DNA of 64,000 nt from Buxus sempervirens (Eukaryota > Streptophyta > Magnoliopsida > Buxales > Buxaceae), in assembly GCA_947561395.2 (NCBI GenBank), contig OX387185.1, forward strand, positions 24,123,866 to 24,187,865. The letters run 5' to 3'. Shown one piece after another: positions 1 to 64,000 of the stretch. The notes under the pieces are model-generated. The model saw only the letters and a list, made by a program, of their open reading frames with translations, searched no databases and was not told where the DNA came from. Position 1 is the stretch's first letter. Each line of letters begins with the position of its first letter. The position numbers and the translations under genes are program-made.

Positions 1-241
1 GGGAAGGCCATTTGCATGTTTTATAGGCCAAGGTATAATGTGAATACCATATTGAATGAAGGTAATACAAGGTGGCAAGGTAAAGCCATGTTCTTTTCAT
101 GAATTTGGGGAATTTTGCAAGTATGATGTCCAAGCCCCATTCGGGGCAAGTTTTGAAGGTTAAGTTAAGGTGAACATCAAGTGGGAATGAAAAAAACCTA
201 ATCTGGTGAAAAAATGAGTCAAAAATGGCCATTTCGGCATT

Positions 242-397
242 AACCTGCAACTCAGGCCGATTAATAACATTTGCCTTCATATCCAGTATATATTACCGGA
301 TACAAAGACATATGCATGTATCCGGTCATTGTTACCAAATACAATAAGGCATATGTTTATCCGGCACTTAATATCGGATACATGCAGAAAATGAATA
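242..397. repeat. Array of 21-bp palindromes at 39-bp period (element A)
   Basis: Four units start at 242, 281, 320 and 359, exactly 39 bp apart. Each is a 21-bp imperfect palindrome of the form ATCCGG-N9-CCGGAT followed by an 18-bp spacer. Unit 1 has the core CAACTCAGG. The same array, with the same period, recurs at 42514 and in solo LTR C at 32433. In C it lies inside an LTR, which suggests the left end of this window may be LTR or leader sequence of element A. No protein-coding content is visible. Confidence 0.8.
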
Positions 398-514
398 AAT
401 TGGCTTTTTCAACCCGAATTTTCAAAATAAAATGCCTAAACAATGTGGATAATCCTTAGGCACCCCAAAGAAAATATAAAAATGTCCAAAAAAATAAAAA
501 TAAAAATAAAAATA

Positions 515-1290
515 AATGCATATTCCTTGGTTGGTCTTCTTTTTACCAATCAAATCAAAAAAAAAATGGGACCTCTGGAAGCCCTAGAATATTCCATGAA
601 CCCTTGGTTGGTCTTCTTTTTACCAATCAAGTCAAAAAAAATGGGACCTTTGGAAGCCCTAAAATATTCCATAAAAAAACCCTTGGTTGGTCTTCTTTTT
701 ACCAATCAAGTCAAAAAATTGTAGGACCTCTGGAAGCCCTAAAATATTCCATGAACCCTTGGTTGGTCTTCTTTTTACCAATCAAGTAAAAAAAATGGGA
801 CCTTTGGAAGCCCTAAAATATTCCATAAAAAAAACCCTTGGTTGGTCTTCTTTTTACCAATCAAGTCAAAAAATTGTGGGACCTCTGGAAGCCCTAAAAT
901 ATTCCATGAACCCTTGGTTGGTCTTCTTTTTACCAATCAAGTCAAAAAAAATGGGACCTTTGGAAGCCCTAAAATATTCCATAAAAAAACCCTTGGTTGG
1001 TCTTCTTTTTACCAATCAAGTCAAAAAATTGTGGGACCTTTGGAAGCCCTAAAATATTCCATGAACCCTTGGTTGGTCTTCTTTTTACCAATCAAATCAA
1101 AAAATTGTGGGACCTCTGGAAGCCCTAGAATATTCCATGAACCCTTGGTTGGTCTCCTTTTTACCAATCAAGTCAAAAAAATGGGACCTCTAGAAGCCCT
1201 AGAATATTCCATGAACCCTTGGTTGGTCTTCTTTTTACCAATCAAATCAAAAAAATTTTGGGACCCTTGGAAGCCCTAGAATATTCCAAC
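515..1290. repeat. Tandem repeat, about ten units of about 77 bp
   Basis: Ten units start near 522, 602, 680, 756, 834, 911, 989, 1066, 1142 and 1218, each with CTTGGTTGGTCTTCTTTTTA and GGAAGCCCTA. In much of the array two variants alternate (ends ATGAACCC and ATAAAAAAACCC), so a dimer of about 155 bp may be the copied unit. The repeat sits in the untranslated leader just before gag of element A. Short ORFs across it are products of the repeat and not genes. Tandem repeats in untranslated parts of Tat/Ogre elements are known seeds of satellite DNA. Confidence 0.9.
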
Positions 1291-1499
1291 ACAAAAACAA
1301 AAAACAAAAAAAAAACAAAACAGAAAAATAAAAAAATAAAAAAAACAAATCTGGATTGGTGTTCACCTAACCTACTTGTTTACATGTATAGGGGTGTGAC
1401 TCAAGATAACTGGAAGCTAACATGTTCTGTTAATTTTTCCCCAGGTACATTTACTTGCAACCCAGTTACAATTATTTGCAACCATTGCTCCCGTGACCA

Positions 1500-3680
1500 G
1501 AGCCATGAACACTGAAGAGAACCAAGCCCAAGCCACCGTACCTACTCAGGACTTTGCTCAGCTGCAAGAGCAGGTGGCCGGTCTGGCCAAGATGCTGGGA
1601 GACCTACTGGCGGCTCAGGCCCAACAGGCTCAAGCCCAAAATCAAGCATCGACTTCTCATCAGGCACCACCACCGCAGGCCTACATGCCGCCTCCGGCTC
1701 AACCCATGCCTGAGCCCATTTCTGAACCAGTCCCTGAACCCATTCTGATCAGGGAAAATACAGCTGAATCAGAGAAAGAGCTGGAGAAAGAAAAGGCCAG
1801 AGAAGAGATGGAAAAGAAAATGCTGCTCAGAATAGAAAGGATCTAGGAAGAGCTGAAGGAAGTGAAGGGAGGAAACAGCCATGGAGGCACCACCTTCGAG
1901 AATCTGTGCATGTACCCTGACGTATGTCTACCGGCCAAGTACAAGTGCCCGGACTTCGACAAGTTCGACGGCACAGGCTGCCCCATGAGCCACTTAAAAT
2001 TATACTGCGGGGCACTATGCCAATTTGGCCGGGATGACGGCATATTAATCCAACTCTTCCAGAGGAGTTTGACCGGGTCAGCTCTTAGGTGGTTCGCTAC
2101 AGTGGACCATGGAAGGATCAGGAGGTGGAAGGACTTGGCTGACGCATTCCTGGATCAGTACAAGTTTAACTCTGAGATCGTGCCAGACCAGTACGACATG
2201 ATGAGGATGAGCAAGGGGAAAGATGAGCCGGTACGGCAGTACGCCAAGAGGTGGAGAGAGGCCGCCTCCCAGGTCAGGCCACCTATGCAAGAACCGGAGA
2301 TGATCTCCACGTTTATGGGCACACTGGGGCAGCCCTTCTACAACCATCTGGTAGGTCAGATTACCACCAACTTTGCAGCCCTGGTGCAAGTGGCGGACCG
2401 GATCGAGGAGGGGGTCAGGTCAGGAAGGCTGATAGACTACTCTACTCTGACTGGTCAGTCTGATTCCTCTGCATCCATGGCCCAGAAGAAAGGGGCTGGA
2501 TTCAAAAAGACCGGGGCCCGAAAAGAAGGGGAAGTGAATCTGGTCCAGGCTCCTCCAGCCAAGAAGCCGCTTCACGTGAATATCTCTGCACCCCAACAGG
2601 CCCAGCAGTCTTACCAAACCCCGCAGAATGTCAATTTCACCCCCTCCGTACCAGCAAACCCAAGGAGGGCTTTTACCAGGAAGGAAAGGGAGGCCTGGTT
2701 AGCAACGAGAAGGAACCGGGTTTTCACTCCTCTCCCAATATCTCTGTCCCAGTTGCTACCAACCCTACTGAAGGGGGAGTATTTGACTCTAAAAGAGCCC
2801 AACCCGAATGCCACCAGGGGAAGGAATTTTGACACATCGGTCACCTGTGACTTCCACATGGGTGCACTGGGGCATTCTACAAATGCCTGCTGGGTGTTGA
2901 AGCATGCGGTCCAGGACTTGTTGGACCAGAAGGCCTTGGTGTTTAACACTGCTGCATCAGCCCCGTCTGGGAATGATATTGGGCAGAACCCTTTGCCGTA
3001 CCATAATGGGGCAGGCCCATCCAATTCTATCACCGCCATATCCACCACCAGAAGGGCCTTTGACCCATCACAGCTCATAGCTCCAGTAGGGACCACTGTC
3101 CAGGTCCTATTTTTCCCAGAGGAGGAAGAAGAGGAGATCAACATGGTCTCACAGAAAAACAATCCTGCTACTGAGGACATAAGCTCCTCTTTAAACCGGG
3201 TCTCCTCTCTTATGGCCCAGATAAATACTGCAAGGCCCCCATTGGTCTTCAATTGCAGTCCACCCATCTATTCACCATCTAAGCCGTCCAAGGCTCCACT
3301 GGTCATCAACCTTGACCCCACCACTGCTTCCATCAATTCTTCTATCCCCACAGAATCCAAACTTCAACCCTTGGTTGTAAATGTGCAGCCAGCCCAGACT
3401 ATCCCTAAACCGGCCCATACATCCCGGTCCAAACTCCAGCCGTTGGTGGTCAACATCCCTAAATTAGCCTATTCTGAGGCCGCTGTACCATGGAATTACA
3501 GCGAGGGAATCACGGCTACGGTTCCAGTGGTTAGGAACCAGAACCAGGAGGAGGTGAACCTCATGACGAGGTCAGGGAGATGTGCAGGGGGTGAAGAGAA
3601 AGAGAAGGAGACAGAAGTAGAAAAAGAAAAAAAAGAAAATGAAGAAAAAATCATAAAAAAAGTGAATTCAATCTTGTGGA
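1500..3680 (+). CDS. gag region of element A (fossil)
   Basis: Capsid/nucleocapsid polyprotein region of a Tat-type element. The start is rich in Gln, Ala and Glu, likely a coiled coil, followed by a proline-rich stretch. The retrotransposon Gag core follows, with CPDFDKFDGTGCP and LIQLFQRSLTGSALRWF. Further on is a zinc-knuckle-like CDFHMGALGHSTNACW. The same order and motifs occur in element B at 26.5-28.7 kb. A pyrimidine-rich stretch ending CCCCAG lies about 55 bp upstream of the first Met, similar to the CCCAGGTAC just ahead of B's gag. This may be a splice acceptor, which is an inference. Broken; boundaries are approximate. Confidence 0.8.
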
Positions 3681-4890
3681 TCAGTTGAACAAGGTCGCGG
3701 CCCAGATTTCAATACTGGGCCTTTTGCTGAATTCTGAAAAGCACAGGGATGCATTGTTAAGGGTGCTACAGAGTGCACACATATCCCAGACAATCGATCC
3801 AGACCAGCTTGGCAAAATGGTTGGTCAAATCTTGTCACATAATGTGATAAGTTTCTCTGAGGGTGAGATCAGCCCAGGTGGGTGCTATCACATTGACCCT
3901 TTGCACATCACAGTGCTTTGTAAGGGCTGCATGATTGCACGGGTTTTAATTGACAACGGGTCGGCATTAAACGTTTGTCCGTTAATCACTTTTACCAAGC
4001 TTGGTCTGGACCAGTCGAGGATCAAGCAGAATAGGAGAATAGTGAGGGCTTTCGATAACTCCAAGACCCACTCCCTAGGGGAGATTGAACTGCCGGTCAC
4101 AATTGGGCCGAATATCTTTAACATCACATTTGAGGTGATGGATATACCCGCAGCCTTCAATCTGCTCCTAGGGAGGCCGTGGATACATTCGGCTAGGGCA
4201 ATACCATCCACGCTCCACCAAAGGGTGAAATATGTAAGAGGGCAAAGGGTGATAACAGTCCTAGCCGAAAACTTGGTGCCTCCCATTGTGTCACCTGACG
4301 TACCCTTGATAAATGTAGACTTAACTGTTGACAAGATTGCGTTTCAGTCATTTCAATTTGAGACAGTAAATTTCATACCTGGGGGGTGTGAGAAAAAGAA
4401 GAAAAAGGGGACCACTGCAGAAAAGATGGTGAAGAAAATGATGGAAAAATACCACTTTCACCTGGGGAAAGGCCTGGGAATCAATTTGCAGGGGATGGTA
4501 GAGCCAATCATGGCTAAGAAACTGGTTCCTAAAGTGGGACTGGGGTTTAAACCCCGAGGCTGGAGGAAGATGAAGCATGAAGAAGGAGAGGAAAGAAGCA
4601 AAGGAAAATTCCCTCATTTAAGGGAAAGTTTTCCAAAACCCTCTTACATCATCCAACTGCCTCCTCCTAGGGACCAGTCCAAACCTCCATACCACAACCT
4701 CAACCCATTTCAAAAGCCTTTTGTTTCGGCCTTGCAACCATACAACACGTCTCCAATACTGGGAGCAGTGGATAGGCCTAGGCCACAACCAGAGCAGCGG
4801 ACAGACTTCTCTGAAGATGTGGGGGCTTTCTTCGCCATGACTGAAGGCGAAAAAACTGGTAGTGACAGTGAGCTACTTTTCATTGATTGA
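3680..4890 (+). CDS. protease and G-patch-like region of element A (fossil)
   Basis: Retropepsin-type aspartic protease region. The active-site stretch reads VLIDNGSALNVCP, the usual form in Tat elements, followed by the flap-side LLLGRPWIHSARAIPSTLHQ. After it comes a G-patch-like stretch with GKGLGINLQG and VGLGFKPRG. Element B has the matching part with GEGLGKYKQG. In a live element the protease would cleave the Gag-Pol polyprotein, and G-patch segments bind nucleic acid or partners in related plant elements. Boundaries are approximate. Confidence 0.75.
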
Positions 4891-5059
4891 GCCGCAGTGA
4901 AGATTCCGGATGAGGTTATATCTGGACTGGGCCCCGTAGCAGAAAAGGGCAGTACTTTGACCTTTGATGGCATCCGACGTGGGGCTTGAGGAGCAGGCTT
5001 TCCCTATTTCCCCTGCTCCCAAAAATTTTGTATTAAACAATTGGGAGGAAACTCCCCTT

Positions 5060-6960
5060 ACCTTTGAAGCAGCGTCTGTGTGGCAAACTGACGCGGCTTC
5101 CAAAAAAAACTCCAATAGTGGAATGCCATTTCCCTGAAGGTTCTAATGGGCCTTCGTCTTCAGGGGAATTATGTTTAGAAGGCCCACAAAAAACCCAAAA
5201 AGATTTTTCTATTTTTTCTAGAAAATTTAATTTTTTCAAAAAGGTTCAAACCACTTCTGAACCATATAATCAGACCGAATTGGACCAGGTTGAATATGAC
5301 TTCGACTTCGAGCTCGACTTTGACCTCATGGGGATCGAAGAAGAGATCGAGGTCGAAGGAGAAGACGTTCCAAAAGAAATTGAATACCAATTGGAACGCC
5401 ATGAAAAGGGGGTCCAACCTAATATTGAGGAGACCATATCCATAAATCTTGGGACCGAAGAGGACCCAAAAATTGTGAAAATCGGGTCATGCTTGTCTAA
5501 TGTGCAGCGAAATGAAATGTCACGGTTTTTGGCAGATTACAAGGATGTGTTTGCTTGGTCGTATCGGGACATGCCGGGGTTGGACATTGACATGGTGGTG
5601 CACAAGTTGCCAATTTTGCCAGGGGTTAAGCCGATTAAGTAGAAGCTGAGAAGATTGAAGCCAGAATGGACCTTGAAGGTCAAGGACGAGGTGGTCAAAC
5701 AATTTCAAGCCGAATTTTTGGCAGTCTCTACGTACCCTGAGTGGCTCGCAAACATAGTGCCAGTACCAAAGAAGGACGGGAAAGTCAGAATGTGCGTGGA
5801 CTACAGAGATTTAATAAGGCAAGCCCAAAGGACGATTTTCCGCTTCCACACATAGACATCTTGGTGGACAATACTGCAGTACATAGTCTATTCTCCTTCA
5901 TGGATGGCTTCTCAGGATATAATCAGATCAAGATGGCTAAGGAAGATCAAGAAAAAACAGCATTTATCACACCTTGGGGCACATTCCACTACACAGTCAT
6001 GCCATTTGGGCTCAAGAACGCTGGGGCAACATATCAGCGGGCCATGACAGTACTATTTCATGACATGATCCACAAAGAGATGGAGGTCTACATGGACGAT
6101 ATGATTGCCAAATCATGCAAAGAGGAGGACCACTTGATCAATCTGAAGAAAGTGTTTGATCGGCTCAGGAAGTACAGTCTACGGCTTAACCCGGCTAAGT
6201 GCGTCTTTGGGGGGCTACATCAGGGAAGTTACTGGGGTTTATAGTGAGCCGAAGAGGAATTGAAATTGACCCAGCTAAAGCCAAGGCCATAATTGAAATG
6301 CCAGCACCCCGAACCGAGAAGGAGGTTCGTGGTTTTCTCGGAAGGATTCAGTACATAAGCCGGTTCATAGCGCAGCTCACGGCTATCTGTGAACCAATTT
6401 TCAAGCTTCTGAGGAAAGATAACCCGACAGTCTGGAATGAGGATTGCCAGCAGGCCTTCGATACGATCAAGGAATATTTACTAAACCCACCTGTACTAGT
6501 GCCACCAACCCCAGGAAGACCACTGATCCTGTACTTGTCAGTGTTAGAAACATCGATGGGATGTGTCTTGGGGCAGCATGATGAGACTGGTAGAAAAGAA
6601 AGGGCCATCTACTATCTGAGTAAAAAATTCACAGAATATGAAGCCAAATACTCACCATTGGAGAAGACTTGCTGTGCTCTAGTGTGGGCAACTCAGAGGC
6701 TAAGGCATTACTTCCTTAGTCACTCCACACTATTGATATCCCGGATGGACCCGCTGAAGTATTTATTTGAGAAACCGGCACTTACTGGCAGGACGGCAAA
6801 ATGGCAACTACTACTGTCCGAATTTGACCTCACGTACATCACCCAGAAGGCGATCAAGGGTCAAGCCATAGCTGATCACCTGGCTGCACATCCTCTGCCA
6901 GAATATCAACCCTTGAAGACCAACTTTCCCGATGAGGCAATCCTATACACTGAGGAGGAC
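5060..6960 (+). CDS. reverse transcriptase and RNase H region of element A (fossil)
   Basis: The region opens with an acidic linker, then the RT domain with VPVPKKDGKVRMCVDYRDL, FMDGFSGYNQIKMA, the catalytic VYMDDMIAKS and the RT end GFLGRIQYISRFIAQLT. The Ty3-type RNase H follows with GCVLGQHDETGRKERAIYYL and YSPLEKTCCALVWATQRLRH. The similarity to element B is strong through all of this, so the two belong to one lineage but not to one insertion. Broken; boundaries are approximate. Confidence 0.85.
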
Positions 6961-7400
6961 AGTGAGAGTTCTTGGCAGATGTTCTTTGATGGGGCCGCCA
7001 ACATGAATGGAAATGGAATAGGGGCAGTCTTGGTCAAACCAGATGGTTCACACATCCCGATTGCAGTAAAGCTGAGATTCCAGTGCACCAATAACATAGC
7101 AGAATATGAAGCATGCATAATTGGATTGCAAGCAGCCATGGATCATGGAGTAGAGGAACTTGACGTATACGGGGATTCGAGTCTTATCATCTTCCAAACA
7201 ACTGGTGAGTAGAAAACCAAGGATCACAAATTGATCCCCTATCACCAGTACTTGGAAGAAATAAGCACAAATTTCACTCAAATTTCCTTCAACTATATGC
7301 CAAGGGCCAAGAATCAGTTTGTGGATGCGCTAGCAACCTTGGCTTCAATGGTCAGCATACCAGAAGGAGTAGACATCAGACTACTGGAAATTGAGGTTAG
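6960..7400 (+). CDS. second, archaeal-type RNase H (aRNH) of element A (fossil)
   Basis: After the standard RNase H comes a second RNase H fold: WQMFFDGAANMNGNGIGAVL, NNIAEYEACIIGLQAA, VYGDSSLIIFQ and FVDALATLASM. The order D, E, D, D of likely catalytic acidic residues is visible. A dual RNase H of this sort is a known hallmark of the Tat lineage and separates it from Athila and the chromoviruses. Confidence 0.8.
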
Positions 7401-7429
7401 AGATGAACCAGCTTACTGTCTCGTTCTAG

Positions 7430-8629
7430 AGGGAGCACCAGAAGAAGAAGCACCGTGGTTTCAAGATATCAAAAATTTCTTGAACAATCGGAGTCTACCA
7501 GAAAATGCCACGTCTACTGAGAAGAGGACAATACAGAGGTTGGCGGGTCAGTTTCTGCTAAGTGATTGAAACTGTACATGGAGGAGTTTGTGGGCCCCAC
7601 ATGAGCGGGCACATGCTGGCAAAGAAGATTTTGAGGTTGGGCTATTACTGGACGACCATGGAGCATGATTGCTGTATACATATCAGGAGGTACCATCAAT
7701 GTCAAATCTATGCAGATAATAAGCATGCACCCCTAGGTGAGTTGCACAACATGACATCACCATGGCCTTTCTCTATGTGGGGCATAGATGTCATTGGCAT
7801 GATCTCCCCTAAGGCGTCAAACGGGCACAGATTTATCCTGGTGGCGATTGACTACTTCACTAAATGGGTAGAAGCGGCTTCATATGCGAACATCACAAGC
7901 AACCATGTTATTTAATTTTTTAAGCACAATATCATTTGTCGCTATGGACTGCCAAGTGCCATAGTATCAGACAACGCTTCAAATATTAAGAACAAGGACA
8001 TGAAGAAAATGTGTGAGCAGTTTCAGATCACCCACCATAAGTCAGCTCCGTATAGGCCAAAGATGAATGGGGCAGTGGAAGCAGCAAATAAGAATATAAA
8101 GAAAATCATTCAGAAGATGGTAGTGAGTTACAAGGATTGACATGAAATGCTGCCACTTGCTCTACATGCCTATAGAACCTCGATCCGGACCTCAACCGGG
8201 GCAACCCCATATTCCCTAGTCTATGGAATGGAAGCAGTCTTGCCAGTGGAAGTAGAAATCCCATCACTCAGAGTGCTCATGGAAGCAGAATTGGAAGAAG
8301 CTGAATGGATACAGTCAAGACATGATCAACTCAACCTGATAGAAGAAAAGCGGTTAAAAGCACAATGTCATGGCCAGTTGTACCAAAGGAGAATGGCCCG
8401 GGCCTACAATAAGAAAGTGAGACCCAGAACTTTCCAGGAAGGAAACTTAGTGCTAAAGAAAATCTTACCATTTTTGGAAGACCCTCGTGGTAAGTTCAAG
8501 CCCAATTGGGAAGGGCCTTATGTCGTCAAGAAGGTCCTATCAGGGGGTGCACTCATCTTGACAGAAATGGATGGGACAGATTTTCCTGAGCCAATTAACT
8601 CTGATGCGGTAAAAAAGTATTTTCCTTGA
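7430..8629 (+). CDS. integrase region of element A (fossil)
   Basis: An N-terminal zinc-binding part is visible as HIRRYHQCQIYADNKHAP. The catalytic core has GIDVIGMISPKASNGHRFIL and DYFTKWVEAASYAN, and the C-terminal part has PYSLVYGMEAVLPVEVEIPS and GPYVVKKVLSGGALIL. No chromodomain is seen, as expected for Tat elements. The region ends with a plain stop after VKKYFP, matching element B's end (VKLYYP). Confidence 0.8.
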
Positions 8630-9790
8630 GTGAATATTTCTAGGAAATGATCCGAGACCATTTTTCTTTATTTCCTTCAAAAATTTTAATCCTTAGTCTA
8701 GCCAAGTTGAACCAGTTCATTTCTTTGATAAACCCAAACCGGATTTACAGTCTTAAATTGGGGCAAAACAAATTGGGGCAAAGCCAATTGGGGCAAAGTA
8801 AGGAAAAGAAAAAAAAAGGCAAAGAAAAATGGCAAATGAAAGCCAAGTATGAAAAAAGATGCAAAGAATGCAATCTGGGGAAAAATCGGTAAATTTATCA
8901 TGACTGTAAGTCCGGTTGACCTATTTCCACACTTGAAAATTTTTGGGCCTTTAATACCCTTTCTTTCATAAACCAAACCTGGCCTTTGTTTCGTCCTATT
9001 TTTAAGCCCTCGGTGATCTTAGTTTGTTCATTCAAATGTCAGAGTAAGATTGGTGATGACGGAATGCAGAAGCCGGCCCTAGTGAAAATCGTAACTGGCG
9101 CTAGAGGCAATATTGGCAAAAAAAAAAGGGCAAAAAGAAAAAATAAAAAACAAAAAAAAATGAAGAAAAATCAAAGGTTGAGTTGATCATAGAGATCTGA
9201 GATTGAAACAAAGTTGGCATGAGCAAAATGGGGTCAGTTTTGGCATTTGGGGATGACTCTAAAAGGTCCTGAGATGGACGGTTCTAATCCCTCATTATTT
9301 TGTGGACTACCCTTTTCATTATTTAACCTGGTTCTAATCCCTTTAATTATAGGTGATTAAGTGCATGGACCAAATTTCAAAAAATAAAAAAAATATAAAA
9401 AGGAAAAATTATACTTTGGCCAGTGATGAGAAATCAAATACTTTTCATAAAACCTTTGTTTTTACAAGCATCTGAGCATTCTGAGGCCAATAATATAAAA
9501 TTTTTATTTTGAATTGAATACTTGGGCTTTCCACTATTGGAGTTCAATTTCGTACAAAGGTATGAAAGAAAAATGTGCAGGAAATAAAGCTAATCTCTGT
9601 CTCCTAGCCGCTCCTCAAGCTCCCGAATCCGAGCTGCTTGAGCTGCGATAACTCCAAAAGCCCCCTCTGCAGCAGGATCACTCAAGAAGGAAATGACCTC
9701 ATCTGAAAGAGTCTGCCTAATCCTCATGCTCCTAAGGTTGGCTAAAGCATCCTGATGCTTCTGCCGCAGTGCTCGGACTTCAAGACAGCG
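8630..9790. other. Post-pol spacer of element A
   Basis: AT-rich, non-coding stretch between integrase and the antisense ORF. It holds A-rich runs with AAAGGCAAAGAAAAATGGC-like text and a GATGACGGAAT motif near 9055. The latter also appears in the post-pol spacer of element B near 38410, which supports common descent. No gene is supported here. Confidence 0.6.
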
Positions 9791-11118
9791 GGCCTACCTA
9801 TGCTCTTCAAGTTGCTTCTCCATAGCCAAGCGGCGAGATACCTGCTCTGCAAGTTGCCTTTCCATGTCAAGGCCCCGTATCCTAAGCTCCTGGGCCTCTC
9901 GTACCCATATCTGCTGAAGTCTCTTGTGGGAAGCTCTCTCAGACTCCAAGATATCCTCATAAGTGGGAGCCAAAACTACGGGAGGGTCTTCAGGTAATGG
10001 AGCCTGACTCTGTATCTGCTCCTTGATCCAGAAGAGATAATCCTTCACATGGGCTTCTGAGAAGATCAGGCCACGCATGAAGCGAACATAGGACCACTCC
10101 CTCATCAACCAGGCATTCAGCTTCATGGTAGCTGGAGAAAGGGGCCCAAGATGATCCTCATACCCACTTGGGATGATAATCCCCTGGATCGCTCTGAACT
10201 GACGAAGGACCCGCAGAGGAAGATACAGCACTGCTTGTCTCAGGCCAGCTAGAATCAAAAAGTTGCGGTCACGAAAGCTAATCACTGTCTCTGCATTGGG
10301 TTGATAAGTACCAGGCCATCTCACCTGGTCATCCTGAAGTGAACCCAAGAAAGTGAACCAGCCCTGTTTGCCTCCTGGAATGTCGGGACACCCCCGGTTG
10401 CTCATCAAGATGGGGACTTTCAAGCTCGGGAAGAAGTGTCGATTGATTTCTTCAATCTGACTCAGATGATCAAGTAGCCAAAGTTGCAAAGGAGAAGAGA
10501 TATATCAGCACATTGTAAAAGAAAAAAAGCAAAAAAGAGAAAAAAGCAAAAAAGCAAGAAAAAAGCAAAAAAGAAAAAAAAGCAAAAAAGCAAGAAAAAA
10601 GCAAAAAAGAAAGCAAAAAAGCAAAGATAAAAAAAAAAATTTTACCTGCAGGATCTGGGCACATGCTAGGAAGCGTTTCGACTTCCTATTGTAGCAATCA
10701 GTCAATGCCTGATACATCCCAGCCAAAATCATAGGGGCCAACCTCTCCCTCTCCCTAACCTGGCATATCACTGAAATCAAGGCCAAGTCCACCTCATCAT
10801 CATCTCGTGGGAAAAACAGCTGGCTGACCACTATCAGGGTCAAGGCATTGAACCGGGCTTCCTTGTTCTCCCCCCTCAAAAGCTTCTCAGTCAAAAAAGA
10901 CTTAGACAAGGTCAATAGGGTGTCAGAATCTCCTAAGTCCTTCCCTATGCCCAGAAAAGTAGAAGCCTCTTTTTTGTAACTAGGCCTAAGAAGGGGATTC
11001 ACCACCTTCTCTGCAAACCTCAAGCCCAGGATGGTTTCTACCTCTTCTATGGTCGGGGTCATCTCATGGTTCCCAAAACGAAACAAGTTGAGGTCGGGAA
11101 CCCAGTGACCAATCATGG
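9790..11118 (-). CDS. Antisense DUF7745/plant-mobile-domain-like ORF, downstream part (fossil)
   Basis: Minus-strand coding similarity to the plant domain usually annotated DUF7745 (plant-mobile-domain-like); I give the number from memory. Visible blocks are MTPTIEEVETILGLRF, SKSFLTEKLL, ALTLIVVSQLFFPRDDDEVD and LRVLRQFRAIQGI, then a charged coiled-coil C-terminus (about 9800-9980). The sense ORF of element B (23.6-25.1 kb) has the matching blocks MTPTIEEFELFLRF, SKTFLAEKI and TVVVLSQLFFP. Element B inserted at its upstream edge, and its N-terminal side lies at 42.15-42.38 kb. Antisense ORFs between pol and 3' LTR are known in Tat kin such as Grande. Broken. The function of the domain is unknown to me. 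Confidence 0.7.
10500..10645. repeat. GCAAAAAAG-type low-complexity tract
   Basis: About 145 bp made of GCAAAAAAGA/AGCAAAAAAG units; on the minus strand it is a long pyrimidine run. It lies inside the antisense DUF7745-type ORF. A CTGCAG-GTAAAA junction at its upstream side looks like a splice donor, so it might be an intron, but I see no clear acceptor. Element B's sense copy lacks it. Confidence 0.7.
11114..11118. repeat. Target-site duplication of element B, left (CATGG)
   Basis: CATGG directly precedes the 5' LTR start TGTTAGCACC. The same five bases directly follow the 3' LTR end GTGCGCACA at 42146-42150. A 5-bp duplication is the norm for Ty3/gypsy integrase. Confidence 0.92.
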
Positions 11119-11679
11119 TGTTAGCACCTGATTTTTGCACCCCCAAAATAAAGAAAAATGAAAAGTCAAACTAAAAGTCAAACCTTGAGGGGGTTAAAAA
11201 TTGACTTTTTGATTCAAGTAAATTTGGCCATCAAACTTCATCTCATTGAAAAGAGCATTTCGACACGATTCTAACGCAACTGAATTTGCTAGAATCGGAG
11301 TCCAGATGAGAAAGATATGAGCTGGTCAAACTTTTGGGGAGCAAAAAGTTGACTTTTTGCTCGACCCCAATTCAGCTGCCAAACTTGACCCCAGTGGACA
11401 GGTGGTTCCGAACCGGTTCCAACGACACTAAGTTTGCTGAAATCGGACACCGGATGAAGAAGTTATGAGCAGTTGAAGTTTCAGAAAAACTGCCCATGTG
11501 GCAAAAAGGGCAGCAAAAATGGAATAAACCAATAAAATAAATAAGATAAATGTGTTTAATAATATTTTAATAAAGAGAATCTCGCTTTTTAAAAAAATAA
11601 TCGGAAAATCGAATAAGAATCTTGCAAAAAAACCAAATTGAATAAAGGTTTGAAATCCAAACATTTTAAAAACGTGCTG

Positions 11680-11865
11680 GACCGTATTTTAATTACGGGC
11701 AGGGCATGCCCGTATTTTAAATACGGGCAAGATTCCTGAAGAAAACACGCGTCACCGTACGGCGGGACACGCGTCCCGTACGGCTGATTCGCGAGATTTG
11801 CAAATGTGCGTTTTTCGCCCGTATTTGAATTACGGGCAAGGCACGCCCGTACTTCAAATATGGGC
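11680..11865. repeat. 21-bp palindrome array upstream of TATA, 5' LTR of B
   Basis: 21-bp palindromes of the form GCCCGTATTT-N-AATACGGGC start at 11680, 11708, 11817 and 11845, pairwise 28 bp apart. Between the pairs lies a CCGTACGG element. The last unit ends 14 bp before the TATA box. In the 3' LTR one extra 28-bp unit is present, so unit number varies. Confidence 0.85.
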
Positions 11866-11879
11866 ACGGAAATTTTGCC

Positions 11880-11888
11880 TATAAATAG
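11880..11888 (+). promoter_or_regulatory. TATA box of the 5' LTR of B
   Basis: TATAAATAG, followed by a C/T-rich leader, which is a typical plant retroelement promoter layout. The 3' LTR has the same box at 40499-40507. Transcription start not determined. Confidence 0.75.
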
Positions 11889-12689
11889 AGAGGCCACCCC
11901 CCTCATTTCAACAAGCCATCCTTCTCTGGCCTACCCCCTCTCCCTCCTGGTGCTTCCCACGGCCAAGTCCTGCCCAGTTGCTACCACCCTACCCTTAGCC
12001 CAAACTTATTTTATTCCCAAAATACCCCTCACCTTGCACAAACCATGTCCTAAATCTCTCTTTCCTCTTGTAAATATAAGCAACTTGTCAAACCTCTGCC
12101 AAAAACTCACCTGAAAGTTGGCTAGGACGCGGAAGCGCTGCCAAATCATCTGGAGAAATACAACAAATCAAGAACGTTTGTACGGTAAAAAGCTCTTTTA
12201 GTATTTCGTGTTATGTCAATACAAATCATTCTTTCGTTTCTTGGTTTCTTTATATTCTACTAATCTGTTCATTGAAGCTGTGCATGGTTGAGGAATGTCT
12301 CATGCATCTCTATGAGGAAAAGAAGGAGAATAAGGCCATAAAAAGGGGAAGAGATATGTCCACAAAAATGATTAAACTTCTTAAAAATGATATGTAGTTT
12401 TGAAAGGAGTTTACCCTCTCTAAACAACCAGATGTATCCCTACCCAATTCTCTCACTTATTCCCTGCTAAGTACCACAAGATGTGCTGGAAAATGATGGA
12501 AGCAAGAGAAGAGGAATGAAGACTTTGAACCTATATTCAAGCACATTGAAAGAAGGATGTTTGGAGCAAATGGAGCTAATGTACTATTCTAGAAGACACC
12601 AAAATCGCTACTGAAGTTGCAGGCAGTCAAAAGAAAGCCACGGAACTGATCCAGATTGAAATCGGCAGCAAACATGCAAACCAAATCCT

Positions 12690-12792
12690 GTCCGTAAACT
12701 CAGGTCGGTCCAGCCTGGACCGTGTTTGATTCACGGACAGGAGAAACCGTAGTAAATTCACGGTCAGGTTGGACCGTAGAGGAAAAACGGGC
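12690..12792. repeat. Second 21-bp palindrome array in the 5' LTR of B
   Basis: Four 21-bp units start at 12690, 12718, 12745 and 12772 (28, 27 and 27 bp apart) with arms like GACCGTG and CACGGAC. The first unit contains AACTCAGGTCGG, close to the AACTCAGGCCGG core of the 39-bp arrays. It lies about 800 bp downstream of the TATA box. Confidence 0.75.
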
Positions 12793-13529
12793 AAATGCAA
12801 AAATGATGTAAAAGTGTAATTTCTTGGTTCGGTTGGACCTGACCCGGCCTAAGCCGGCTTGAACCATTCCCTTAAACCACTTGGGCTACATTAAGCCCAT
12901 TTTTGGACTTTGGGCCTTGATAGGCCCATTAAGATCCCTTTGGCCCACTAGTGGGGCCCACTTTTGACTGGCCCATACCAGGCCTGTTTTCAATAAACAG
13001 GCCCAAGGCCACTTGACTCTTGGCGAATGGGCCAAATCCAAGCCCACTAAGCCCATGGAATTTGTAAATAAATAAGATAACCAAATGGGTTATCCAATAA
13101 CCCAACTGGGCCCAAAGCCCAACCATGGCAGCCCACGGGTCTTCCAACGGGACCCGGGTCCGACCCACTCCACTTAAATCAATAAAAAGATAAAATCAAA
13201 TAAAAGGGACCCACACCTCCAAAGGGCCCCGCCAGACCCAATAAGCAGCATGCTGGTCTAGGAAGGGTGAACTTGACTCAAAAAACCAGGGAGACCCGAG
13301 GGACCCGTCAAACCGACGGGGCGGACCGGGGTGTCTTTAGGACTTCCCCGGATCGTAACCGAGGACTTAGCTAGAACTCTGAAAAGCCGCAGACCAGACT
13401 TAGACCCGATTAGGGCAAAACCGTGTCTACCTGCACTCTCAGGCAGTGGAGACTCTGAATGTCCCGAGGCACGCACCAAAGGTGCGCTCGGTGTGCGATC
13501 TAGGATCCAGGTTTTAGGTGCGCACAGCT

Positions 13530-13547
13530 TGGCGACTCTGCTGGGGA
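13530..13547 (+). promoter_or_regulatory. Primer binding site of element B
   Basis: TGGCGACTCTGCTGGGGA begins three bases after the LTR end and starts with TGG, the complement of a tRNA CCA end. From memory, Ogre/Tat elements use tRNA-Arg; the tRNA identity should be confirmed by comparison with tRNA 3' ends. Confidence 0.8.
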
Positions 13548-14434
13548 TACCCTCGACCCAGTCGGACCCTGGTTATCAAATGAGTCAACTAGGTGGATAT
13601 AAGCAGATTTAGGAAGTACTTCTTGTCCAACCTTAGTGGTTTATGGAACTTATGTAATTACATGATATTGGGGGATCCTGTCACAAGGACGAGATAATTG
13701 CCTAAGGAAAGTGGAATTTAAGCGGTCCCCTGTGACCCTCCACTTACCTGGGGATCCACCCAGACATGGTATTGCATACTGTTCTGTATTCTCACTATAA
13801 AAGTGACATTAAGGAACCCTTAATCAGCCCATTATCCGAGAATCACCCGAATAGACACAACACTTGACCCCATTGCACATACAAGCACTTCACTACACCG
13901 TGAATGAATGTTTTTAACTGCATGGGGTGACATGCACGAGGGAGTCTGCATGGATGATCCAAACTGAATGCTGCCTACAACATGTGAATGCTCTTCTTAA
14001 CCAAAACCTAGATCTCTCTAGCAGCCACCCTTCTTCAATCGAGAAACTTACTTTTGGGATGGTATTAGCCCTACGCTCCCGTGGCTTGCCGGGGAAAGCA
14101 GGGTAAACCCATCTCCCCAGGTTTCTAGATTCTTCAAGCGCCATTGGTTTCTTGCCATGGTACGCGAAGGATCTAGTACTTGGCTCAGACCCTTGAAGGC
14201 AGGTGCCTTGGGCTGGGTATCCTTCCCCACCTATTACTTCTGATAAACCCTGATGTGAGCATGAACATGAATGAACAAATAAGGGTAAAATTAATCTGGG
14301 GCATTAACCCCCACCTGTGTTGGTCTTAACCCTAATTTAAGGAAATTAACCCGATTTAATCCGTGCATTCAAGTCGGTCTTAGTTCAGTCGAAAGCCGGC
14401 CAGATCAGACAGAAATGGGTCAGAACAGGGGCAG
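13548..14434 (+). other. Leader of element B, left of the composite insert
   Basis: Non-coding leader after the PBS, about 890 bp. No long ORF is convincing. It ends with a 52-bp segment (14383-14434) that is repeated exactly at 23183-23234 on the far side of the chromovirus insert. Confidence 0.6.
14383..14434. repeat. 52-bp direct repeat flanking the composite insert, left copy
   Basis: The segment starting GTTCAGTCGAAAGCCGGC and ending ACAGGGGCAG is identical at 14383-14434 and 23183-23234. It bounds the insert 14435-23182 exactly. It is ten times longer than an integrase target duplication. The insert then begins with TGGGTCAGAACAG, a 13-mer that also occurs within the repeat. Confidence 0.9.
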
Positions 14435-14479
14435 TGGGTCAGAACAGCTGAGTCGGATGACTCAGCTTCTATAGGCTTG

Positions 14480-17337
14480 CGAAACCAGAACAGGAGGAAC
14501 TTAAGAAACAGTTAGATGAGCTCCAGGAAAAAGGTTTCATCAGACCGAGTATGTCTCCGTGGGGCGCTCCAGTTCTATTTGTCCAGAAGAAGGATGGTAG
14601 CATGAGGATGTGTATCGATTATAGGCAACTGAATCAAGTAACAGTGAAGAACAAGTATCCGTTGCCTAGGATTGATGACCTGTTTGATCAGTTAGGAGGA
14701 GCATCTTGGTTCTCAAAGATAGACTTGAGGTCAGGATATCATCAGGTGAGAGTAGCAGAGGAGGACATAGAGAAGACAGCTTTTCGTACACGCTATGGGC
14801 ATTATGAGTTCTTGGTTATGCCTTTTGGGTTGACCAATGCCCCAGCTGTTTTCATGGACCTCATGAACAGAATTTTTCATGCATACTTGGACAGTTTCGT
14901 AGTGGTGTTCATTGATGACATCCTAGTATATTCTAAGACCCGAGAAGCACATGTAGGGCATTTGAAGGCAGTATTGCACACTTTGAGAGACCACGGGTTG
15001 TATGGGAAATTTAGCAAATGCCAGTTTTGGCTAAGGCAAATTTCTTTCTTAGGTCATGTTATCTCAGGAGAGGGTATATCTGTGGACCCTGAGAAGGTTA
15101 AGGCAGTGGCAGAATGGCCTAGGCTTACTACAGTGACAGAGGTCAGGAGTTTCCTTGGTATGGCAGGTTACTATAGGAGATTCATTGCAGGATTTTCGCG
15201 TATAGCTGCACCGTTATCTAATCTAACCAAGAAAGCAGTGAAGTTTCAATGGGATGAAAAATGTGAGCAGAGTTTTCAGGAATTGAAGCAGAGATTGACT
15301 ACTGCACCAGTGTTGATTGTGCCATCCATGGATGAGGCATTTGCAGTATATTGTGATGCTTCTAGGATAGGCTTGGGATGTGTATTGATGCAGCAGGGCA
15401 GAGTTATAGCGTATGCTTCGAGATTGTTGAGGCCACATGAGAAGAACTACCCTACCCACGATTTGGAGCTTGCAGCCATAGTCTTTGCATTGAAGCTATG
15501 GAGGCATTACCTTTATGGAGTAGAGTTTGAGATCTTTTCTGATCATAAGAGCTTGAGATATCTGTTTTCACAGAAAGACCTGAATATGAGGCAGCGAAGG
15601 TGGATGGATCTGCTAAAGGATTTCAAGTTTACTTTGCAATACCACCCTGGTAAGGCAAATGTAGTGGCGGATGCTTTGAGTAGAAAAAGTTCAGTTGAAG
15701 GTCAAATAGCTACTTTAGCAGCTTTCATGATGAGCCAGTGTAGATTGATTGATTCAGTCAGAGATTGGCAGGGAGAGTTTAGCATGCCACAGGATGGAGT
15801 AATTCGAGTTGCTCGTGTTCAGATTGAACCAGATTTGGTTCAGTTGATTCGGGAGAAACAACTGATTGACCCACAGCTGATCCAGACTAGGGAGATGATG
15901 AGTAGAGGATCTGAGGCAGCTGTAGACTTTTCAGATAGAGATGGGCTATTGAGATATAGAAGTCGTATTTGTGTTCCAGCTGATGAGGAGATTAAGGAGA
16001 AGATATTATCAGAGGGTCATAGATCGAAGTATGCAGTTCACCCAGGAAGTACGAAAATGTACAAGAATTTGAAAGAAATCTATTGGTGGTCAGGAATGAA
16101 GAGAGAGATTGCAGAGTATGTGGCAAAGTGTTTGATATGCCAGCAAGTAAAAGCTGAACATCGGAAACCACCTGGTTTACTTCAGTCACTTCCTATCCCA
16201 GAGTGGAAGTGGGAGCATGTAACTATGGATTTTGTATCTGGATTACCACTGACAGCAAGGAAGGAAGATGCTATTTGGGTTGTCGTGGATAGACTGACTA
16301 AGTCTGCGCATTTCTTGCCTATGAGCACTACACAGCCATTGAAGTCTTTAGCTGAGTTATATGTCAGGGAGATAGTGAGACTTCATGGAGTGCCGGTTTC
16401 TATAGTGTCTGATAGATATGCACGATTCACAGCACGCTTTTGGCTTGCATTTCAGGCAGCTTTGGGGACTAAGCTTAATTTCAGCACTAGTTATCATCCT
16501 CAGACAGATGGACAGTCCGAGCGTACCATTCAGACTTTGGAAGACATGTTGAGATGCTGTGTTATGGATTGGGGAGGCAGTTGGAATCAGCACCTACCAT
16601 TGGTGGAGTTTGCCTATAATAACAGCTATCAAGCGAGTATTCAGATGGCACCATTCGAGGCACTTTATGGAAGACCGTGTAGATCCCCAGTGTGCTGGGT
16701 GGAAGTTGGTGAAAGACAACTCATTGGGCCCCAGATTGTACAAGATAGCATTGAGAAGGTGAATCAGATTAGGCGAAACATGCTTACAGCCCAGAGTCGT
16801 CAAAAGAGTTATGCAGATACCAGAAGAAGAGACTTGCATTTTGAAGTTGGAGATTGGGTATTTCTGAAGATATCACCATCTCGTGGAATCAAGAGGTTTG
16901 GAAAGAAAGGCAAATTGGCTCCAAGATATATAGGTCCGTTTGAGATTAAGGGTACAGTGGGACCATTAGCATACAGATTGGCTTTACCTACACAATTGGA
17001 AGGAGTTCATGACGTATTCCATATTTCTATGTTGAGGAAGTACGTGCACGACCCTACTCATATCATTCAGCATGAACCGATAGTAGTGCGAGGGGACTTG
17101 ACTTACGAGGAGCATCCAGTTGAGATTTTGGACAGGAAGGAACAGGTTCTTCGTACTAAAGTAATACCACTTGTGAAAGTACTTTGGCAAAACCACACGA
17201 CTGAGGAAGCTACATGGGAATTGGAATCGGAAATGCAGAGAAAGTATCCCAACTTATTTCCAAAACCACAAGGTAAATTTCGAGGACGAAATTTTTCTTT
17301 TAGGAGGGGAGGATGTAAAACCCCGAATTTTACTTAA
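14480..17337 (+). CDS. Chromovirus pol: RT, RNase H, integrase, chromodomain (5'-truncated fossil)
   Basis: A continuous frame encodes the RT ([32 protein letters not shown]), Ty3-type RNase H ([17 protein letters not shown]), integrase with its zinc-binding part, [20 protein letters not shown] and [15 protein letters not shown], and a C-terminal chromodomain-like end ([18 protein letters not shown]). The chromodomain assigns it to the chromoviruses; with the 2.3-kb LTR, Tekay/Del is most likely. Gag, protease and the first part of RT are absent because the element is truncated on the left. The remaining frame looks largely whole. Codon use and family differ from elements A and B. Confidence 0.85.
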
Positions 17338-19660
17338 ATAATAAATTAAATTAGTAAATAATATTACTGAGGGTTATGATCGATGGGAATATTTTATTCT
17401 TGTAGGGGGTGATCAGTTTAGTGAAGATCCAGAATTAGACGCAGATCTAACCGTCCGATCTTGAGATATCGAGGTACGTATTTTAATTGGGCGAGGTGTA
17501 TGGGAGAGTTTGCATGGGAGATGCATGGGATCAGGGAGTATATATATGCATTAAAATAACCTAATCGTATTCTCGCTCGTATTATTCAGCCGCAAACGAC
17601 GAGAGTTGAAACGACCGAGAAGAGAAGAAAGAGAAGGAAGGGGGAAGACCAAGGGAACTTGCTCAGAGCCTTGCCTTGCAACTGAGGAGAGGTTTGGGGG
17701 TTTGCTGTTCAGAAGAGAAGAGGAGAAACGCGTATACGAGGTAGGTGACACCGTTTTGGTTTTGAAATTGGATTTTTCCTTGGTTAATCGCAAATGCATG
17801 TTTCTATGATATGTAATGTTGTATTTAGTTAGCTAAGCATGTTAGAAATACACTAGAATGAGTTTAGACGAGAAAAATCGTGATTTAGAACTATTTCGGC
17901 TCGATTTCGCACGACCGCCGACCTCGACTGTGCTCGGCGCTCGTCGGCGATCCTCGGCGCTGGTTGAATAAAATTAGGGCGCCGTAGACCGCGAGAAGAC
18001 GGACCGCGGGCGCTCGAAAATACACGACCGCTGACCTGGGACCGCCAGGGCGATCCTGAGCGATCCTAGGCGCTCTCAACAGAATTTCCAATTTTTCATA
18101 ATTTCGAACTTAATTCAATTCTAAACTATTTTTAGACAATTTTAATGATTAATTAAGGTGCTTTAAGACCAAAATAAACTACCTAAACCCCTGTTTTACA
18201 GAAAAACAAATTAGGGAGATATTTAGGACAATAGTTGCCAAGTTTTGAAGGTAAATGAGAAACGTGATTTTGGAAAAGCCTAACTACCATTTGACTATCT
18301 AAATACCCTAAATGACATTATAAATCAGAATACTTTCTGAAGAGAATACTGAATTCAGATGAATAAATATTGAAGTAAATGTACAGATATAACCATTATA
18401 TGCCGCTAGGCACCAACCCTTATAGAATATGACACTTTTGGGAAGTTTTGGAGTCTAGTGGGCATAGCTGGTTGTGGATCCATAGTCGTAGCTAGATAGC
18501 TGAGGGATATGTCATTTGAGTTGAGTTACTCCTATATGCGACGCGCTTCCTTTGCAAGTTAGTTTGTCTGGGAAGGTCCTATGTCTGGAGGGACACCCCG
18601 GTGAGCCGCTGGTGATTCCCTGTACATGTGGATAAGCAACCACCTCCATGTATTGATTCTGGTGCTGCATGCTGGTGGTACATGCCAACTTTGATGGGTA
18701 CGTGTGCAATAAGTTGGTGACTACGGCTCTTGTCTAAGCTGCGCTGCATGGGGCTTGAGTATCATTAGTAGCATCGCTCCTAAGACGCACGGTGGTATAG
18801 CAATTGGTTGAGAATCATCTCAAAAGGTTTATCTAACTTTGTGAGTCCTACAATGACCCTGAAATCATAAAACTTGTTATTATTGTGGTACATGCGGGAG
18901 GCATGTGTTTGGGATATTGGTTGGATGTGACTGTTTAGTACATCCTGGCAATGTATGAATTATGTTACTGATTTGACTATGGTATTTTCATATTAAACTT
19001 GCTGGAATTCATCTCTAGAACTGTTTAGTATATTGTTTTGTATTTACGAATGATACGAATGATTATACGAGCCTGATTAATCGATGTGACTTATTCGTGC
19101 ATGAACTGCTATTTTCCGTATATTAACTGTTTAATCATGCATGTGTTACCTACTGGGATATTCGTATCTCACCCTACTGTTATTCCATTTTTTTCAGCTG
19201 ATACGCGAGAGGGGGATCTCTTAGACTTCCAGGGAGAGATAGCTGAGTATTCTCCAGAGGATTACTATTATCCCGATCTTATCTGAGGTGGATTGATGTT
19301 ACAGACTTAGCATTTTAATTGGTTTATTATCATTAATTGGATTTGATGTATGAGAGAGACAAGAGAGAGTTAGTAACCAGTTCATACTACCAGACTTTGA
19401 TACTATTGATTGATGGTCAAGCTTCATGCTTGTTTGATGATTTTAATCTACACTTCCGCACATACTTGTTTCCGCAACTCTGATGGGTTAATATATGGAT
19501 TGGATTTACTTTCTTTGGTCTGGTATGTTATTGATGTTGTGATTGACATGGGCCAGTAACACCTCGGATTTGGTTGTTGAACTAAATTCGGGTTGTTACA
19601 GTAGCGAACCGGGTTCGGGTCAGGTGCCGGTTTGGACTGACCCGGGTTCGGGGCGTTACA
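17314..19660 (+). repeat. Chromovirus 3' LTR (plus strand)
   Basis: Starts TGTAAAACCCCGAATTTTAC right after the polypurine tract AGGAGGGGAGGA and ends GGGGCGTTACA. A second possible end, GGTTGTTACA, lies at 19600. It contains a TACTGGGATATTCGTATCTCA block and a GAGAGGGGGATCTC block that recur in the other chromoviral LTRs of the window. It also contains a GC-rich CTCGGCGCT-type stretch (17900-18070). Confidence 0.8.
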
Positions 19661-19664
19661 GAGA

Positions 19665-22600
19665 TGGTAACGCCCCGAATCCGGGTCATTTTTTTTTCTC
19701 ATTTTGACTCGGATCAAGGCATTAACTTGTGGTACATTACAATCAGTTCAAATATAAGGAAATAAAGAACTAAGATTTATCAGAGTACTAGGAAGCTTAA
19801 ATCATTTATTAGAAGCTGAGTCATCCGATTACATTAACTAATCAAATGAAAGGCAACTACAAATTTAACTAACTCTTAATATCCTACAAAATCATCTATT
19901 ACGATTCCACTAAAATAAATACAGCTATATGAAATCACCCTACTCTTTTCATATGGAATTTCTAGACTTCAACCCACTATCTGTCTAACCCGTGGCGTCC
20001 TCTCCAAGATAACCTGAAAAGTAGAATATGAAGTAGGGGTGAGATACAACTATCTCAGTAGGTAACACATGCATGAGGAAACAGTTTATACATATAGAAA
20101 ATAACAGTGGTTTCATGCTCGGTAAAATAGACGACTAATTACGGTCAATAAGATAAACGAATAATCTCAATATAAAACAAACATTTACTCAGTGCCCGAA
20201 ATAAAATAAGTTAATCCTGTGCATTTCCGCTCAATTTAAAGGACAATGTATTATATTTCACATTCCCATGGTTTCTGGTTTATTTTCTTTAGTGTCTTCT
20301 TACGAGCAGTTCCACATTTTATTCGTGATTCCATAATATTCCATTTTAACAGTTCTCATTAAATCATAGCAATTCTATTCAGTTATGACATTTCAATATT
20401 TCCTTTTTAAATAGACAATCCATCATCCTGAGAATCAATCATCATATCAGTAATAAAAGCCAACCTTCAGGTAGTAGCCTATCTCTACCATAGAACGCAA
20501 ACACGTAGTATCCACACAAGCTCCGCAGGAGAATGCACATCTCTAAGACTACAGGTACCCCCTGCAGGAGACAGCATAACTCTACCGCAGGATGTGAACA
20601 CCTAGTATCTACCTCTACCGTAGGAGATAGCTTCCTCACCTTCCAGTGGTAACTCACACACCCATCCTCCATGTGGGATGCAATCACGCATAATCACATC
20701 TCCCCCACATGAGGTATCTCTCCTGTAGGATGCAATCCATCGGAAATACATCTGCCCCACAGAAGGTAATGAATCTCTCCCGTAGGAGGTAAGGTCTCCG
20801 CCACCAAGCGGGTATCTCCGCCACCAAGCGGGTTGGGTCTCCGCCATCAAGCGGGTTAGGGTCTCCGCCACCAAGCGGGTATCTCTGCCACCAAGCAGGT
20901 TAGGGTCTCCGCCACCAAGCGGGTTAGGGTCTCCGCCACCAAGCGGGTATCTCTGCCACCAAGCAGGTTAGGGTCTCCGCCACCAAGCGGGTTAGGGTCT
21001 CCGCCACCAAGCGGGTATCTCTGCCACCAAGCAGGTTAGGGTCTCCGCCACCAAGCGGGTTAGGGTCTCCGCCACCAAGCGGGTTAGGGTCTCCGCCACC
21101 AAGCGGGTATCTCTGCCACCAAGCAGGTTAGGGTCTCCGCCACCAAGCGGGTTAGGGTCTCCGCCACCAAGCGGGTATCTCTGCCACCAAGCAGGTTAGG
21201 GTCTCCGCCACCAAGCGGGTTAGGGTCTCCGCCACCAAGCGGGTATCTCTGCCACCAAGCAGGTTAGGGTCTCCGCCACCAAGCGGGTTAGGGTCTCCGC
21301 CACCAAGCGGGTATCTCTGCCACCAAGCAGGTTAGGGTCTCCGCCACCAAGCGGGTTAGGGTCTCCGCCACCAAGCGGGTTAGGGTCTCCGCCCCCAAGC
21401 GGGTTATTTATAAAACTGGCCACCAAGCCATCACAGATAATTCTCAATTCCATTATTATTTATAACATATTAGGTTCATGTTCAAAGTCCAGTTCTAAAT
21501 AGTTCCCCAGTTTATTAATCATAATATTTTGTTTAGTATATAAAAATATCTTTAGCATGATAACCCAATTTAGTGTTAGGTAGATATTTAATTAAGTAAG
21601 AAATTTGATGCATAACACGTACGCTAGAGTGCGGTTCTAATCATGTATTAATTACATTAATACTCAATTGTTTAACAGTATAGGTGAGTGGTTTTTAAGG
21701 TAATAGAATTTAATTAAGATTCGGTTATAATATAAAAATTATTCAAGTTTGGATACAGTGGGAGGAATTCACGTACATAGCATGATTTTAATTTGGTTTG
21801 TGTTTTTCAAGTTATTAAGGTTTAGTCATGGTCAAAAGAGACAAATAGAAGTATTTAGGTTTTAGTTTAAGTCAAATAAAGTAAAAAGGGAGTTATTACA
21901 AATGAGTGTTATTGACTAAATTTTAATAAAAGTTATTAAACAATAGGCTTGTAATGATTGCAACCATAAAATTGTGTTTTACAACGACCGCCTAGGATCG
22001 CTAGGGTAACGAGTTTGGCGGTCTTCAGCGGTAGTGCTTTTCGGAAACGCGTGATTTATTTAAATAAAACGAGCGCTGAGTGACCGTCACTTAGCGATCT
22101 TGGGCGCTCGAAATTTCTTAACTAATGCCGAACATCGCCTAGGAGCGCTACGTGCAGGCGAGCTCGGCGCTCTAACCAAAACGACGAACGGAGTTTCGAA
22201 AACTAATTTTTTTGTATTCAAATTGCTTCTAACATTCATATAAGCATACAATCAATCTATATACATACTTATATAACCATAAATCATGCAATCGAATCGA
22301 ATAAACTGCAGGAAATCAAAACGAACGAGAAAATGGTGCTACCTACCTCCGTCCGCTCACGATCCTTTCTTCTTCCAACCAGAGACTTCCTCTCCTCTTC
22401 GTAGGCAAGAGATGTTCCAGGAACGGTGAGAAACCAGAGATATGCCCTCTTCCTCCTTCTTCTCAGTCTCCCTTTCTCTCTCTCGTTCTTCTTCTCTTCC
22501 GCCGCAGCCTCCAACTTCAACGCACAAGACATCCTACTAATACAACTAAAACTATTCAACCCTATTTTATTCTTCCCTGATCCCACGCATCTCCCTAGGA

Positions 22601-23182
22601 TCAGGTTCCATACTCATCCACCCATTAGACTTAATAAGGACCGTTAATCCATACTTAACTCGATATCTCGCGATCCAACGGTCAGATCTACGTCAAACTC
22701 CAGATCTCCCCTATCAGTGTGATCATCTAAAATTATAATTAATATCCTTCAATAAAATTCTCATCTCCTCGACTTCAGGCTTCAAATCAAACATAATTAC
22801 CAATATGCCATTATTCCAATTACTAAGCTTTAAATATCATTGTTAATAGACAATCTAAACCCCAATTTAAATCTATTAGTATTTCTCAAGTCTAATAACA
22901 AATTGTAATTAATGTATTTAATTATTTTACCGATAATTAATGTGAATTGACCGAAATACCCTTCTCTCAATATTTTCACATCTACCCATTCAATTTCTTC
23001 CGAAATTTCCAAGTTTATTCTCTTTGTCATTATTAGTCCGTTATACATCCCGAATGAATTATAAGTACCGCAAATCATTCCTTTATATTAAATCCCCAAT
23101 TTATTTTGATAAATTCATTGACACTCCAAATATTCGTATTAAATTTTTATTTATTTATTTAGTGAAAATTCGGGGTTTTACA
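19665..23182 (-). repeat. Chromovirus LTR, inverted (minus strand)
   Basis: Read on the minus strand it starts TGTAAAACCCCGAATTTTCAC at 23182, nearly the same as the start of the plus-strand LTR at 17314. It ends near 19665 with the complement of TGGTAACGCCCCGAATCC. The TCTCACCCCTAC...GGAGAGGACGCC blocks are at 19990-20070. It is about 1.2 kb longer than its plus partner, partly through the internal minisatellite. No internal coding part is attached. Confidence 0.75.
20793..21410. repeat. Minisatellite with 22-24 bp monomers in a higher-order unit
   Basis: Monomers of the type GGTCTCCGCCACCAAGCGGG alternate with TCTCTGCCACCAAGCAGG. A higher-order unit of three monomers, about 68 bp, repeats through most of the block. 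The minus-strand ORFs across it (PLGGGDPN repeats) are repeat artefacts. A more degenerate stretch with related hairpins (CTCCCGTAGGAG) leads into it from 20440. Confidence 0.9.
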
Positions 23183-23234
23183 GTTCAGTCGAAAGCCGGC
23201 CAGATCAGACAGAAATGGGTCAGAACAGGGGCAG
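23183..23234. repeat. 52-bp direct repeat flanking the composite insert, right copy
   Basis: Identical to 14383-14434. It resumes the leader of element B, which continues to the sense DUF7745-type ORF. A short run of AGATGAAAGAGC units lies at 23400-23450. Confidence 0.9.
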
Positions 23235-23611
23235 AAAAACCCTAAAGATAGGATTTCAGCCCACCTGCCGAATGGCAAATTTGTACCCTCCTTTTGGGTT
23301 CTCAACAACCCTAAAGGTGATTCTCTTTTCAGATTTATTTTTGTAAATTTCGCCCTCGAAGGCAAGTTGTAAATATTGTTTTCAGTCCGACACTAGGGGC
23401 AGATGAAAGAGCAGATGAAAGAGCAGATGAAAGAACAGATGAAAGAAAAGGCCGGCTAAGACCTGAATGCGTTTTCCAAACATTTAAAGGACATAACCTT
23501 TAAAACCCCATAACTTGAATGCTTGGATTTGATTTTTGATTGCATAAACTGCTTAGGCATTGATTTAATTTTTGCATATCTTGTTGCATGCCTTAGACTA
23601 ATTTAGAGTTT

Positions 23612-25092
23612 TTGGTGGAAAACCCTAAATTGACTTGGAATTTCAATCGGATAGTCGGCATGACATCTTCATCCTCGACTGAGAGAGTTCGCTTCCCTAG
23701 GATAGAGAAGTGTGCCTTTGATACCCCTTGGATCCGTTCTTGGACAAGGCAATTGCAAGGAGATGAGCAAATTAAATGGGAACAGAAATACCATATAGGA
23801 CAAACTCTGTCCCTGTTAAATGTGCCCATTAATTTGGACATGATTCAGGCGGCCCTACCTTTCTGGGATCCCAACTTTCACTCTTTAGGTTTGGAACTAA
23901 TGAGTTGACACCCACAATTGAGGAATTTGAACTATTCCTCCGATTTCGTGACCATGGAGAACCAGCTAGGCCAAGTCTCAAAGATAGCTACAAGAATGAA
24001 GCTTGTACTTTCTTTGGCCTACCAAGAGGAGAATTCCAGACATTAGGAGGTGACCAAGCATTCACGCGGGTTTCTAAAACCTTCCTTGCTGAAAAGATAA
24101 GGGACAAGAAGCAGGAAAGACCCCGTGTTTGGTGGGACACCTTCACCGTCGTGGTTCTGTCACAGCTCTTCTTTCCTACTGGGGGAGACACCATTAATTT
24201 GGCCCTCATGGAAATTGTAGACCAACTCCAAGTGAAATTCCGAATTGCACCACTGATCCTTGCTCAGCTATATCATGCCTTGACCATGACCAAGAACGGA
24301 ACTAGGAGGTTTCAGGGGTGCGCTCCTCTCCTACACATTTGGCTCCAAGATCACCTGATGGTTGCTGAACCTGTCAGCCCACGTTATGGGTACATCCGTG
24401 ATAATGTCACATTGATGGCCCGAAGAGAGATTAGACCAGACTTACCCTCCAGAGAGGACTGGTTTGACCACTTTCTCCAACTGAAAGGGGAAACGGATAT
24501 AACATGGGGAGGCACATTTGACCAGACATATACCCCCGTCATAGCTTTCAGGAAAAGACATTGCCTAGCCTTGATAGGCTTGACCCATGCCATGCCATAC
24601 TATCCGGTTCGAATTTTGAGACAATTTGGGAAGTCTCAGGGAATACCGATCAAGGATGAGGCGGAAGGATTAACTGGCCCACTGACATGGGAATTGAAGA
24701 AAAAATTGGTGAAGGAATGGCAACACGTGCACATACTCCAAGAGGACATTTTCACTGCATCCGATGTTCGTAATTACGAACAATGGATTGCTCGAGAAAC
24801 TGGCCTAGACAGCCCACCTCCTCTCAATATCGTCACCTCTGACGATATCCCAGTTCCGCCCCCTGACACATACAGGGATAGGGTGGCCGAACTGCGGGAA
24901 TCTCATTCTCGGATCCACCGTGCATACGTGGATTCCGAGCGTAAAAACAAGCAGGCCAATGAGGCCCTTCAACAGCAGCTTGACACCCTGCGCAGACGCG
25001 CAAAAGAGGACCGACGTCTGCGGAATAAACTTCTGCGTGCCTTGAAAAGGCAAGACGTGTCCTCTCATTTTGATGATGACCAACCTAGCTAG
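23612..25092 (+). CDS. Sense DUF7745/plant-mobile-domain-like ORF of element B
   Basis: A protein-coding stretch upstream of gag, in the place where Ogre elements carry an extra ORF1. Blocks visible: WEQKYHIGQTLSLLNVPINL, AALPFWDPNFHSLG, LTPTIEEFELFLRF, TVVVLSQLFFPTGGDTINLA, YPVRILRQFGKSQGI, then a charged helical C-terminus (AELRESHSRIHRAYVDSERK) likely to form a coiled coil. The W..KYG-like N-terminus and the FWDP and TPTIEE blocks are typical of the plant DUF7745 family. The antisense ORF of element A is a homologue. Its role in the element is unknown. One break is apparent. Confidence 0.75.
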
Positions 25093-25189
25093 ACTCTGGG
25101 TTTGTTTTGTTTAATCTTGTAATTGCTTGTTCTGAATTTTGGCATTGTACTTCTTTTTCCATGAAGAATTTGGTGATAAAATTAATAAA

Positions 25190-25660
25190 GTCAATTAAGA
25201 CGTTCCCCCCAATTCCTTTTCAAGCAATCTGGCCCCAATCCATTTAGGCGATCTGAATAAGGAACTCGCCAAAATTTTTTCTTTAAAGCCCAGGGGTTCT
25301 GAATAAAGAACACCCAATTCCTACCCAATTTTCAAATTTTCAGAAATTAACAATTTCAAATTTAAGCAAAGGGTTCTGAATAAAAAAACACCCGATTTAA
25401 AATTTTCAAGCGATCTGAGTAAAGAACTCGCCAAATTGTTTGAATCTTTAAACTAAAGGGATTTAAATAAAGAACACCCCATTTTTACCATCAACTCTAA
25501 AACTTTCAGGCAATCTGAATAAAGAACTTGCCAAAAGAATCTTTAAAATCCAGGGGTCTGAATAAAGAACACCCCGTCCTTGTCAACTCTCAAACCTTCA
25601 AGTTTCAAACTTAAGTTTTAAAACCCCAGGGTTCTGAATAAAGAACACCCTATCCCTTGA
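25190..25660. repeat. Degenerate repeats around TCTGAATAAAGAACACCC
   Basis: Units of roughly 50-70 bp repeat the text CTGAATAAAGAACACCC or its variant CTGAATAAAGAACTCGCC about eight times. It is the first of three tandem-repeat blocks between the DUF7745-type ORF and gag of element B. Non-coding. Confidence 0.75.
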
Positions 25661-25710
25661 ACTCAGATCACACCCGTCTGATTTAAAAAGATCACACGGT
25701 CGGCCTATGG

Positions 25711-26190
25711 GGCACTGAAGCCACTGGTAATTAAACCAGAAAATTGGCAGAGGATCGTCCTGGCATAGCATACCCAATTGTGTGGCACCAAGGTCAAGCA
25801 ACTAAGCTAACGACTAAGGTACGCTCGGGTATCCCTAGCCGAACTCTTAGGGCACTGAAGCCACTGGTAATTAAACCAGAAAATTGGCAGAGGATCGTCC
25901 TGGCATAGCATACCCCGTTGTGTGGCACCAAGGTCAAGCAACTAAGCTAACGACTAAGGTACGCTCGGGTATCCCTAGCCGAACTCTTAGGGCACTGAAG
26001 CCACTGGTAATTAAACCAGAAAATTGGCAAAGGATCGTCCTGGCATAGCCTTCCCCGTTGTGAGGCGTCAAAGTTAATGGTGATTAAACCAACGACTAGC
26101 TAAGACACGCCCGGGAACTACTAGCCAAAGTCAGGTGCTAAAACCATCAGAGATTAAACTGAAAATTGGTTAAGGTACACCTGGATGTTG
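25711..26190. repeat. 140-bp tandem repeat, about three copies
   Basis: Units begin GGCACTGAAGCCACTGGTAA at 25711, 25851 and 25991, exactly 140 bp apart. The first two are nearly identical and the third diverges in its second half. Second repeat block of element B's untranslated region. Confidence 0.9.
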
Positions 26191-26254
26191 CTGTTTAGCT
26201 CATCCCCTGCGGAAACTTAATATGGTCCAACCTCGTAATACTGAGCTCAAACCA

Positions 26255-26440
26255 ACCTTCTAAACCAGGTTCTCTTTCCCAGCCGTTTGGCTAAAACAAA
26301 CCAGTCTAAACCGGGTTCTCTTTCCCAACCATTTGGTTAAAACAGATCAGTCTAAACCGGGTTCTCTCTCCCAGCCGTTTGGCTAAAACAGACCAGTCTA
26401 AACCGGGTTCTCTTTCCCAGCCGTTCGGCTAAAATAGAGC
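26255..26440. repeat. Tandem repeat of about 46 bp, four copies
   Basis: Four units with CTAAACCGGGTTCTCTTTCC and CAGCCGTTTGGCTAAAACAG. Each holds the small palindrome AGCCGTTTGGCT. Third repeat block between ORF1 and gag of element B. A CCCTTCCCAG-GTACC junction follows at about 26550. Confidence 0.85.
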
Positions 26441-26537
26441 AAGCTTAAGAATCTCTATCACCTTCAAAATAATCCAAATGAATTAATCTTTGATCATGTA
26501 TTAGGCCTTTAATATAAGTTGCACTAATATTCGCTGG

Positions 26538-28690
26538 TTGCCCTTCCCAGGTACCAAAATTGCTTCTCGAAGCCCTTACCTGTTAAGATCTAGAAGAAGA
26601 CTTGAGATGGAACAGCCAAGAGAACAGACCTCGCCAGGACAGGAAACTCAGGCAGAGTCGAGTCAGACACAGACAGTGACTGACCTGCAACAAAGGATAG
26701 ACAGTATGGGGACTATTATTCAAGAGTTAATGGCAGAATTGAGAGAAATCAGGGTGGCTCCCCCAGCTGCACCAGTGACCCTGCAGCAACCGATTGCTCC
26801 ACCGCAGATGGATGCTCCACCACCATACCCTGCGTACCCAGCTCCGTTGGTACCACCTCCACCTCCGCAAGCCGTGCCTCTTCCACAGATTATTGCGCCT
26901 ACCCAACTGGGACAAGAAGAGGAAGATTGGTATAGAACGCAGCAGGCCCAGTTTGATGAAAAGATGGCAGCCACTAAGTCAGAGGTAGATGCTTTGTGTG
27001 AAGAGCTGAAAAGCCTACGACCCAGTGCGGTCCCCATGGAGGCTACTTTAGACAGCCTCTGCTTCTTCTCCGATGTTCAACTTTCACCGAAATTCAAATG
27101 CCCTGACTTGCATCAGTTTGATGGCACCGGGTGCCCGTTAAACCACCTAAGGTCATACTCTGGAGATATGTGTCAATATGCCAAAGATGAAAAAATTATG
27201 ATACAGTTCTTTCAGAGGTCGCTGACAGGAGCAGCATACAACTGGTTTTTGAGTCTGGACAAAACCAAGATCAAGACTTGGAATGATTTGGCTGCAGCAT
27301 TCATTCAGTAGTACCGTTTGAACAGTCAGATTATGCAAACTAGGGCTGAACTACAAAGGTTGACAAAGAAGAATCAGGAATCTGTACGGGAGTATGCCAA
27401 ACGTTGGAAAGAATTGGCCACACTGGTTCAACCGCCACTACTTGAACAGGAGATGACCTCCTTGTTCATTGCATCACTTGGACAGCCATTCTTTTCCTTG
27501 CTACTGGGGCAAAGTACTTCCAATTTCAATGACTTGATTCTGACGGCAGACAGAATTGAAGATGCGGTCAGGGCTGGAAAGATAGATGGCAGTGGCCAGG
27601 GCCCTACACAGAGAAGAGCAGCAACGGGACAGAGTAGTAGAAGTCAGGGGCAAGAGCCTAGAAGGCAAGAGGCCCAGGCTATTAATTATGTACAGCCAAC
27701 ACAACCCTATCACATTGCCCAGAGGAACGAAAGTCAAGGGCAACCTCTGAGAAGAACCAGAGAAGAAACAGAGGCAAGAATGAAGAGGGTTTTTACCCCG
27801 CTGCCTTATGCACCCGCGGAACTATTGGCTACACTGCTGAAGAAGGGGTACCTTCAAATCAAGCCTCCTAACCCCAGAATGATCAACTCACGAAGTTATA
27901 ATACAGCAGAAAAATGCGAGTATCATTCTGGAGCTCCCGGGCATTCAACAAATCGATGCTGGGATTTGAGGCATGACATACAAGATCTGATAGACAGCAA
28001 GAAGATCTCTGTAGATCCCCCAGCACCAGCAGCACCTACTCCACCTACTAGCACAACTACCAATCCTCTCCCAGACCACTCTAAGGCTTCTGCTAGTGGA
28101 TTAGTGAATCAGGTCATCAGTGACCAGGGCAATGAAGTACAGTTTGACCCCTCTATGTTGATTGGGCGACCGGGGCAAATTGTCAGGATATACCTCCAAG
28201 AAGAGATAGTAAAACAGCAAGTGTGCGTCGTCAACGGAGATGATGACGAAGAAACCTTCTTGGGGTTCCCTCTGGTGCATTTCAACTTTCCCGAACCAGA
28301 GCCTTTCTATCCTCCACCTGTCCCAAACTCACCCCCATTAAATATCTTCGACATGATGAACCCATTCAATGAGCCTGTGGACTTCTTACTGGAACCACCC
28401 ACCCTCAACTTACACCACCTTCACCTTGACCCAACCTACTCCGTTGTGCCTCCACCTTACCAATTCCTACCCATGTACCATGATTCTACCATCACTTCCA
28501 CTGAAAGAGAAGTCGATCGGATTACCCGTTCTGGTCGATATATCAACCCTAACCCTCCACCTGCACCAAAGGGAGAGACTAGTGAAGAAAGGATAAGGAA
28601 AGAAAAAGGGAAGGATGTGGCTACTGAATTGCCACAGACCCATAAGAAGAAAGGGAAGGCCCCAGAAGAAGAGATTGAAAAACTCCACTA
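26538..28690 (+). CDS. gag region of element B (fossil)
   Basis: The N-terminal part is Gln- and Pro-rich with a likely coiled coil (TVTDLQQRIDSMGTIIQELM). The Gag core has CPDLHQFDGTGCPLNHLRSY and MIQFFQRSLTGAAYNWFLSL, closely matching element A's gag. A zinc-knuckle-like CEYHSGAPGHSTNRCW lies near 27,920. A proline-rich linker follows. One break is apparent; boundaries are approximate. Confidence 0.85.
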
Positions 28691-29885
28691 TAGTGCCTTC
28701 ACTCCAGAGTATGATTTAGTGCAGCAGTTGAATAAGACACCAGCCCAGATATCCATTATGCGTCTCTTATTGGATTCAGACAAACATAAGGACGTACTTA
28801 CAAAAATACTGGGTGATACTCATGTGCCTGACGACATCAGCCCTGAACAGCTAAAGACAGTAATGTCTATAATTGCTACGCCAGAAGCAATATCCTTTTC
28901 CTCAGCAGACTTACCCCCTGAAGGTTATAACCATACAGAGCCTCTGTTTATCACTGTAAGATGCTCCGACTTAATGGTGAGACGGGTCATGATCGATAAC
29001 GGGTCAGCTCTGAATATCTGCCCAGTCAGGACCTTCCACAGTCTGCAGCTGAACGCTGAGTTGATCAAACCTAGCTCCAACAATGTCCGCGGGTTTGACA
29101 ATGCCAAGAAAGATTACCTGGGGGAAGTTAATCTGGAAGTTATAATCGCTGAAAGGGCCTTCTTCATTACCTTTGAGTTGATGGACATCAATGCCTCCTT
29201 TAATTTGCTGATTGGAAGACCTTGGCTACATCAAGCAGGGGCAGTCCCGTCCACCTTACATCGAATGATCCAATTTATTTCAGGAAATCAATTGATCACG
29301 GTACATGCAGAAAATCACCGAGAATTTGAACAAGGAGGGGTACCCGTGATTGATTATGAGCTGCCTACTTCCCTGAACTTCCAAGCCATAGAAATGGTAC
29401 AAGTAAACAGCATTCCTATTCCTCTGCAATCAGACTTGTCCTGCAGAAGGAAAAGGAAGAGCATGTTCGGTGCTGCTGAATGCGCCGACTGGGGCCTCCG
29501 AGTAGGAGAAGGTTTAGGCAAATACAAGCAAGGCATCAAGTCTGCAATCCAGCCATGTGACAAATCTGTGGGCTTCGGACTGGGTTTTGTTCCTGAACCT
29601 AAAGACTATGCCAGGCTATTCGGCAGGAAAGCTGAACGGAAGAGGGCACGAGCAGAAGGAAGAGACCCACACTGGCCCATTTGTGTACAGGGCCAGTTAT
29701 ACCATCACTTTGCCAATATGGAGAGGGAAGCTGCACGAGCCATTCAGAACATAGTCCCCCAGGGATGGGGCGATGAGTTCAATGATCCAGTCGAGCAAGC
29801 GGAAGCTGATTATCTGCAAAGGTTATGGGATGAACCTCCCAGGCCCCAGGAGACAGTTACAGAAGAGAACTCAGAAGCTCTCAGT
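28690..29885 (+). CDS. protease and G-patch-like region of element B (fossil)
   Basis: Aspartic protease with VMIDNGSALNICPVRTF, then LLIGRPWLHQAGAVPSTLH. Downstream a G-patch-like stretch reads GLRVGEGLGKYKQGIKSAI, with the Gly pattern of nucleic-acid-binding G-patch domains. The coding sequence runs directly into solo LTR C, which is inserted here. Confidence 0.8.
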
Positions 29886-29890
29886 GGGAT
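29886..29890. repeat. Target-site duplication of solo LTR C, left (GGGAT)
   Basis: GGGAT stands directly before TGTAAGCACC, and again directly after the LTR end GCGCGCACA at 33626-33630. It is a perfect 5-bp duplication. Confidence 0.93.
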
Positions 29891-30489
29891 TGTAAGCACC
29901 TCATTTTTGCGCTCCCGGAAAGCCAGAAATGCAAAACCCGGCTAAAAAGTCAAACCCTGAGGGATGGAAAGTTGACCTTTTAATCAGATAAAATTTGGCC
30001 ACCTTGCTTTATCTCAATGGATAGAGAATATTGACACGAGTCCAACGCAACTGGGTTTGCAGGAATCGGAGTTCGGATGAGGGTTCTGCGGGCGGTCAAA
30101 CTTGAGGAAGAGCCGAGAGTTGACTTTTCTTTGAATTCCGTGCCAAGTACCTTTCTCTATACCATTGGATAAAGAATCTCGATACGGTTCCAACGCAACT
30201 GAGTTTGCTGGAATCGGAGTCCGGATAAAGGATCTATGAGCCGGTCAAACTTGAAGGGGAGCAGAAAGTTGACTTTCTGCTAAACCCCGAATCAACTGCT
30301 TAACCTTATGCCAATGGATAGAGGGCTCCGATACGATTCTAACGCAACTGAGTTTGCCCGAATCAGAGTTCTGATGAAGAAGATGTAAGCAGTTGAAGTT
30401 CTAGGGCAGTGTGCCAGAAAACTGCACACGTGGCAAAAGTCTGCACACGTGGTAGGCAGTAGAGCAAAAAGGTCCCAGGGATTGAATCT

Positions 30490-30740
30490 GTAATTACCCA
30501 AATCAGTGAAAAATATCTCAATGGTAAAGCTGCAGATATCCAAGGGTATCAGGGACTAGATCCATAAGCATCAAAACTTGAGAAAATATCCCAGGGACCA
30601 ATCTGTAAATATCCAAAAGTATCAGGGACTAAATCTGTAAATACCAAAAGTATCAAGGACTAAATCTGTAAATATCCAAAAGTATCAGGGACTAAATCTG
30701 TAAAAATCCAAAGTTCCAGGGACCAATCCGTAAATATTAG
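30490..30740. repeat. Tandem repeats of about 37 bp in solo LTR C
   Basis: Several units of the type CAGGGACTAAATCTGTAAAT plus ATCCAAAAGTATC. They lie in the part of the LTR upstream of a (CT)n microsatellite (30788-30811). Non-coding. Confidence 0.75.
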
Positions 30741-32432
30741 GATTTGCTCATGATTGATGGCATGCATGGGCATCATCCATGCATGCAATCTCTCTCTCTC
30801 TCTCTCTCTCTACCACATGGGCATGCATCAACCTCATCCATGGATGCATCTCTCTTTCTCTCTCCCACATGGGCATACATCATCATCTATGCATGCAACA
30901 CACACACTCTCTCTCTCTCCCATGATGGTTGTCCCCCATGCATGCATGCACATCCCACATGCCACATAATAAAACCCCCCCAAGCTCCATTCGTATGGGG
31001 GTTCCTCTCTCACTTTGAGCAGATTTTTTCCCACCATCTCCTTCTCCACCCTTCTTCTCCATCTCTCCCAAGCTCTCTTCACCTCTCTCAAGCTCTCTTC
31101 CATGGCTTCCTAACCCTCCATCCTTCCTCCCTTCTTCATCCTCACCACTTGACACTTGAAGGAGAAGAAAGAGCTTGCTGTTGGTGGACAAAGTGGAGGT
31201 GCTCCAGCAACTCTTGGAGCTTCAAGTGGGTTCAACACTCATCACAAAGGGTTTTAAACCTCAAGGTAATGTTCCCCATGGTATTTTGTTCATGATATAT
31301 GAAAATGAGCTCCATATGAGCATGTGTTTTCACCATGTGTTTCTTCCCATTTCAAGCATGCCATCCTCTCCCATTTTGTTCCCCATGTGCATGTCCTCTT
31401 GATGTTGTTGTTGTCACCTTCTCATGCTCATTTGATGGGTGGTCAGCCCCACATGGCAAGAAAGGTAAGATGCCGGTAGAATAAAGAGAGGCTAGGGAGT
31501 AGTTTGGTGGGTTAGAGAGACCTTGCACCCACCATTCGGCTACTGTTTTGGCTTTCGTCATGGAGGTCTATTCTTCAAAGAGTGGAGCATGTTCCATTCA
31601 TGTGTGCCATCTAATGTATCCCTAAAGTAACCCCCCCTTCTATTCCCTTCTTTATGTGAGTCTTCTCTTAGAGCAAGAGCATGATCTAGATTGATATTGT
31701 CATGGTAAAGATCATGAGATGCATGCTGGAGTTTATGTCTTATGTTTGGTCATACATAGTCTAGTTGTTGTCTTGTGCATGCCTAGTTGTTATCATGTGA
31801 ATGCATAATACCCTCTTGATTGTCCTTTAGAATTTCAAGCATACGTGCCATGATTTGTAGGGTTATAAAATTGCCTCATTTTGCAACTATTTTCACATGT
31901 TCTCATGTAGGTTTCCATCATTTTTTTTCTCATTATTTTGTGATCATGAGGAGCCAACGCCTTTGCTTGTGCATCCCTATGTGCTTGCATGGATTTTCAT
32001 TTGCTAGAAGCATACTTAGTTGATATGAGTAGGACACTGTTTGGGTGAAGTATGCATGCGATGAAAACAAGATTTTTTGATCTTAGGTGGCCCACTTTCT
32101 TGTATAATCCAACCATGCTTTGAAACATGTGTTTTATCTTGGTTTGATGTCCTCCTATGTGCACGCATGTTTGCTCATTTTTCCGAAAGCCAAAGACCGA
32201 AACAGGGATGCTTGATCCCTGTTCAAGTACTGTCCTTTGCAAGAGAGAGGAGAAAGGGAACCCCCACCCATCCCCTTGCTGTTTTGATTTTGAAAACCTC
32301 AAAAGAAAAGCCAAATGGCTTCATCTGGACCATGGTGGGCCCCCACAGGGGCCCACACAACTACTGAGACACCCTAAGAACCCAAGAAACACCCCGAATG
32401 GCAGAAACCCAAAAAATGGCCATTTCAAGGTG

Positions 32433-32588
32433 ATCCGGCAACTCAGGCCGGATCACCTGCGGCCTAGGTGTATCCGACAACTAAGGCCGGATAACCTATG
32501 GCCCCTGTGTAGCCGGCCAGTGAGGCTGGATCACTTACAGACCCTGTGTATCCGGCCTGAGTTGCCGGATACACACAGAAATGTGGTT
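32433..32588. repeat. Array of 21-bp palindromes at 39-bp period (solo LTR C)
   Basis: Units start at 32433, 32472, 32511 and 32550, exactly 39 bp apart, with the form ATCCGG-N9-CCGGAT and 18-bp spacers. Unit 1 has the core CAACTCAGG. Unit 4 has the reverse core (CCTGAGTTG), so one unit is flipped. The preceding text AAAAATGGCCATTTC also precedes the array of element A (218-236). Confidence 0.88.
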
Positions 32589-33625
32589 TTTGCTCATTTT
32601 TTATCCTTTGCCGATTTTTGGAGTGACTTAAACCAAAACCACTGAACCAACAGGGTTTCCGGGCCACCCGGAAACCCAACTTGGGACTTGGACCGCCGGT
32701 CCAACTCGGAACACCCGTGGGCCTTCCAACGGGGCCCACCAAGCCCAATAAACCCAAAAGCATGCAATTAAACCACTTAAGTAAAATCAACTTATTTGAA
32801 CCAGATGGGCCAAAGCCAATGCGGCCCACCCAAGCCTGGATGTGTGAAATGAGTGCATAAACTGCTTGGTTTGGCCGAGACCATGGGCCAGGGCCTGTCG
32901 GGCCCGCTAAAGCCCGCCAACCGAACCGAGTTAGGGTGCAAGCCCTAAACTCCAAGGAACTGGGCTTCCAAAGCCCAAAGCCTGGATCACGGGCCCCAAG
33001 CCCAATGACCAGCCCACTTTGGCAAACTAAAGAAGATAAAAGATGCAAAATCACTTGGCCACCATGTGGGCCCACCTAAGGGGCCCACAAACCAATCCAG
33101 CCCACCACTTGCATGAAAACCACTTAATATTCAAACTTGAACCCCAATGTAAAATCCAGCTCATTAACCAAAGCCCACAGGGCCTCCTAGGGTTAGACAG
33201 AGGCCCACCAAGGGCACATGGGCTAACCCAAGCCCACTAAGGGTACCGTGGGCCTTCCAATGGGGCCCACCCAAACAGACCCAGATAATTTAAATAAAAC
33301 CAAGATAAAATCAACCAAAGGGACCCACACCACTCAGGTGGTCCCACCAAGACCTAACAAAAAATGCATGCTGGATTAGGAACCGGGTGAGAACCAGAAT
33401 AGGAAATGCTGACTAAAATCAGGGAACCCACGGGACCCGTCATCCGACGGGGTGGACCGGGGTGTCTACGGACTTCCCCGGACCACAATCGAGAACAGAC
33501 TTAGAATCTCAAGCCGCAGACCAAAAGCCCTAGTAGACAATATTAGGCACCCAGGTGTCCGCCTGCACCCCATCAGGCGGTGGCGACTCCAATTTACCCC
33601 GTGCCGCGTTTCCCACGCGCGCACA

Positions 33626-36200
33626 GGGATGATGGAAGAACTGTCTGCTTTATTCTCTTGGCAGTCAGTTGACACCGAAAAACCAGCCATCCCTGAAGAG
33701 GCGTTTGTCTACCCATCAGATGATACCGAAGAAGAAGAGCCAGCTCAGTACATCTACATGATGGAAAGCCAGGATAGTTCAGGAGAACCCACTCTAAGGC
33801 AAAGGTCTCCCCCACCTCCTATCTGCATTATACACCCAAGTACAAGGGATGGTCTGGGTCAGATGTTCCAGAATATGCCCCAAGTACTGGGACTGCCTAC
33901 TGAGCTGGCTTACCATGAAACTTATGGTAGCTGGGCCCCTGACGAACATTCTTCCAGCAGGAGGGATGAATCATCAGGAAAAGCTGTAACCAAGGCATTG
34001 CCTAAGGTGGAACCACCCAACGAAGTCACTGTTCGGGTACCAGGGACTGTCATCCGCCGTGGGGTATGGATCAGTATATCATCCGAGGATTCGAGCCAAA
34101 ATCAACCAAAGAAGGGCACAGCTAATGACCCCATCTGCATCTCCTCTAACAGCAGCATCAGCATGATACAGACTGGGAAGGTGAATATGGTGAACGCTGT
34201 AACCAAAGACAAGCACGCATTGCAGAACTGGAGTTCGACGCCACTTGCCACTCGCAAAGCCAAACTACCACAGGGAGTTTCTTCCACTTCTGAAATTCCC
34301 CCTGTAGATATTGCTGCACTTTTTAATAAATGCGTGAAGTCTTTTGATTATTTTTCTGCTTCTGTGAATAATTCTGCAAATAAGCAAACCCAAAATCGCA
34401 ACCTTAGTATCAATCTCGACGCACACCCGAAAAATTCGGAGCACGAGATAGATAATCAGGTTGCCACAATCAAACAAAAACAAAAAGGTCAAAAAGAAAT
34501 CCAAAGTGTCGAGCATGAATCAGATAGTGACACTTACTCATCACAACCCGATGATTCAAAAATTATCCCCAGTGATTCTTTTGAACTTGAGGATAATGAT
34601 GAACCATGGGAGACCCCACCTGAAATCCAATTTGCCTTGAACATGCATGAAAAGGGTCTCCAGGCTAATATTGAGGAAACTGAACCTATCAACATAGGTA
34701 ACACAACACAACCAAGGATTCTTCAAGTTGGTAAAAAGCTGACATTATTACAGAAAACACAGATAACTGATTTCCTAAAATCCTACATTGATGTGTTTGC
34801 ATGGTCATACGAGGATATGCCTGGGTTAGACACAAATTTAGTTGTGCACCGGTTACCTATAAAGTCTGAGGCCACACCAGTGAAGCAAAAACTCAGACGC
34901 ATGAAACCAGAATGGGCCCTGAAGATCAAAGAAGAGGTCACCAAGCAGTTAAAAGCTGGGTTCTTGAAAGTTACAGATTACCCAGAATGGTTAGAAAACA
35001 TCGTACCAGTCCCCAAGAAAGATGGAAGGGTCAGGATGTGTGTTGATTACAGGGATCTGAACAAGGCAAGCCCGAAAGATGACTTCCCGCTGCCACACAT
35101 TGATATACTGGTTGATAATACTGCAACTCATTCCATGTTCTCCTTCATGGATGGATTCTCTGGGTATAATCAGATAAGGATGGCACCTGAAGACATGGAA
35201 AAGACATCCTTTATCACACATTGGGGCACATATTGCTACAAAGTGATGCCATTCGGGTTAAAGAATGCAGGCGCCACATACCAGCGGGCAATGACTTTGT
35301 TATTCCACGATCTGATGCACAAGGAAATGGAAGTATACGTGGATGACATGATTGCAAAGTCAAAAGAAGAGGAAAATCATTTGGTGAACCTTGGAAGAAT
35401 GTTTGACAGGCTCAGGGAATGCAAGCTCAGGCTGAACCCGAATAAGTGTGTATTCGGAGTTACTTCAGGGAAGCTACTTGGATTCATTGTTGGGAAACGA
35501 GGAATTGAGGTTGATCCTGTCAAAGTAAAGGCAATTCTGGAGATGCCTCCCCCATCCACAGAAAAAGAAGTGAGAGGTTTCCTTGGCAGATTACAGTACA
35601 TCAGTCGGTTCATAGCACAGATGACTCCCGTGTGCGAACCAATATTCAAATTGCTAAAAAAGGATAACCCCGTGATCTGGAATGAAGATTGCCAAGAAGC
35701 ATTTGATAAAATCAAGGCCTATTTGATGAGCTCGCCGACTTTGGTCCCCCTGTACCATGACGACCTTTAATCATGTACCTGTCAGTCACAGAAACGGCAG
35801 CCGGATGCGTCCTAGGGCAGCATGATGATACAAGAAGAAAGGAGCAAGCAATTTATTATCTGAGCAAGAAATTTACCAATTATGAAGTAAGATACACGTT
35901 GCTTGAGAAGACCTGTGGCGCGTTGGTATGGGCAGCTCAGAAGCTCCGGCACTATCTCCTCAGTCATACTGTCTTTTTGATCTCAGATGCAGATCCCTTG
36001 AAGTACACTTTTGAAAAGCCAATCTCCACTGGAAGGATAGCCAAGTGGCAGGTTATCTTATCTCAGTATGACATTGTCTACACCACGAGAAAGGCAATAA
36101 AGGGACAGGCAGTAGCAGATCACTTGGCAGAACACCCCGTGCCCGACTATCAACCACTTCTCACCGGGTTGCCGGATGATGAAATTATGTGTGCCGAATC
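33626..36200 (+). CDS. RT and RNase H region of element B (fossil)
   Basis: After the second GGGAT copy the coding sequence resumes with an acidic linker. The RT follows with VPVPKKDGRVRMCVDYRDLN, FMDGFSGYNQIRMAPEDM, the catalytic VYVDDMIAKS and GFLGRLQYISRFIAQMT. The Ty3-type RNase H has GCVLGQHDDTRRKEQAIYYL and TLLEKTCGALVWAAQKLRH. Most of it reads openly, consistent with a young element; about one break is apparent. Confidence 0.88.
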
Positions 36201-36650
36201 AGTAGAAAAGGAAACCGGATGGCAAATGTTCTTCGATGGGGCTGTCAACATCAATGGGAAAGGGATTGGAGCAGTAATCATTTCCCCAGAAGGAGTCCAT
36301 CATCCAATAGCAGCAAAACTCTTGTTCGATTGCACTAACAACATGGCAGAATACGAAGCATGTGTGTTAGGCTTGCGAGCCGCAATTGAAATGAATATCC
36401 AAGAGTTAAAAGTTTATGGTGATTCCTGTCTAATCATCTACCAAGTAATGGGAGATTGGCGGACTAAGGATCCTAAGTTGGTGCCATATCAGGAACTGAT
36501 TAAGGAATTGGAAGGACGGTTCAAAAATGTGACGTTTGATTATATGCCACGAGACAGGAATCAGTTTGCAGATGCCCTGGCAACACTGGCATCTATGGCA
36601 ACCATCACTGGGGACACTTGGGTACAACCATTGGAGATAGAAGTGCGGCA
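36200..36650 (+). CDS. Second, archaeal-type RNase H of element B (fossil)
   Basis: GWQMFFDGAVNINGKGIGAV, NNMAEYEACVLGLRAAIEM, LKVYGDSCLIIYQVMGDW and QFADALATLASMA give the RNase H fold with its acidic residues in order. Its presence after the usual RNase H assigns B to the Tat lineage. Confidence 0.85.
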
Positions 36651-37950
36651 TTCTCCTGTCTACTGTTTTAATGTTGAGAGGAGCACGCCAAAAGGGGAAC
36701 TCTGGTATGCAGACATAATGAGGTACCTGAGAAACAGGACTTTGCCAGAAAATGCCACAGCATCTGAAAGGCGCACGATTCAGAAACTGGCAGGACAGTT
36801 CTTCCTCAGTGGAGACAAGCTATACAAAAAGTCCTATAATGATTCACTGCTGCTATGTGTAACAGAAGAAGAGGCACAACAGCTGGTTGATGAAGTCCAT
36901 GGGGGACAATGTGGCGCACATATGAACGGGCATATGCTAGCAAGGAAAATCTTAAGAATGGGTTATTACTAGTTAACTATGGAACATGATTGCCATATCC
37001 ATGTAAGGAAATGCCAGTTATGCCAAGTTTATGCTAACAACATTCATGCACTGCCCAACACCTTGTACTCAATGACTTCTCCTTGGCCCTTCGCCATCTG
37101 GGGAATTGATATGATTGGAGAGATCCATCCGAAGGCATCAAATGGGCATCGATTTATCTTGGTTGCAATAGATTATTTTACCAAGTGGGTAGAGGCCGTG
37201 TCCTTTACAGAGGTCAAAGGGTCCCAGGTGCTGAAATTCATCAGAAACAACATTGTCTGTCGCTATGGTGTGCCTGAAGCACTTATCACAGACAATGCCA
37301 AGAATTTGAATAACAAGGACATGGACAAAATGTGTGAAGATTTGAAGATCAGACATCTGAATTCTACGGCATATCGGCCCAAGATGAATGGAGCAGTAGA
37401 GGTTGCCAACAAAAATCTGAAGAAGATATTGGAAAAGATGGTAGTCACCTACAGAGACTGGCATGAGAAGTTGCCATATGCTTTGCATGCATACCGAACC
37501 TCAATCAGGGTCTCAACCGGAGCAACTCCTTTTTCTCTTGTATATGGAATGGAGGCAGTCCTTCCCGTGGAAGTGCAGATCCCTTCACTCAGAATCCTGA
37601 AGGAAGCAGAGGTTGATGACATTGAATGGGAAGAATCAAGGTTTGACCAATTGCAATTGCTTAATGAGAAGAGAATTAAGGCTTTATGCCACGGGCAACT
37701 CTATCAGCAGAGAACAGCTCGGACGTATAACAAGAAAGTAATACCACGACACTTCAAGGTGGGAAACATTGTTATGAAGAAGATATTCCCCCACCAAGAA
37801 GATAATAGAGGGAAATTCAAGCCAAACTATGAAGGACCTTTCATAGTACACAAAGTTCTGTCCAGAGGAGCACTAATCCTACAAGAGATGGACGGAACTA
37901 TTTTTCCTGAGCCAATAAATGCAGATGCAGTCAAACTGTATTATCCTTGA
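36650..37950 (+). CDS. Integrase region of element B (fossil)
   Basis: Zinc-binding part with HVRKCQLCQVYANNIH, catalytic core with WGIDMIGEIHPKASNGHRFI, DYFTKWVEAVSF and ITDNAKNLNNKDMDKMCEDL, and a C-terminal part with GPFIVHKVLSRGALILQEMD. No chromodomain. It ends at the stop after VKLYYP. About one break is apparent. Confidence 0.87.
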
Positions 37951-39696
37951 GATCGTTCCAATTGGGAAATGAAGAGAGGCCATCCTTCACTCTCCCTCAA
38001 GCCTGTAAATCCTCCCAAATACCCAAAAAGTTTCCCCTAGTTAAACACTTTTTGGGCCTGAAAGTTTCTTTTCTAACCCAGTACAAGTATTCCTCACATC
38101 AAAATGGGCATTCCTGGCCCCCACACAAAAAAAAAAAAAAAAAAAAGAGAGCAATTGCAAATAAAATCAACAAAAAGAAGAAAAGAAAAGCAAGTACAAA
38201 ATATGAACCCCACACCAAAGAAATAAGCCAGGATGTAAGCCCCAACAATAAAAGGAGCACTGTACAGACCTATAAAATCACAGCCTTCTTGGGCCACTTA
38301 TCTTTCTTTCAAAACCCCGGCCTAGCCTACATTTCGTCCTATCTTGAAGACCTCTCGGATCCCAAAGTGAATGATCTTGAGAAAAATAGTCAAATCTGTG
38401 TTTTCTGGCGATGACGGAATTGGATTCTCCCTGAAAGGACCAGACATGGTGAAAACCCAAAAAGGGCGCTATGTGCAAAAAGGGTCAGTCGTGGTCAAAA
38501 AAAAAAAAAGCTAGTCATGCCTTGATTAGAGATGGAAATGCAGCAAAAAACAGAAATAGGATGGACAGTGCACTAAACAGGGATAACCAAGTGATCTGAA
38601 GGGCCCAGACTGGCATACTGTGTTTAGGTTAACACTTCACAAAGGCCTATGATGACAAGGCTAAAAATAGCAAGCATTCTAATCTATGTCTAACTTAATG
38701 ATTGACTTTTATGATAATTGCAGGCACAAACACACACTACCACATCTGTGTTTTACCGTAATTATTCTGCTTAACTATTCTTGGAATTTCCCCATCTGTG
38801 CTGCTAACCCGTGAAGAGGGGCTCATCGCCTTAATCAATAGCCATTTTGATTTTGGCCTAGAATAAACCAACCCTGCATATCTGACATTTTGTTCCTTGC
38901 ACAGGTTCAGAGAAGGAAGAAAGATGCAAGATGAACATAAGGAGGATACTTTGTTCCTTCATTCCCCAGCAGAGGCTTCTTCCCTTTCATCCCCAGCGGA
39001 GCTCAGGAGAAAAAAGATCGTCAAGATCCTCAGACCCTCCAACAAAACTTCAAAGAGCAAAGAGAGACATCACAATAATCCCCCATCGGACCCCCAATGG
39101 AGCAGCTCAGGAGTGAGGAAAGAAGATTTAATGCCTCAACAGACAAAGAACCTGGCAAGTGGAAGCAACAAGGAAGAGCAATAATAGGCCAATTCGCCCC
39201 TTTTTGTAAATTTTGATTCTCACTTTTGTAAATAGCATAGGCTAGAGTAGGTGTGTGGTCTCTGAGATGATGGACAGCAGCGCGAAAGCTTCCTCCCATC
39301 CTCCTACCGGCACTCCCAGTCCCAAACCTTAGCTTAACATCGAAAAAAAAAAACTCTCAAGGAATCAAGAACTGAAGTCACTAAAAGCGTTAAACAGAAC
39401 AAACAAAAAGAAAAGAACATTGTTAAGTGCCTTGCATCAACGCCGAAACAGATTGATGAGCTCAGGTTTAATCCTATCTTTCTTTTTCAAAGACAGAAAA
39501 CTAAGGAACAGCCCTATTCAAGCCCGAAAGAGGGTATAGGGATTCCAAAATCAGGAAGTGATACCAGACATCTGACACTTCCCTTTCATTAAAAACAATT
39601 CAGTGATTGAGCTCGTCGACCCTGTCGACAAAAATGCAAGGTACAAAAATAAGGTTCTTTTTCTTCTTTGCCGTTCATCCCTAAAGTGACTCCAGC
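37951..39696 (+). other. Post-pol spacer of element B
   Basis: About 1.75 kb of non-coding sequence between integrase and PPT, with poly-A runs near 38128 and 38500 and the GATGACGGAAT motif shared with element A. A 95-codon ORF at 38897-39184 has low-complexity content and no family I recognise. In contrast to element A there is no antisense DUF7745-type ORF here. Confidence 0.6.
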
Positions 39697-39709
39697 AAAG
39701 AAGGGCAGC
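39697..39709 (+). promoter_or_regulatory. Polypurine tract of element B
   Basis: AAAGAAGGGCAGC, purine-rich and directly before the 3' LTR start TGTTAGC. This is the expected plus-strand primer site. Confidence 0.7.
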
Positions 39710-42145
39710 TGTTAGCACCTGATTTTTGCACCCCCAAAATAAAGAAAAATGAAAAGTCAAACTAAAAGTCAAACCTTGAGGGGGTCAAAAATTGACTTTT
39801 TGATTCAAGTAAATTTGGCCATCAAACTTCATCTCATTGAAAAGAGCATTTCGACACGATTCTAACGCAACTGAATTTGCTGGAATCGGAGTCCAGATGA
39901 GAAAGATATGAGCTGGTCAAACTTTTGGGGAGCAAAAAGTTGACTTTTTGCTCGACCCCAATTCAGCTGCAAAACTTGACCCCAGTGGACAGGTGGTTCC
40001 GAACCGGTTCCAACGACACTAAGTTTGCTGAAATCGGACACCGGATGAAGAAGTTATGAGCAGTTGAAGTTTCAGAAAAACTGCCCATGTGGCAAAAATG
40101 GCAGCAAAAATGGAATAAACCAATAAAATAAATAAGATAAATGTGTTTAATAATATTTTAATAAAGAGAATCTCGCTTTTTAAAAAAATAATCGGACAAT
40201 CGAATAAGAATCTTGCAAAAAAACCAAATTGAATAAAGGTTTGAAATCCAAACATTTTAAAAACGTGCTGGACCGTATTTTAATTATGGGCAGGGCATGC
40301 CCGTATTTCAAATACGGGCAAGATTCCTGAAGAAAACACGCGTCACCGTACGGCGGGACACGCGTCCCGTACGGCTGATTCGCGAGATTTGCAAATGTGC
40401 GTTTTCCGCCCGTATTTGAATTACGGGCAAGGCACGCCCGTACTTGAAGTACGGGCAAGGCACGCCCATACTTCAAATACGGGCACGGAAATTTTGCCTA
40501 TAAATAGAGAGGCCACCCCCCTCATTTCAACAAGCCATCCTTCTCTGGCCTACCCCCTCTCCCTCCCGGTGCTTCCCACGGCCAAGTCCTGCCCAGTTGC
40601 TACCACCCTACCCTTAGCCCAAACTTATTTTATTCCCAAAATACCCCTCACCTTGCACAAACCATGTCCTAAATCTCTCTTTCCTCTTGTAAATATAAGC
40701 AACTTGTCAAACCTCTGCCAAAAACTCACCTGAAAGTTGGCTAGGACGCGGAAGCGCTGCCAAATCATCTGGAGAAATACAACAAATCAAGAACGTTTGT
40801 ACGGTAAAAAGCTCTTTTAGTATTTCGTGTTATGTCAATACAAATCATTCTTTCGTTTCTTGGTTTCTTTATATTCTACTAATCTGTTCATTGAAGCTGT
40901 GCATGGTTGAGGAATGTCTCATGCATCTCTATGAGGAAAAGAAGGAGAATAAGGCCATAAAAAGGGGAAGAGATATGTCCACAAAAATGATTAAACTTCT
41001 TAAAAATGATATGTAGTTTTGAAAGGAGTTTACCCTCTCTAAACAACCAGATGTATCCCTACCCAATTCTCTCACTTATTCCCTGCTAAGTACCACAAGA
41101 TGTGCTGGAAAATGATGGAAGCAAGAGAAGAGGAATGAAGACTTTGAACCTATATTCAAGCACATTGAAAGAAGGATGTTTGGAGCAAATGGAGCTAATG
41201 TACTATTCTAGAAGACACCAAAATCGCTACTGAAGTTGCAGGCAGTCAAAAGAAAGCCACGGAACTGATCCAGATTGAAATCGGCAGCAAACATGCAAAC
41301 CAAATCCTATCCGTAAACTCAGGTCGGTCCAGCTTGGACCGTGTTTGATTCACGGACAGGAGAAACCGTAGTAAATTCACGGTTAGGTTGGACCGTAGAG
41401 GAAAAACGGGCAAATGCAAAAATGATGTAAAAGTGTAATTTCTTGGTTCGGTTGGACCTGACCCGGCCTAAGCCGGCTTGAACCATTCCCTTAAACCACT
41501 TGGGCTACATTAAGCCCATTTTTGGACTTTGGGCCTTGATAGGCCCATTAAGATCCCTTTGGCCCACTAGTGGGGCCCACTTTTGACTGGCCCATACCAG
41601 GCCTGTTTTCAATAAACAGGCCCAAGGCCACTTGACTCTTGGCGAATGGGCCAAATCCAAGCCCACTAAGCCCATGGAATTTGTAAATAAATAAGATAAC
41701 CAAATGGGTTATCCAATAACCCAACTGGGCCCAAAGCCCAACCATGGCAGCCCACGGGTCTTCCAACGGGACCCGGGTCCGACCCACTCCACTTAAATCA
41801 ATAAAAAGATAAAATCAAATAAAAGGGACCCACACCTCCAAAGGGCCCCGCCAGACCCAATAAGCAGCATGCTGGTCTAGGAAGGGTGAACTTGACTCAA
41901 AAAACCAGGGAGACCCGAGGGACCCGTCAAACCGACGGGGCGGACCGGGGTGTCTTTAGGACTTCCCCGGATCGTAACCGAGGACTTAGATAGAACTCTG
42001 AAAAGCCGCAGACCAGACTTAGACCCGATTAGGGCAAAACCGTGTCTGCCTGCACTCTCAGGCAGTGGCGACTCTGAATGTCCCGAGGCACGCACCAAAG
42101 GTGCGCCCGGTGTGCGATCTAGGATCCAGGTTTTAGGTGCGCACA
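39710..42145 (+). repeat. 3' LTR of element B
   Basis: 2,436 bp, aligned to the 5' LTR over its full length with about 18 substitutions by my count. It has one extra 28-bp palindrome unit, around 40436-40463. TATA box at 40499-40507. It ends GTGCGCACA, followed by CATGG. Confidence 0.93.
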
Positions 42146-42150
42146 CATGG
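42146..42150. repeat. Target-site duplication of element B, right (CATGG)
   Basis: Second copy of CATGG. The coding similarity of the antisense ORF continues immediately to the right, which confirms the insertion point. Confidence 0.92.
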
Positions 42151-42382
42151 CCTCTATAATCTCCCACTTGAAGGGAACCTTGGGAATGAGCAGGGTATGG
42201 CCTAGATTAGTAGAATCCCATCTCCTCTCCTCATCTAGGGTCATAGAGTTAACCCATCTTGTGTAAAAGGAATCCACAGGGTTGTACCTAGTGAGATTTG
42301 GGGGTTTTGATCTGAAAGGTTGTTTTGCAGGGGAGGCAGTGTGGACAAACAATAATAGGGCAGAAGATGATCTGGATTCCAT
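42151..42382 (-). CDS. Antisense DUF7745-like ORF of element A, N-terminal part (fossil)
   Basis: Minus-strand stretch from the Met at 42382 (MESRSSSALLLF) leftwards to the insertion point of B, with RYNPVDSFYTRWVNSMTLDE and IPKVPFKWEIIEAM. The W-N-rich stretch and the LLIPKVP block sit where B's sense ORF has WTRQLQGDEQIKWEQ and LLNVPINLDMI. Its downstream part lies left of element B, at 9.8-11.1 kb. A TATA box lies about 110 bp upstream. Confidence 0.6.
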
Positions 42383-42493
42383 TGGAGTTGATGGAAGCAA
42401 GCTAGAACTCAAGGGGAGGAAGAAAAAGGCGAAAAAGGGGGTTTCTAAACTCAAAAACTCGTAAAAAATACACAAATCCCGAGGCTGGTTGCA

Positions 42494-42499
42494 TTTATA
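42494..42499 (-). promoter_or_regulatory. TATA box upstream of the antisense ORF
   Basis: On the minus strand the text reads CTATAAATGC, about 110 bp upstream of the likely ATG at 42382. The 39-bp palindrome array begins 14 bp further upstream, the same spacing as between array and TATA box in B's LTR. This suggests a dedicated antisense promoter, which is an inference. Confidence 0.55.
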
Positions 42500-42513
42500 G
42501 CATCTTCTAATGT

Positions 42514-42630
42514 ATCCGGTAACTCAGACCGGATACAAAAGGTGTTATTCATATCCGGTTAAGTATACCGGATACAAAGGGTATCATGTGTATCCGGTAT
42601 GTTAATAATAATACATAAATCATAACAATC
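42514..42630. repeat. Array of 21-bp palindromes at 39-bp period (antisense promoter)
   Basis: Units start at 42514, 42553 and 42592, exactly 39 bp apart. The first reads ATCCGG-TAACTCAGA-CCGGAT, a perfect 6-bp arm pair. Spacers align with those of the array at 242 (ACAAAAGGTGTTATTCAT against AATAACATTTGCCTTCAT). The third unit is decayed. Confidence 0.85.
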
Positions 42631-42643
42631 AACAAATCACACC

Positions 42644-44695
42644 TGTGACATCACAAGACTAATAGAATTGTAAACAGAGTTACTACAGACATATGCCAAT
42701 ATGCTACCTAACCGAATTACAAGTGAGCCAACCAATACCGGTCGGGCTATTCGACACCTAACGGAAGTACTCAACCGATACTGGAGTGAGTTAGCATGTA
42801 CGGTCCAACCAATCCAGGAGTGGATAACGTAGCAACCGACCAATCCAAGAGCGGTACCATCCTCGAGATGATGGAATGCCTGTGACCCAGAATAAGAACT
42901 CCAGAAAACATTTCCATTTACTAGCTACTCTATGGATTCATTAAGAGCTAAGCCTGCTAGACACAACTTCACAATAAAAAACCTTTAATAACTTAATAAT
43001 GCATCAATCAGTACTATAAGTTCTAAATCTTCAATAAACAACTCATCTCAATCTCAAATATCTCATATAGAGTACACGGGGCATCTCTGAGTACACAGAG
43101 GTATCAACATCTCAAGTACATAGGGCATCCCCGAGTACACGGAGGTAAAACAATGATTCTACCAATTAAAAATAGATTTGGGCACAAAATCAAAAACCTG
43201 GAAAATTTTGACAGAGGTCGCTTAGCATGGCACTCGAGCGGCTTGTTGGGCGTCCATTGCTGGGTGAAATTTTGCTTAGACGCTCGAGATTGCGCTCAAG
43301 CGTCCTCCCGGGCGTTGAGTTTCAAGGTTTTGTTATTCTGTTCTTAAAATACACAGACAAGGCACCTGCAATTGCGCTCGAGTGCCAATGAGTGCTCGGC
43401 CAAATTTCATTATATATTCTGGTTTTTCTGATTTCCAAAATATAATATACTTTTTATAGTTTTAATTGTTTCTAATCTTCATATCTTCATTTTGAATTAC
43501 TTCTAAGGCAACCCTAGACTATTCTCATCAATCATATATTGATCTAAAATTTTCTACTTAATTAATTCTCTTATGATCATAACTTTTCTTGATTTCTTTA
43601 AAATATATGAAAGCAAAACCATAAAACTCTCAACTCTTCAAACCAAGATCTAAATCAAAACAAACCATATGGAAATCATGCAATTTCTCTAGTTTTCAAA
43701 GTGTTTGCTACTTGCCTCAAGAACGTGAAATCCATCTTCTCATTGAACCTCAAAGTATAGCCATATTTCTGCTATTATTGCACCACTCTAGGGATCTCCA
43801 AACCTCATCTCCACCGTTCATATTGAAGAACCATTAGTGAAGAACAAAACCTCAAAATTTTAGGTCGATCCAATGGTTCATCTTCTCCCGATCGTACTTT
43901 GATGGTTGCTGGTCGGACTTTTCTGTAACTCCTCTTTTTCTCTAAAGTCTCTTATTTTCTCTTTATTTTTCAACCTTATGCACGAATTTTCTCTCTCCTT
44001 TTCTCCACATGATTGAATTAATGGAAACCCTAAATCTTCCCTAATGCCTTCTTTTTATAGACTCACCCAAATACTAATCCTAATTGGATTAAGAAACTTT
44101 CTAACTAGGATTCCTATTCTATTTGGAAGACTTTCCTATCTTATCTCTCCATTTAATTATTTTCTCTTAAATCTAATTTATAAGAAACTTCTATTTTCTT
44201 TATTTTCGTGCGAATTTAATTCCTTATTTTAAAATATTACTAAAACACCCCAAAACTCCTCTTATCCTCAAATTTAAGACACCTAATTAATCATTATTAC
44301 CAATAAGCCCTTTTCCTTCTTTTAAGCCAAAAATCATGATATTTAAATTCAAATTCAACTAAACTTAGATCTAACTTAGTTTGTTTAGATCTAAATTATT
44401 TAATTTATTAATTGGTTAATTAGCCTATTAGGAAAAGACTAAAATACCCTTTTCTTTATAATTTCATATCTAACCTTTGGATCTTTTCCAAAATTCCCAT
44501 CTTTATTCCTCATATCATTCTTGATCATAAAATGCACTTGCATTAGTACCTATCTTCCCCAAACATCAATATTTAATTTATTCTACCTATTAATCAATTC
44601 TTTACTTATTAATATGTTTAGGCTTATTTAATTTATTCTTTATTATTTAGATTTATTTTATTATATTATTATATTCAAAAATTCAAGATTTCACA
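42644..44695 (-). repeat. Chromoviral LTR fragment D (minus strand)
   Basis: On the minus strand it starts TGTGAAATCTTGAATTTTTG at 44695, like the other chromoviral LTRs here (TGTGAAACCTTGAATTTTG at 54180). It contains the GCTCGAGCG-type GC-rich stretch at 43200-43390. Its 3' end is missing or unrecognisable, and no target duplication was found. The left boundary, at the end of the last A-derived sequence, is approximate. Confidence 0.65.
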
Positions 44696-45298
44696 GTTTA
44701 GCCAAGTATTGGCACAGGTAAAGTATAGATTGGTTGATGATATTGTTATGATATGTTTTATTTGTTTGGATGCCTTATATGAATGATTCTTACATGCTTG
44801 GTGTTATCATGCTTGAATTGGTTGGTTTATCGAAGTAATTTCCGTAAACTCATACTTGTGGTTTTAAAAGAATTTATTTTTGTGGTTTCTAGCATGCTTG
44901 TTATTACTTGCTGAGATTTTATGTCTCACCCTTGTTTTCAAATGTTTTGTTTTAGGTATCCTTGGAGAGGATGCCGTGGAATAGAAGGCTAGCAGGTTTG
45001 AGGACTTAGATGTCTTAAAAGTTATTAGTTGAGTTATTGATGTAGAAGTTTATTTCTTTTCTAAGAGTAGTAGTAAGAGGTCTGATAGAGTGTTTTGAGA
45101 GATATTGAGTTATAGGTGCCTTTTATATTTGTAAAACTTGATGTAAGTGAATTTTAAGGATTATAATGAAATAAAGATAAGTTTCTTTGCGTACTCTAAA
45201 TTACTTTATTTCCTTTATGTTTATGTACTTAATTTTTTTGTTATCATTCAAGTAATGCCCTAACCCGTTAAAAAAACTACCGGATCCGAGGTATTACA
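44696..45298 (+). repeat. Chromoviral LTR fragment E (plus strand)
   Basis: The last 600 bp of a plus-strand LTR, with GCTGAGATTTTATGTCTCAC, then CCTTGGAGAGGATGCC, and an end CCGGATCCGAGGTATTACA. The beginning is absent, and it abuts fragment D directly. Confidence 0.65.
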
Positions 45299-46059
45299 AT
45301 ATTTGAATGTGTTTGGAATAATCTAGCATGTTTTAATGATGATATTACATGATTTAGAAGTAATTTTGCGAGTTGGTTTGGTGAGATTTGAATTTAAAAC
45401 AAAGAATTTGTGAAATTTGGAAAAACCCAGAATTTTCCAGAAAATAATGGGCACTTGGAATACCACTCGAGTGCCAGGCTAGACGCTATACTAACATAAT
45501 GGTGGCTCTTGCCACTCGACCGCCATTGAAGGTGCTTTGCTTGTGTTCTTTTAAAAAAATTAAAAATCCGAAAGCAAATTTTGCAGATAAGCCGAACGCC
45601 CAATGAGATGCTCGAGTGCTCTGCCGAGTGCCAATTTCTAGAATTCAAATCCTTCCGACACTTATTTGGAGACTCGAGCGCCATGTCAAGTGCCTATGAC
45701 AAATTTTTGGTATTTTTTAAATCTAACTAGTTTTTTTAATTATAAAATTGTTTTTATGGAATTCCAACTCATGTATCAATTGTATTAGAGTATTTTGAGA
45801 GTGTTTGTACTAGGCGATGATTAATTTTGAGTTTTATAAAGATTTTGGGTACGTTTTACTGAAATAGCTTTTGTTTTGGTTCCAAGAGGGAATTTGACTT
45901 TAAATTTGATTTGTTTGAGAATTGGTTGGTTTCAACAGTTGTAAAAGTATGTTTTAAAGATTTTTTTTAGGCTTTGGAGCAGTAAGAAAATGTTTTCCTA
46001 CAGTTTTGGGTAGATTAAACTTATTTCTTGGATTTGACAGTTTTAATGAACATTGGCTT

Positions 46060-46480
46060 TCTCCATGAGGGAGATATTTTCTAACATAACAATCTTCTCC
46101 ATGATGGAGTATATTTTGCCATAAGGGCAGTGAACATGAATTTACTTCCATGAAGGAGTGATTTTTGCAAAGAGGGCACTATTGACATTGATATTTGGCC
46201 ATGAGGACTATGATTCTTGAATTCTTTGCCATGAGGGCATTCCACTTATATTTTGGTCATGAGGACCCATGTTTTGATTTGTGTTAGCAAGCTTAGCTTG
46301 TTATGAATCCATAGTTTAGCTAGTAGTGAAGTCTGTTTATCTTTGTTGGGATTAAATCTAGTTCTTTTATGCATTTCCTCCATGACGGAGAGGCCTTCCA
46401 TGAGGGATGAGTTGCAGCAATTCCATTTCCACCATAAGGGTGAGGTCTCTTATATTCCACCATGAGGGTGATGATACGAC
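46060..46480. repeat. Degenerate CCATGAGGG hairpin minisatellite
   Basis: Many short copies of CCATGAGGG or CTCCATGAGGGAG with spacers of about 40 bp. It takes the same relative place within the LTR as the CCGCCACCAAGCGGG block at 20.8-21.4 kb and the GTACACGGGG/GTACACAGAGG block at 43.07-43.15 kb. Confidence 0.7.
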
Positions 46481-46580
46481 TAGATATGTTGCTGTAACGC
46501 CCCAAACCCATAACCAGCAAGATATTGTCCGCTCTGGGCCCACGGGCCCTCACAGATTTGTTCAAAGATAACACGAGAAA

Positions 46581-46635
46581 ACTTCCTAGGGGTCACTCAT
46601 CCTAGCAGTGCTCCCACCCGAGCACGCTTAACTTT
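46581..46635 (-). other. 5S rRNA-derived segment in the Cassandra 3' LTR
   Basis: On the minus strand it reads AAGTTAAGCGTGCTCGGGTG...AGGATGAGTGACCCC, matching the 3' half of plant 5S rRNA, which includes the internal pol III promoter region. Not a functional 5S gene. Confidence 0.85.
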
Positions 46636-47004
46636 AGGGTTCCCAGGGGATTTAGTCCCGTGTTGCTCCTTAAAAGGCATCTTGCTTAGTTGGGGGTCTT
46701 AAGACTATTTATAGCATCCCCGAGCGCTGTGGGATTCCAACCATATGCACATTCTCGCTTGGTAGCTCGCCACTATAGTAGCTCGCCCAGGTCTCTCACC
46801 CCGCCCACATCACAGCCGCCCACTCAAACAGCCAGGATGTCACATACTCCCCTCCATGGGACAACGCGTCCTCACGTTGGGCCGAACCCCCACACTTCCG
46901 GTCAGGGCAGGCTCTGATACCATTTGTAATGCCCCAGACCCATAACCAGCAAAATATTGTCCGCTCTAGGCCCTCACGGATTTATTCAAAGATAACACGA
47001 GAAA

Positions 47005-47059
47005 ACTTCCCAGAGGTCACCCATCCTAGCAGTGCTCCCACCCGAGCACGCTTAACTTT
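47005..47059 (-). other. 5S rRNA-derived segment in the Cassandra 5' LTR
   Basis: Same segment as in the other LTR, here with GGATGGGTGACCTCTGGGAAG, closer to the plant 5S consensus. 5S-like sequence in both LTRs defines the Cassandra family. Confidence 0.87.
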
Positions 47060-48041
47060 AGGGTTCCCAGGAGATTTAGTTCTGTGTTGCTCCTTAAAAG
47101 GCCTCTTGCTTAGTTGGGGGTCTTAAGACTACTTATAGCATCCCCGAGCGCTGTGGGATTCCAACCATATGCACATCCTCGCCTGGTAGCTCGCCACTGT
47201 GGTAGCTCGCCCAGGTCTCTCACCCCGCCCACATCACAGCCGCCCACTCAGACAGCCAAGATGTCACAGTTGCAGTTTATTCTTAGTCTGGATTTGTTGG
47301 ACTAGGTCTTGACCTTTCAAAGTGATCATATTTCACGAGTCCTATGAAATCACATACACTTGTATTTGTTTTGATTCTCATGAGAAGATTACTATTTGTT
47401 TTGAAAATACATGTTAAATACCTATTACTTGAGATTGTGATTAGTTGGATTTCTTGCTGAATTTGTTATACCTCATAAATTGTATTTATATTAACAACAT
47501 GGGACTGTTTTTATTCATGCCTGTTGCTATTTACTGGGATTTATATCTCACCCCGTGTTTTTAATGTTTTGTTTTCAGATCCTATTGGAGAGGACGAACA
47601 GTGGGGATTCATGAGGGTATAGTTGTTGGTTTAGAATAATGCCTTGTAACTTGTGAAGTTATTATTCTTGTATATTGTTGGTTATTAGTTTAAGTTGACC
47701 TTTAGTTTAAATATGGAGATTGTCATTATGAGAGCGAATTAAGAGTTCTTAGTTGCCTTTAATATTCATATCTAATGTATACACAATTGGGAGTTTATTT
47801 TGAATTCTTCCGCTATTATTTGAAATAAAAGTTGTTTAAATTTTGGCGTACTCCAATATGCAAGCATTGAGTAATCATGGATTTTTATTTTGTTTTGGGC
47901 CATAGAAATAGCGCTTTGAGTTTGGATTATTCATGAGGAATATATCCAGATTTGGGGCACCACATAATTGCTTTGGGCCAACAGAACTAGCACTTCGGGT
48001 TTGGATTATTCATGAGGAATATCCGGATTTAAGGTGCTACA

Positions 48042-48403
48042 TTTTTTTTTTGTTACAAAGCAATAACCAACTATACTATGTTTAGAGCTCACTTAGTCAA
48101 CATGACTAATTTCCAATACAAAGCTCTTTCCAAGACTTATAATTCCAACACAAGACTCTTTATTAAGTACAGAATAATATTATTTGCACTAGTTTTCTAA
48201 TAGCACAGAAGTAATTTTTCAATTACCAAACATGATTTTTTTGCCTCTCAGCAATAAATCAAGAATTTACCAAACAATTTAGCTTTTTTGTTGTTGCTGT
48301 TGACAGCAAATCCAAACAATGTATCCTTATCTTAGTGAGATCCCAAATATACATTTAGCTTAGGCCAACCTAAACCTAACACAGAAAACGGTATTTAGGT
48401 TGG
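48042..48403. other. No recognisable feature
   Basis: AT-rich sequence between the last chromoviral LTR fragment and the hAT element. It starts with a poly-T run. I see no gene or named repeat. Confidence 0.5.
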
Positions 48404-48411
48404 GTTCTGAC
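48404..48411. repeat. hAT target-site duplication, left (GTTCTGAC)
   Basis: GTTCTGAC occurs immediately before 48412 and immediately after 50037 (50038-50045), perfect over 8 bp, the length typical of the hAT superfamily. Confidence 0.93.
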
Positions 48412-50037
48412 TAGGGCTGGCAATGGGTCGGATATATATATGAATCCGACCTGAATTCGATCCGAAATTACCAAATTCGAATATAGGATTTAGATCCATT
48501 GTTCGGATACGGATCTTGAATTTCGGATTCGAATTCGAATATACATGTATCCAATCCGAAAATGATCTGAACCGAAAACATACTTATAATATATATAAAC
48601 TTAGCCCAGACCATGGTTCAACATTAAGTTAAAAAGGTTAAACCATCGTTGAAAAATGGTAAAACCAAAAAACAATTTGCCGTGACCTAACACAAAAAAC
48701 GATTTGCTCTCATGCCCCAACTCCATCTCCATTCTCTGCGACTGCGATTTTGGGGGTTTCTCTGTTCGTCGACTACGAATGCCACGGTCGCCACTTGCCA
48801 CCGCCGTCGAACGTCACTGCCGACGGCCTCATCACCATCTTCCTCAATAGTCAACACCACTACGAACGCCACGGTCGCCATCTTCCTAAGTCTGTAAGTC
48901 CCTCATCACCGTCTTCCTCAACAGATGTTTGAAAGATACTTTGTTAATTTTTTTTTTTAAACCTTTTGATGAAGTTGAGCGAATCCTTTCCAATCGGCAG
49001 AATCCCAGACTCCTCTGTTTCAGCCGTTTATTGGCTTCGTTGGGTCTCAGGCGAGCAAATCAACTCCATCGATAGCGATTCGGTTCAGGTGTTCCATCGC
49101 GTCCAATAAACCTCCCTTCAAGACCCAAACCCCATGTTAATTTCCTTTTGAACATTTTGGAGACGTATCTTCGGACGGCTGAAGCACGGAAGAGAAGAGG
49201 AAAGCTATCGTTGAAGGCTGAAGCTGACGCAGAGAACCTTCTTCCTCTTTTCACTGTACGTTGCATCGCAGACACAGAACCTTCTTCCTCACACACGCAA
49301 TCCCTACACTTGGAGGTTGAAACGCAACGAGCACTGGTGCTTTTGGGATTTTCTACCCTTGGAGGTTGAAACGCAACGAGCACTGGTGCTTTTGGGATTT
49401 TCTACCCTTGGAGGTTGAAACGCAGATTTCAGGTATGTTTCGTTACTTTTTATTTTTTTGCACCCTCGAATGCTATTTGTCACTGTGTTATTTGGTTTAT
49501 CTTCCCGTTTCCTATTTAACCCCATTCAACCCATATCCAAGCAAAGCAATCCCAAACCTTTTTCTAGGGTTTACAATAGTCCGTTGAAGATTCCTTTTTT
49601 AAGTCATCTTTGGATATATAAGTGCACAAGCAATCTCTTTAAGTGCACAAGGAATCTCTTTAGGCAAGAAAATGACCGTTCTTCAGGGAGGATTTTTCCT
49701 TTCAAGCTTACTTCTTCCTTTGACAAGATTCTCTGTCAGAGGAATCAAGCTCAATACATTCTTATTTTTGCCTTATGTTGGTCAAGTTAATTTCAGTTAT
49801 TTCCAGTTTTATTAGCTTCTGATCATATTTTTTTTTTCCTGATTTTATTTTCTTCTTGCTTTTGGAAGTTGCTTATGCTTGTCTCCATGTATGAGCTACA
49901 GTCTCGAATTCAGATTTCGGTTTCGAATTCGGATTTAGGATCGGATATTCGATCGAATTCGTATGTCGGTAAAATTTTTTCGGATCGAATTTGGATCTTA
50001 GCAGATCCATACCGTATTCGACGGATTGCCACCCCTA
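48412..50037. mobile_element. Non-autonomous hAT DNA transposon
   Basis: Ends are inverted: TAGGGCTGGCAATGGGTCGG at the left, and at the right the complement of TAGGGGTGGCAATCCGTCGA, with a perfect 8-bp target duplication. Both subterminal zones are full of ATTCGGAT/GAATTCGAAT-type words, as in other plant hAT elements. No transposase reading frame is present. The interior (48700-49790) is less AT-rich, with two copies of a GCCACGGTCGCCA segment (48780 and 48870) and a 49-bp tandem repeat. It may be captured host sequence, but I recognise no gene. Confidence 0.9.
49312..49430. repeat. 49-bp tandem repeat inside the hAT element
   Basis: About 2.4 copies of a unit starting CTTGGAGGTTGAAACGCAAC and ending GGGATTTTCTACC. 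Confidence 0.85.
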
Positions 50038-50289
50038 GTTCTGACTCAATGAGTTTGGGTTTTGGTCGGGGTAGGCAGATTTGGGTCCGATAATTTATGG
50101 ACTCAACTGAACTCATCAAAACCTAACAAGAGATTGCCATGAAAAAGTCTTTAAGATCAAAATGGCCTTAGGCTTCGGTCGGGCAGATTTGGGTTTCGGA
50201 GGAATTGGGCGGAGAAATAAATTTTCTGTTTGGTGGGTAGAAGGAATTAGAATTGCAGTAAAGATTTCCAATTCCGAGTCGTCTTAGAC

Positions 50290-50395
50290 TCTCCAAGCGC
50301 CTTCTCCACGCTGTTTTCGACTATCCAGGGCGGCTTAGAACATGAACCCTTCAACCTCTCAACTATCTTTGAGAAAAATATTTCCAAGGATTTAG
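50290..50395 (+). other. Possible 5' UTR exon of the SF3A1 gene
   Basis: A stretch with moderate GC ends in AAGGATTTAG followed by GTACGTTTTG, a good splice donor at 50396. The best acceptor in front of the SF3A1 start codon is CTATTTGCAG ending at 56104. Plant SF3A1 genes often have a 5' UTR intron. The first base of the transcript is unknown, so the left edge is a guess. Confidence 0.35.
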
Positions 50396-51725
50396 GTACG
50401 TTTTGCATCAATTATCCCCGTGTTTTTCATTCTACTTCTGGTAATGGTTGGGTCTTTTTTATTTCCTTTGTCACACAACGTGTTCTACTTGGTGTTTTTC
50501 TGGCGTTTTTTCATGTTTTCTGGTTACATTTTGTGGTAAGGGTTATGTTTGTAATCAATTTGTTGTATAATTGATGTGTTCTATAATTCGTGCTTGGAGC
50601 GCGAATAGGAACCTTTCTTCTTCTTTTTGTTGTTGTTGTTAATTAATGTGTTCTATCGTTTCTTTGGGATTTCGTTCAATCCGCACACTAAGGTAATGGT
50701 TAGGATTTTTTTTAGTCGATGTGTTTTTTATATTGTTGGGATTTCATTCAATCTACACTCTGCGTTAGGGTTTTTTGTTGTTGTTGTAATACTAACTCGA
50801 TCCTGGAGCACGAGCACGACCCTTTTCTTTTTGGGGTAATCGATGTGTTCTACCATTTCATTGGGAGTTCATCAACCCACACAGTCCGTTATGGTGTTAC
50901 TGCCAATTGTAAGACAATAGAACACTGTCCCAGCACGACCCTTTTCTAGGTTAGGCTACTTCAGCTAATTGTAATGTTGATGGGGAGTTTATGTGTTTTC
51001 AACAGATGGGTTATTGGCTAATGGAAGGCTGGATAACTCAAAAACAGGTAGGATGGTTGTTTTGAGATACATCTTCTTGATGTTGCTATTGAATCCAATT
51101 TGAATCTAATACTGTTAAAGTTCAACAAGAAATAGCTTTGGTTCTATTCAGTCATTCCAGTTTCAAGTCCTGAACTTGGTATTTTTATGAATTTTTGCTA
51201 CGAGGTGATACATTTTTTTTAATGCTTATTATCATCTAAAAAGAGGATAGTACTTCAATTGATAAACTGCCAAAACATGATGATGGTCAGTCTTACTTTT
51301 GTTGGTTCTTCACCACTCAAAATGATTTTTACTGTTCTTTTTTTTCTTTATCTCATGCCTAATGTGTTACATGTCATGGGGACTGTCTGCTCACATGCAA
51401 TCATCTGTGTTGGACCTCTTTGCGTGCCTTTATTCTGACCAAGTTTTCTCATTTTTTTCAAATTGAAGATTTGAACAGTGGAAACTTATCAAATAACAGT
51501 GGAAACTCACCTAATTTGACACTTCAGACCGCCATTTCTTATTTGTGAAATCATAGATGTTTTAAGAGAGTATAAAATGAAGTCTAGACATGATATGGCC
51601 TGTTCAAACCTATCAAATAAACAGTTGCTTCTGTTTAAACTGATCAAAAAATAAAAAAAATAAACAGCTGCTTCTAGCATGTGGATGTTGATATAACTGA
51701 TAGAGTCAGCAATCTTGCCACATTT

Positions 51726-54180
51726 TGTAGCCCCCCCGGATCCGGTTTGTTCACTAAAGATATAGACCATCTCTTGAGCACTAGGCATGGGCCCACAAAG
51801 CATACCAATTCCTGATTAAGAAGGTTTTATTAATATCAGAGTGCACTGTAACCTGATAAGTGTAGGTGTGTGAAACCAAATACACAACCTGTATATACAT
51901 AAACAATATCTTATACAAGGGACAACTAAGGTTCACACTAATTCTCGCTATATACAAGTAAAACTATATGAAAAATCTACAAAACTATATACCCTATACA
52001 AGGTGAAAGTAATCCTCAACACGATACCCTGTAGGGTCACCAGTCTCTGAACCTCGGTATGTCCTCGCTTAACAGCAGTATCTGAAAACAAAACCGATAA
52101 TGAGACTAATGTCCCAGTAAGTAGCATATGCAGGATATAAAACAAGTGATGCAATTTATGTTTACAAATGAGTATATATTTAACAGATATCTCAGAAACC
52201 ATGACCGACTAAACAAAAACGAGATTATGATTGTAATGTCTCAATATGCGACAAGTCCAGGGATAAGTAGCAACTATGTTTCATTAAAAGAATAATCATA
52301 CAAACTATATCAAAACCATGTCAAAGAACATCTTCAAGTACATCACTATCCAAAATCCAAAATCATATACTGTGTAAATGTGGGACTCGTGGATTAAAGT
52401 ATCTTTAATAAGCTAATACCAGTATTCAACTGCCACCTCATGACTTACATGGTCAATCTCAAGTGGAGAATCCATTCATGGATTGGCATGGGGCATCCCA
52501 CAACTACCACAACATAATATTGTCCTCACCATCACTTGGTGGCAATAATAACAACACAACTATCCTAACCAAGGTTACATGGTGGAAAGGGTGCCGCAGC
52601 CCATCCTACTCACGGGAGGCCTCACCAAAATCACTTGGTGGACGCTTGCTGGATAAGGATACTAGTCTTACAAAAGCTACTCTGATACATTATCTAGCCG
52701 GGATATGGATCCCTACTCACAACTAAGCCCACTAGCATAAAAATACAACCTCTAACTCAAGTTGATGAAATCTGTTCAATATCCAGTATACACTGATTAT
52801 TATCTCAATCTCTAAAGTGAATTTGCATTTACTCCCAATCATTACTTTAGGCCAAACTGGCCTTTTTAAGTCACAAATAACTTTCCATTTTACTTCCCAA
52901 AATAGGTAATAATCACATCCATGCAATTTAGCAAAAATGAACAAGCTATTAAAATTATTCTCATAAAAATATTATTAGTAAAACATACTCAAAGTCTTCA
53001 TTAGATATTTCTAAATTTCTAGATCATGAAAAAGAAAACATCTTTAAATACTTAGTTATAAGTATTGATAACCTTAAAATTTTAATAAGAAATTTTAGAG
53101 ATTAAAATGACAATCTTTCCAAACTTTAACAAAAAAACTAGGGCTGGGTGATTCCCTATAGGATTAAACCGCCAATTCAAATTTCAGAGGACTAAATTTT
53201 CAGAGTTGAAGCTTGGTGGTCTATTTATTTGAGTTTTATAGCACACTTTATGGATTTTCACAAACTATCAATTCTTTTTCTCAATTCTTACCTAAAATTT
53301 AATTATTTTCGAAAGTATGAACTAACTTTTCATTCGAGTGTGTGTTTCACTCTAAAACTTAAATACGTTTGAACATATGAACTAATTTTTCATTATAGTA
53401 TACATTTTATACTAAAACTTAAATTACTTTCTGAAATATGAACTAAATTTTCATTACTATATGCTGTTTTGCACTAGAACTTAATTATTATCAAAATAAC
53501 ACATCTTCTCCAGCAAACCAGTTCTGTGACTCCTACACTTTGAGGATTTTTCATGCTCAACATAGGTTACCAAATGACTTGAAACCAATTGCAATCATTT
53601 AATAACACCTTACACTAAATTTTAAGCGTACTAATTTAAATTAAACATAACAATTTCAACATTTTAGAATTCAACACCCAATTCCGAAACGTGAAAACAG
53701 TAATAGAGAAAAAAAGAAAAAGAAAACACTGCTTACCAATTCAGTTAAGCAGCCCTCCTTCCTCTTCTCTTCTTCTACCTCTTATTCTTCCTCTGTTTCT
53801 GTTCTTTTCTCTACGCACAACCCGTAGAGGGTTCTGGATGCATCCTGTTTATACTAACTCACTTAAACCAAACCAAGCCACTTAAACCGAACCGACCCAA
53901 ATAAAACCAACCCATTAAACTGGAGGGTTTCTTTTAAATTTGATTCAATGCATACGCTCCCATCAAATTAAACTACAACCACCAATCCAAACACAAAAAT
54001 AATTTAAATTTTTCCTTACCTTAATTTTTAAACTTCCTTAGCCATCTGATTGCTCCCATTTTCTCTAATTTGATCCTCCTCCACCTCACCTTCACGTCAC
54101 AAAGGTTTACTGATTTTAGAATTACACAACTAATTTAAAATTTTAACTAATTAAATATGCACAAAATTCAAGGTTTCACA
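51726..54180 (-). mobile_element. Chromoviral solo LTR G in the SF3A1 upstream intron
   Basis: Read on the minus strand it starts TGTGAAACCTTGAATTTTGT and ends CCGGATCCGGGGGGGCTACA, matching starts and ends of the other chromoviral LTRs here. Flanks are CATTT (51721-51725) and CACTT (54181-54185), a target duplication with one mismatch. Blocks CTTACTGGGACATTAGTCTC (minus strand) and GGATACTAG/TTGGTGG-rich hairpins are also present. No internal region, hence a solo LTR; fairly old, as the duplication has decayed. Confidence 0.75.
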
Positions 54181-54330
54181 CACTTATCATGCATGTTAGT
54201 GGCTAAATGGATTAGTTTCAGTATGCCATGGATGCATATTTTGGACTGTTGAACAATTATCCGAAGTTATCTGTGGACTGTATTAGACATTTTGGATAAT
54301 ATAAAAACTAGTATTTTCTTTTGATATTTG

Positions 54331-54421
54331 ATTTCTTGTTCTTAGCATTACAATATGTTTTATAATTTTGTCATTGATAATTTAGCAGGTTTCATGCCAA
54401 TAGGCATGAGTGGTTATTTGT
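54331..54421. repeat. Diverged intronic duplication
   Basis: The text from ATTTCTTGTTCTTAGCATTA to GCATGAGTGGT returns, diverged and with an insertion, at 54928-55053 (AATTTCTTGTTTTAGCATTA to ATATGAGTGGT). Nearby, TTTTGTTCCCTGCATTTTTT (about 54449) and TTTTGTCCCCTGCATTTTTC (about 54792) are also paired. Origin unknown. Confidence 0.7.
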
Positions 54422-55599
54422 GCGTGGAATTTTTATACATGATTGCTTTTGTTCCCTGCATTTTTTTCCTTTTTGTTTCCGTAATGATGCACCCTAAGGC
54501 CACTTGTCTTCAGTATCTGCAGGATTTACTCATCATCTGTGAATAGAAAAATGTGTTCGTATGTGAGTTATCTCGACAGTTTTCTACTTGAATCATTGTT
54601 GCATGCAATATGATGATCATTGGATATGCCAGGACGGGTTAATACTTTGGAAGGAGTAAAATGTTCTGTTAGATGTTAGGTTCTGGCTTTTACTTTGATA
54701 AGTTTATAATGGTTGGTCGCCTCATGTCTTGTGGATAATTTGTAAACAATGATTTCTCAGACGAATGATAGATTGAAATTGTGGATATTGCTTTTGTCCC
54801 CTGCATTTTTCCCCTTTTTACTGCTCTTAAGTGCAAAAGTTGAAGATCTCCCTAATATGGAGCATCTCGAAATGTGTCATTTATTGATGGATGCTTGAAG
54901 AAAATTCGAATTATTCTCATGTCTTTAATTTCTTGTTTTAGCATTACAATATGTTATATAGTTTTGTTATTGATAGTTTAGTAGGTTTCAGGAGTTTAGC
55001 ATGAGAAAATGTATTATTTAATGTTACAAATATCATGCCCATAGATATGAGTGGTATCCTCCATTGATGGTGGTTGGGCCTATGTTTATTAGAAAAAATA
55101 TGGTCTTGTATCATTTTTATGTGTTTTTGTTATTAGAAATTCTTTGTGTAAATCAAACATAAGATTGGAATTTGTAGTGAATATTGAATGTCACATATGA
55201 ATTCTCTGTTGCAATCAAACAAGAGAATTCGAATTCTTTGAACTAAAATTTAGAGAATTCAAAATCTGTGAAATTACAATTCTACAAGCTAATTTGATAA
55301 TTTTTGCAATTAGAAATGCCACTTATGATTCTTCTCTACATGCGCTGTGGTAACATAGGTGAGGCATTATTTATTATTTATGCTTGAAGAAGTAATGCTT
55401 TCACCTCTCCGACTTATACAATACCTTAGTTTTTTAGTAATAATATGATAAGGAAACATTATATATTTCTATTTTTGAGACTATGGATTACTTTTAAAAG
55501 TTCAGTGATTTTTTCCTACTCATTGTTGGGTTCTCCAAAAAGTTTGTTGTTCTAGCTTGCTCTTTCCCTATTTATTATTCTAACGCATATACTTGCTTT

Positions 55600-56003
55600 C
55601 TTACTTTTTGTGTGATATGACTTGATGATTATATTACCTTGGTTGTGGTAGTTGGTTTTGTTTGCTTCATATGAAAAATTTGACAGCTAGTCTTCCCAAC
55701 AAAATTTATGTGTTTAATTAATCATAAAATTCAGTTTCTCTTGTCTTTTTGGCCTAATTAAATATTTGATTTTTTTTATATCTATGAGGCCAATAGTTCA
55801 TTTTGCAAGTAACATTTTTCATAATTGTGATGTACATTTGTAATTAAATGTATGTGATGCATAGTCAATACTCACATTAAAAGGATCCCATTCCTTGATC
55901 AATACTCAATTCACTATTTGATTTTGGAATTGGCTGAACAAGCAATACTAAATTTTAGAGTTTCTATTGATTTGTTTGCTCATTCAGGTTGTTTTTGCAT
56001 AAA
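55600..56003. repeat. Left arm of an inverted repeat around SF3A1
   Basis: This stretch, from TTGTGTGATATGACTT through CTAGTCTTCCCAACAAA and GGATCCCATTCCTTGATCAA to CATTCAGGTTGTTTTTGCAT, recurs in reverse complement at 61180-61645. The arms are diverged but colinear. The left arm ends about 200 bp before the SF3A1 start codon. Confidence 0.85.
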
Positions 56004-56209
56004 CCTTAGTGTCTGCGGTGAATGTGTTTAAATTCTGTTCAATAGCTTTATTTTTCTTGATGAATAGTATGAACTTATTTTTATTGGAAATTCACTATTT
56101 GCAGATACCTAAAGATTGATCCATTGTAGCTGTTTGTAAGAATCCCAATAGGTTCATGTGTTGATGAATAAAAGTCTTGCTTCAGTTTTGGGTTCTTGAT
56201 TTGGGGAAA

Positions 56210-58771
56210 ATGCTGGGAACATTACCAATTTTACCCCTCCCTGCTCCCCCTTCAGACGGAAACCTTGGTGAACTTCCGCCTTCTCAAGTTCCTGAGAAGT
56301 CCGCAAATGAGAAAGCAGAGGAGGAGAACAAGGTCAACTCAACTCCTGCATCAGTCGCTACTCATACAAGGACAATCGGCATAATCCATCCTCCCCCAGA
56401 TATCAGAACCATTGTTGACAAAACTGCACAGTTTGTTGCTAAGAATGGACCTGAGTTTGAAAAAAGGATCATTGCAAATAATGCGGGGAATGCAAAATTC
56501 AATTTCTTGAATGCATCAGATCCGTACCATGCTTACTACCAGCACCGCCTGTCAGAGTTCAGGAGTCAGATTCAATCTTCTTCGCAGCAACCCCCTTCAG
56601 AACAGACCACCGATTCATCTGCTCCTGAGTCAGTTCCTGTGGCAGGTGCAGTTCCTGCTGATGGAAATGAAGCTGCAGCAAAGCCTGACCCTGCTGCTCA
56701 ATTTAGGCCTGTTCGTAAAGTTCTTGAACCCCCTGAGGCTGAGCAATACACAGTTCGACTTCCAGAAGGAATCACGGGGGAGGAGTTGGATATCATTAAG
56801 CTTACCGCTCAGTTTGTTGCTCGAAATGGGAAATCATTTTTGACAGGGTTGACAAGTAGAGAGATTAACAATCCCCAGTTCCATTTTCTGAAGCCAACCC
56901 ATAGTATGTTTATGTTCTTTACAGCTCTTGCTGATGCATATTCAAAAGTGTTGATGCCTCCTAAGGGTTTGACGGAGAAGCTGAGGAGAAGTGTTACAGA
57001 TATGACTACAGTCCTTGAAAGGTGCTTGCACCGGCTTGAATGGGAACGGTCTCAGGAGCAGGCTAGGCAGAAAGCTGAAGATGAGATCGAGCAAGAGCGG
57101 ATGCAGATGGCGATGATCGACTGGCATGATTTTGTTGTAGTGGAAACGATTGAGTTTGTGGATGATGAGGATGAAGACTTACCCCCACCAATGACCTTGG
57201 AAGAGGTTATAAGGAGGAGCAAGATGTCCGGTATGGAAGTGGAAGAAGAGGTTGTTGAGCCTGGAAAGGAAGTAGAAATGGAGATGGATGAAGAGGAGGT
57301 CCTGCTTGTTGAAGAGGGCATGCGAGCAGCTAATCTTGAAGAGAATGATGATGAGAAGAAGAAAGAGACTAAGGTAGCTATTGAAGAGCCAGAACCACCA
57401 ATGAGAATTGTGAAGAACTGGAAGAGACCTGAGGAAAGAATCCATGCTGAAAGAGACCTGATGAATTATGTTATTTCTCCAATCACAGGTGAGCGGATCC
57501 CTATCAATGAGATGGCGGAACATATGAGAATTTCACTTATTGATCCCAAGTACAAGGAGCAAAAAGAGAGGATGTTGGCTAAAATTAGGGAAACAACACT
57601 TGCTCAGGATGATGAGATATCAAGAAACATTGTTGGTCTTGCACGAACCCGTCCTGATATTTTTGGAACCACAGAAGAAGAAGTTTCCAATGCTGTGAAG
57701 GCAGAAATTGAAAAAAAGAAGGACGAACAACCAAAGCAGGTCATTTGGGATGGCCACAGTGGAAGTATTGGACGTACTGCAAACCAGGCCATGGCTCAGA
57801 ATCTGGGTGGGGAAGATCAAACTGATGCTTCAAATAATGAGGCGAGGACACTTCCTGGTCCTGTTGCACCTCCTCCTAAACCTGGAATGCCATCAGTTCG
57901 TCCTCTCCCTCCACCACCTGGACTGGCCTTGAATATCCCTCGTATGCCTCAGAATTCCATCCAGTATTCTGCTCCAACTAGTAGTGGAATACTTGCACCT
58001 CCTCCACCCAGGCCATCTATGATGCAAATGATGCAATCAGTTAGGCAACCAGCGGCCCCCATGCCGATGACTTCTGGACAGCAACCCCTTTTGGTGAACC
58101 GGCCCCCTAATCCTTCTTCAGGTACAATGCATCCTCCTAATATCCCCATACCACCTCCTCCTGGATCCCAGTTCACACCATTGCCAGTACCCCGGCCTTT
58201 TGTCCCCATGCCTGCTCCACCACCTTCTATTTCTATGATTCCACCACCACCCTTGCCTCAAGGAATGCCTCCACCTCCACCACCCGAAGAAGCACCTCCA
58301 CCGTTGCCAGACGAACCTGAGCCAAAGAGACAGAGAGCTGATGATTCCGTGCTTATTCCAGAAGACAAGTTTCTTGCTCAACACCTGGTATGGAGCTTTA
58401 TTACAATTATCCTTTTTCCATGTGTTTTTTTTAGTGTATTCTGAATTCTAAAATGGGTAGTTTTTGGTATCATTTATCTGATAAACTAGTTTTCTTTGTA
58501 GGGACCTGTTCGTGTTACTGTATCTGTTCCTAATGTGGATGAAGGCAACCTTAAAGGGCAATTATTGGAGATCACAATTCAGTCTTTGTCTGAGACTGTT
58601 GGCAGTTTGAAAGAAAAGATTGCAGGAGAGGTGCAGCTGCCAGCAAACAAACAGAAACTGAGTGGAAAAGCCGGTTTCCTCAAGGACAATTTATCACTTG
58701 CATATTACAATGTGGGAGGGGGAGAAACACTTAGCCTTTCACTACGAGAACGAGGTGGCAGAAAGAGATAA
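56210..58771 (+). CDS. SF3A1: Splicing factor 3A subunit 1 (SF3a120/Prp21 homologue)
   Basis: Subunit of the SF3a part of the U2 snRNP, needed in the nucleus for pre-spliceosome assembly at the branch site. Coding exons are 56210-58387 and 58502-58771, with a 114-bp intron (GTATGG...TTTGTAG), giving about 815 residues, close to plant homologues. Start: ATG at 56210 (MLGTLPILPLPAPPSDG), the conserved plant N-terminus. Domains: SURP1 about residues 66-108 (TAQFVAKNGPEFEKRI, FLNASDPYHAYY), SURP2 about 195-235 (TAQFVARNGKSFLTGL), the PRP21-like central part to about 460 with an acidic stretch (318-385), a Pro/Met-rich region (about 545-700) and a C-terminal ubiquitin-like domain (about 730-815, exon 2, ending RERGGRKR). 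Intact; no other gene overlaps it. Confidence 0.95.
58388..58501 (+). other. Intron of SF3A1
   Basis: GTATGGAG...CTTTGTAG, phase 0, between LAQHL and GPVRVTV. It separates the ubiquitin-like domain from the rest, and reading through it would end the protein after a hydrophobic tail. Confidence 0.9.
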
Positions 58772-60079
58772 AATTATCTTGTTTTGACCAGGCATTGAAA
58801 GGTTAATGTTGGATCTTTCTCACTATCATGCAAACTCTTTTGCTACAAAAATGGTGGACTTTCGTGATTTTATATTTCTAATGTTGTATGGGCAGTTGTA
58901 TTAATGATGTATTTCTAGGATCATTCTCTTGATTTCATCATTCCTTTTTATTAAACTGATTACAAGTGTGGTATCTACTACAGATCTGGGCCATCTTGCG
59001 TCTTGGCGACTATCATTTAGGGGCACTTGTGAAGTACATAATTTCTTTATGGTTACGTGGAGACACAAGAAAATGATCAATTGGCTCCTATTAATGTGAC
59101 ATACCCTTTTTGGGTTTGCAGTTGTTATTCTGTAGTGCTAGCAAAAATAATTGCTTTGGAGCTTTTATGTTACTGGGGCTCAAATACTATTTTTCTTTTA
59201 TGTTGTTTTCTCATTTGGTTCTTGTCTGCAGGTGTGCATTATGGTGAAGGTAATGATTTAAAAGTCTCTGGTAACATAATACATCTTAAATTTTGTTTTG
59301 GAGCATAGATGCTCGTGCTTATCCAGCTCGAAACAAGAACTCCTTCCCTGTGTTAATCACAAGGCAAATGTCCAAGGTGGGTTGTGGTTGGAAATCGATT
59401 GTGTTATATTGTTTTTTTTTTTTTTCAAAAATTCAGGGAATTTTTTGCCATATTTTCTTACTACAAATTGTGCAACTTAGTTGAGATGGTTTTCTAATAT
59501 GCAAGTAAATTTGGACCCGGTAGATGGTTTACTCAACCCATCACGTGTTTTTTTTGTACAGCTGAGGCATGGAGGAATGGAGGATGGTTTATATTGTTCC
59601 TTCAGAAACCATTGGGATATTTGAGAAGGGTCACTTTAAACTTGCCACTCTTGCATTATTAAAGGGTCTGGTCCGCTCTTGTGATGGGCAAGTCTGCAGA
59701 TCAATATTCAACTTAGACTGACCTATTTTTCATCCAGGACTTCACAGATTAGAAGTTAACAACACCCTGTTATTTGCAATGGATTTCTTGAAAATTATTT
59801 GCGGCATGGGTTATATAACTGCAAGCAGATGAGATGAAGAGAAGGGGTCATATATTTGTACTAACTTTATTGAGATTCTATCTGAATATGATCAAATTCA
59901 AAGCTGCATTCATCCATTTTGGGGCTTGCGCAAATACTGTTCTAACTTGTATCAAACATGCATCTTGGTTGTGTTGGTCTGTCTCTTGACTTTTTGTGGG
60001 ATAGTGACTTCAGCCTACAGGCATCCACGCTGATTAAACTTTCACTTTGTTCTGGGCTGTGTGCCTTAGTCATAAACTG
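58772..60079 (+). other. SF3A1 3' UTR and downstream sequence
   Basis: The T-rich start is compatible with a 3' UTR. I see no canonical AATAAA near the expected end. A CTTGTCTGCAG-GTGTG junction near 59232 could be an acceptor of a 3' UTR intron, but this is unsupported. A (T)n run lies at about 59413-59425. Small ORFs here look like chance. Confidence 0.4.
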
Positions 60080-60199
60080 GCTCATAGATATTTAAAGAGC
60101 CTTCTGGCTTCTTGGTGTTGTGATGCAGACGTCAAGGTGGCTCATAAATATTTAAAAAGCCTTCTGACTTCTTGGTGTTGTGATGCAGTCGTCAAGGTG
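60080..60199. repeat. 60-bp tandem duplication
   Basis: Two copies of a 60-bp unit, GCTCATAGATATTTAAAGAG... and GCTCATAAATATTTAAAAAG..., each ending in GTCAAGGTG, with four visible differences. Confidence 0.92.
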
Positions 60200-61179
60200 G
60201 ACATGGCCCCAAAAAAGATGTAAACCAAGGGTTTGGGTGTTCTTTGTTGCAAGTGCAACAGTAAGAAATTGAGTGAATTTGCAAATCTATACCATTAGTA
60301 AATGGAATCTAGGCCTCCTTTTTTTTTTCCAACTATTGCCCTCCCCAACTAATATAATCTGAAACTATAAACACCCCATTATTCTTTCCAAATTTGAATT
60401 TAAACCCCTATTTATTTGCGGGTGAGGATGTGCGGCATGCACGTGCCACCGCTAGTTGGTTATAAACGGGGGAAGATTTCCTCCATTGAAATGGTTCCAT
60501 GGCGGACTGAAAAATGTGAATCTGAATCCTAAATTTGACGAAAAGAATGTCCAAGCTGTACCCATTCCCCAGACCTTCGCAAAGATTCAACATAATGATC
60601 CTCTCATTTTTCACATTCAGAGATTAATCTTCCAAAGAGCAAGACTTCCTTTTTTTAATAGGACAATTCATTTGGGATCCTGCTGGTGCACTGGCCAAGG
60701 CCATGTTTTCATTGCTTCCAACACTGTATGCCAAATGCCTTCTCTTGATGAGTTTGGATTGGCAACATTCATCCTGTTCCTTGATCCCAATCCATCAAAG
60801 ACCCCATCTAGTTGCAACAGTCCATTCTTTCTGAAACAGTTAACGTAGACATGAAGGAAACATGGATGACTGACTGAGAATAGAAAAGCCACAAAACACC
60901 CGCTGTTTGCAGCTCCAAAAAAAGTTCCAAACCTACAAGTGATGGTAAAGAAAAGAAAAGGTTTCATCAAAGTAGGAAAGCCATACAATAACAAACAGTA
61001 GTACATCAGGGAGAAGCAATTAGTTCACTGGTAACTTTCCAAGGTGAGTCAATGTTAAGAACAGCCAAGAACAGAAGCCCAGAACTGTTTTTAATCACCA
61101 TGTCGACATCTCTCTTAGCCAAGCCATTAAGATGAAATCCATGAGTCAAGTGCTTATTCTGTAAGCTAATTTCAGGGTT
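60200..61179. other. Intergenic, no supported gene
   Basis: ORFs of 112-130 codons exist on both strands (60456-60848 plus, 60668-61006 minus), but they overlap, are biased in composition and resemble no family I know. I do not call them. Confidence 0.45.
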
Positions 61180-61645
61180 TATGCAAAAACAACCTGAATG
61201 AAAAAACATAAATTAAAGTGGATTTACGGAATCTTATGCAAAAACAACCTGAATGAACAAATAATTCGTTAGAAACACTAAAATTTAGTCTTGCTTGTTC
61301 AGCCAATCCCAAAGGCAAATAGTGAATTTTGTATTGATCAAGGAATGGGATCCTTTGAATGTGAGCATTGACTATGCATCACATACATTTGATTACAAAT
61401 GTGCATCACATTTATGAAAAATGTTACTTGCACAATGAACTATTGGCCTCTTTAGATATAAAAAATTCAAGATATTTAATTAGGCCAAAAAGATAAGAGA
61501 AACTGAATTTCATGTTTAATTAAAAACATATACTTTGTTGGGAAGACTAGCTGTGGCATTTTTCATATAAAGCAAACAAAAACAACTACCACAAACAAGG
61601 TAATATAATCATTCATTAAGTCATATCACACTAAAAGAGAAAACG
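61180..61645. repeat. Right arm of an inverted repeat around SF3A1
   Basis: Reverse complement of 55600-56003, diverged. It carries an internal duplication of about 55 bp around ATGCAAAAACAACCTGAATG (61172 and 61231), so it is slightly longer than the left arm. Confidence 0.85.
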
Positions 61646-62370
61646 GGAGAGGGATTGAGGGGAGTTGGATGTAACAGATAATTATATCTGTATTTAAGCA
61701 TTCATTAAGGATCCAACTGAATAATCATGAAAAAAGGTGAGAATCCACAAATAAAACGAAATTGAGAGAACTTTGAATGAAATATTTCATGTGTGTAAAG
61801 CTAAAACAAAGAAGTAAAACCTTCAGATCTTTTAAAAGGGTAAACACCTACTATTTAGTATTTACCAACCTCTGATAGTTATTTGAGACAGTAAAAGTTA
61901 TAGCTTGTGGTAAGACCGAGAAAGAAATCTCATAAATATTTCTACTATAGAAGAAAGGATCAAATGCCATTCAGCTGAACACCATATTGATTAAGAGCTC
62001 CACAGTTCTGTTTACAGAACCTTTAACTCTTTCTTGTCCGGCAGTGGTACCACTGGATTTTTCAGACACATCCCCGGGTAGGAACCAGGTTTGAATCAAA
62101 ATTTGGATTGTGCACTTGTACTGAAGCAAGTTTTTTTTTTGTTTTCACTCTTACCATACATGAAAGCATATCCCCAATAAAATAAATTTTTAGGAAGGAG
62201 CATCAGCCTTTGAGCTCTATTTACAAGAAATTTCATTGTGCTTCATCTACATGCTCAAAACAAAAGTAAAAAAGCATAAAGAAAATTTATGTGTCTGAGA
62301 ATAGATTTACCTGACAATACAAGGAAGAACAGTCTGTTATGATGCATGAAAGAAAGCCATGACAACCACT
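61646..62370. other. Downstream region of the NLR gene
   Basis: AT-rich and non-coding. It probably holds the 3' UTR of the minus-strand LRR gene in its right part. No other feature seen. Confidence 0.4.
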
Positions 62371-64000
62371 TTAAATGATGTCTCTTCCATCAATAATGAT
62401 GCGTGGTATGTGGGCTATCTTTGGCCAATCTTTCCCTTCCTCCTTTATGCAACGTCTTGCTAACAAAGGACAATTACTGATAGATAGGCGATGAAGCATG
62501 GGGGGCAGATGATCCTCTGGAAATGATGCAAGCTTTGGACAGTGACTGATTTCCAAACTTTCAAGAGAAGTGAGCTTTTGCAGCCTCTTGGATATGAATT
62601 TGAGATTTGGAAGTCTTTCAATATGAAGATAGGCAATAGGTATAGGCAATAACCATTCTGGAAAGGACTCCAGACTAGGAAATCCAGCAATCTCAAGACG
62701 TCTAAGAGAGGTGAGTCTGTCCAATTCTACCCCCCACATCTCGCAATCTTCAAGAGTAAGAGTTCTTAGTTTGCTAGGCAAACCTCCTTCTGGAAATGAC
62801 ACAAGATTTGTACATCCAGATATGTGCAAATTTTGAATAGTTGTGATTTCGTGGATCCCATCAGGCAAGGATATGAGATTCTCACACTTGTAGATTTCGA
62901 CCCATTTTAAGTTTGTGGCTGGCAACCCTCCTTCTGGAAAGGTCAATAGACAAGGACATCTACTAATGCTCAAGCTAGTAAGCTGAGTGAAGTCATTTAA
63001 GCACTCGGGTAAAGACCCCAAATTGATACAATTCCAAATGTAAAGCTCTTTAAGCTTTGTGGTGGCGGATGTCGATGCTGTGCTTGTTGAGGGAACCAAG
63101 GACTTACTTCCTGGAAAGGATGTGAGTGAATGGCACCCCTCAATCATCAAATGGTTGAGCTTCCGGTTGTTGTGCAGTATCCCATCTGGTAGAGACTTCA
63201 ATCTTTCACATCTTTTTATCACAAGCCGTTTCAGCATAGGCGGCAACCCCATATCTGGAAAACATAGAAGGCTTAGACATCCCTCAATTTTTAACTTTTC
63301 AAGATTAGTATTGCTGTACAGAAACATGGGCAAGGACTCAAGATTTTCACATTCTTGTATCACAAGATGTCTAAGCATGGAAGGCAGTTTGTGTGGTAGC
63401 TGCTCTAGCTTATGACAATTTCTTATTTTCAAGTATTCCAGTCCATTGGGTAACCCATCCTCCCTTGGTAAGGAAATAAGTTTGGGGCAATCAGCAATTA
63501 ACAAACGACAAAGTGAGACAAGGTATTTTAATCCAACCCCTTCTGACAAAGCTGTGAGCTCGCCACAATTGGTAATCTCTAATTGTTTAAGTGCTGTTGC
63601 GAATCTCAAAAACCCTTCTTCGGGTAGGTGGGTGAGCTTCATTTCAGAAACTCGCAACAAGGTAAGTGAATTCAGATCAACCACAGTTTTCAGGATCATG
63701 ACATCACATTCCTCCAAATCCAATTTACACAGCAAAGGACATCTTGGAAGTTCAGCCAATTCCTCGCAATCATATATCTCAAGATTAACCAAAGAAGGGA
63801 GGCTCGGTAATTGCCTCAGCTTAGGACACCATGCAATTACAAGCTCGCGGAAGCAAATGGATTCAACTACTTCCTCCTCTTCATTGCCAACTGCTAACCT
63901 TGGGAGAGCAGTTAATTCCAAACAACCACGTATTTCATAATGTACAAGTGCAGGAAAGCAATGGTAGAAACTCCTTAGCTTGGGGCAATAACGCAAGTGA
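62371..64000 (-). CDS. NLR (CNL-type) disease resistance protein, 3' LRR part, cut by the window edge
   Basis: C-terminal leucine-rich repeat region of an intracellular plant immune receptor. The frame is open from the window edge to a stop at 62371-62373, about 540 residues. About 20 irregular repeats of the type L..L.I..C..L.SLP are seen, for example LRHLVIQECENLESLP, LEKLKIEGCLSLLCFP and LKRLVIKRCERLKSLP. The C-terminus DWPKIAHIPRIIIDG is typical of the RPP13-like-1/CNL group. No true start codon is in the window; the NB-ARC and coiled-coil parts must lie beyond 64000, so I cannot say whether the whole gene is intact. No break within the visible part. A lone LRR fragment is possible but less likely. 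Confidence 0.88.
   Translation of the reverse strand, partial: HLRYCPKLRSFYHCFPALVHYEIRGCLELTALPRLAVGNEEEEVVESICFRELVIAWCPKLRQLPSLPSLVNLEIYDCEELAELPRCPLLCKLDLEECDVMILKTVVDLNSLTLLRVSEMKLTHLPEEGFLRFATALKQLEITNCGELTALSEGVGLKYLVSLCRLLIADCPKLISLPREDGLPNGLEYLKIRNCHKLEQLPHKLPSMLRHLVIQECENLESLPMFLYSNTNLEKLKIEGCLSLLCFPDMGLPPMLKRLVIKRCERLKSLPDGILHNNRKLNHLMIEGCHSLTSFPGSKSLVPSTSTASTSATTKLKELYIWNCINLGSLPECLNDFTQLTSLSISRCPCLLTFPEGGLPATNLKWVEIYKCENLISLPDGIHEITTIQNLHISGCTNLVSFPEGGLPSKLRTLTLEDCEMWGVELDRLTSLRRLEIAGFPSLESFPEWLLPIPIAYLHIERLPNLKFISKRLQKLTSLESLEISHCPKLASFPEDHLPPMLHRLSISNCPLLARRCIKEEGKDWPKIAHIPRIIIDGRDII

Follow-up and report, generated by a model that had tools for sequence, protein, structure and literature searches.

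Palindromes of the form ATCCGG-N9-CCGGAT recur at 39-bp steps at positions 242, 32433 and 42514 of the Buxus sempervirens window (the whole 64-kb stretch of DNA analysed). What these arrays belong to, how far they extend beyond the window and what they might do are the questions raised by this locus.

Phased arrays in the window

An earlier note on this DNA had described the 39-bp step at the three places, together with the core AACTCAG in the first unit of each array, and both descriptions hold for arrays A, B and C (Table 1). Its count of three to four units per array is right for array B (four units), but the first unit of array A is badly decayed, and in array C two units are intact while only the left arm remains of a third. 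Over the 12 arm positions, mismatches number 4, 1, 2 and 1 in units 242, 281, 320 and 359 of array A, 0, 1, 2 and 0 in units 32433, 32472, 32511 and 32550 of array B, and 0, 0 and 4 in units 42514, 42553 and 42592 of array C. The third unit of array C consists of a left arm only because similarity to other copies of the element stops at 42601-42604 (5/5 alignments). A flipped unit had been placed in "C"; if the array at 42514 was meant, none is seen there, the flipped unit being the last of array B (32550, CCTGAGTTG), whose core is the reverse complement of the core of the first unit.

The window contains 24 single palindromes with up to three mismatches, only a mild enrichment over shuffled sequence (mean 12.7, largest value 30; 1 of 100 shuffles reached 24). 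The non-chance feature is the phase: six pairs of palindromes (up to two mismatches each) lie exactly 39 bp apart, while no such pair occurred in 60 block shuffles.

Table 1 Features of the window
Feature	Position	Strand	Description
Element G, left part	1-11118	+	giant Tat/Ogre-like element; leader, gag, G-patch ORF, RNase H and aRH-like domains
Array A	242-379	+	units 242 (decayed), 281, 320, 359; leader array of G, upstream of gag
Two antisense ORFs of G	9797-11170	-	stop to stop; last 52 bases in element N
Element N, nested in G	11119-42145	+	LTRs 11119-13526 and 39710-42145 (98%); holds further insertions
PMD protein ORF	23833-25089		
Solo LTR, family B/T	29891-33625	+	insertion into N, flanked by target duplication GGGAT (29886-29890, 33626-33630)
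Array B	32433-32570	+	units 32433, 32472, 32511, 32550; in the solo LTR of family B/T
Element G, right part	42146-42604	+	resumes beyond element N; no similarity to other copies past 42601-42604
TATA box TATAAA	42494-42499	-	14 bp from the outer edge of unit 42514 (array C)
Array C	42514-42604	-	array 3 of G; two full units (42514, 42553), left arm only at 42592

Elements carrying the arrays

The three retroelement contexts of the earlier note are in fact two, arrays A and C being two internal arrays of a single element, G, split by an insertion. Element N is inserted in G at 11118/42146, with a 5-bp target duplication (CATGG at 11114-11118 and 42146-42150), and interrupts the antisense ORFs of G in the window. 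Array A is the counterpart of the leader arrays in five other copies (L008, L011, L015, L019, L023), and array C lies upstream of an antisense plant-mobile-domain (PMD) gene of G. The ORF at 10508-11170 is PMD/DUF7745 (Pfam PF10536, E 1.1e-11; PF24924, E 1.4e-15), the ORF at 9797-10504 has no Pfam match, and copies of G carry two antisense PMD ORFs. A PMD extra ORF is reported for 57% of Ogre elements (PMC6317226); element N also holds one, taken to be its own.

The Pfam order along N is RT, RNase H, RVT_3 (aRH-like) and integrase, with aRH thus lying between RNase H and integrase; in G, RVT_3 follows RT_RNaseH and the ORF at 8141-8626 has no Pfam match. RNase H followed by aRH is the arrangement given for Ogre/Retand (PMC6317226), and by Pfam domain order N is assigned to the Tat type of Ty3/gypsy and G probably belongs there too. 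For family B/T no internal region was found. An envelope domain was not found among the 20 ORFs scanned with Pfam, env-like genes being sometimes without Pfam models. No phased array was found in the LTRs of N. Some of the elements were recently active, four complete LTR pairs being 99.47-100% identical.

Site and phase across the genome

In the whole 676.5-Mb genome ATCCGG-N9-CCGGAT has 32,622 exact matches, against 36 for the reversed control; the array observation is real and far larger than the window. A preceding T and a following A are present at 28,399 of these sites (87%), hence the half-site is TATCCGG, one base beyond ATCCGG: the palindrome first described is confirmed, but the true site is the longer TATCCGG-N9-CCGGATA. 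Because the search pattern includes the arms, the choice of matches accounts for some of the arm conservation; the flanking T and A lie outside the pattern. The centre is of 9 bp only. Centres of 0-8 bp give 119 matches in all (control 142), at background, and a Sirevirus-like version with a 4-bp centre was therefore rejected for this genome; centres of 10-23 bp give 1,465 (control 269), mostly coincidences within arrays among the matches listed.

One spacing is strongly preferred. Palindromes separated by 18 bp, that is at the 39-bp step, form 20,735 pairs (control 20), compared with 62 pairs (control 379) for gaps of 19-23 bp and 741 (control 203) for gaps of 10-17 bp, where the matches listed include a 17-bp variant of array 3 of G and an unrelated 15-bp repeat. 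Among 94 steps from 20 loci and the window, 90 are of 39 bp and four of 38 bp. In a wider sample 20 of 150 steps deviate, a figure that overstates irregularity because most of the 20 added loci were chosen from listings of off-phase pairs (L025 and L026 came from the 18-bp-gap listing instead). Loci L001-L004 and L029 were excluded as duplicates of L014 and L045 from the counts of steps, TATA edges, dyad symmetry and arm changes. Arrays comprise two to five palindromes, typically four, with near-identical arms, and occur in several retrotransposon families.

Coupling to TATA boxes

A fixed link to TATA boxes is a new fact. CCGGAT-N12..17-TATAAA occurs 3,821 times in the genome (control 837), and all but five of about 100 matches listed begin CCGGATA, as judged by eye. 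The excess disappears both at a distance of 18-23 bp (263 sites, control 485) and with the box reversed (CCGGAT-N12..17-TTTATA; 674, control 723). Among 128 edges of 64 sampled arrays, TATAWA lies within 45 nt of 17, at 13 or 14 nt in every case, where about 1.1 would be expected at 9-18 nt. These edges are seven copies of array 3 of G and ten of family T, that is, two promoter classes that share some arm-to-TATA sequence rather than 17 independent events, the copies being related by descent. The core of the outer unit next to the box (in the family T LTR and the antisense PMD gene of G) usually reads CTGAGTT outward.

The idea of a TATA box at every array was rejected: TATAWA is absent within 45 nt of 111 of the 128 sampled edges, including 37 of 52 edges with a TGAGT core. 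In the LTRs of G and of G-like elements, CTATAAATAG follows the array at about 157 bp in all 11 cases measured; the distance is approximate, being taken to the C before TATA and with forward copies started one base late. Array 4 of G has TATAAG 11 bp from the arm in three of six copies and lacks it in the other three. The leader arrays (A and B in the window, and array 2 of G) have no adjoining TATA box, and their promoter seems to lie upstream of them.

Comparison with known repeat systems

The statement that no element of this kind had been described was too strong. The repeated motifs (RM) of Sirevirus LTRs (Ty1/copia) are palindromic and dyad-symmetric with a CGG-CCG core, and occur as many copies within the LTR, shortly upstream of a conserved TATA box; further copies precede an additional gene, ENV (Bousios et al. 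2010, PMC2829016). The citrus Sirevirus motif AATCCGGCTWRCCGGATT has the half-site ATCCGG...CCGGAT around a 4-bp centre (PMC2829016). The Buxus arrays share with these motifs the CGG-CCG palindrome (in all 28,399 extended sites) and the LTR cluster upstream of TATA (at about 157 bp in G and G-like LTRs, and at 13-14 bp in ten sampled copies of family T). They differ from them in the Tat-type Ty3/gypsy host (G, N), the 9-bp centre, the 39-bp phase, the typical four units, the TATA box at 13-14 or about 157 bp, and the extra arrays that stand beside antisense PMD ORFs and not ENV; a fixed phase for Sirevirus RMs is not seen in the available text of PMC2829016.

The arrays also resemble the VANC target arrays of VANDAL elements in being short tandem-repeated motifs in non-coding regions of the element, but VANDALs are DNA transposons, and the VANC21 motif, YAGTATTAY, is non-palindromic and bound by the element-encoded VANC (PMC5735166). 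The tandem repeats of Retand are, as reported, family-specific and highly variable, and its antisense ORFs mostly TRP28, in contrast to the single motif and phase common to unlike Buxus arrays and to antisense ORFs with PMD (PMC11963269).

Probable upstream activating arrays and alternative readings

Given the site, phase, conservation pattern, TATA coupling and placement, we consider it probable that the arrays serve retrotransposon promoters as upstream activating sequences (UAS), composed of sites for a predicted DNA-binding dimer. Each TATCCGG-N9-CCGGATA would be one site for a sequence-specific dimer, typically with four such sites phased at 39 bp. The array stands before a TATA box, either flush with it, the outer arm 13-14 bp away (LTR promoter of family T, antisense PMD gene of G), or, in the LTR promoter of G, at a distance of about 157 bp. 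Once bound, the dimers would bring in the transcription machinery, and one common factor would thereby control several transcription units of one element, among them the antisense ORFs as putative expressed genes, and other families as well. Array 4 presumably serves the second PMD ORF, although some 1 kb separates the two. We slightly favour a host transcription factor over an element-encoded one, since a citrus Sirevirus, which belongs to another superfamily, is reported to carry the half-site ATCCGG too. The step itself counts against an activating array, 39 bp being about 3.7 helical turns, so that successive sites do not fall on one face of the DNA. Transcription factors of the LBD type bind CGG...CCG inverted repeats, a lead on which a literature search gave no useful result and on which nothing here rests.

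The conservation pattern bears on two further readings. Between ten representative arrays (33 units), which were hand-picked and do not stand for ten independent families (three are of type B, and a single family T locus supplied two), identity is 0.93 and 0.95 in the arms, 0.40 in the core, and 0.33 and 0.32 in the spacers; between units of one array the spacers are nearly as unrelated (0.36 and 0.40) with arms at 0.93-0.95. A functionless minisatellite spread by copying is extremely unlikely: recently active elements would by themselves yield many identical arrays, but arms kept beside spacers of about 33% identity are not a decaying minisatellite, which should decay evenly along the 39-bp unit, and both the phase common to unlike arrays and the TATA coupling speak against it. 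RNA hairpins in the transcript (for packaging, stability or as small-RNA precursors), also raised in the earlier note, are very unlikely to be the selected feature. Transcripts would fold strongly (110-nt segments over seven arrays, both strands, at -30 to -62 kcal/mol, each below its own shuffles), leader arrays would sit in genomic RNA, and palindrome clusters in maize Sirevirus LTRs are reported to attract small RNAs (PMC10760457). Yet the TATA link is a DNA-level relation, and the arm changes are mostly uncompensated (77 one-sided; 9 complementary, 6 of these repeating a single change at one pair; 6 two-sided without complementarity), which fits conserved half-sites better than RNA pairing; G-U-able changes show no strand bias (25 vs 21). 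The inner pair 7/15 covaries, which dyad-symmetric binding explains too, the dyad symmetry reaching the flanking T/A and positions 7/15. The test proposed earlier, compensated arm changes with kept spacing, thus held for spacing and failed for compensation, a failure that weakens the RNA-pairing reading, not the DNA-binding one. The proposal of selection for a dimeric DNA-binding protein on successive sites is supported by the kept arms and phase, the diverged spacers, the 39-bp preference, the dyad symmetry and the TATA coupling.

The common factor might instead be made by the elements. A regulator, most simply one of the antisense PMD proteins, that binds the arrays and activates or de-silences in trans, as VANC does for VANDAL, is the same activating array with the factor named, or an anti-silencing version of it, and we regard it as unlikely. 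In its favour, arrays 3 and 4 of G lie upstream of the two antisense PMD ORFs of this element, and the arrays occupy several non-coding stretches of one element, as VANC motifs do (PMC5735166). However, Pfam gives PMD/DUF7745 only, with no DNA-binding domain identified, the PMD ORF of the window has no sequence match to a solved structure, N contains a PMD ORF and yet has LTRs free of phased arrays, and the VANC21 motif, in contrast to the present site, is non-palindromic (PMC5735166). The sequence CATGCAGTTT, which is the DOWN motif in the MORC1 promoter, does not resemble TATCCGG, and a DOWN-motif link to PMD proteins was rejected, the motif being absent from the site. In a retrotransposon regulon, a factor of the giant elements (e.g. 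an antisense PMD protein) would bind the arrays and, through a feedback loop, switch on the LTR promoter together with its own pair of antisense promoters; other families, having kept such arrays, would exploit this factor. This reading is likewise doubtful, a little more so; if true, some 30,000 sites would be under one element-made regulator.

Significance

The arrays have the look of an on-switch common to several families, on which a paired DNA-binding protein would dock, and present an unusually clean cis-regulatory grammar (site, phase, unit number and TATA distance) common to unlike retrotransposon promoters. That the half-site matches a Sirevirus motif suggests one of two histories: retroelements of different superfamilies converged on a single host factor, or a promoter module passed from one superfamily to another. 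Such a grammar, with some 30,000 exact sites in a single genome and copies that moved recently, makes the question of how plant LTR retrotransposons are switched on directly testable.

Arrays of the window and the elements that carry them

The window has six palindrome pairs at a distance of exactly 39 bp, whereas 60 block shuffles gave none, so the phase is not due to chance; single palindromes with three or fewer mismatches show just a mild excess (24 vs. a shuffle mean of 12.7). The three to four units per array of the earlier note hold for arrays A and B; array C has two intact units and one left arm. Three retroelement contexts had been proposed; there are two elements instead. The left (up to 11118) and right (42146-42604) parts flanking the nested Tat-type element N both align to the same loci elsewhere in the genome (L009, L012, L016, L020, and L024), therefore A and C are parts of a single giant Tat/Ogre-like Ty3/gypsy element, G, whose leader with array A also aligns to L008, L011, L015, L019, and L023, among others. 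Array B belongs to a solo LTR of another family, B/T.

Features of the window
Feature	Position	Strand	Remarks
Array A	242-379		1 decayed and 3 recognisable units
Tandem repeat, 76/155 bp	525-1288		G leader, soon after array A; related repeats align in other copies
Element N	11119-42145		fills gap in G; LTRs 98% identical; target duplication CATGG
ORF inside N, 419 aa	23833-25092	sense	plant mobile domain (PMD) and DUF7745; upstream of gag
Solo LTR (family B/T)	29891-33625		target duplication GGGAT; contains array B
Array B	32433-32570		4 units
TATA box of array C	42494-42499	minus	window copy within the G array-3 class
Array C	from 42514		2 intact units and 1 left arm
Host-like gene	56168-58441		Surp modules, PRP21-like domain; presumably a splicing factor 3A subunit 1 type protein

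In five G copies on contig C1, the listed palindrome sites place one array in each LTR, the two being 20.1-20.7 kb apart; further arrays lie inside the element, ~3.6-3.8, 14.9-15.6, and 19.4-19.8 kb from the first. The G LTR (L011/L013) is 2,271 bp long, its array beginning 92 bp inside, and identity within four complete LTR pairs is 99.47-100%, implying recent movement of those copies. In all ten of these LTR arrays (L007, L009, L011, L013, L015, L017, L019, L021, L023, and L024), the telobox-like TTAGGGTTTT follows the final unit at ~19 bp, and the same stretch adjoins the arrays of L014 and L018. The internal region of family B/T was not found, so we infer its lineage; over 300-350 bp its LTR ends resemble the LTR ends of N at 69-72%.

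At C1:8464559-8571846 eight identical matches follow one another every 15,318-15,327 bp, which probably reflects tandem amplification of an element whose copies share LTRs. Two comparable cases are a set of three matches with a step of 61,027 bp (C1:8865086-8987164) and a set of three with a step of 12,246-12,247 bp (C1:22742735-22767253). L022 (C1:5481001-5491000) has at 3857-9368 a 5.5-kb near-perfect inverted repeat (99.4%) enclosing two mirrored arrays, either a real palindrome or an assembly artefact.

Conservation of arms and phase

Over the whole genome (676.5 Mb, 247 contigs; window at C6:24123866-24187865) exact ATCCGG-N9-CCGGAT occurs 32,622 times vs. 36 for the reversed pattern (control). 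T precedes and A follows in 28,399 of these sites (87%; control 5), which makes the half-site TATCCGG. The presence of Tat-type Ty3 elements and PMDs suggests that the genome is that of a flowering plant. Kept spacing, which the earlier note expected under selection, is borne out: the 18-bp gap between palindromes occurs 20,735 times (control 20), 19-23-bp gaps together 62 times (control 379), and 10-17-bp gaps 741 times (control 203), the latter including, among the matches listed, a form of G array 3 whose gap is 17 bp and a repeat of 15 bp that is unrelated. Among 37 arrays (20 loci and the window) 27 have four units, seven have two and three have three, with 90 of 94 steps being 39 bp and the other four 38 bp.

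Between arrays (ten representatives, 33 units) identity is 0.93 and 0.95 in the arms, 0.40 in the 9-bp core, and 0.33 and 0.32 in the outer spacer halves; even within one array spacer identity is just 0.36 and 0.40. Arms and phase are thus held while the remainder of the unit drifts. Of 81 distinct cores, 47 have a complementary inner pair 7/15, vs. 30.6 expected from shuffles (after thinning, 25 of 43 vs. 15.9); in the same sets complementarity of the other inner pairs is weak or not significant.

RNA hairpins in the transcript, proposed as a selected feature that compensated arm changes would betray, were rejected: among 144 distinct phased units, 77 cells show one-sided change, and where both sides changed nine are complementary (six being the same change) and six otherwise, while G-U-keeping changes fall evenly on the two strands (25 and 21). 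Folding predicted for 110-nt stretches of seven arrays is nonetheless strong on both strands (-30 to -62 kcal/mol), so it may have small-RNA effects as a by-product.

Coupling of the arrays to TATA boxes

TATAAA stands 12-17 bp after CCGGAT in 3,821 sites (control 837); the 18-23-bp range yields 263 (control 485). With the box reversed, 12-17 bp gives 674 sites (control 723), a number that includes some array promoters picked up because their runs of T overlap. Within 45 nt outside the 128 edges (outer ends) of 64 sampled arrays, TATAWA occurs at 17, the distance always being 13 or 14 nt, against an expectation of ~1.1 for the 9-18-nt range. These 17 form two classes, G array 3 (seven copies) and family T promoters (ten copies), and 15 of them carry a TGAGT core, the outward reading of the conserved first-unit core; 37 of 52 TGAGT edges have no TATA nearby. 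No TATA box adjoins the leader arrays (A, B). In L045 a relative carries two arrays: one stops 13 bp short of a TATA box (5270), and the other, ~945 bp beyond, is the counterpart of B. G and G-like LTRs have a sense TATA (CTATAAATAG) ~157 bp past the array (11/11 measured), and the related LTRs of L014 and L018 at ~158 and 169 bp. In three of six copies of G array 4, TATAAG stands at 11 bp from the arm; the other three have ACTTAAG.

An antisense ORF with a PMD (PF10536), interrupted in the window by N, has G array 3 and the TATA box of that array ~0.1 kb upstream of its first methionine; array 4 lies ~1 kb upstream of a second such ORF. We infer that these antisense ORFs are expressed genes. 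PMD placement is opposite in the related elements: sense and upstream of gag in N, two antisense copies after pol in G. According to PMC6317226, 57% of Ogre elements have a PMD. Phased palindrome arrays at such promoters were not found described in the search listings of an open-access library, which misses most subscription papers.

A probable shared upstream activating sequence

The closest described system is the Sirevirus repeated motif, which the accessible part of PMC2829016 presents as palindromic, with CGG-CCG, a position upstream of TATA and extra copies before an additional gene; the citrus motif has the same half-site with a 4-bp centre. G and N, however, are not Sireviruses by element type, and that part of PMC2829016 describes neither a fixed phase nor a fixed TATA distance.

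The arrays are most likely a shared upstream activating sequence, in which putative dimers of a factor, made by either the host or the element, would occupy palindromes that recur every 39 bp on the upstream side of TATA boxes. One such sequence would serve several transcription units of G and other families as well.
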